A stretch of DNA of 34,701 nt from positions 1 to 34,701 of the forward strand of contig LKNA01000031.1 of NCBI GenBank assembly GCA_001564065.1, in the 5' to 3' direction. The DNA is from Chitinophagaceae bacterium T5-Br10_B2g13 (lineage in GTDB: Bacteria; Bacteroidota; Rhodothermia; Balneolales; Balneolaceae). This document shows positions 1 to 34,701 of the stretch, piece after piece. Under the pieces are notes generated by a model. That model ran no database searches. It was given only the letters and a program-made list of their open reading frames with translations, and was not told the DNA's origin. The first letter of the stretch is position 1. Each line of letters begins with the position of its first letter. The position numbers and the translations under genes were made by a program.

Positions 1-46
1 TAAAAGTAGTAAAGCAAGAGGCTCTGGTGTATCAAAATCTACGTAT

Positions 47-949
47 TTATGATCTGGTGATGGCAAAAATAACGTGATCCGGCCCCATAAATACTTCATG
101 CGTAACCCATTCGTAATCATCCTCTTCATACACCGGCCGTGTTTCAGCTTCACCGTTTTCATCGACAGTCAGCATCCAGATACGCTGTGGAGAATCACCC
201 CGTGCCTCCCAGCTATAAACCATCTCTCCGGAAACCCAACGGTTTGCCTGCAGATGATTGGCCCAGAACGGCACCTCCAGAAGTTTCTGCAGATCTCCTG
301 ATTCAAGGTCAACCATATAGAATGTGGAGAGTTCCTGATCATGACGCGATATAAAAAAGAGCCGATCCTCGTCAGCATCCAGCGCAAAATCGCCGCTCGG
401 GTTCAGATCTTCCGGTAAATCGGTAACAACCCGGTCGTAGGTTGACGGATCACCCACGCTGCCATTTTCACTATCGGCCAGAAGCGTGCCCAGATCCAAT
501 TCAATTAACTGGTTTCCGCGAAAATGATACGCCACATTGGTTTCCCATCCCAGGTGAAGATTATTGCCGTCATCACCGCCGGTAACCTGCACAATTTCAA
601 AATCTTCCAGCGATACCGCGTATGCATGACCGCTTCCCAGCCGATTGGAGCGAAACACGATATACCGCTCATCGGGCGTCCAGCTTGGATGCGTCTGGTA
701 AAAGGTGGAGTTTGAGTAGCGCGCCGTGGTGAGAGAAGTAACCTCAAAACCGGTCACTTTATCCTCGTGGGTCAGGTGCTCTGATGCAAATCGCTGCCCA
801 ACCTCATCGGTTTGGGTGAGATCAAATGTCTCGTTCAAATGAGTGCGGTCTGAATAATCCACACCGTGGATGACCTGGGCTACGGCTGATTCTGAAAAGA
901 AAGCGATCAGCAATACGATCGGAAGAATGGAGTGACGAAATGATAACAT
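47..949 (-). CDS. Secreted PL22 (oligogalacturonate lyase)-like beta-propeller protein, probably frameshifted at its 3' end
   Basis: A 300-residue exported protein. A signal peptide (residues 1-24, ending SAVAQ) precedes TolB/WD40-like blades such as HPSWTPDERYIVFRSNR and a late block with QRIWML and WVTHEVF. This layout resembles the oligogalacturonate lyase (PL22) fold, which cleaves unsaturated digalacturonate, but I cannot confirm catalytic residues. It is shorter than the roughly 390 residues usual for PL22. The reading frame stops with TAA at 47-49. The +1-shifted frame stays open to the window edge and reads PSPDHKYVDFDTPEPL, and removing one base from the A5 run at 65-69 joins the two frames. 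The gene therefore probably continues beyond base 1. G+C is visibly higher than in the genes to its right. Pectin-like specificity is only a family-level guess. Confidence 0.7.
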   Translation of the reverse strand: MLSFRHSILPIVLLIAFFSESAVAQVIHGVDYSDRTHLNETFDLTQTDEVGQRFASEHLTHEDKVTGFEVTSLTTARYSNSTFYQTHPSWTPDERYIVFRSNRLGSGHAYAVSLEDFEIVQVTGGDDGNNLHLGWETNVAYHFRGNQLIELDLGTLLADSENGSVGDPSTYDRVVTDLPEDLNPSGDFALDADEDRLFFISRHDQELSTFYMVDLESGDLQKLLEVPFWANHLQANRWVSGEMVYSWEARGDSPQRIWMLTVDENGEAETRPVYEEDDYEWVTHEVFMGPDHVIFAITRS

Positions 950-1018
950 ACAGTCAGGTTTTCTATTGAGGTTTGATTCATCACCAATTATAATGATGGC
1001 TATACTTCAATAGAGACA

Positions 1019-1045
1019 CCCGAAATAGATTTCTACTCTATCGGG
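1019..1045 (-). terminator. Stem-loop between the 353-aa oxidoreductase gene and the PL22-like gene
   Basis: CCCG...CGGG plus ATAGA...TCTAT form a stem with a two-base bulge and a 7-base loop (arms 1019-1029 and 1037-1045). It lies about 60 bases after the stop of the upstream leftward gene. There is no run of T after the stem on the minus strand, so it is only a weak candidate terminator and may be an RNA-processing hairpin. Confidence 0.3.
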
Positions 1046-1103
1046 GGAAATGACGGAATCAAATATGACTACATTTGAGGCCATGGATTATTGAATTTCT
1101 GCT

Positions 1104-2165
1104 TCATTCTTGAAACAGAATCGAATCAGGGGATATACGTTTTCCGCTGCCTGCAGATCTGTATATTGCTTCAACAACTGCCAGGGACTGGAGGCTCTCT
1201 TCTCCCGAAACAATCGGTGTTTCATCATTTGACAAAGCATTCACAATTTTCTCATATTGCGCTTGATGATCAGCTGCTTTCACACCTGAAAGAGGACTCT
1301 CAGCACCTTTTTTGCTTTTCTCATCTGCTTCTGTTTCCACACCCTTTCGAACCAGCTGAAACTGATCTCCATCCAGCAGAACAGTTCCTTCGCTGCCATT
1401 AATTTCAAGGGATCGAGACTGTGCCGGAACGATCGAAGTAGATGCCTCAAATACTCCAAGCGCACCTGACTTAAATTTCATTACTGCAACTGCATTGTCT
1501 TCAGCTTCGATACCGGGATGTGTCAGCTTTTCAGTATAAGCTGAGAGACTCGTGATTTCTCCCATCATCCATATTAGGAGATCGACTGTATGAATAGCTT
1601 GATTAATGACAGCCCCACCCCCATCCATTTTTAGTGTGCCCCGCCATCCAGACTCAGAATAATACTTCTGGTCCCGATACCATTTCACTGATGCACGCAC
1701 CATTATTGGGGTGCCAATTTCTCCAGCTGCAACAGCCTGTTTCATCTGCTGAACTCCATCGATAAACCTGTTTTGATAAATCACGGCAAGCTGTACACCG
1801 TTTTGATTGCAGTGCTTTAATAATTCACGTCCCCTTTCAACGGATATTTCTATTGGCTTTTCTATAACCAGATGTTTTCCAGCTTTCGCTGCTAATTTCC
1901 CGAAGTCGAGATGGGATCCGCTCGGGGTACAGATCGTAACCACATCAAGGCTGGTATGCGAAAGAAACTCCTCGTAGTCAGCATAAACCGGAACGTTAAA
2001 CTTTTGTTTAAATGTATCTCGGTTAACCTCACTTCTGCTGCAGGCCGCTACCAGTTCTGCATCATCCAGGTTGTTTATGGCTTCTGCATGAGTGGTGGAT
2101 ATACTCCCAAGCCCTACAATTCCAATGCCTGTTTTTTTTGATTTATTCTTTGAAAATGTTGACAT
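1104..2165 (-). CDS. Cytoplasmic Gfo/Idh/MocA-family NAD(P)-dependent oxidoreductase
   Basis: A 353-residue protein with no signal peptide, the only one of five Gfo/Idh/MocA proteins here that appears cytoplasmic. The N-terminal Rossmann fold shows GIVGLGSIS (residues 15-23) and the conserved EKP at 102-104, whose lysine is catalytic in the family. The C-terminal alpha/beta domain carries GGGAVINQAIHTVDLL, with the family histidine and aspartate at H192 and D195. Length is typical for inositol 2-dehydrogenase-like and sugar dehydrogenase members. It probably interconverts a keto-sugar and a hydroxy-sugar, perhaps reducing an oxidised intermediate after import. The substrate cannot be read from sequence. 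It lies 62 bp downstream of the DUF6807 gene and is probably co-transcribed with it. Confidence 0.88.
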   Translation of the reverse strand: MSTFSKNKSKKTGIGIVGLGSISTTHAEAINNLDDAELVAACSRSEVNRDTFKQKFNVPVYADYEEFLSHTSLDVVTICTPSGSHLDFGKLAAKAGKHLVIEKPIEISVERGRELLKHCNQNGVQLAVIYQNRFIDGVQQMKQAVAAGEIGTPIMVRASVKWYRDQKYYSESGWRGTLKMDGGGAVINQAIHTVDLLIWMMGEITSLSAYTEKLTHPGIEAEDNAVAVMKFKSGALGVFEASTSIVPAQSRSLEINGSEGTVLLDGDQFQLVRKGVETEADEKSKKGAESPLSGVKAADHQAQYEKIVNALSNDETPIVSGEESLQSLAVVEAIYRSAGSGKRISPDSILFQE

Positions 2166-2227
2166 ATAGGCTAAAGACAGATTACTTAGTCTTAATTATA
2201 GAGATAACGAAGATTGTGAAAATTTGA

Positions 2228-3400
2228 TTACTCTACTGTCTGGTCGGAATAGATTTGAAACTGTTGCTCTATTTCTGCTGCTGATATAGTATCGCCGGAA
2301 ACAATCCAAAATCTGTATCGAAGCTTCAGGGATTCATCCTCTTCTAAAGAGTAGGGTATGAACTCGCCAAATCGGCCGTATTTGCGCTCTGACATTTCAG
2401 ATGGCCCCGGGTTTGAAGGATGACTCATATATGCCACAGTATAAGAATTTTCGTGGATTGAATATTGCATCGCATTCCATGGCACATTCTCCCACTCCTC
2501 TTCTCCTAATTCTTTATCGGAAGGATAGTGTGACCAATCACCGGGCCTGATAAATTGAGTTTCCCCGGAATGATCTGCCACGTATTGGGCGGCCCTGAAC
2601 TGCACACCAGCATGCTGAAGATCACCTGCCAATTCAGCGGGGCCTGCAACTGAAGTTAGTTTTGTATGGAAATCAATAAAAAAGCTGTGATCGTTATACC
2701 TGAACGCTCGTATATCCCGCGTTTCATTTAACATCACATTACCGTCATGATCCTTCCAGTGAATCTGTACGATATGCCCTCCAAAAACTGGCCCGGCAAT
2801 CTCCTCTTCGAACTCTTCGTGTTCACTTCTTTCTCCTTCATTCGCATGCCAGATATCCAGCTGTTTTTCATCAATCCTGAGCTGGTTATAACCAAAAAAG
2901 ATGCCCCTGTGATGAGGATACAATCCCCCTAAACCTTTAGTAATTAATTCACCGGATGCGGGGTCAAATACATGGTGAAATGGTTTCTTGGTTTCCTCTA
3001 TATTTTCAGTATCAAAAACTGGATGTTCGTACTGAATTAGAGGCTGACCATTGTGTTGTAACTGAACCGATTGATCCCCAGTACTTTGCCAGCTGAATTC
3101 AGTATCTGAACAGTTCTGTTCTTGATGGATTGTATATTCGATCGTCTCACCGGCCGGGAGCGTTGCCTGCCACCATACCCGAACTCCATCACTGGATAAT
3201 GGTTCGGCCTGTGCGGGAATTAATTCACCGCCAGTCTCAAGGCAATAACTCCCAAATGCACTATCCATTTCAAGATCGACATGAGTTAGTACATTATTGA
3301 GATAATGGTCACCAGCAGTATATTCAAATGATTGATTATTGGTGCCTGAACAATTGGCGATGAAAATAAATAGTACGATAATTACTGAAAGTAATTTCAT
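2228..3400 (-). CDS. DUF6807 ('PmoA family') lipoprotein
   Basis: A 390-residue protein with a short N-terminal hydrophobic segment ending IANC (Cys17), a slightly atypical lipobox, so probably a periplasmic or outer-membrane lipoprotein. The mid-region motif YPHHRGIFFG (residues 161-170) and the C-terminal block with SHPSNPGPSE are typical of the DUF6807 family. Databases often label this family 'methane oxygenase PmoA', which is misleading: it has no relation to membrane methane monooxygenase. The family is common in Planctomycetes and Bacteroidota carbohydrate loci next to Gfo/Idh/MocA and ThuA proteins, as here. Its biochemical role is not known to me. Two more members lie at 19720-22032. 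The conserved His-His pair suggests a metal or active site (inference). Confidence 0.8.
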   Translation of the reverse strand: MKLLSVIIVLFIFIANCSGTNNQSFEYTAGDHYLNNVLTHVDLEMDSAFGSYCLETGGELIPAQAEPLSSDGVRVWWQATLPAGETIEYTIHQEQNCSDTEFSWQSTGDQSVQLQHNGQPLIQYEHPVFDTENIEETKKPFHHVFDPASGELITKGLGGLYPHHRGIFFGYNQLRIDEKQLDIWHANEGERSEHEEFEEEIAGPVFGGHIVQIHWKDHDGNVMLNETRDIRAFRYNDHSFFIDFHTKLTSVAGPAELAGDLQHAGVQFRAAQYVADHSGETQFIRPGDWSHYPSDKELGEEEWENVPWNAMQYSIHENSYTVAYMSHPSNPGPSEMSERKYGRFGEFIPYSLEEDESLKLRYRFWIVSGDTISAAEIEQQFQIYSDQTVE

Positions 3401-3551
3401 GGAATCTTTTGTTAAGATTATTTTTTTATTATTTCTTCACGCTTTGACAAGAAGAATCCCCAATCTATGTCAAATATCGATATCTGAACATCATGGATTC
3501 CACTTCCGTAACTTTCTATAACAGGCATCTAAATAAGAAAATAATAGTTTA

Positions 3552-4880
3552 TCAGATACGCGGTTCCCATCCTTGTTCATAGGTACGACCCCACATACTC
3601 ATAGCTTCAGAATCACCGATGATGCGCCCATTTCTGGTGTTTATGTTTAACGAACGGCCCATTTTCTGAGAAATATTTCCAAGATGCAGTGCATGCACGC
3701 TGATTTGTCCTTCATCTATAGGTGAATTCAGTTGTTCACCTTCACGAATAGCCATTGCAAAATTGTGAACATGTGCATCTAATAAACCTCCTCCACCTAC
3801 TGTATCCAGCGGATCAACTTCTTCATCACGCATCACACTTTTGACCTCTTCGTTGTCCAGGTTATAGACTTTATAACCACCTCTGTCAATCATGATTGTA
3901 CCTTCAGTACCGTGAAGTGTCGAGCCTCGTCCTTTATCCCAAAAACCAAATCCATTACAGCTTCTTCCTTCCCAGTTTATGGACTTTCCTTCAGGAAAAT
4001 CATAGGTAACATTTTGCACATCATAAAATTCCCAGTCATCATCAAAATGGTAACGACCACCGTTTGAAGAAACTCGGTTAGGATGATCCACCCCTAAGGC
4101 CCACCGGCAAATATCATACTCATGGGTACCATTATTTAAAAGTTCTCCGGTACCGTATTTCCAAAACCAGTGCCAGTTATAATGGATTAGATTGTCACGA
4201 TAGGGTGTTCTGGGGGCTGGACCTTGCCACAGTTCATAATCGAGCCATTCAGGCACTTCTGCAATTTTACCATTCCCAATAGGGCCTCTGGAATTAGCAT
4301 AAAATGCTTTTGCATAATATACATCCCCAATAATTCCTTCACTGATATCCTGCATAGCTTGGATAGATTCAGAAGAAGATCGTTGCTGATTTCCCATCTG
4401 AACAACTTTACCATATCGTTGTTGCGCCTGTACAATCAGCTCTGCTTCCCGGGGATTATGACTGGCTGGCTTTTCTACATAAACATGCTTACCCGCCTTT
4501 AATGCCATGATTGTTGCAGCTGTATGCCAGTGATCCGGTGCTGCAATCACCAGAGCGTCAATATCAGGATCCTCAAGTGCTTTTCTAAAATCAGTTCCAT
4601 ATTCAGGTTTTCGTCCCTGTATTTCGCTTACTGATTCCGATAACTCCTCAAGTGGCCGACGATCTACATCAAAAATGGACTTTACTTCAGTTCCTTCTAC
4701 CTCGGCAAAAGATTCAGCAAGTGCACTTGCACGGCCTCTGCCCCCCATTATTGCTACGACTACCTTTTCATTCGGTGCATTTGCACCCCTTGCGAATGTG
4801 AACGGGCCTGTAAGACCAATGGCGGCTCCCGTTAATGCACTTGTCTTTATAAAATCGCGGCGATTCATTCTTTTTTTCAT
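3552..4880 (-). CDS. Tat-exported Gfo/Idh/MocA-family oxidoreductase (442 aa)
   Basis: A twin-arginine signal (NRRDFIK, Arg7-Arg8, then a mild hydrophobic stretch to about residue 32) sends the folded protein with its cofactor to the periplasm. Rossmann segment VVVAIMGGRGRA (40-51), PDHWH (115-119), EKP (136-138), GNQQRSS (163-169) and H253/D256 in NNGTHEYDICRW match the exported Gfo/Idh/MocA group. Related exported enzymes retain NAD(P) tightly, as glucose-fructose oxidoreductase does, and some oxidise sugars or glycosides. The substrate here is unknown. Intergenic gaps of about 150 bp on both sides leave room for its own promoter. It is full length, with no missing family residues that I can see. 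Confidence 0.87.
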   Translation of the reverse strand: MKKRMNRRDFIKTSALTGAAIGLTGPFTFARGANAPNEKVVVAIMGGRGRASALAESFAEVEGTEVKSIFDVDRRPLEELSESVSEIQGRKPEYGTDFRKALEDPDIDALVIAAPDHWHTAATIMALKAGKHVYVEKPASHNPREAELIVQAQQRYGKVVQMGNQQRSSSESIQAMQDISEGIIGDVYYAKAFYANSRGPIGNGKIAEVPEWLDYELWQGPAPRTPYRDNLIHYNWHWFWKYGTGELLNNGTHEYDICRWALGVDHPNRVSSNGGRYHFDDDWEFYDVQNVTYDFPEGKSINWEGRSCNGFGFWDKGRGSTLHGTEGTIMIDRGGYKVYNLDNEEVKSVMRDEEVDPLDTVGGGGLLDAHVHNFAMAIREGEQLNSPIDEGQISVHALHLGNISQKMGRSLNINTRNGRIIGDSEAMSMWGRTYEQGWEPRI

Positions 4881-5036
4881 AAATTAATATTTATGGTTTT
4901 AATCATTGATATATATGTATTTTCGTATAAGTAAATTATAGAATGCTATTCATAACCGGTCTTATGTTTTGTAGTCGGCTTTAGTAACTATCAAAATCAG
5001 AGGACATAACCATTCTATATACAATAAATAAAAATT

Positions 5037-6413
5037 TCAAACCAGATCTGACGGTCGTTTTTTATGTGGTTTCAGGCTCGTTAAACCCGCAATTTTAACC
5101 GGTTTTCCCGAAGCTGCACTTTTGCGGGCAGCAACACCTGTTAATACAGGCATAACCCCATCTCTGGTGCCTGCAGATTGATGCAGTGGATCGTCTATAT
5201 ATGGGTCTACAAACAGCTTATTCAGTAACAGAGGATCTCCTCCCCAATGACTACCTGAAGTAAAATCAACCGTTATTTTTTCCGATTCCTCACCAAGAGG
5301 TTTCAATAACCATTCCTGATGATTTTGAGAAGTTCCCCAACCGCCTTCCCTTCCTTCCAGACGCCCTTTGGTTCCTTTAAAGGCTATCCAATAGCCATCA
5401 TGGTCCGTATCAGAGGTTAGTGAGTAGTAAAGAAATGCGTTGTTGGCATAGGTTACCAAAGCTGAGTGTTTGTCGTGTGAGTCGATGTTATGGCGGAATA
5501 CGCAATTATCCCGAATATATCCGTCGTAATGCTCATTATCGGCATACATTTGTCGTAAATGGTCATTCGCATTAATATCCCAATGATAATCACATCTATC
5601 GGCGTGAGGACAGTTTCTGCAATTGGTTGATCTGAATGGGCCGTTCGATCCAAATATGTCTAGTGAATCCTTAGCGTATACTTCAACGGGGTCAGAGTCC
5701 AGAAACCAGTTTATCATATCAAAATAGTGAGTGTTTTTGTGCACCCAGAGAGTGCCACCGCGCTGGCTTTCACCATGCCAGCGCTGCATGTACCGTATTT
5801 GATGAGCATGATCGATATTCCAATGGAAATCAACCGTTCGGATATCACCGATGACACCTTCCATTAGTAACTCTTTCACTTTTGCTCTGTGAGGCGGATA
5901 GCGATAGTTTAAAGTCACAAATACATCATTCTCGTATTTTTTATCCGCATCGATAATTTGTTGGCATTTGTCTTCATCAATTGTGAGTGGTTTTTCACAA
6001 ACCACATCCACACCATGCTCAAGACTTGCAATTATGCAATTGTGATGTTCCCAGTCCCAGGTTGTTACAACCAGTCTGTCAGGATCAGTTTTCTCCAACA
6101 TTTCATCCAGATTTGTGAATGTTGGGCAACCAGCCCCCACATATCCATCAGCATATTCAAGCCTTCCGGGATTGGTATCGCATATTCCAACTATTTCAAG
6201 ATAATCTCCATAACCTTCAACCAGCGTTCTTCCGTACATAACGACCCCACGAACTCCCATTCCAACTACCGCTACCCTCATTTTTCCGTCTCTCTTCAAC
6301 CTTTTGGGCTTCTCCGGAGCTTTTGAAATTGTTGGCCCGACAAACATTGACCCTCCGAGTGCGGCGCTCGTAGTTTCAATAAACTTTCTTCTGGTAAAGT
6401 TATTCTTAGCCAT
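5037..6413 (-). CDS. Tat-exported Gfo/Idh/MocA-family oxidoreductase with an inserted cysteine cluster (458 aa)
   Basis: The Tat motif TRRKFIE (Arg8-Arg9) is followed by a hydrophobic stretch. The Rossmann glycine motif GMGVRG is at 51-56, EKP at 140-142, and the catalytic-domain HKNTHYFDM puts H229 and D232 in the family positions. An unusual segment at residues 265-304 carries Cys265, Cys268, Cys274 and Cys304 (CRNCPHADRC and later DNCVFRH), which could bind zinc or an Fe-S cluster. I recall similar Cys-rich inserts in other members of this subgroup, so it is probably a real subfamily trait. It lies downstream of the ThuA-like gene, and the 265-bp leader holds two ACCGGT-type near-palindromes that may be operators. 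Confidence 0.87.
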   Translation of the reverse strand: MAKNNFTRRKFIETTSAALGGSMFVGPTISKAPEKPKRLKRDGKMRVAVVGMGVRGVVMYGRTLVEGYGDYLEIVGICDTNPGRLEYADGYVGAGCPTFTNLDEMLEKTDPDRLVVTTWDWEHHNCIIASLEHGVDVVCEKPLTIDEDKCQQIIDADKKYENDVFVTLNYRYPPHRAKVKELLMEGVIGDIRTVDFHWNIDHAHQIRYMQRWHGESQRGGTLWVHKNTHYFDMINWFLDSDPVEVYAKDSLDIFGSNGPFRSTNCRNCPHADRCDYHWDINANDHLRQMYADNEHYDGYIRDNCVFRHNIDSHDKHSALVTYANNAFLYYSLTSDTDHDGYWIAFKGTKGRLEGREGGWGTSQNHQEWLLKPLGEESEKITVDFTSGSHWGGDPLLLNKLFVDPYIDDPLHQSAGTRDGVMPVLTGVAARKSAASGKPVKIAGLTSLKPHKKRPSDLV

Positions 6414-6492
6414 ATACAGCCGTTAATTTAGACTTGCAGTTTCTTTACATCAATCAACCTGTAGAAATTTATTAATTTCGTAAATTCACAGA

Positions 6493-6504
6493 GTTACCGG
6501 TGAC
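6493..6504. promoter_or_regulatory. Near-palindrome GTTACCGGTGAC upstream of the 458-aa oxidoreductase
   Basis: One mismatched pair away from a perfect dyad, with the same TTACCGGTRA core as the perfect site at 7575-7586. It lies 80 bp upstream of the start at 6413. LacI-family repressors typically bind dyads with a central CG such as this one. Candidate operator only. Confidence 0.4.
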
Positions 6505-6628
6505 TATTTCTCAATGAAAGAAGCTGATAATTTCGATAAAAAACAATTCGGATAATTTTAATCCTCTATAGCAACTCATTAACAAACTCAACATCCGTGT
6601 CTCACCTTAGAAAAGTTCGCGGAAAAAC

Positions 6629-6640
6629 TTTGCCGGTAAA
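6629..6640. promoter_or_regulatory. Near-palindrome TTTGCCGGTAAA between the ThuA-like gene and the oxidoreductase
   Basis: Differs from the perfect TTTACCGGTAAA at 7575-7586 by one base. It is 39 bp past the ThuA stop and 136 bp from the 6493-6504 copy, so both sites flank the probable promoter of the 458-aa oxidoreductase gene. Candidate operator. Confidence 0.45.
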
Positions 6641-6678
6641 GGATCTATATCAACATTGCCTACGACTTCTTAGATTTT

Positions 6679-7453
6679 TCACAGTTTTTCTACTGCCCAA
6701 AGAATTCCGTTTGTAATCTTATCCATAAATATTTCCTCTTCAAAGACATCGTTATTGTGTCCAAGGCTTGTTGCAAATACCCTGGTACTGTTGATTTCAT
6801 GTGTCCAGCTAACTGGATGAAACTCCTCTGTTTCCGGTCCATAAGCCCTCGCCAGTGGCTCTATTTTGCCCCAAAGCTGTTCAACGATATAGATTTCATC
6901 CACGGGAGTCATCCATCTGTCTGGAAATCCGCGCATTATCGGGTGATCCAGTGCAACGTTTTCCAATTCAAACTCCCGCTGACTTTCGTGCGCCATAGAC
7001 TGAAGACCCATAAATTCAAACCAAGGGTCAGCAGGTTCTGCAAATCGATAGCTATGAACTGCAGCATGAATTAATACGGCAGGTGTACCCATATGGTTTT
7101 CCACGAAATGTGCCACAAAATCGGGATCTGTAACCCTACCAAATCCTGTATTATGCACCACAACATCATAATTTTCAGCCCAGTTTTCTTCTTTTAAAAA
7201 TTGATACATGGTAGTCAGGCTCACCATCTCCTTCGTGGACAATTGTCCATTCGATCTGGTCGCCCAAACGTTTATTTACACCCTCAGTCAGCAAGCGTTC
7301 TTGTTCATCATAATCGTGCCACCCACCACCGGTAATTAGTAGAGCCTGAATCGGACTTTGCTCCTGAGATGAAAATGATAACAGGCTGAATCCAAAAATA
7401 AAGATGCAAATTAAACCAACTGACACAAATTTTTTGATTAACAAGGTGGCCAT
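6679..7453 (-). pseudogene. ThuA-like secreted protein, interrupted by a frameshift
   Basis: Two overlapping frames together make one ThuA-domain protein of about 257 residues. The N-terminal frame starts best at the ATG at 7453: it gives a signal peptide, then LLITGGGWHDYDEQ and WTIVHEGDGEPDYHVSIF, and stops at 7175. The C-terminal frame gives NWAENYDVVVHNTGFG, HMGTPAVLIHAAVHSYR, HPIMRGFPDRWMTP and SLGHNN, ending with TGA at 6679. Removing one A from the T5A4 tract (plus-strand 7192-7200) fuses them as VSIFKEENWAENYD, which restores the family alignment. ThuA proteins have a class I glutamine-amidotransferase-like fold and accompany sugar catabolism; their function is poorly defined. The upstream in-frame TTG at 7492 is a worse start. 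The lesion may be a homopolymer sequencing error. Confidence 0.85.
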
Positions 7454-7543
7454 AATTATGGTTTTGATTGGTTTAATAAACTCACTATTCAAGATTCATT
7501 TTAACAATGAAATGCTAATAGCTTCCTACATTCTGTTTTCCAT

Positions 7544-7572
7544 TTTGAAAAGGTGAGAATACATTAAATTTG
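7544..7572 (+). promoter_or_regulatory. Bacteroidota-type promoter for the TRAP transporter operon
   Basis: TTTG (7544-7547), a 17-base spacer and a perfect TAnnTTTG box, TAAATTTG (7565-7572), match the -33/-7 consensus of the Bacteroidota primary sigma factor. The spacer is slightly short. It is correctly oriented for the gene starting at 7658/7682, and a perfect palindrome follows two bases downstream. Confidence 0.55.
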
Positions 7573-7574
7573 AC

Positions 7575-7586
7575 TTTACCGGTAAA
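7575..7586. promoter_or_regulatory. Perfect 12-bp palindrome TTTACCGGTAAA, probable repressor operator
   Basis: A perfect dyad directly after the predicted -7 box, where a bound repressor would block initiation. The central ACCGGT and dyad form fit LacI/GntR(gluconate)-type operators, whose published consensus resembles TGTTACCGGTAACA. Because the region is divergent, it could control both the TRAP operon and the ThuA-side genes. The LacI-family gene at 31278 is the only regulator visible in the window, but the cognate protein is unproven. Confidence 0.55.
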
Positions 7587-7599
7587 ACTATTTTTAATA

Positions 7600-7620
7600 C
7601 TTTAAAAAATAATTTTAAAG
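7600..7620 (+). repeat. AT-rich inverted repeat in the TRAP operon leader
   Basis: CTTTAAAA (7600-7607) and TTTTAAAG (7613-7620) form a perfect 8-bp inverted repeat with a 5-base loop, in the leader upstream of the substrate-binding protein gene. It may be a weak RNA hairpin or a second protein-binding dyad. Confidence 0.3.
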
Positions 7621-7681
7621 ATTCAATAATATACCTTTTATTCCAAGAGGTTTAAAAGTGGGGCAAATTAAGCAGGCAGAT

Positions 7682-8689
7682 ATGAGTAGTATACATACCA
7701 AACTTTGGAAGGTCTTCTTATCATCCATAATTGTTTTATTTATTCTGCAAGGGTGTGGTGATTCCAAATCTGACGAAGAGCATAAAACAATTATCCTGGC
7801 TCATGCCATGCACTTAACCCATCCGGTTTCGATAGCAATGGAACGGATGGCGGAACTCCTTGACGAATATTCCGATGGTCAATTAAAAATCGAGATTTAC
7901 CCAACGGGTCAATTGGGGGGGGAACGCGAACTCCTTGAGCTGATACAAATCGGTACCATTGGAATGACAAAAGTTTCAGCCGGTTCGTTGGAAAATATTG
8001 TACCTGATATGCGTGTCTTTAGCCTTCCCTATCTATTCAGGGACAGTGAGCATATGGCCGATGTATTATGGGGGGATATTGGTGAAGAAATGCTAGAAAC
8101 GGGTACTAAGTATAGATTAAAAGGAATTGCCTATTACGACGCAGGGAGCCGTAGTTTTTATACGAAAGACAGGGTGATTAATTCACCTGAAGATTTAGCC
8201 GGAATGAAAATAAGGGTTATGCCAAGTGCCATGGCAACAAAGCTTCTCCGAACGTTTAACGCCTCTCCAACCCCGCTTGCCTACGGTGAATTATATACAG
8301 CTTTTCAGGGAGGTATAGTTGATGCAGCAGAAAATAATCCCCCCAGCTTTTACACATCCCGGCACTATGAAGTCTGCAATTATTATATTCTGAATGAACA
8401 TACTACGATTCCAGATGTTCTAGTTTTAGGTACACATGTATGGAATAGCTTGTCTGATCAGGAAAAAGAGTGGTTACAGCGTGCTGTTGATGATTCTGTA
8501 GAACTGCAAAGAGTACTTTGGGAAGAGTCGGTTGAAGAATCGTATAGAATTGTAGAAGAAGCCGGGGTCGAAATTATTCATCCCGACAAGGAACCATTCA
8601 TAGAACAATCTTTACCCCTTTATGATGAATTTAGAGAAAACGACCCTGAACTATACAAGTGGGTTGAACGAATACGACAGGTCGAATAA
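7682..8689 (+). CDS. TRAP transporter solute-binding lipoprotein (DctP family)
   Basis: The extracytoplasmic solute receptor of a TRAP transporter, about 335 residues. From the ATG at 7682 it begins with a lipoprotein signal ending ILQGC. A GTG eight codons upstream (7658) has a better Shine-Dalgarno-like AGAGG (7646-7650) and is an alternative start. Family blocks are present: IYPTGQLGGERELLE, SLPYLFRD, the ligand-binding segment GMKIRVMPS whose arginine pairs with the ligand carboxylate, and VDAAENNPPSFYTSRHYEV. DctP proteins with this block pattern often bind uronates or related sugar acids, which fits uxuA nearby. No symbol is given because dctP implies C4-dicarboxylates. It is the first gene of a three-gene operon. 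Confidence 0.93.
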   Translation: MSSIHTKLWKVFLSSIIVLFILQGCGDSKSDEEHKTIILAHAMHLTHPVSIAMERMAELLDEYSDGQLKIEIYPTGQLGGERELLELIQIGTIGMTKVSAGSLENIVPDMRVFSLPYLFRDSEHMADVLWGDIGEEMLETGTKYRLKGIAYYDAGSRSFYTKDRVINSPEDLAGMKIRVMPSAMATKLLRTFNASPTPLAYGELYTAFQGGIVDAAENNPPSFYTSRHYEVCNYYILNEHTTIPDVLVLGTHVWNSLSDQEKEWLQRAVDDSVELQRVLWEESVEESYRIVEEAGVEIIHPDKEPFIEQSLPLYDEFRENDPELYKWVERIRQVE

Positions 8690-8713
8690 ATCAATTTCAA
8701 AAATTAGCTATCC

Positions 8714-9235
8714 GTGCGAAAAATAATTGACTCAATAGTCAGAAATACGCTTGTATTCCTTATGAGTCTGTTGGTACTGGCGGTTGTATGGCAAGTGTTT
8801 TCCAGGTACATCTTGAATGCACCCAGTACATTTACAGATGAGCTATCACGTTTTTTACTGATTTGGATAAGTCTTTTAGGAGCTGCTTATTACTCAGGAA
8901 AAAACGCCCATATTGCATTCACAATTTTCCCATCCTGGCTTGGCCCAGAGAATAGAAGGCGATTGAATATTCTAATTCATACGATCGTAATCATCTTCGT
9001 TTTGTGTGTGTTTGTTATAGGAGGCGGAATGCTGGTATACTATACCTTTACATATCTGCAACTTACCCCATCACTACAATTGCCCATGGCTGTAGTATAT
9101 TCTATCGGCCCTATTAGCGGACTTTTAATCATCTATTATAAATTAAGCGACATCCTGGACCTGTTTAAATTAGATCCGGAAAAAATCAGCGAAACGAAAC
9201 ACTTCGACAAAGACGAATTTAAGGGATCAATCTAA
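8714..9235 (+). CDS. TRAP transporter small membrane subunit (DctQ family)
   Basis: A 173-residue membrane protein with about four transmembrane segments and the DctQ signature TFTDELSRFLLIWISLLGA followed by SGKNAHI. It bridges the solute-binding protein and the large permease. The GTG start at 8714 is chosen because the next in-frame ATG (8762) would remove the first part of the first membrane helix. It begins 24 bp after the binding-protein gene and ends 10 bp before the large permease gene, so the three form an operon. Confidence 0.92.
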   Translation: MRKIIDSIVRNTLVFLMSLLVLAVVWQVFSRYILNAPSTFTDELSRFLLIWISLLGAAYYSGKNAHIAFTIFPSWLGPENRRRLNILIHTIVIIFVLCVFVIGGGMLVYYTFTYLQLTPSLQLPMAVVYSIGPISGLLIIYYKLSDILDLFKLDPEKISETKHFDKDEFKGSI

Positions 9236-9245
9236 ATCGAACCTA

Positions 9246-10544
9246 ATGGGATTAATTGAGATACTTACACTGGTATTAAGCTTTCTAATACTCTTGGCAA
9301 TTGGAGTTCCTGTTGCATGGACACTGGGTATTGCAAGTGTTCTTACCATCCTTTTTAGTTTAGAGTCTACCACAGCTTTTGTCACAATGGCTCAACAGAT
9401 TCTAACGAGTTTGGATAGTTTCACTTTGCTGGCCATTCCGTTTTTTATTTTAGCTGGCCAGTTAATGAATAAAGGAGGAATTGCTACCCGACTAATCGAT
9501 TTTGCAAAAAATATTGTCGGGTCTTTACCCGGTGGTTTGGCACATATTAATGTTGTAGCAGCGATGCTATTTGGAGCCATTGCTGGATCATCCGTTGCTG
9601 CAGCTTCAGCGATCGGTAGTATTTTGGGGCCACGAATGGAGAAAGAGGGATATACCAAAGAGTTCGGGGCGGCAATCAATATTTCTTCATCTACCATGGG
9701 TTTAATCATTCCTCCCTCCAATATCTTAATTGTCTATTCACTTGCCAGTGGAGGAACATCCATCGCTGCACTATTTATTGCTGGTTATATACCCGGTATT
9801 CTTACCGGATTAATACTGATGGGAGTAGCCGCTATCTGGGCCATGCGAAAAAATTTCCCGCTCGGTGAAAGAAGCTCCTTTAAAGCACTATTCAGATCAT
9901 TTGTAGAAGCACTACCCAGTTTATTGTTACTGATTATTGTTATTGGAGGCATAGTGGCTGGTATTTTTACAGCAACAGAAGCAGCAGCCATTGCAGTAGT
10001 ATACACGCTTGGACTGGCTTTTTTCTATAAGGAAATATCCCTGAAAAGCCTGCCAGACGTACTTATGGGATCTGTGCAAACAACGTCAATTGTGATGTTA
10101 CTGATTGCTACTTCTATAAGTATGTCTTGGGTAATGTCTTTTGGACACTTACCACAATCTATTAGTGAAGCACTTCTCTCACTAAGTGATAATAAGATTG
10201 TACTACTGCTGATAATAAATCTAATCCTTCTATTTGTGGGGATGTTTATGGATATCACTCCAGCAGTATTGATCTTTACTCCAATCTTTTTACCAGTGGT
10301 ACTCGAGTTGGGAATCGACCCGGTTCATTTCGGGATCATAATGATTATGAATCTCTGTATTGGAATTTGTACACCACCTGTTGGAACGCTTCTATTTGTT
10401 GGCGTGAGTGTAGCCGGTACTACGATCGAAAAGGTGATTAAACCTCTGTTACCTTTATTTGTCGCTATGCTAATAACCCTGCTGTTAGTCACCTTCTGGG
10501 AAGATTTAAGCCTTGCTCTGCCACGCCTGTTTGACTTGATGTAA
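9246..10544 (+). CDS. TRAP transporter large permease subunit (DctM family)
   Basis: A 432-residue polytopic permease of normal length. Conserved segments include IPFFILAGQLMNKGGIA, AMLFGAIAGSSVAAASAIGS, MGLIIPPSN, GMFMDITPAVLIFTPIFLP and GICTPPVGTLLF. It is the sodium-coupled channel subunit that takes substrate from the solute-binding protein across the inner membrane. The ATG at 9246 follows the DctQ stop by 10 bases. No intrinsic terminator is visible directly after its stop. The transporter probably brings in the sugar acid that UxuA and the SDR process (inference). Confidence 0.94.
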   Translation: MGLIEILTLVLSFLILLAIGVPVAWTLGIASVLTILFSLESTTAFVTMAQQILTSLDSFTLLAIPFFILAGQLMNKGGIATRLIDFAKNIVGSLPGGLAHINVVAAMLFGAIAGSSVAAASAIGSILGPRMEKEGYTKEFGAAINISSSTMGLIIPPSNILIVYSLASGGTSIAALFIAGYIPGILTGLILMGVAAIWAMRKNFPLGERSSFKALFRSFVEALPSLLLLIIVIGGIVAGIFTATEAAAIAVVYTLGLAFFYKEISLKSLPDVLMGSVQTTSIVMLLIATSISMSWVMSFGHLPQSISEALLSLSDNKIVLLLIINLILLFVGMFMDITPAVLIFTPIFLPVVLELGIDPVHFGIIMIMNLCIGICTPPVGTLLFVGVSVAGTTIEKVIKPLLPLFVAMLITLLLVTFWEDLSLALPRLFDLM

Positions 10545-11034
10545 ATATACAAACTGATGAACGTTTGATGTCGGATTTTAAGTACCCTCTTTTAATCTAA
10601 ATTTGAACCGAGCTCAATTTATAATTTCAGAGATGAAAACATCAAAGACATTGCTATCTGACAAAAACAAATGAACCCAATGATCAAACGATCATTGTTT
10701 GAGCGAAGGGCGGTATCCAAAACTGTTTCAGCGCCCAGTTTCAATTCCGAACGAGCGAGTTCTGATTGGCCGACTCCCCCGAAAATTTTCGTAAATTATT
10801 CGGGGTGCCCTTTTTCCCCAGGGATACCTTTGTAGGGAGGTTCGTCCCGAAGCCTCGGGATGAACAGGGGAACGTGATAATTTATGATAATTTTCATCAT
10901 AAACACCAACCTCATCATATTTGTATTGAAGTAGTGAATCATTGATTAAAAATTCAGCCGGCAACCGCGGGTTGTTAGTCAATTTTGAATACTTGATTGC
11001 AATTTTTAAATCTCGATTAATAAAAAAAATTTTA
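10545..11034. other. Convergent intergenic region without a convincing gene
   Basis: 490 bases between the convergent TRAP permease and uxuA genes. An 84-codon leftward frame (10728-10982) crosses it, but it has low-complexity composition and no recognisable motif, and it coincides with a structured block, so I do not call it a gene. The main content is the inverted-repeat cluster at 10678-10860. Confidence 0.6.
10678..10860. repeat. Cluster of inverted repeats, candidate dispersed repeat or structured RNA
   Basis: Several dyads are packed together: CAATGATC/GATCATTG (10678-10685 and 10690-10697), GGGCG/CGCCC (10708-10712 and 10732-10736), AAACTG/CAGTTT (10720-10725 and 10736-10741), CCCCGAA/TTCGGGG (10777-10783 and 10799-10805) enclosing GAAAATTTTC (10781-10790), CCCT/AGGG (10808-10811 and 10820-10823) and TCCCGA/TCGGGA (10845-10850 and 10855-10860). 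It is much richer in G+C than the adjacent spacer. It resembles a REP-like element or mobile-element remnant. Copy number in the genome is unknown. Confidence 0.5.
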
Positions 11035-12252
11035 TTAACCGAATTCAGATTTCAACATTCTTTCGACTCCATACTCCAGGCCGGTTATCTCAGCTAAACC
11101 TTTCATTCGCCCAAGAAGCGGATATCCGGGGTTGTAAGCATGTTCGACATCAGAAAGTATTCGCATCCCGTGATCTACCCGCATCGGCAATGCAGTGTCT
11201 TCCTGCGCCGCCTTAATACGTCTGTTCTGTTCAGTCAACAACACCTTCAATACTGCAAACATATCCACCCCACCAACAATGTGTCCGGATTCGTAGAAAT
11301 CGAGATTTTCAAGGAGATGTGTATTTCTTAAATGAACAAACTGAATTCTATCTGAAAAACGTGTTACAATCTCTTCGATATTATTCTGCGGATTTACACT
11401 TAACGATCCAGTACAAAATGTAAACCCATTCGCTGGGGATTGAATACAATTTGTAATCCACTCAATATCTTCAAGCGTGCTTACAATTCGGGGAAGACCC
11501 AATACCGCCATGGGGGGATCGTCTGGATGAATTGCAAAACGAACTCCTGCTTTCTCAGCTTCGGGAATAATTCTCTCTAAAAAATATTTCAGATTTTCTC
11601 TCAATTTTACCTTGTCTATACCCTTATAAAGAGACAACAGATCTTTAAATATTTTAATCGGATCAGATTCTCCATCCAGTTTCAGCCCATCAACAAACCC
11701 CTGAGTTTTCAATATAATATTTTCAACAAGTCTCTTTCTGTCATCTGTTGTCATCTCTTTACCAATGGCCAATGCTCTTTCTACAACATCTGATGGATAC
11801 TCATTTTTTGCTTCTTCTCGCTCCAATATGAAGATCTCAAATGCAACAAAACGTGCGAAATCAAAATATAACGAATCAGCGCCATTTGGCTGTTTGTATT
11901 CAAGATCTGTTCTAATCCAATCAATTACCGGCATAAAGTTATAGCAGACGGTATCAATTCCGCAGGCACCTAAATTCCTGAGACTCTCAATATAGTTGTC
12001 GATCAGCTGGTATCTGTTTTCACTGCCAAATTTTATCTCTTCAAGAACAGGCAGGCTCTCCACAACCGACCACACCATGCCCTTCTCTTCAATCAACGTT
12101 TTTGTTTTAAGAATATCTGATTTCTGCCAGATCTCCCCTTTCGGAATATGATGCAGTGAAGTTACAATTCCCTCTACTCCGATCTGGCGTAAATTATCGA
12201 GCGTAATCAGATCGTTTGTACCAAACCAGCGCCAAGTTTTTTGTAAAGCCAT
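11035..12252 (-). CDS. uxuA: Mannonate dehydratase UxuA
   Basis: A 405-residue TIM-barrel enzyme that dehydrates D-mannonate to 2-keto-3-deoxygluconate in hexuronate catabolism, in the cytoplasm. Metal and substrate residues are in place: HPDDPP (242-247), Cys280 in FCTGSLS, His307 in FVHLRNTH, and Asp360-His361 in MRVDHG. The N-terminal TWRWFGTND and NFMPVIDWIRTDL are hallmark UxuA segments. Length is normal. It is the last gene of the long leftward run, 66 bp after the cytochrome-containing gene, with the SDR two genes upstream. It is the best functional anchor in the window for uronate or aldonate use. Confidence 0.95.
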   Translation of the reverse strand: MALQKTWRWFGTNDLITLDNLRQIGVEGIVTSLHHIPKGEIWQKSDILKTKTLIEEKGMVWSVVESLPVLEEIKFGSENRYQLIDNYIESLRNLGACGIDTVCYNFMPVIDWIRTDLEYKQPNGADSLYFDFARFVAFEIFILEREEAKNEYPSDVVERALAIGKEMTTDDRKRLVENIILKTQGFVDGLKLDGESDPIKIFKDLLSLYKGIDKVKLRENLKYFLERIIPEAEKAGVRFAIHPDDPPMAVLGLPRIVSTLEDIEWITNCIQSPANGFTFCTGSLSVNPQNNIEEIVTRFSDRIQFVHLRNTHLLENLDFYESGHIVGGVDMFAVLKVLLTEQNRRIKAAQEDTALPMRVDHGMRILSDVEHAYNPGYPLLGRMKGLAEITGLEYGVERMLKSEFG

Positions 12253-12318
12253 ATAAATAAACGATTTTCTTAAATTGCTTGGTTATAAATTAACAATTCT
12301 GAACCCATAATTGGCAGA

Positions 12319-15300
12319 CTACTCTTCGGGCAACCGGCTTAAATACTCTACTAAATCACGAAGTTCTCTTTTTGAAAGAATATCATCCATTGGTGGCATT
12401 CCCGATGGTGAATTCACCCGTTCAATAATCTGATCTTTTTCAATAACCTGATCCTCGTTTCGGCTGCGAATCGTAATGGTAGTTTCTGCCTCATCAATAA
12501 GAGCACCTTGCAGGATTTCACCATTCTCCAATGTAACTGATACAGTACCGTAGCTAGGAGCAACTCTTGCATTAGGATCTACCATTGCCACTAAAAGCTG
12601 TTTGCGTGAGAGCCGCTCCCCAACTTCCGTAAGATCCGGACCTACATCACTTCCCTCTTCATTTACAACATGGCAACGAATACATTGGGCACCACCATGC
12701 TCATAAAAAAGGGTTCTACCTCGATCTGAATCTCCTCCATACAACATTTCTCTGTATTGAGCTGCCACATCTCCAGAAGGTTTTTCGTCCTGATATTGAT
12801 CCATCAGAGTCAATAAATTATCCCCTGAAGATTGTTGCGCCGCTTCTAACAGATCCAATTCTATTTCACTTGAGATTTCTCCTGCAATCAACATATTTAA
12901 ATACTCTTCCAAAAGAGAATAGGCCGCTGGATCATCTATTCTTCCAAGTACCCGAAAAGCAGTTTGTTGATCATTAATTACACCATCCTCAAGCACAGTG
13001 GCTATCAGGCCAGTAATACTTTCAGCCGGGAGATCCAGTTCTGTTAATAAATTGAGGGCTTGTTCACGGACAGATGAGTGTTCGTCCCCCAAAGCCGTGT
13101 AGAAAGCTTGTTCAAGTTCTTCATATTCTAAATGATGAAGAGCCTTCAATGCAGAAATTCGTACTCTTGGTGACTCATCATTTACCAAAAGATGTTTAAG
13201 GTCTGTTTCCACACCTAAGAATTCAAGCCGGCTCACAGCTTCTATTGTGGCATCCCGAATCAATTCATTATCATCCCTCAACAAATCAGTGACCACTACA
13301 TTCAGTGCCTGATGAGCATGTTCTAAATCATTCTCAATTTCTCCATGATATTGACCCGTAACCCGGTTCAAAACTGATGGACTTTCCCAAACGGAGAGCG
13401 CATAAAGTGCTTCTGCCCTTAACTCTTCGGAGAAAATATCCTGACCAGAAAATTGAGCTAAGCGCATTGCATCTTCTGCTTCTCCGTTAAATATAGCTGC
13501 ATTGATAGCGCGTCGAACAAGCGGTTCATTCGTAAATTGAGTCTGTTCCAACATCCTTGAAAGACGTTCCAAAGCTTCCAAAATTAATCCGTCATCATTA
13601 ATGGCGCGAGCAGCGTTTGTGACAACACCCTCATCTTCATCATCCAAAAAATGCGCTACTGAAGGGTGACCTATGCGTCCCAGTACCGCAGCAGCTGCAA
13701 CACGTACGGCTGTTGATGAATGTGAATATAATTTTGCGACTTCATCTCCATCTCCAATACGTTCAAGTGCAATTACTGCCGCATGACGTAAATGATGATC
13801 TTCGTCATTATTTAATTCCAGCATCTCAATAATTGATTCCAATGAAGATTGATAGCTTATTCGTCCCAAAGCCTCTGTGGCATATAGCCGGACGCGCTTC
13901 ACATCATCATATAACAATTGCATGATCGCATCTCCAGCCGGATCATAACGTACATCGCCCAGCATACGAGCCGTTTGAGCACGGATCTCAGGGGCAGAAT
14001 CGTCAAGGAATTCAATTAATAACTCCATCACGCTCTCATCACTACGCCCCAATTGGCCGATTCCCCAAACTCCATGAATTCTTTGAAGCTGATCATCACC
14101 ATGTTCAATCGCTTTCATCAAATGTTCTGTATCTGATCGATTGACCAATTCAAATTGTGCTTTTTGACGAACCCGCATATCCTTATGCCTCATGTAGTTT
14201 ACCAGGTCTTCACCTGATTGATCATCAAATGAGCTGCTCAAAAGTGCTTTCATTTCCTCTCTAACAGAAACATAAGAATCCTCTGAGGATCCCATTTTCC
14301 ATATTCTGCCTTCATCATTTGTAGGCCAACCCTCTATCCAGTCAGCAATATAGAGTGCTCCATCGGGGCCAAAACTCATACCTGTCGCTAAAATCCCCCT
14401 CATAACCTGCACATCCCTGCTAAGTTCATACGATGCGCCCTTTGGTTCAAGAGTGAAAGCATCAATCCCTGAATTTGAAGGAGAGCCTACAAAACTGGCA
14501 ACAAAAAAATGATCCTCCCACTCTTCGCCCAATGCTGTTCCCGGATTATAGACCATTCCTGCTGGCCCATTATGGTATCGCGCTAACGGTGGTAAAAGGT
14601 TTGAAACCTGGCCTGCATAATCTGGGTGAAAATAGCGTTCATCGATCCATACATTATAGTTATTATTTTTAGGATCAGTGTATTTGCCAAATTGCCAGTC
14701 GATTCGCCATCCACTATCCGATCCATCAATCAGGTGAACCAAACGTTCAAACTCTCCAGGAAAATCTCCGTCATTATCAACGGTGATTAAGTTGCCGTAT
14801 TTATCGAATGTAAATTCATGTGTATTACGCAATCCTGTCGCAAAAACTTCAAAATTACTTCCATCCGGTTCAGATCTGAGTATGGCCCCCTCTCGGATAT
14901 TTTCCCATTGTTTACCTTCTTTATCAACCACATTCAACGCTATATCACCAATACTCCAATAAATCCGGCCATCCGGACCTGTTATTAATCCCGATATGCC
15001 ATGACCGCTCATTCCAATATGGACTCCATATCCGTGGCTGATCGATTCTTTTAGGTCACCCATTCCATCACCATTTGTATCTCTTAAACGCCACACATCA
15101 GGAGCTGCGCCAACAAATAAGTCACCATTATGAGAAAGTACAGCACCTGCTAAATCCGAAATCTCATCGTTAAATCCCCTGTAGAAAAGCTGTGCCTGAT
15201 TTGCAATTCCGTTTCCGGTCAGATCTTCAATAGTATATACCTCTTCCTGTTCAACTTTAAGATCTCTCCAATCGTGAATTCCATCTTGGTTATGATCCAT

Positions 15301-15732
15301 CAACCAACTACTATTTTCATCACTTTTTGTAGAGTCAAGTTGCTCATGGAGAAATGCTCTTCGATCCTCGGTACTTTTCATTTTCAAGGACTCCGTGGTC
15401 CACTCGGGATGATTTCGAATATCGAGTGAAGATGTATACCTCCTGTGGGTTACTGTAATAATAGCTCGCCCCTGATCATCAATATCAATTGCCACCGGAT
15501 CGCCAATTAATTGTTCTGATGCCCACAAATCTATAGAGAGGTTTTCAGCCAGATCTACATATAGATTTTCTTTTGTTCGTTCTGCAAATTCAAGCGCCTC
15601 GTCGTCACCAACATGGGTTATTTCGGGTTCCGGAAGTGATTTTTTACACCCATACAGGCCCCCAATCACAAAAATTATAAGGAACACTACTCCAGCAAAC
15701 CAGAAACGACCAATCCAATATGTATTACTCAA
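12319..15732 (-). CDS. PVC-type membrane-bound dehydrogenase-like lipoprotein: beta-propeller, HEAT repeats and cytochrome c domain
   Basis: A 1137-residue lipoprotein (lipobox LYGC, Cys29). Residues about 45-480 form a beta-propeller like soluble quinoprotein sugar dehydrogenases, with TGLRNTHEFTFDKYGNL and FGPDGALYIADWIEGW (the 'membrane-bound dehydrogenase', TIGR02604-type region). About 490-960 are HEAT-like repeats such as VRLYATEALGRI. The C-terminus has a single heme site, CIRCH (Cys1017, Cys1020, His1021), and a late MPPM (about 1112-1115) offering the axial methionine. The family is abundant in Planctomycetes and Verrucomicrobia and also occurs in Bacteroidota; substrates are mostly unknown. 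Lying between the SDR and uxuA, it may oxidise a sugar or accept electrons from exported oxidoreductases (inference). Confidence 0.9.
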   Translation of the reverse strand: MSNTYWIGRFWFAGVVFLIIFVIGGLYGCKKSLPEPEITHVGDDEALEFAERTKENLYVDLAENLSIDLWASEQLIGDPVAIDIDDQGRAIITVTHRRYTSSLDIRNHPEWTTESLKMKSTEDRRAFLHEQLDSTKSDENSSWLMDHNQDGIHDWRDLKVEQEEVYTIEDLTGNGIANQAQLFYRGFNDEISDLAGAVLSHNGDLFVGAAPDVWRLRDTNGDGMGDLKESISHGYGVHIGMSGHGISGLITGPDGRIYWSIGDIALNVVDKEGKQWENIREGAILRSEPDGSNFEVFATGLRNTHEFTFDKYGNLITVDNDGDFPGEFERLVHLIDGSDSGWRIDWQFGKYTDPKNNNYNVWIDERYFHPDYAGQVSNLLPPLARYHNGPAGMVYNPGTALGEEWEDHFFVASFVGSPSNSGIDAFTLEPKGASYELSRDVQVMRGILATGMSFGPDGALYIADWIEGWPTNDEGRIWKMGSSEDSYVSVREEMKALLSSSFDDQSGEDLVNYMRHKDMRVRQKAQFELVNRSDTEHLMKAIEHGDDQLQRIHGVWGIGQLGRSDESVMELLIEFLDDSAPEIRAQTARMLGDVRYDPAGDAIMQLLYDDVKRVRLYATEALGRISYQSSLESIIEMLELNNDEDHHLRHAAVIALERIGDGDEVAKLYSHSSTAVRVAAAAVLGRIGHPSVAHFLDDEDEGVVTNAARAINDDGLILEALERLSRMLEQTQFTNEPLVRRAINAAIFNGEAEDAMRLAQFSGQDIFSEELRAEALYALSVWESPSVLNRVTGQYHGEIENDLEHAHQALNVVVTDLLRDDNELIRDATIEAVSRLEFLGVETDLKHLLVNDESPRVRISALKALHHLEYEELEQAFYTALGDEHSSVREQALNLLTELDLPAESITGLIATVLEDGVINDQQTAFRVLGRIDDPAAYSLLEEYLNMLIAGEISSEIELDLLEAAQQSSGDNLLTLMDQYQDEKPSGDVAAQYREMLYGGDSDRGRTLFYEHGGAQCIRCHVVNEEGSDVGPDLTEVGERLSRKQLLVAMVDPNARVAPSYGTVSVTLENGEILQGALIDEAETTITIRSRNEDQVIEKDQIIERVNSPSGMPPMDDILSKRELRDLVEYLSRLPEE

Positions 15733-15814
15733 CTTTCTAAATACTTCTTTTAGGATGCATAATTTTCTAGAATAATATACACAATGGTGCCAAAGTATAT
15801 AGCATACGTTCTAT

Positions 15815-16576
15815 TTAAAAGCCTATTGAATTTCCTCCATCCACGGGTAAATTTACACCCGTTATAAAGCTCGAAGCATCAGATGCAAGATAAACAGCTG
15901 CATAAGCAACATCTTTTGCAGTACCCAGCTTTTGCATGGGTGTCCTCGAAAGTACTTTTTCTTTTCGTGCCGGATCCGAGTTAAATGCTTTGTATAACAT
16001 TGGAGATTCAATAAAACCCGGGGCAATCGCATTAACTCGTACCCCTTTTGGTGAAAGATCTACAGCCATTGACCGTGTAAGCCCTAAAACGCCGGTTTTG
16101 GATGCCGTGTATGCGGTAACCTTTGGAATTCCATATATAGCGGCCATGGATGAGATATTGATAATAGAGCCTTTATTACGCTTCACCATCCGTTTTCCGA
16201 TTTCACGCGACATAGCAAATAAACCATTCAAATTAGTCTGAAGGATTTTATCAAATTCTTTATCTGTCGTATCCAGTACATGCGTTTTTAGATTAATCCC
16301 GGCATTATTTACAAGAATGTCAACGGGACCATACTTTTGTTCTACTGTTTCAACAAAAACGGGTATTGAATCTAAATTTGAAATATCATTTACTACATAG
16401 TTTGCTCGCCCCGGTAATTTTTCACATGCTAATTTTAGAGTTTCTTCTCTGCGGCCTGTTATAATTACTTTGCAATTTAGCTCCGCAAATATCTGGGCTA
16501 TTCCATATCCCAAACCTGTGCCACCACCCGTTATGACTGCAATTTTATCCGTGAGATCAAAATGGGAGTGTTTCAT
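15815..16576 (-). CDS. SDR-family oxidoreductase, probably fructuronate/mannonate-type or KduD-like
   Basis: A 253-residue classical short-chain dehydrogenase: cofactor motif TGGGTGLG (16-23), NNAG (90-93), active-site serine in ISSMAA (142/143) and YTASK (Tyr156, Lys160). The C-terminal SFITGVNLPVDGG is typical. It is cytoplasmic. In the same operon as uxuA, the most likely role is interconversion of D-fructuronate and D-mannonate, replacing the long-chain UxuB. KduD-like 2-keto-3-deoxygluconate dehydrogenase or gluconate 5-dehydrogenase activity is an alternative. NAD versus NADP preference is not clear. Confidence 0.88.
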   Translation of the reverse strand: MKHSHFDLTDKIAVITGGGTGLGYGIAQIFAELNCKVIITGRREETLKLACEKLPGRANYVVNDISNLDSIPVFVETVEQKYGPVDILVNNAGINLKTHVLDTTDKEFDKILQTNLNGLFAMSREIGKRMVKRNKGSIINISSMAAIYGIPKVTAYTASKTGVLGLTRSMAVDLSPKGVRVNAIAPGFIESPMLYKAFNSDPARKEKVLSRTPMQKLGTAKDVAYAAVYLASDASSFITGVNLPVDGGNSIGF

Positions 16577-16659
16577 TATTACTGCATTAGTAGTTTTGTT
16601 TAGGCAGAGCCTGACGGTTATTGTAAGGCGTTAGAACTTTATTAGCACATTTTCCCGGA

Positions 16660-18048
16660 TTATCGACTCATTGAGAAGGCTTGTGTCGTTAAATAATATT
16701 TTGTTTCCAGGTTTGTCCGCTCCCATTCAGGTAAAACACCGTTAATAAGTGTGTTCAGATATCGTTCTGTAACTCTTGTAAAGTGTTCCTCGTGGGTTTC
16801 TATATATTCAGATGGGATATTAATTTTCCACCCCAATTCCGTTTCTTCAGCTGTTAATCCTGAGTATTGGCCCTCTAAACTTTCAAGGGCATTCTGTAGT
16901 ATGGATTCAAAATTTTCATGATCAGCTTCTTCGGTTGGTTCTACGTAAAGAGTTGCTACAAAATCCTGGTCTACATCCTGATAGATAACCAAATCTGCCA
17001 GACTCCCTTTCATAATTGAATAATGAGTATCTCCGCCATCAGGATTTGTAAAACCCCATTGTGCAGAGACTTTTGCGTGAACACCCCTTGTTTTAAAAAC
17101 AAATTCCCCATTCGCGCTAACTTTTAGAACAGAATCTTCTACAACGTCCGACATTAAATAATCCGGAAAGTTCTCTTCTGTTGTGATCAACTCAAACTGA
17201 GAACGGGTCAGATCTGTATCCCAAACTCTGGCACTCACTACTTCAACACCATCATCAGGATTTTGGTAGTCAATAGGTTCTTCGGGAAAAGCCTGCCATA
17301 ATGTTAGATCCACCAAATGAGTGGTAACATCCACAATAGCTTCACCCTGTTGATTAACATCAAAAAACCAGGAGGGACGAATCAATGTTTCACCCGCAAC
17401 GGTCTTATAGAAAAAATGTACACTTTCTTTAATAATTGATGGATTATCCGGACTTCCGGGAAGGAGTTCACCAAACAGTTCCGGGATATGAGACAGCTCT
17501 TTTTGTAGAATACTGGTAATTTCGTGACGCTCTGTCATCATATCATTCAATACCAACCCCTGTGCGTCTGCGGTTTCCAGAGTCTGCTTTAACGTAGAAA
17601 ATTGATCCGGATTAATGATCATTGGTTTATCAGATAATACATTAATCCCATTTTCAATTGCACTATTGATATATTCGATTTTACGGGCGTTATTGCCAGC
17701 AACAACCATTACGTTTCCTGATTGTTCCTCAAGCATCCTGCTTAGATAATCATCTCCGGTATACACCTCGGGATCCCAGTTTGTTGGATTATCATCCCGT
17801 GTATTAAATCGATTAACCATTGAAAGATAGGAATCAAGCTCACTGCCCTCAGGAGCATAAACTCTAACAATGGGATCAATTTGCGGATAATTATGCAGAT
17901 GTATTAACCCAGCATGAAAGTGTCCTGGATTTAAATTTATTAGCTTCACCTCATTTTCTGCCCCTGTGAACTCTGCAGACGACTCCTCGTTATTGCAAGA
18001 AGAAACAAACAGTATGAGTGGTATAAATATCAAAAAAGTAAGTTTCAT
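16660..18048 (-). CDS. Divergent Gfo/Idh/MocA-like lipoprotein (462 aa)
   Basis: A lipoprotein signal ends FVSSC (Cys18), placing it in the periplasmic space or at the outer membrane. The expected glycine-rich dinucleotide loop is replaced by LNPGHFHAGLIH (39-50), and EKP is replaced by DKP (140-142). The catalytic-type pair is kept in VTTHLVDLTLW (His244, Asp247). It matches the 'putative oxidoreductase, C-terminal' group found in Bacteroidota and Planctomycetes sugar loci. The loss of the standard GxGxxG makes NAD binding uncertain; it may use a bound cofactor differently or be non-redox. A strong hairpin lies in the 158-bp gap upstream. Confidence 0.82.
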   Translation of the reverse strand: MKLTFLIFIPLILFVSSCNNEESSAEFTGAENEVKLINLNPGHFHAGLIHLHNYPQIDPIVRVYAPEGSELDSYLSMVNRFNTRDDNPTNWDPEVYTGDDYLSRMLEEQSGNVMVVAGNNARKIEYINSAIENGINVLSDKPMIINPDQFSTLKQTLETADAQGLVLNDMMTERHEITSILQKELSHIPELFGELLPGSPDNPSIIKESVHFFYKTVAGETLIRPSWFFDVNQQGEAIVDVTTHLVDLTLWQAFPEEPIDYQNPDDGVEVVSARVWDTDLTRSQFELITTEENFPDYLMSDVVEDSVLKVSANGEFVFKTRGVHAKVSAQWGFTNPDGGDTHYSIMKGSLADLVIYQDVDQDFVATLYVEPTEEADHENFESILQNALESLEGQYSGLTAEETELGWKINIPSEYIETHEEHFTRVTERYLNTLINGVLPEWERTNLETKYYLTTQAFSMSR

Positions 18049-18116
18049 TTATTTTGAATTGTAAATATAATTTCAGTTTCATTTTAATATCTGTAGCATA
18101 CGGTAGGATATTTAAT

Positions 18117-18157
18117 GATTGGCCGTCTAATTCTATATTAGGCTTAAACGGCCAATC
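18117..18157. repeat. Long intergenic hairpin between two oxidoreductase genes
   Basis: GATTGGCCGTCTAA (18117-18130) pairs with TTAAACGGCCAATC (18144-18157) with one mismatch, 13 of 14 pairs. An inner CTAAT/ATTAG pairing (18127-18131 and 18137-18141) could form instead. It has no T-run on either strand, so it is not a classic terminator. Its position inside the leftward operon suggests mRNA processing, stability control or attenuation. Confidence 0.6.
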
Positions 18158-18206
18158 AAATCATACTACAGGTTGGAACATATCATGATGTACTACTATT
18201 TTTAGT

Positions 18207-19652
18207 CTATCTTCTTACAAGACCCGGAATTTGTGACGCTTTATATGGATGACGCTGAGGTCTTGAGAGCATTGCATTTGCCTCGTCATCATTTTTGAAA
18301 CGTTCGTTTATAGGATCCCAATATAGCTTACGAGGTAATTTCATCGCAATATGTGAAATAAGGCATGCCGTAGTGGAGCGGTGAGAAACCTCAGCAGGTG
18401 TTGATGTTGCAGTTGTACGATTTCTGATGCAGCGTAACCAATTATGGTGATGTGATTCACCTGACTCGCCATATAATCGCATTGCATCTGACCCCAGTTC
18501 TGAAAGTAGTGATGCATCGCTGGCCTGCAAGGGGCCTTCTTCCACTGAACCGGTTCCAGGATCACTTGCTGTTACAGCACCACCGCCTCTTGTCACAAAA
18601 ATCCACCCTTCATCTCCTTTAAACCGGATGCCATTTGGAAATACCTCCGGATCAGAAACTACCATCGTAACTCCGTTTTTATATTTGGCTTCTACTCTAA
18701 AATCGCCATGAACATCCCATAGCCCATCGTAATCTGGGTCATCAGTCGGGAATACTGCTTCAGCCTCTATTTCAACCGGTCCGGTATATTCGGTACCCAT
18801 TCCCCAATGTGCAATATCAAGATGATGGGCACCCCATCCTGTAATCATGCCTGCAGAATAATTTTCGCAACGCAGCCAACCCGGACGTCCCTCAATACCT
18901 GCTTTAGTGTGTACCCTATCTTCTGAATAAGGCAGGTATGGTGTTGTTCCTAACCAGGCATCATAATCAAGACCTTCTGGCACCTCTTGTGGTCCTGGAT
19001 TTCCTCCGGGTGGATCGTACGGAAGACCAATTTCAATAGTGTGTAGATTCCCAACTCTTCCATTACGAACCAATTCACACGCTCTTCTAAATGTATCGTT
19101 TGAACGTTGCTGGCTTCCTATTTGAAATACAGTACCCGTTCGGTGTAAAATATCATTCATAAGTCGACCTTCTTCGACCGTCAATGAGTGTGGCTTTTGT
19201 AAATAGATATCTTTTCCTGCCAAGGCAGCTTCAATTGTAGGCAACAAATGGGCATGATCAGGCGTGCTAATAATTACAGCATCTATATCCGACTCTTCAG
19301 CAAGCATCTCCCGGTAATCCTGGTATGTTTTTACCTCTACATAGTCTTCCGGGCGTTGTATATCTTCGCTGTTATAAAAGTTTTTTGCCCATTCATTCGC
19401 TTTTTCTACACGATTACGGTCTACATCACACGCTGCAACTAAACGAGTACCGGGGTCACTAAGCACTCCGGGTAAATCATGTCCAATTGCAATTCTTCCC
19501 CATCCAATTTGAGCAATATTAATGTTTTTGCTTGGAGCACGTTTTCCCATTACAGAGGAGGGTATAATCGACGGTGCCATAAACAAACCCGCAGAACCCA
19601 ATATTGATTGTTTTAAGTATTCCCGTCTGGTTATCCCGTTTTTCTTTTTCAT
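18207..19652 (-). CDS. Tat-exported Gfo/Idh/MocA-family oxidoreductase (481 aa)
   Basis: The Tat motif TRREYLK (Arg9-Arg10) precedes a hydrophobic stretch. The Rossmann segment is INIAQIGWGRIA (44-55). The catalytic tripeptide is QKP (152-154) rather than EKP, with the lysine retained, and GSQQRSN (179-185) follows. GWGAHHLDIAHWG gives His276, His277 and Asp279. The C-terminal part has the aromatic-rich end typical of the exported planctomycete/Bacteroidota group. It lies 67 bp downstream of the DUF6807 genes and is probably co-transcribed with them. It is likely a periplasmic sugar or glycoside oxidoreductase with tightly held NAD(P). The substrate is unknown. Confidence 0.87.
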   Translation of the reverse strand: MKKKNGITRREYLKQSILGSAGLFMAPSIIPSSVMGKRAPSKNINIAQIGWGRIAIGHDLPGVLSDPGTRLVAACDVDRNRVEKANEWAKNFYNSEDIQRPEDYVEVKTYQDYREMLAEESDIDAVIISTPDHAHLLPTIEAALAGKDIYLQKPHSLTVEEGRLMNDILHRTGTVFQIGSQQRSNDTFRRACELVRNGRVGNLHTIEIGLPYDPPGGNPGPQEVPEGLDYDAWLGTTPYLPYSEDRVHTKAGIEGRPGWLRCENYSAGMITGWGAHHLDIAHWGMGTEYTGPVEIEAEAVFPTDDPDYDGLWDVHGDFRVEAKYKNGVTMVVSDPEVFPNGIRFKGDEGWIFVTRGGGAVTASDPGTGSVEEGPLQASDASLLSELGSDAMRLYGESGESHHHNWLRCIRNRTTATSTPAEVSHRSTTACLISHIAMKLPRKLYWDPINERFKNDDEANAMLSRPQRHPYKASQIPGLVRR

Positions 19653-19719
19653 AATTTATATATTTTATATTCCGATTTAGTATATATTTTATATTCCTAT
19701 AATGTGTAATTTTTATTAC

Positions 19720-20664
19720 TTATTCATTCCTATATGAATCAAAATATTCACTGATTCCAGCATCATTATGATCTCCAGAATGGATAAGAACGCGGTATCT
19801 GAGTTCCACAATGTCTCCCATATCTAATACCGTACCGATATCTTCGTCTTCAGGCCAATATAGAGGTGTTGGAGAGAAAAATCCGTAATCTCTTGTAAAC
19901 CAAGGGGAAGGGTACCATTCATTTGAAGGATGCTGCATGATGGTCATCCCTTCAATTTGGTCCCCCCTGTTCCCATAATAGGTCATCCAGGAAGAGGCTT
20001 TCCCAAAAGTTCCTTCCTCACCTTCCTCTCCTTCTGCATTTACCATACTCCCCCCATTTATAACCGCAAGATCAGGGTCCATCCGGCCACTAAACAGGGA
20101 GTGATTGGTTCTTTCAATTGTAACGTCTTGTAGCATCAGCAGACTAATATTAAAGTCTATCTGATAGATTTGATCTTCAGGTGAGGTAATGATTATCTGT
20201 CGCGTATCCTTAATCGGGGCATCAGCACCGGGACGAACCCATATATTTTCATTTACAATTGTAACACGATCATCCCCTTCTTCAACAATTTCAGTTTTTA
20301 CAGAAATTATCTGTCCCTCTTCAAGACCTTCCTGCCAATAGTTTCCGCCGTTTACGTGATCCGCCCCGAAAAATAGTGAGCTATGGTGTGGAAAATCACT
20401 ATTTCGTTTTGACGTTACACTGGCCCCAGAGGGTCCATTGACCGGATAGAAGTACGGGTACTTTTCATCCTGAGAAAACTTATAACTGGTAAAAAATCGG
20501 CCATCAATGTAGACATCAACCTTTGATCCGATTTTTTCAGCTGTTAGGGTTGATTGCGCTGCTGCATTATCTGGTAATGCAGAGAGTGTTAGAACAAGAA
20601 TCAATACCGCGGAAGCTACTGTACTTATTAACTTACATGAGTTGCTATGACAGAATATATTCAT
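19720..20664 (-). CDS. DUF6807 ('PmoA family') secreted protein, short form
   Basis: A 314-residue exported protein with a signal peptide ending DNAAAQS (about residue 38). It has the core family pattern: YPYFYPVNGPSG (69-80), FPHHSSLFFGADHVNGGNYW (91-110) and MQHPSN followed by WFTRDYGFFSPTP. This is the compact, core-domain form. The His93-His94 pair aligns with HHRG of the 390-aa member and HYHHYG of the 440-aa member. It starts 45 bp after the 440-aa member, so the two are adjacent and probably co-transcribed. Function is unknown; the family is not a methane monooxygenase subunit despite the database name. Confidence 0.85.
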   Translation of the reverse strand: MNIFCHSNSCKLISTVASAVLILVLTLSALPDNAAAQSTLTAEKIGSKVDVYIDGRFFTSYKFSQDEKYPYFYPVNGPSGASVTSKRNSDFPHHSSLFFGADHVNGGNYWQEGLEEGQIISVKTEIVEEGDDRVTIVNENIWVRPGADAPIKDTRQIIITSPEDQIYQIDFNISLLMLQDVTIERTNHSLFSGRMDPDLAVINGGSMVNAEGEEGEEGTFGKASSWMTYYGNRGDQIEGMTIMQHPSNEWYPSPWFTRDYGFFSPTPLYWPEDEDIGTVLDMGDIVELRYRVLIHSGDHNDAGISEYFDSYRNE

Positions 20665-20709
20665 ATGATAAATTAATGGTTGCTATGCAATTATTTAACT
20701 CGTTTACCC

Positions 20710-22032
20710 TTAGTCCAGGCTTACAGGATTCACATCAATTTTGGGGGAATTTGCAAAATCGCTCCAATATCGATTGGCTTCGTTTTCATTAATTTCACCA
20801 TCATAAACTAACATTCGATATTTCAAGGCATATGTTTTACCCGACTTCAGTTCCCAATCTCTGTCCTGGGCAGGGTTAAAGTTGATATATACATTCTCAA
20901 CTCCCTGATTAGCTCCTTCCGGCCAGATTCTTAATTGTTCCGGATAGTTAAAATTAGAGGGGTTTGTCATAAATAAGATACCTGAGGTACCTTCTTCTAC
21001 ATCTGATTCTCCGTTTACATCAATCCATCGCGCACGAGTGGCATTGGCGTTACTTTTATCATACCCTTCAGACGTAAGGAGTGTTGTATTGTTATCATTC
21101 CAGGTTTCAGTTGCCCGTAGGCTAAAGCCCTGGTATCGATATTCTTTAATCGTAAGGGGCTCATCTGTTGCAGGGTTTAGAGTGGAGACAAAGTCAATCA
21201 GCCACACATTCTTTTCAGGATCAACATTCCAAACATTTACTTCCCATTGTTCATTAAGAGCTACTTTTTCTCCTGTCGGGCCTGTAAAATCCACATGATT
21301 ATGCAGAGCTCTAAACCCGCCAAATACTTCGCCTTCATTTCTTTCGATAACCTGTTTTGCCTGCACAGTTCCCTGACCGTCACCAAGATTCCAGAAGTCT
21401 ACTTCCCGTCCTTCAAATTCGGTGCGTGTCCAGGGATTCCAGATTCCATAGTGGTGATAATGATCTGGCGGCTGAATTCGACTGAGTACTTTTCCACCGG
21501 GAGACCAGATCGGATGAATGTAACCTCCGCGTTTAAATAACTCATCTACTCCGTCCGGTACATCTTTAAGGGCATATCTGTAATTTAAAACATTCTTTTC
21601 ACCAATCTTAACCAGAAGGCTTTCCCCGTCATCATATACATTAACGGATTCGTTATTGGCAGACGATGCTCCACTAGCGTCGTCAACAACTCGCAGTTCA
21701 AAATTTCTTTCAGTATCTGGTTCAGTTTCTCCTTCTAGTATCCATGTCAACTGGTCTGGATTTCCCTGTTTTAGCTGTGATGTAATATAATTTTCGCTGC
21801 CATTGGTAACTTCTACCAGCTGCAATTGACCTTCATGCAGTTTTATGTGCACTCCGTTTAAACTTGCTATAACCGGAGTATTGTAAAAGCTTAAATCTCC
21901 GGAATTAACAGTTAACTCTGCCACTACATCAGATTGTGCGTGTACAACATTGACATTAAAAAAGAGAAGAAACGTTGTTAGAAGCACACCTGTTGGAAAC
22001 AGACTCGAAATTTTTGTGATCGTTTTCATCAT
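20710..22032 (-). CDS. DUF6807 ('PmoA family') secreted protein, long form
   Basis: A 440-residue protein with a signal peptide to about residue 33 (VVHAQS). An N-terminal extension of roughly 130 residues with beta-rich composition precedes the DUF6807 core. The core carries RGGYIHPIWSPGGKVLSR (168-185), PPDHYHHYGIWNPWTRTEF (188-206) and VDFWNLG (211-217). The dense His/Trp/Tyr motif looks like a ligand or metal site. It is the first gene after susD, 109 bp downstream and separated by a hairpin, the place usually held by a surface glycan-binding protein or a hydrolase in a SusCD locus. That position suggests a direct part in processing the imported glycan (inference). Confidence 0.85.
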   Translation of the reverse strand: MMKTITKISSLFPTGVLLTTFLLFFNVNVVHAQSDVVAELTVNSGDLSFYNTPVIASLNGVHIKLHEGQLQLVEVTNGSENYITSQLKQGNPDQLTWILEGETEPDTERNFELRVVDDASGASSANNESVNVYDDGESLLVKIGEKNVLNYRYALKDVPDGVDELFKRGGYIHPIWSPGGKVLSRIQPPDHYHHYGIWNPWTRTEFEGREVDFWNLGDGQGTVQAKQVIERNEGEVFGGFRALHNHVDFTGPTGEKVALNEQWEVNVWNVDPEKNVWLIDFVSTLNPATDEPLTIKEYRYQGFSLRATETWNDNNTTLLTSEGYDKSNANATRARWIDVNGESDVEEGTSGILFMTNPSNFNYPEQLRIWPEGANQGVENVYINFNPAQDRDWELKSGKTYALKYRMLVYDGEINENEANRYWSDFANSPKIDVNPVSLD

Positions 22033-22079
22033 ATAATCTTATATGCAATTATACATTAAATATAGTCCTACAAAATCTA

Positions 22080-22108
22080 CCTCTGAAGATTATTTACGTC
22101 TTCAGAGG
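22080..22108 (-). terminator. Stem-loop downstream of susD, candidate attenuator or processing hairpin
   Basis: Perfect 10-bp arms CCTCTGAAGA (22080-22089) and TCTTCAGAGG (22099-22108) with a 9-base loop. On the minus strand the stem is followed within a few bases by TTTT. It could partly terminate transcription after susCD or stabilise the susCD message relative to downstream genes. Confidence 0.5.
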
Positions 22109-22141
22109 CAGAATATAGGTTAAGTAAACCGGTATGATTAT

Positions 22142-23800
22142 TTAATATCCCGGGTTTTGCGGATAATCAGAAGCTGTTCGTGATCTTTGGTTGGCTGGAA
22201 TGGGTCGCAACATATGGTGATCCTGGATGTTACCGGCTGCCGAAGCAGTATTATGTAAGCGAACCCTTTCGACCAGTTTTCCGGTTCGTTTTAGATCCAT
22301 CCATCTTTTTTGCTCACCATATAATTCCCTGCCTCGTTCATCCAGAATAAAATCAATGTCAATATCTCCTGCGTTGACTAACATTTGATCTTCCTGACCT
22401 GGGTGGGCCGCTCGTTGCCGTACAGCATTAATATAATTTACAGCATCACCAGGGCGTCCATCCTGCAGAAGTGCTTCAGCTGCAAATAAATATGTTTCCG
22501 CAAGCCGATAGACTATATAATCACGGGAACCCATTGGCTCATTGACGGATGGTCTCTTAAAATCATCCACTTTTTTCAGGTTTGGAAACATATTGATTGG
22601 AAAGTACCAGTCGTCATCCGCATTATCTGCATTCCAGGTAAACAAGTTAACTCCCGGTAGGCGTCCTTCAATCTCATTAACATCAGCCTGTGTTAAAAAC
22701 TCGTCAGTTATATAGATGGCGGTATCGCCTACAGCAGCTCCGTCAGGAATACCTGAAGTTGTATTAAAATGCCATGTATCCTGAAATGTTTTTTCATACC
22801 TGGCATCCTGGTCAAGCGGCCTGAAGTTCTCTAACCCAAAAGGAGTTGGACGGAATCGAATCCATGGACGGCCATAACCCGGTTCAAGTGCGCGATCTAA
22901 GCCATCATTAAAGGTTTCGTACCATGGCCTGTAGTGCATGTGGCTCTGATTACCTGGTGCATTGAGAATAGGATCTTCTGTATACTGTACAGCCCAGATT
23001 ACCTCATCGTGCCGTTCGTTATCGTGATCAAAAACGTCTGCAAAATCGTCTAACAATCTGTGATTAAAATTGTTAATCACATCGTCTGCCAGAGTTGCCG
23101 CACGAGCAAAATCATCACTTTCTGCAAAATCAGTATACCCGCGAGTGAGTAAAACCTGTGAAAGCAAATGCATAGCTGCTGGTTGTGTAGCTCTGCCAAA
23201 TTGACTTTGAGTGGCTGGAAGATGATCAATCGCAAACTGAAGATCGTCTTCAATTGCAGCGTAGATAACATCTACTGGTGTACGTTCGGCATCCGTTTCA
23301 ACTCCAATTGTTTCATCAAGTGTCAGATGAACAGCACCAAAGTGCTCAACAAGAATGAAATAGTAGTGTGCCCTTAGAAATCGAACCTCAGCAATTTTGA
23401 GATCTTTTTCTTCCTGAGTTAGGTCTTCCAGAGCATCTGCACGATTAATTGCAGCATTTGTGGTGTTAATGGCCTGATAGAAATTATTCCACAGATGCCA
23501 GAAAGGAGAGGATTCTGAATTCATCTCTGCGTCGTAATTATTCATGTAATGAAAACCACCATGGCCCCCATTCGTGATAATATCAGTACCCATAACAGAG
23601 AGGTTTCCTCCCTGTTCTGTACCGTAGTATTGTCTGAGTAGTGCATACGAAGCGTTTACCGCATCCTGGAAACCTTCCGGTGTGCTATAATGTGCGTCGA
23701 CGGTTACTCCTGATACAATTTCCTCATCCAAAATATCACATGAAACCGCTATCAGAGACATCAAGAAGAGTGCTGAAAATAAATATTTTAATTTTTTCAT
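22142..23800 (-). CDS. SusD/RagB-family outer-membrane glycan-binding lipoprotein
   Basis: A 552-residue protein with lipobox IAVSC (Cys21), exported to the cell surface. An N-terminal TPR-like SusD segment with ALLRQYYG and VRFLRAHYYFILVEHFG leads to the C-terminal SusD domain with YRLAETYLFAAEALLQ, AVNYINAVRQRA, ILDERGREL and LRPIPANQR. It captures oligosaccharide and acts as the lid of its SusC partner, whose gene ends 18 bp upstream. Length and ends are normal. The ligand cannot be predicted from sequence alone. Confidence 0.95.
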   Translation of the reverse strand: MKKLKYLFSALFLMSLIAVSCDILDEEIVSGVTVDAHYSTPEGFQDAVNASYALLRQYYGTEQGGNLSVMGTDIITNGGHGGFHYMNNYDAEMNSESSPFWHLWNNFYQAINTTNAAINRADALEDLTQEEKDLKIAEVRFLRAHYYFILVEHFGAVHLTLDETIGVETDAERTPVDVIYAAIEDDLQFAIDHLPATQSQFGRATQPAAMHLLSQVLLTRGYTDFAESDDFARAATLADDVINNFNHRLLDDFADVFDHDNERHDEVIWAVQYTEDPILNAPGNQSHMHYRPWYETFNDGLDRALEPGYGRPWIRFRPTPFGLENFRPLDQDARYEKTFQDTWHFNTTSGIPDGAAVGDTAIYITDEFLTQADVNEIEGRLPGVNLFTWNADNADDDWYFPINMFPNLKKVDDFKRPSVNEPMGSRDYIVYRLAETYLFAAEALLQDGRPGDAVNYINAVRQRAAHPGQEDQMLVNAGDIDIDFILDERGRELYGEQKRWMDLKRTGKLVERVRLHNTASAAGNIQDHHMLRPIPANQRSRTASDYPQNPGY

Positions 23801-23818
23801 TGTTCTAAGACCTTTCGC

Positions 23819-26767
23819 TTAAAAATTTAGATTAACACCCATTGTAAAGAGTCGTGTAGTTGGACCGATTCCAGCTCCTATTACACCGTTATAAACCTCT
23901 GGATCAAGTCCGCCTTCCAAATTTGAGAATATAAAGGGCGTTTCAGCATTGACATATACTCGTGCTGATCTCATTCCAAGCGTCGTCAATACAGATGATG
24001 GCAGATTATAGCCAAACTGGATATTACGAACCTTCAGAAAATCACCGGAATCATAACCTCTTGATGAGCTATTCAGAGGGAACTCTCTGCTTCCGTCAGG
24101 CCTTGGAGTGTCGTTCGAAGGGTTATCGGGAGTCCAGTAGTTTACATTCAGGTTGTTATACCGTCCCTGAAGTGTACTGTTATTAACTTTGAACTCATTA
24201 TAAATCGTATGTCCAAAGCTTCCGAAAAGTAGAACCGAAAGGTCGAAATTTCTGTATCTGAAACGATTGCCAATACCAAGATTAAACTTTGGCATTTCAG
24301 ATCCTATAATAACTCTGTCCTCTTCAGTAATACTTCCACTTCCCGTTACATCTCTTACTCTGATTTCACCGGGTGATCTGCCATATTGAGCAGCTTCAGC
24401 AGCTTCATTCTCCTGCCATATGCCAATCATATCATAATCATACCAAACCGTCAGAGGTTCGCCGATAAACCATTCGTTACCAATGTCATCTTCACCTGCA
24501 CCAAAAAGCTCGACAATACTTTCAGTGTTACCAAATAGATTAAAGTTTGAAGTCCAGCTGAAATTGCTTGTATGAACGTTATTTGTGTTCAAGCTGAATT
24601 CAAAACCCTCATTTCTTGTATGACCGATATTTTCCAACACAGAATTAAATCCTGATGTTACTGGAATTACTCTTTGTAATAAGAGGTCAGTGGTATTGGT
24701 TTGATAAACTTCAATGCTACCGGCAATTCTGTCTTCCCACAACCCAAAGTCTAATCCAAAGTTTAAGGTTGCAGAAGTTTCCCATCTCAGGTCAGGGTTT
24801 GCCAGAGAAGTCGGTCTGTATCCAAAACCCGGGCTATCTTGAAAAGAGTAAGCCGTTCTGCTCAGGCCTCCTCTTGTCTGATAAGGATTAATCCCTGTAT
24901 TTCCTGTTAATCCATAACTTACCCTGAGTCGCAAATCGGAAAACAGACTTTGATTGGCCATAAATGACTCATCGCTTACTCTCCATGCAAAAGCCGCAGA
25001 AGGGAAAAAGCCCCATTTTTGACCTTCAGAAAGTCTTGATGAGCCGTCATACCTACCGGTAAGAGTGAACAGGTATCGATCTAACAGTCGATAGTTGACA
25101 CGTGCCATATAAGACATCAAGCCCCATTCTTCTAAGTTACTGCCTAAACCTTCAATAGTCTCCCCAGAACCAATGTTATGAAATCGCTGAGTTTCATAAG
25201 GAAGACCTGAAGCTGAAATATTAGACCACTCTGTTCTTGACTCCTGAACACTAAACAACCCAGTTATATCTATTGAATGGATGTCAAAATCTTCTGAGTA
25301 TGTAAGTATATTTTCAAAGGTATACGTAATTTTACGTTCGTGTTCTTTTTCAGCAAACGCAGAGCCTAAGCCTCGTGCCCCGGTTTCACTGCCCTGGAAC
25401 AATCCACGTCTCCAGTCCTGGAAATCTGGACCGAAATTCATCCTGTAATTCAGATTATCGAGAATGTTTAAATCAGCGTAGATGTTGCTAAAAATACGAG
25501 TTCGCTCCCTTTCATCTATATACGCTCCATCCACTAAATCGGCAAGAGGGTTTAAGATTAACGGATCTGCACCCGGTCTTAAAATTAAGTTTCCATCGTC
25601 ATCATAAGGTTCTGCAAGTGGATTTGTAGCTAAGGCTCCTCCATATGGATTTGAACCCCAATTTTGCGTTTGATTTGACAGCTGAGTTGAAGTTCCAACC
25701 CGTAGCCTCTCGGACACCCTGTGATCGAGATTTAACCGGAACGTGTTTCTGGTAAAATCCTGGGTTGTAATAACTCCCTGATCATAAAAGAAGTTACCTG
25801 AAATTGAAAACTGTGTACTTTCGCTTCCTCCCTGAATTCCCAGCTGATGATTTTGCTGAACTCCTCTATCCAGTAGTTCATCAACCCAATTCGTGTTAAC
25901 TCCTCTTTGAACTGCGTCAAGTTCAGCCGATGTAAAATCTCTGCCCGCAGCTTCTTTCATTTGTGCAAATTGTTGACCATCCATCATATCTGGTGTTGCC
26001 ATCACCGTCCGAAGGCCCGTGTGACCGGCGTAAGAAACAGTTGTTGGGTGGTCACCACCACGGTTTGTTGTAATCAAAATAACGCCGTTAGCTCCTCTTG
26101 AGCCATAAATCGCTGTAGCTGATGCATCTTTCAGCACTTCCATCGACTCAATATCACTTGGATTAATATCATTGACTCCACCCTCTAGCGGAATTCCGTC
26201 CACAACATAAAGAGGATCATTCGAAGCCGTTAAAGATCGCCGGCCTCTAACCCGGATTGTAACACCCTGACCCGGCCGATTTCCTGAAGAAAGAGCCATC
26301 ACTCCTGCTGCCCGACCCTGTAAAGCTTGCCCGGCATCAGTTATAGGTACTTCCCGGATATCCCGGCTTGAAACAGATGCTACAGACCCTGTAATATCTC
26401 TGCGTTCGACCGCTCCATATCCTACGACTACAAGTTCTCCCCCTTCAATGGCTCTTGGTGTCAATATTACTTCAATTTCACTACGGCCATCTATTGGTAC
26501 TTCTAATGTTTCGTAACCTATATAAGAAAATATGAGAGTTTCATTTGGTGATGGTGCAGTCAGTGTAAACTCACCATTAATGTTGGTAGATGTACCCTGC
26601 TCGGTCCCCTGAATTAGGATACTAACCCCTGGAAGCGCTTCCCCGTCATCAGCAGAAAAAACAGTACCACTCACTGAATGACTTTGTGCAATTATCGATT
26701 GACTCAATCCCGCTAATAAAATCCAGCCAATTAAAAAATAGAAAAAGCGACTAGCTATTATATTCAT
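23819..26767 (-). CDS. SusC/RagA-family TonB-dependent outer-membrane transporter
   Basis: A 982-residue protein with a signal peptide to about residue 28. A carboxypeptidase-regulatory-like domain (SVSGTVFSADDGEALPGVSI, then FSYIGYET) is followed by the linker VVVGYGAVERRDITGSV, the plug with LQGRAAGV and VDGIPLEGGVNDINPSDIES, and a 22-stranded barrel ending VNLNF, the usual C-terminal aromatic signal for barrel assembly. It imports the substrate held by SusD, using TonB energy. It is the first gene of the leftward locus; its promoter region is shared with the divergent FG-GAP lipoprotein and holds several palindromes. Confidence 0.96.
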   Translation of the reverse strand: MNIIASRFFYFLIGWILLAGLSQSIIAQSHSVSGTVFSADDGEALPGVSILIQGTEQGTSTNINGEFTLTAPSPNETLIFSYIGYETLEVPIDGRSEIEVILTPRAIEGGELVVVGYGAVERRDITGSVASVSSRDIREVPITDAGQALQGRAAGVMALSSGNRPGQGVTIRVRGRRSLTASNDPLYVVDGIPLEGGVNDINPSDIESMEVLKDASATAIYGSRGANGVILITTNRGGDHPTTVSYAGHTGLRTVMATPDMMDGQQFAQMKEAAGRDFTSAELDAVQRGVNTNWVDELLDRGVQQNHQLGIQGGSESTQFSISGNFFYDQGVITTQDFTRNTFRLNLDHRVSERLRVGTSTQLSNQTQNWGSNPYGGALATNPLAEPYDDDGNLILRPGADPLILNPLADLVDGAYIDERERTRIFSNIYADLNILDNLNYRMNFGPDFQDWRRGLFQGSETGARGLGSAFAEKEHERKITYTFENILTYSEDFDIHSIDITGLFSVQESRTEWSNISASGLPYETQRFHNIGSGETIEGLGSNLEEWGLMSYMARVNYRLLDRYLFTLTGRYDGSSRLSEGQKWGFFPSAAFAWRVSDESFMANQSLFSDLRLRVSYGLTGNTGINPYQTRGGLSRTAYSFQDSPGFGYRPTSLANPDLRWETSATLNFGLDFGLWEDRIAGSIEVYQTNTTDLLLQRVIPVTSGFNSVLENIGHTRNEGFEFSLNTNNVHTSNFSWTSNFNLFGNTESIVELFGAGEDDIGNEWFIGEPLTVWYDYDMIGIWQENEAAEAAQYGRSPGEIRVRDVTGSGSITEEDRVIIGSEMPKFNLGIGNRFRYRNFDLSVLLFGSFGHTIYNEFKVNNSTLQGRYNNLNVNYWTPDNPSNDTPRPDGSREFPLNSSSRGYDSGDFLKVRNIQFGYNLPSSVLTTLGMRSARVYVNAETPFIFSNLEGGLDPEVYNGVIGAGIGPTTRLFTMGVNLNF

Positions 26768-26862
26768 ATGATTTATGATTAAAGAGTAAAGTTTGGATCA
26801 ATTATTTAAGACTTATTTCGAATTTTAACGAAACAGCAACTATAGCTCACAATAGAACAAAC

Positions 26863-26870
26863 AAGCGCTT
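26863..26870. promoter_or_regulatory. Palindrome AAGCGCTT, possible LacI-type half-conserved site
   Basis: Fits the AARCGYTT form shared with the AAACGTTT sites at 26929 and 27105. Short, so chance occurrence is possible. It would lie downstream of the candidate susC promoter. Confidence 0.3.
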
Positions 26871-26893
26871 CCAAAACTTTAACAAAATTTTAA

Positions 26894-26921
26894 TAAACTT
26901 ACTAACCAAGTTTATATCCAA
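26894..26921 (-). promoter_or_regulatory. Candidate susC promoter
   Basis: On the minus strand, TTG (26919-26921), a 17-base spacer and TAAGTTTA (26894-26901), seven of eight matches to TAnnTTTG. It lies about 125 bp upstream of the susC start. The CAAACGTTTG palindrome lies just upstream. Confidence 0.3.
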
Positions 26922-26927
26922 GTTGTG

Positions 26928-26937
26928 CAAACGTTTG
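26928..26937. promoter_or_regulatory. Perfect palindrome CAAACGTTTG, candidate LacI-family operator
   Basis: A 10-bp dyad with central CG, the typical LacI-family arrangement. It sits just upstream of the candidate susC -33 element. The LacI-family gene at 31278 keeps the hinge leucine that contacts a central CG in this family, so it is a plausible partner. Confidence 0.5.
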
Positions 26938-27050
26938 TTCATCGATCTCTAAGAAACCAAACCACCACGGGAATGCAAAAAAAGATTTTTTAAATTTACA
27001 ATATTTTACATAATAAAATATCATTTTCTTTTATTTGATTCACCTTCAAC

Positions 27051-27064
27051 GTGCTTTAAAGCAC
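27051..27064. promoter_or_regulatory. Perfect 14-bp palindrome GTGCTTTAAAGCAC
   Basis: A perfect dyad with no loop in the middle of the divergent region. It differs from the AAACGTTT class, so a second regulator, or a hairpin in a leader RNA, is possible. Confidence 0.4.
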
Positions 27065-27104
27065 ATAAAATGTAATTTTTTTCTAATTGAGCCAGCTTCC
27101 CCAA

Positions 27105-27112
27105 AAACGTTT
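27105..27112. promoter_or_regulatory. Palindrome AAACGTTT, second candidate LacI-family operator
   Basis: The same 8-bp core as the site at 26929-26936, 176 bp away, closer to the rightward FG-GAP gene. Paired sites would suit looping by a LacI-type dimer or tetramer (inference). Confidence 0.4.
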
Positions 27113-27272
27113 CAACACTATTTCTCGGCTGATATACCCTAAAACTCCCTCTTCATTTCTAAGTCACAGTATACACGGCAACTTGTTAAGTTTATGTAGA
27201 ATACACTAATTCTCCACGTGCAAAATTAGAATTTGGCTGTTCAGTATTTAATTTTAAATTCAATTTGATTTC

Positions 27273-27437
27273 ATGAGAAATAAAATCGCAATCTGTTTTG
27301 GAGCAGAAATATCAAACGAAGTTCTGCTTATTGGCCTGTTTTATTTTGCAGATGCACTATACAAGTCATTAACATGGAGCAATGACTTCTTATCCTTTGA
27401 GTTGGTTATGAGTTTCGAAATCCTGATGTATAAATGA
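27273..27437 (+). CDS. Possible 54-residue leader ORF overlapping the FG-GAP gene start
   Basis: ATG at 27273 to TGA at 27435-27437. The TGA overlaps the ATG of the next gene (ATGA arrangement), which would allow translational coupling. The peptide (MRNKIAICFGAEISN at its start) has no recognisable domain or clear signal peptide. It may be chance, but the exact four-base overlap is notable. Confidence 0.25.
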   Translation: MRNKIAICFGAEISNEVLLIGLFYFADALYKSLTWSNDFLSFELVMSFEILMYK

Positions 27438-30400
27438 ATATTATCAATGAGTATTGTAAAAAGTACTTCCCACTAATTCTGATACCAATCGCTTTTCTTG
27501 GTTGTACCCGGTCTGCAGATCTTGAGTGGAACGAAGAGTCGTATTATAAGTGGGCTGAAATTTCACCGGGTCTCTTCGGGTCCGACGGTTTCAGAATGCT
27601 TCAGGAAAGGCATACCAATATCAATTTTATCAATACTCTTACAGAACAGGAAATCGACGAAAACAGGCATTATCTGAATGGCTCCGGGGTTGCTGCTGGT
27701 GATATAAATGGAGACGGCCTCGTAGATCTTTACTTTGCAGGTTTAGGTGAAAATAACAAGCTTTTTAAAAACCTTGGCGGCATGAAATTTGAAGATATCA
27801 CGGATCAGGCAGGGGTTGCTCATGAAGGCTACTATTCTACCGGGGCAGTATTTGCTGATGTTAACGGAAACGGGCACCTGGATTTACTGGTCACATCGAT
27901 GCATGACGAGATAGCCCTTTATGTGAATGACGGAAATGCGAACTTTACACGCCAAGAAAATAGTGGGTTGGGTAGTGCAAATGGTAGTTTAACGATGACT
28001 CTTGCCGATATCACAGGCAACGGATATCCTGATCTGTATGTAACAAATTACAAGGAGAAATCGGTTAAAGACATCTATACTACCCAGCAGCTGGATTGGG
28101 CTAATATCTTATATGAACCGCTCATAAATCCTGATGATGAGTACACTTTAATCCCGCCTTTCGATCAGCACTATGAATTGATAAGACATGATGGCGCTCT
28201 TACAGCTATTTCGGAATTAGGCGAAGTTGATGAACTTTACTTTAACCGGGGCGGCAGTTTTGAAAAGGCAGAACAAACAAAAAATATCTTTCTGGATGAA
28301 TATGGTGAACCGTTCGGATTACAGCCTGACTGGGGATTATCCGCAAAGTTTCATGACTTAAATAACAACGGCTTGCCAGATCTGTATGTTTGTAATGATT
28401 TTCATACACCAGACCGGATTTGGATGAATCAGGGGGACGGCACATTCAGTGCAGCATCATGGCAGACATTTCGTAATTTGAGCTATTCATGCATGGGGGT
28501 TGATTTTTCAGATATCAACAAAAATGGCCGCCTCGATATCTTTACAACTGAAATGCTGGATCCAGATCACGAAAGACGTCTGAGTCAGGCAGGTTCTGAA
28601 GATCCGGATCCTATTCGAATTGGTGAGAAAAAAAATCGTCCTATATACAATCGGAACTCCCTTTTTCTGCAAAGAGAAGATCATACGTTTGCAGAGATCT
28701 CTTATTTCAGCGGTACGGAAGCAACGGGATGGTCCTGGGCCACAAGATTCATGGATATTAATTTAAATGGTTATGAGGATTTAATTGTCACTACCGGTTA
28801 TCTCTATGATATTCTCGATATTGATGGACAGTTTACCATGATGCGTAACCGGCGCAATTTGGATGAGCATTTTTTGGAGTTTACAAAACTGGTTAACCCA
28901 TTGCATCAGCAAAACAGAATTTTGAAAAATAATGGCGATATGACATTTACAGATGTCAGCTCACGATGGGGTTTTTCAGAATTGGATATTTCACACGGTA
29001 TGGCATTTGCAGATCTGAATAATAATGGTTCTCTGGATATTATTGTAAATCGAATGAATGATAATGCGCTGATCTATGAAAACAGAACGAAATCACCAAG
29101 AATAGCTGTCAGATTAAAGGGAATCAGCCCAAATACCCAGGCTGTAGGTGCAAAAGTAGAACTCTCCGGCGGACCGGTACATCAGCAGAAAGAGATTGCC
29201 ATAGGCGGTGATTACGTATCCGGTTCAGACCCACTTGTTGTTTTTGCCGCAAACTTGAATAATGACTCGCATGAAATACATATACGATGGCCGGATGGTT
29301 CACGATCTTTGATTGATGGCGTCAAAGCAAACCGGATTTATGAAATAGACCAGGCTAATGCAGAATTTCTTGATAACTATTCGGTGGAAAGAAGTGAACC
29401 GTCCTCCCCTATGTTCACAGACTTGTCGGATGATTTAGATGTGATACATCATGAAGAGCCTTTTACTGATTTTGAAATTCAACCACTGCTACCCTATAGA
29501 TTGAGTCAGCAAGGTCCGGGAGTTGCCATGATTGATCTGTTTCAAAAAGATAAGGAGAACATTTTAATGGGATCTGGCAGAGGTGGCTCTACAACTGTTT
29601 TAAACGTTGAGAATAGCGGGAATTTCGAGAAACTTGATCTGGAAAAGTTGAGTGATATTGCCCCTGGTGATCAAACGTCTATTATCGGGTGGGGTGAACA
29701 TGATTATACACGGGTGATTGTTGGCAGTGCCAACTACGAGCAAGGAAGTTCAAATGCGCCCTCAGCATACTCCTACAAGGTTTTTGAAGACGGCACGATA
29801 GAATCCGGTAGTATTCCCGGAATTTTTTCGACTACCGGTCCAATCGCTGCAGCTGATATTAATGGTAATGGATATCTGGATTTCTTTATTGGCGGAAGCT
29901 TTAAACCGGGACAGTATCCTCTTGATGCAGATTCAAGAATGATTAGAAACGACCAGGGAACACTAATGCTTGACCCTTTAAACTCACAAACTTTCACTGA
30001 TATAGGATTAGTTACAGGCGCCGTTTTTGCTGACTTCAACCTGAATGGTCAACAGGATCTTCTCATAAGTACAGAATGGGGGACTTTGCGCCTTTTTGAA
30101 AACAATAATGGATCCTTTACTGAAGTCACAGAAGAAATGGGACTCAATAAATGGTCGGGTTGGTGGCAGGGTGTGGCTACTGGCGATTTCACGAACAACG
30201 GACTTCAGGATATTGTTGCAACAAATATTGGTTTGAACACACAATATCAACTGAAAAACGACAGGCCAATCAGAATATATTTTGATGATCTTGACGGGTT
30301 CGGCAGCATGGATATAATTGAAGCCTATTCGGATGACAGTGGTAATTATGTTCCGCGAAGAAAGTTGTACGAATTCCAGCAGCAACAAATAAACCTGGAC

Positions 30401-31147
30401 AGAAGTGACAATCACAGGATGTTTGCAAGATCTACCTTAAATGAGATTTTAGGAGACCGTTTCGATCAAATTGCATTTAAAGAGATCAATACTCTTGAAC
30501 ATACGGTATTTATTAACAAGGGGGATCACTTTGAAGCCCATCCTCTCCCAGCGGTCACTCAATTCTCAGCTGGTTTTCATGTAGGAGTTGCTGATTTTGA
30601 TAATGATGGAAACGAAGATATTTTTATAAGTCAAAACTTTTTCTCGGTTCCTAAAGATCATCCCAGAATGGATGCAGGCAGGGGCAAAATTCTTCTTGGT
30701 GATGGAGAGGGGAATTTCAAACCTCTGAGTGGTACCAAAAGCGGTATTAAAATCTACGGTGAACAACGGGGCGGCGCTATCGGAGATATCAAACAAAATG
30801 GTAAAGTTGATTTGATTGTATCTCAAAATGGAAACAGATTAAGGGTATTTGAAAATCAGGTTGAAAAATCAGGTCTTAGAATAACGCTCAGGGGATTACC
30901 ATCAAATAGAAATGGAGTAGGGTCAACAATTCGCCTGATATACGAAAACGGAGAAAAAGGGCCGACCAGGCACATACAAAGCGGTGCTGGACATTGGTCA
31001 CAAAACAGTCTTACTCAGGTACTTGGTTTTCAAGATAGTAGTGTGGCAGAAATTGAGATTATTTGGCCAGATAACACTCATCAAACAGTTCCAGTTGAGG
31101 AAAGTCAAACGAATTACGTAATAGTTCATCCGGAAGTAGATAATTAG
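27434..31147 (+). CDS. FG-GAP/VCBS-repeat lipoprotein with two ASPIC/UnbV domains (CRTAC1-like)
   Basis: A 1237-residue lipoprotein (lipobox AFLGC, Cys24). Twelve calcium-loop repeats of the type GDINGDGLVDLY (first at 89-100; others include ADVNGNGHLDLLV, HDLNNNGLPDLYV and ADFDNDGNEDIFI) predict two beta-propellers. An ASPIC/UnbV module follows each half: one near residues 553-640 (RLKGISPNTQAVGAKV, HIRWPDGS) and one near 1145-1230 (LRGLPSNRNGVGSTIRL, EIIWPDNT). Such proteins are surface-exposed and common near SusCD loci; binding of glycans or partner proteins is likely, but enzymatic activity is unproven. It is divergent from susC and upstream of the LacI-family gene. The duplicated propeller plus ASPIC layout suggests internal duplication. 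Confidence 0.9.
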   Translation: MNIINEYCKKYFPLILIPIAFLGCTRSADLEWNEESYYKWAEISPGLFGSDGFRMLQERHTNINFINTLTEQEIDENRHYLNGSGVAAGDINGDGLVDLYFAGLGENNKLFKNLGGMKFEDITDQAGVAHEGYYSTGAVFADVNGNGHLDLLVTSMHDEIALYVNDGNANFTRQENSGLGSANGSLTMTLADITGNGYPDLYVTNYKEKSVKDIYTTQQLDWANILYEPLINPDDEYTLIPPFDQHYELIRHDGALTAISELGEVDELYFNRGGSFEKAEQTKNIFLDEYGEPFGLQPDWGLSAKFHDLNNNGLPDLYVCNDFHTPDRIWMNQGDGTFSAASWQTFRNLSYSCMGVDFSDINKNGRLDIFTTEMLDPDHERRLSQAGSEDPDPIRIGEKKNRPIYNRNSLFLQREDHTFAEISYFSGTEATGWSWATRFMDINLNGYEDLIVTTGYLYDILDIDGQFTMMRNRRNLDEHFLEFTKLVNPLHQQNRILKNNGDMTFTDVSSRWGFSELDISHGMAFADLNNNGSLDIIVNRMNDNALIYENRTKSPRIAVRLKGISPNTQAVGAKVELSGGPVHQQKEIAIGGDYVSGSDPLVVFAANLNNDSHEIHIRWPDGSRSLIDGVKANRIYEIDQANAEFLDNYSVERSEPSSPMFTDLSDDLDVIHHEEPFTDFEIQPLLPYRLSQQGPGVAMIDLFQKDKENILMGSGRGGSTTVLNVENSGNFEKLDLEKLSDIAPGDQTSIIGWGEHDYTRVIVGSANYEQGSSNAPSAYSYKVFEDGTIESGSIPGIFSTTGPIAAADINGNGYLDFFIGGSFKPGQYPLDADSRMIRNDQGTLMLDPLNSQTFTDIGLVTGAVFADFNLNGQQDLLISTEWGTLRLFENNNGSFTEVTEEMGLNKWSGWWQGVATGDFTNNGLQDIVATNIGLNTQYQLKNDRPIRIYFDDLDGFGSMDIIEAYSDDSGNYVPRRKLYEFQQQQINLDRSDNHRMFARSTLNEILGDRFDQIAFKEINTLEHTVFINKGDHFEAHPLPAVTQFSAGFHVGVADFDNDGNEDIFISQNFFSVPKDHPRMDAGRGKILLGDGEGNFKPLSGTKSGIKIYGEQRGGAIGDIKQNGKVDLIVSQNGNRLRVFENQVEKSGLRITLRGLPSNRNGVGSTIRLIYENGEKGPTRHIQSGAGHWSQNSLTQVLGFQDSSVAEIEIIWPDNTHQTVPVEESQTNYVIVHPEVDN

Positions 31148-31277
31148 TGTACTGACTTTCTAGTGTCTTTTTTTAACAATTTTTAATGAAATTAAATAAA
31201 TTATTAATACAATTGGTTTTGTTGCTTTAGAATAATTAATTCGAGCCATGTGTTTAATAAATTAAACTAGATCCCTG

Positions 31278-32345
31278 ATGGGTAAAATAAAAAAAACGAC
31301 AATAACCGATATTGCCAAAGAGCTAAACGTAACTGCATCTACCGTATCAAGAGCGCTAAGAAATCATCCCAGAATAAGTGACGCCACAAAAAAAGCGGTC
31401 TGGGAGCTGGTTGAAGAGATGAATTACCAACCCAATAATATTGCCACTGCACTACGAAAAGGAAAAAGCAATATCATTGGAGTTATAGTGCCCACATCTG
31501 ACCGTCAATTTTTTGCTTCCATAATCAGAGGTATTGAAGAAGTAGTTCGTGGGAAAGGGTATAATTTAATTATTTGTCAATCAGACGAACAAACTGATAA
31601 AGAACAAAAAAATATAGACGCACTTTTACGCATTCAGGTTGATGGAATCATTGCCTCTGTTGCCAAGGAAACCAGAGACTATTCATACTTTGAAAAAATT
31701 AACAATCTAAATGTTCCGCTGGTTCTATATGACAGAGTTGGAGAAAATATTAATGCCTGTACAGTTACGTCTGACGATTTTAACGGCGCCTATAAAGCTG
31801 TCACTCATTTAATTGAACAAGGCTGCACAAAAATTGCCCATTTCGCTGGCCAGCAACACATCAAAATATATCAGGATCGCCTGAATGGATATTTAAAAGC
31901 ATTAAGTGATCACAATATTGAGAGAGATGATAACCTGATTATTGAAAATGATTTGATTAATGATACTGATCTGGTGTTAAAAGCAGGATATGATATGACA
32001 TATGATCTTTTTTCAGACGTTGTTATACCAGATGCAATTTTTTCATCAAGTGATTTTGCTGTATTAGGAGCTATAAAAGCGCTGAAAGAGAAACAAATAT
32101 CGATTCCGGAAGAGGTAGCACTTATTGGGTATAGTAATGATTTTTCGTCATCTGTTGTTGAACCTGGTTTATCCTCTCTTGATCAACAACCAAAATTAAT
32201 GGGCAATCATGCTGCAGAATTATTTCTTGAACAGATTGAAAGTGATGAAGTACCATATACTCCAAAAAAGAAATCTTTAGACCCTAAACTGATGATTCGT
32301 AGCTCATCATCTATTCAACATTTAAAGGCAAAACCCCATGTATAA
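31278..32345 (+). CDS. LacI-family transcriptional regulator
   Basis: A 355-residue repressor-type protein. The HTH is at residues 8-27 (TITDIAKELNVTASTVSRAL), followed by a hinge with IATALRKGKSN (55-65) including the minor-groove leucine Leu59. The periplasmic-binding-protein-like sensor domain runs from about 66 to 345, with IIGVIVPTSDRQFFA, DRVGENINACTVTSDDFNGA and PDAIFSSSDFAVLGAI. It probably senses a sugar or sugar acid from this locus and controls susC, the FG-GAP gene or the TRAP operon. Candidate operators are the AAACGTTT dyads (26928 and 27105) or the TTTACCGGTAAA dyad (7575). It follows the FG-GAP gene by 130 bp and may have its own promoter. Confidence 0.93.
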   Translation: MGKIKKTTITDIAKELNVTASTVSRALRNHPRISDATKKAVWELVEEMNYQPNNIATALRKGKSNIIGVIVPTSDRQFFASIIRGIEEVVRGKGYNLIICQSDEQTDKEQKNIDALLRIQVDGIIASVAKETRDYSYFEKINNLNVPLVLYDRVGENINACTVTSDDFNGAYKAVTHLIEQGCTKIAHFAGQQHIKIYQDRLNGYLKALSDHNIERDDNLIIENDLINDTDLVLKAGYDMTYDLFSDVVIPDAIFSSSDFAVLGAIKALKEKQISIPEEVALIGYSNDFSSSVVEPGLSSLDQQPKLMGNHAAELFLEQIESDEVPYTPKKKSLDPKLMIRSSSSIQHLKAKPHV

Positions 32346-32554
32346 TTGCTATTTGAATATCTAAAGATTACAGATTAGCATGTTCTCAACAAACCGGGTT
32401 TGAGACGGCAATAAACGCGTACACCACATCATATGGTGCCATCAATTATCAAGAGGGCTTCTATTCTTTATTGAGCTCATGCTTTGATTAGAGATAGTAA
32501 AGCACTTCTCTGTAAATTTTATGTTGCACCATATCATTTAACAGAACCTGCCAC

Positions 32555-33922
32555 TTACGGCATCCCGATATAGTGCGTGTAATTATGCAGTCTGGGATTA
32601 GGCAGGCTTCTGTCGGGCTCTTCGTAGCTGCCGGCATACTCATCGCCATTGCCGTAGACGTAGATCCAGCGGGCGTTCCATATGAGGACTTCTGAACGTG
32701 GATCACCGAGTATATCAGCGTGTTGTGCACGTTGTGCTCTGTTTGGAAGATCCAGGTCGGGAAACGGAAATTGCGCAACTGTTCCGCCGTACCCGTCACG
32801 CAGCTCAGGTTCTCTGTCTGCCCCTCTGCGGTATGCCAGGATCAGATCACGATCATCCTGGTCCCAGTTGCTCATCCTGGAAATGATGGAGAGCCAGCGC
32901 TCCGGGCCTTCATCGGTCCGTTCCTCACGCCAAAGTTCTTCACCGTCATGCGAATAAACAATGATGCGGTCCTGCCCCTCAAGACTTCGGTCTGTTCCCC
33001 GATCGAGTCCGACCACCTCCTTTGTCTCGGTATCCGGACGGAAATTTCCAACAATCATATGCTGTGCATGACGGGTCGGTTCAGTCCATAAAATATCTCC
33101 TTCTACATTCAGCACATTAAATGTTGCCCCACCGCACATTGCCACGGCGATCTCCAGGCTGCCATCTCCGTTCAGATCTAAAATACCCACTCCATCAGCG
33201 TGTCCCGGCAGATCGGCTTCCCAAAGCACCTCGCCATCATGTGCAATCAGAGCGTGCCCGATCACCAATTCGTCATATCCGTTTTGACTTACATCGTGCG
33301 GTCACGGATAATGGCCTACTGTTCCTTCATAGGTCCACATCACGCTAAAATCTTCCGGATCGAGTGCCCAGACCTGTGTATACCGTGTTTTCACGACAAT
33401 ATTACCGCGATGACCGTCACCGTTAAAATCGGCAAATGACATCCCGTCTCTTGCATCTGAGTGGGGAATCTGGCCAGTTCGGATCAGCTCGCCGGTTCGT
33501 CCGTCAAGAATATGAATTTCATCACCATCAATAAATACCACATCCGGATTACCGTCATTATTCAGATCGTGCACCTGGATCGGCATGTCGTGGTAGATAG
33601 CTTCGTGCTCCTCGTTCGGCTCACCTCGCGACCAAAGAATATTCCCTTCGATATCCATGGCATAAATCGTACCTACATTCTGCATCTCGCCGGGACGCTG
33701 GGCAGCAACAACCAAATCGAGCCGGTTATCGCCTGTAAGGTCGGCAAGCCGAACCTCATTCCACCATTCGGAACCGGTTATCTCTTTGAGGTCGAGTTGA
33801 GAGATGAGTTCAATTTTGTTTCCTTTATCATTAATATTTTCACCACCTTGAGCTGGTGAACAGCCTATTGAAAGTGCAATTATAACAGTTACAGAGATCC
33901 AGATTTTATTACGAATGATCAT
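32555..33922 (-). pseudogene. FG-GAP, rhamnogalacturonan-lyase-like lipoprotein broken by an in-frame TGA
   Basis: One continuous 455-codon frame carries a TGA at codon 207 (33302-33304). The first part (206 aa) has a lipoprotein signal ending LSIGC and repeats such as HDLNNDGNPDVVF. After the stop the same frame continues PHDVSQNGYDELVIGHAL, then LDLNGDGSLEIAV, to the end RLHNYTHYIGMP. The repeat pattern resembles secreted rhamnogalacturonan-lyase-like or FG-GAP propeller proteins; a lyase activity is not proven. In related proteins I recall GHYPW at this point, so TGA may be a mutated TGG. TGA is the normal stop of several other genes here, so recoding is unlikely. A downstream TTG (33268) could restart translation. 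G+C is near 50%, higher than the central genes. Confidence 0.8.
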
Positions 33923-34427
33923 TGAGTGAATTTTAGGTTGTCTGTGATTCAGGAATCAGATAAGTATCACACATCATTTACTGAACTAAATATTTGAAAG
34001 TGATTGATTGTCACTATGTTTTTAAAATGTAACTACAGTGGAACTGATTTTACTCCGTACTTAATAAGAGCGGAATAGAGTGAGTTTCTACTCTAATTTG
34101 TCTCACCAATTTTAAATACTCCTTTCAATATTTGAGGTTTACGACCAAAAATTCTTTGTATCATACTATTTAGATTGCGTCAAACTTTGGAGGAGGAGGT
34201 TTGACCGGTTTTTTCAGGTTTGAATTCAAACTGTGATGAATGATTACAACCTCACTTCTTATAAAAATTTAAAAAGATAGATTTCAAGTTAATACTTCTC
34301 GGCTGATTTGAATATACTGAAGATATTGTAAGATGGAGGGTATTAGCGTTTTGAGTAAGTCACTTCGAACCTAAATCAAAACAAACGATCTGTGTTTATC
34401 ATTAACACCTCAACTTTTGCTTTCAAT
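33923..34427. other. 505-bp divergent intergenic region
   Basis: Lies between the broken FG-GAP gene (leftward) and the hexosaminidase-like gene (rightward). I see no gene. It contains the 14-bp palindrome at 34218-34231 and a weak TAGAGT/ACTCTA hairpin (34076-34081 and 34090-34095). It probably holds the promoters of both genes. Confidence 0.5.
34218..34231. promoter_or_regulatory. Perfect 14-bp palindrome GTTTGAATTCAAAC
   Basis: A perfect dyad, partly extended by CAG/CTG outside with a one-base offset. It lies in the divergent region about 200 bp upstream of the rightward start. Candidate operator for a dimeric regulator. Confidence 0.4.
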
Positions 34428-34701
34428 TTGATCTCATTCAAAATCTTATTTCTATCATTTTCCGGACTTCTGCTGCTCTCCTGCAAAAGCCATGAATCCG
34501 TTCAGCAAATCAGCACATCATCCATGGAAATTGAATGGAAACTGAACTCCAACTTTGAACCCGACAACAAACTGAGCGCTACGCTCAAGCTGATCAACAA
34601 CGGAGAGGAGCCGCTGCCTGCGGATGGATGGGCGCTTTATTTTAACTCCCTGCGAATTCTGGATACCGAAAGTTTCCCCCCTGAGTTTACAGTTTCTCAC
34701 A
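34428..34701 (+). CDS. GH20 beta-N-acetylhexosaminidase-like lipoprotein, N-terminal fragment running off the window
   Basis: The frame is open from the TTG at 34428 to the window end (91 codons). It begins with a hydrophobic segment and the lipobox LLLLSC, then reads IEWKLNSNFEPDNKLSATLK and WALYFNSLRILD, which match the CHB_HEX carbohydrate-binding domain at the N-terminus of bacterial hexosaminidases. The catalytic domain lies beyond the window. There is no ATG between the upstream in-frame TAA and the lipobox. The first ATG (34524) would remove the signal, so a TTG start is the best choice. Its higher G+C and chitin/GlcNAc-type role suggest it belongs to the flanking chromosome and not to the uronate locus. 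Confidence 0.65.
   Translation, partial: MISFKILFLSFSGLLLLSCKSHESVQQISTSSMEIEWKLNSNFEPDNKLSATLKLINNGEEPLPADGWALYFNSLRILDTESFPPEFTVSH

Follow-up and report, generated by a model that had tools for sequence, protein, structure and literature searches.

The described systems closest to the locus analysed here include the periplasmic 3-keto glycoside route encoded by BT2156-BT2160 in Bacteroides and one attributed to Nasseri et al. (2024), which is said to proceed by oxidation, elimination and hydration, and in both an exported Gfo/Idh/MocA oxidoreductase is encoded within a glycan locus. In the Caulobacter LacABC/DUF1080 route for lactose, periplasmic oxidation precedes glycosidic cleavage, the latter being proposed for DUF1080 (PMC9007349). 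Elimination of keto-glycosides is carried out by the Mn-dependent A. tumefaciens AtOGE (O-glycoside beta-eliminase) and PuCGE (PMC10628242). Hexuronate catabolism of the Ashwell type employs UxaC, SDR/UxuB, UxuA, KdgK, Eda and a TRAP transporter. The window, i.e. the whole analysed stretch of 34,701 nucleotides from contig LKNA01000031.1, has exported Gfo/Idh/MocA proteins in common with the first two systems. It shares the proposal of oxidation first with the lactose route, whose dehydrogenase is however of a different type, and the logic of elimination with AtOGE and PuCGE, likened here by their described chemistry. With Ashwell-type catabolism it shares UxuA, an SDR and a TRAP transporter but, unlike that catabolism, couples them to exported oxidoreductases and to DUF6807, an uncharacterised protein family. 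Compared with the Bacteroides 3-keto pathway, it carries DUF6807, ThuA and PF16490 instead, with sugar-acid catabolism as the output. Pfam found no DUF1080 (3-keto-disaccharide hydrolase) in the window, with three encoded elsewhere in the same genome (G000), and no TIM-barrel hydratase of the AP_endonuc_2 type, only UxuA matching AP_endonuc_2, below the cut-off.

Protein families were called with Pfam and, for all but DctQ, DctM and the piece at 7175-7492, with NCBIfam. These searches confirmed the families named in the preliminary description for positions 1104-26767, namely SusC/SusD, five Gfo/Idh/MocA proteins, three DUF6807 proteins, an SDR, UxuA and a propeller/HEAT/cytochrome c lipoprotein; its further statement that no GH or PL is encoded there agrees with the absence of GH/PL catalytic families from both scans of this interval, with the caveat that PL22-like and PL11-like genes flank it. 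All genes lie on the minus strand unless marked plus. The genes for SusC (23819-26767; TIGR04056, 840 bits) and SusD (22142-23800; PF07980, 3.8e-35) are adjacent and directly adjoin the locus core, in which DUF6807a (20710-22032; PF14100, 4.1e-67) and DUF6807b (19720-20664; PF14100, 1.6e-61) are predicted to be exported; DUF6807c (2228-3400; PF14100, E 7.1e-43) has a lipoprotein-like start. Sugar-acid functions comprise the mannonate dehydratase UxuA (11035-12252; TIGR00695, 466 bits, cut-off 199.55) and an SDR oxidoreductase (15815-16576; PF13561, 1.6e-64), a candidate fructuronate/mannonate reductase that reaches 194.6 bits with the NCBIfam D-mannonate oxidoreductase model (cut-off 281). A hexuronate-type TRAP transporter with DctP, DctQ and DctM (7658-10544, plus strand; PF03480, PF04290, PF06808) is an addition to the earlier inventory. 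The DUF7133 propeller, HEAT and cytochrome c lipoprotein (12319-15732; PF23500, 5.6e-30) contains one CIRCH motif and matches TIGR02603 above cut-off (93.5 bits) and TIGR02604 just below it (121.2 bits, cut-off 122.2). As to ThuA (6679-7492), the claimed domain is present (PF06283, E 1.1e-26 on 6679-7242), but the gene is not intact, its N-terminal part lying in another frame at 7175-7492.

Four of the five Gfo/Idh/MocA proteins are predicted to be exported, as had been proposed, and the fifth (1104-2165; PF02894, 1.7e-33; PF01408, 3.6e-27) appears cytosolic, with no signal peptide recognised by eye. The Tat signal of TatA (3552-4880; PF01408, PF10518) is called by both Pfam and NCBIfam, and twin-arginine starts were recognised by eye in TatB (5037-6413; PF01408, 6.9e-18) and TatC (18207-19652; PF01408, 2.5e-14). 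The fourth, a PF16490 lipoprotein of Gfo fold (16660-18048; 7.1e-108), carries a lipobox-like cysteine (C18) that at least 90% of the 41 compared sequences share. It had been counted among the oxidoreductases, and in the alignment of the 41 sequences its normal GxGxxG NAD loop is missing, with PGHFHA in its place; PGHFH is present in 41/41 aligned PF16490 sequences and DKP is kept. The closest PDB chains of TatA and TatC are 8tdf/8tdh (8tdf at 4.4e-23 and 3.2e-25, respectively), which places both nearest to the Bacteroides 3-keto glycoside branch, and 8tdi, a 'glucuronide-3-dehydrogenase', is matched by TatB (8.2e-9; best chain 3cea, 5.4e-17) and TatC (1.6e-7). The BT_2158 model is the top NCBIfam match of TatA and TatC, yet at 134-141 bits against a cut-off of 750. 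DUF1080 occurs beside DUF6807/Gfo genes in locus L107, in genome G069 and on a Hymenobacter plasmid that carries GH115 farther along. The link to keto-glycoside chemistry drawn in the preliminary description thus gains from the 8tdf/8tdh and 8tdi matches and from DUF1080 in some relatives' clusters; the ring oxidation and the bond cleavage by DUF6807 that it also proposed are steps that we infer.

Conservation was assessed in 80 fetched DUF6807-related loci, TatC-type Gfo proteins being assigned by the best-scoring profile. An exported Gfo gene behind DUF6807a forms a conserved module with it. Of the 61 loci with enough downstream sequence, 49 encode a TatC-type Gfo no more than 3 kb downstream of DUF6807a and 10 encode no Gfo in that interval; TatC-type genes number 63 in 723 kb near versus 4 in 366 kb far. 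Recurrence of the arrangement in other genomes shows that it is not due to chance. Across the 80 loci, TatC-type Gfo occurs in 63, PF16490 in 42, SusC in 23, UxuA in 13 and DctM in 5, and ThuA stands alone in 24 and forms part of a DUF6807 fusion in 16 (fusions include L033, L052, L054 and L185). In L037 and L038, DUF6807 is fused to DUF7133, HEAT and cytochrome c domains. Near DUF6807a, DUF6807b and ThuA rarely co-occur (both in 3 of 76 loci, DUF6807b only in 21, ThuA only in 34, neither in 18), and in the syntenic relative G069 the DUF6807a and DUF6807b pair corresponds to a single DUF6807-ThuA protein, DUF6807b being an apparent stand-in for ThuA. Such natural swaps and fusions make the functions of DUF6807 and ThuA directly testable.

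The proposed link to uronate catabolism is supported by UxuA, the SDR and the TRAP transporter in the window and by a survey of 247 sampled genomes of the same phylum. DUF6807, counted as a family and not as the whole module, is present in 30 of them, belonging to 11 families, and the glucuronate isomerase UxaC is encoded in 30/30 of these versus 58/217 of the others, uncorrected for phylogeny. Since DUF6807 genomes are also enriched in GH10 (23/30), GH67 (17/30) and AraA (16/30), and the UxaC difference is not significant within GH10-, AraA- or GH67-positive genomes (P 0.09, 1 and 1), the signal is partly a general trait of glycan degraders; among genomes without GH10, AraA and GH67, UxaC occurs in 3/3 with DUF6807 versus 16/167 others. 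The window's own genome encodes UxaC on C194 and C210, and a second DUF6807 cluster of relatives (L036) contains UxaC, UxaE, a PfkB kinase, KDPG aldolase and TRAP genes. DctP has R165, R186 and the AENN asparagine in common with its two best PDB relatives, an R/R/N pattern reported for glucuronate receptors (PMC7660916).

DUF6807a is confidently predicted to adopt a galactose-mutarotase-like fold (model pLDDT 91.7), common to PL26 lyase beta-domains, an alpha-mannosidase accessory domain and mutarotases. Profile comparison gave no support for membership in PL26, as hhalign reached a probability of 24 over 94 N-terminal columns only, with no relation over the catalytic region. A clear GH/PL fold had been named as evidence against the preliminary reading, and here the outcome is mixed: the fold is shared with PL26, but compared with the exo-rhamnogalacturonan lyase there is no convincing profile match and DUF6807a has half its length.

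On comparative grounds, we tentatively read the locus as one of polysaccharide-utilisation type for a hexuronide or modified hexuronate in which periplasmic oxidation, resembling the 3-keto pathway, would replace glycosidases, a reading that falls a little short of an even chance. The substrate would enter the periplasm via SusC/SusD, where TatC, perhaps also TatA and TatB, would oxidise a ring hydroxyl, probably at C3, using tightly bound NAD(P). The resulting keto intermediate would pass to the exported DUF6807 proteins, with ThuA or DUF6807b, and to the PF16490 lipoprotein, a set that could perform the elimination, hydration and re-reduction for which the established 3-keto route uses DUF1080, TIM-barrel and Gfo proteins; electrons may be accepted by the DUF7133-cytochrome c lipoprotein. 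The freed sugar acid would reach the cytoplasm via the TRAP transporter and be converted from fructuronate to mannonate by the SDR and to KDG by UxuA. It is possible, if unlikely, that DUF6807 represents a new class of keto-sugar lyase/hydratase which, with an exported 3-dehydrogenase, the PF16490 lipoprotein as a repurposed Gfo fold and ThuA or a second DUF6807, constitutes an independent, widespread, periplasmic and non-hydrolase way of cleaving hexuronides. Glycan loci are usually predicted from GH/PL genes, and if oxidative uronide processing holds true, CAZyme surveys miss such loci. A conserved gene set (DUF6807, ThuA, PF16490, TatC-type Gfo) is now named together with a putative substrate class, and the cluster's relatives in many bacteria offer a concrete target in the search for a new glycan-breakdown route.

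Alternatively, though we doubt it, ordinary GH/PL enzymes encoded elsewhere could perform the cleavage, and the locus would import a free or modified acid, such as 4-O-methyl-glucuronate or another epimer, and rearrange it by oxidation and re-reduction to mannonate/KDG. UxuA and the TRAP importer are also compatible with a free acid, as is the R/R/N pattern of DctP. Some relatives have alpha-glucuronidases near the cluster, DUF6807 genes lying near GH67, GH115 or GH10 in the L104 operon, in G297, G263, G126 and G069 and on the Hymenobacter plasmid. The URO-D family, which includes corrinoid methyltransferases, makes up 21 of 79 scanned neighbour proteins. Against this alternative, however, SusC/SusD stand immediately beside the core, several co-directional runs consist of DUF6807, ThuA and two Gfo genes only (e.g. 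L051-L053), and a genome search of G000 gave no match to GH67, GH115 or GH10, an absence that carries less weight because the bin is 8.87% contaminated and the contig possibly misbinned.

It is improbable that this is a conventional pectin/rhamnogalacturonan locus in which flanking PL22-like and PL11-like enzymes cut the polymer and DUF6807/Gfo proteins are accessory. The PL22-like beta-propeller at 47-949, near the contig end and with a signal peptide by eye, has the oligogalacturonate lyases 3pe7 (E 5.2e-4) and 3c5m (E 1.3e-3) as nearest PDB chains and scores 16.7 bits with PF14583 (Pectate_lyase22; cut-off 30), its full-length homologue of 424 aa reaching 20.3 bits, and in G063 a homologue adjoins PL26-family genes. 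At the other flank, the FG-GAP gene at 32555-33922 is interrupted by an in-frame stop and Pfam did not detect RGL11_C in its window pieces; its intact, PL11-related homologue (L148:7827-9251) passes the RGL11_C cut-off of 27 with 36.2 bits. However, the copies in the window both seem to be damaged or truncated, both flanks are ~90% DNA-identical to one 8.5-kb stretch of G069 whose syntenic DUF6807 locus lies ~40 kb away, and phmmer at E 1e-5 labelled no PL22-like gene in any of the 80 loci. Least probable is that the exported Gfo proteins act as NAD-dependent glycosidases like GH109 enzymes, which have a Gfo fold, since GH109 chains, matched by TatA (2ixa, 8.5e-6) and TatB (6t2b, 4.8e-8), are far outscored by the dehydrogenases 8tdf and 3cea, do not figure among the 52 PDB matches of TatC and in these searches are the closest solved relative of none of the three.

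Beyond SusC, the plus strand encodes an exported FG-GAP/UnbV_ASPIC protein (27434-31147; PF13517, PF07593), a type labelled in 4 of the 80 related loci, and a LacI-family regulator (31278-32345; PF00356, PF13377).

The observed gene cluster is real and occupies the minus strand from 26767 to 1104, in the order SusC, SusD, two DUF6807 proteins called here DUF6807a (20710-22032) and DUF6807b (19720-20664), the exported Tat-type Gfo/Idh/MocA protein TatC (18207-19652), a PF16490 lipoprotein with a Gfo fold (16660-18048) and an SDR, followed by a DUF7133/HEAT/cytochrome c lipoprotein, UxuA, ThuA, the exported Tat-type Gfo proteins TatB (5037-6413) and TatA (3552-4880), DUF6807c (2228-3400) and a cytosolic Gfo. 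The open reading frame listing and family scans (Pfam, NCBIfam) bore out the gene list of the preliminary description, and its statement that GH and PL enzymes are missing agrees with the absence of any such family from the Pfam and NCBIfam reports for the minus-strand genes 26767-1104. The ThuA gene listed there is present but frameshifted (6679-7492), with an intact ThuA of 255 amino acids in a syntenic relative. Additionally, a complete TRAP transporter, unmentioned there, lies on the plus strand (7658-10544) inside the minus-strand span. An FG-GAP/UnbV protein and a LacI regulator are encoded upstream of the locus; a search for LacI operators as perfect CG-centred palindromes of 14-20 bases found none, with a single imperfect 18-mer at 3470.

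Genome contigs were scanned with the DUF6807a alignment, yielding at least 572 relatives, from which the best 80 loci were fetched; a 19-sequence alignment includes one sequence from the window's own bin. Counts over these best 80 of at least 572 apply to the closest relatives, which often sit on short contigs and by their titles come mainly from Bacteroidota, and in part from MAGs of Planctomycetota, KSB1 and Acidobacteria. Among them, a TatC-type Gfo, as the best of our own profiles, is found in 63/80 loci, PF16490 in 42, SusC in 23, SDR in 19, UxuA in 13, DctM in 5 and DUF1080 in 3, while ThuA occurs as its own gene in 24/80 and as a DUF6807-ThuA fusion in 16/80. The density of TatC-type Gfo genes is 63 in 723 kb near versus 4 in 366 kb far. 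Of 76 loci, 61 extend 3 kb or more downstream of DUF6807a; in these, a TatC-type Gfo follows within 3 kb in 49, another Gfo in 2 and no Gfo in 10. The large FG-GAP/UnbV_ASPIC protein (27434-31147) has counterparts near DUF6807 in 4 of these 80 loci.

DUF6807b and ThuA rarely occur together. In 76 of the 80 loci, four without a long DUF6807a match being omitted, both are present within 6 kb in 3, DUF6807b only in 21, ThuA only in 34 and neither in 18 (Fisher P 1.7e-5, uncorrected for phylogeny). In the sampled genome G069, one DUF6807-ThuA protein occupies the position of DUF6807a and DUF6807b. Pfam confirmed this fusion in all four proteins tested (L033, L052, L054, L185) and a DUF6807-DUF7133-HEAT-cytochrome c fusion in both tested (L037:7843-11856, 1337 aa; L038:44-4003, 1319 aa). 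DUF6807 open frames of about 1270-1340 aa occur in six of 247 sampled genomes, the other domains being known for L037 alone. Among cultured relatives, Fodinibius sediminis (L054) carries a DUF6807-ThuA fusion, TatC and PF16490 homologues, and Maribellus luteus (L090) has counterparts of DUF6807a, DUF6807b, TatC and ThuA.

The preliminary description had proposed a periplasmic oxidative route to uronate release, and this is partly supported: hexuronate as the substrate class is fairly secure and oxidation by the exported Gfo proteins is likely, with DUF6807 an open candidate for the cleaving enzyme. UxuA (mannonate dehydratase) scores 466 bits, above cut-off. The best PDB relatives of the DctP protein are TRAP receptors that bind sugar acids. 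According to PMC7660916, glucuronate is bound by TRAP receptors through two arginines and one asparagine, and these seem, as matched by eye, to be kept in DctP in its alignment to the two best PDB chains. A second DUF6807 cluster in relatives (L036) contains, by Pfam, UxaC (glucuronate isomerase), UxaE, ApbE, a PfkB-type kinase and KDPG aldolase, together with TRAP genes.

UxaC is present in 30/30 genomes with DUF6807 versus 58/217 without, across an evenly sampled set of 247 genomes from the window's phylum. GH10 (23/30 versus 44/217), GH67 (17/30 versus 28/217), AraA (16/30 versus 33/217) and GH115 (11/30 versus 28/217) are also enriched, and hence the UxaC signal is partly a general trait of glycan degraders. 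The association of UxaC with DUF6807 holds at 7/7 versus 21/173 in GH10-free, 14/14 versus 26/184 in AraA-free and 13/13 versus 30/189 in GH67-free genomes, and 3/3 versus 16/167 (P 0.001) in those free of all three; in GH10-positive (P 0.09), AraA-positive (P 1) and GH67-positive (P 1) genomes, where UxaC is nearly universal, the link is not significant. Proximity is modest: within 40 kb of DUF6807, UxaC forms 7 pairs involving 6 genes (1.35 expected), GH115 3 pairs (0.50 expected) and GH67 2 (0.54 expected). Among 14 control genomes, only Caulobacter vibrioides carries DUF6807, and UxaC, GH67, GH115 and GH10 are found there too. The ApbE gene of the second cluster, encoding an FMN transferase, lies at L036:6970-7899.

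Concerning the oxidation, TatA and TatC have 8tdf and 8tdh ('dehydrogenase') as their closest relatives of known structure, and 8tdi ('glucuronide-3-dehydrogenase') is matched by TatB and TatC; assignment of the Tat-type Gfo proteins to GH109 was weak in the PDB sequence comparison. The NCBIfam BT_2158 'glycoside 3-dehydrogenase' model matches far under its cut-off. BT2158 is described in PMC11300592 as a periplasmic glycoside 3-dehydrogenase required for several disaccharides, deletion of BT2157 or BT2158 left growth on raffinose-family sugars without defect in PMC11501099, and the 3-ketotrehalose hydrolase BT2157 belongs to DUF1080 (PMC9007349). The locus would work like this known oxidation-based pathway but lacks its DUF1080 protein and TIM-barrel hydratase, both searched for in the window and absent, and hence cannot be filed as a member. 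DUF1080 accompanies DUF6807 and Gfo in L107, G069 and a Hymenobacter tibetensis plasmid, the latter carrying DUF6807, a TatC-type Gfo (51%) and PF16490, then a cupin, DUF1080, one further Gfo, one further SusC/SusD pair and GH115. A Runella plasmid carries a 37%-identical Gfo flanked by DUF1080 on one side and an AP_endonuc_2 TIM-barrel gene on the other, as though one dehydrogenase branch could serve either set of partners. The L107 gene run that holds DUF6807, Gfo and DUF1080 also includes a LarA-like gene (lactate racemase N-terminal domain; L107:8653-9963).

As to DUF6807 itself, Foldseek pointed to PL26, which hhalign did not bear out, and its profiles reached a best E of 0.15 against PDB sequences. 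Literature searched outside supplementary files, bioRxiv and subscription papers mentions the name alone and nothing on function, nor was 'PmoA family protein' met there alongside ThuA, Gfo and PUL. GH genes lie near some DUF6807 copies, yet are no constant operon component. Scanning 79 of 86 unassigned co-directional neighbours (seven open-ended fragments omitted, one other kept; L086, from among the seven, scanned separately) gave, among the matches listed (25 of 68 families), GH67 1, GH10 1, DUF2264 (GH154) 5, BNR_4 2, sulfatase 1 and URO-D 21. In L104, URO-D and DUF6807a are followed by GH10 and GH67. On the opposite strand, L061 carries a GH29-type fucosidase and L079 a GH2 beta-galactosidase; in G069, GH115 is 6 kb from one DUF6807 gene. 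The URO-D gene, often upstream of DUF6807a (e.g. L104:450-2824), is a possible corrinoid methyltransferase, in which case O-methylated uronates could be indicated. The BNR_4 family includes the PL42 lyase FoRham1 (PMC8377490).

The window's own bin has no GH67, GH115 or GH10 match, and assignment of the contig to it is in doubt. The gene at 47-949 is closest to PL22 oligogalacturonate lyases (E 5.2e-4 and 1.3e-3), scoring under the Pfam cut-off, as does its full-length G069 homologue (93% identical; PL22 alignment over residues 62-321, E 0.0017); a single-sequence AlphaFold model of 47-949 was set aside (pLDDT 47.9). On the other flank, an in-frame stop breaks up a PL11-related FG-GAP gene (32555-33922), whose intact homologue shares 97% identity with the larger fragment, exceeds the PL11 C-terminal domain cut-off and has no match to PDB sequences at E 0.01. 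Window 66-1040 and 32555-33811 show about 90% DNA identity to two G069 genes about 6 kb apart in the same orientation, which places the locus between near-neighbour genes of a different genus. Alternative readings are island insertion, rearrangement or misbinning; the flanks have a G+C of 0.49 and 0.52 and the stretch between 0.41, and given the G069-like flanks and a bin contamination of 8.87%, the contig may come from a G069-like organism. The G069 contig that bears the flank homologues also has a syntenic DUF6807 locus, with identities of 92-93% for the cytosolic Gfo, 87% for DUF6807c, 84% for TatC, 83% for TatB, 78% for SusC/D and 73% for PF16490.
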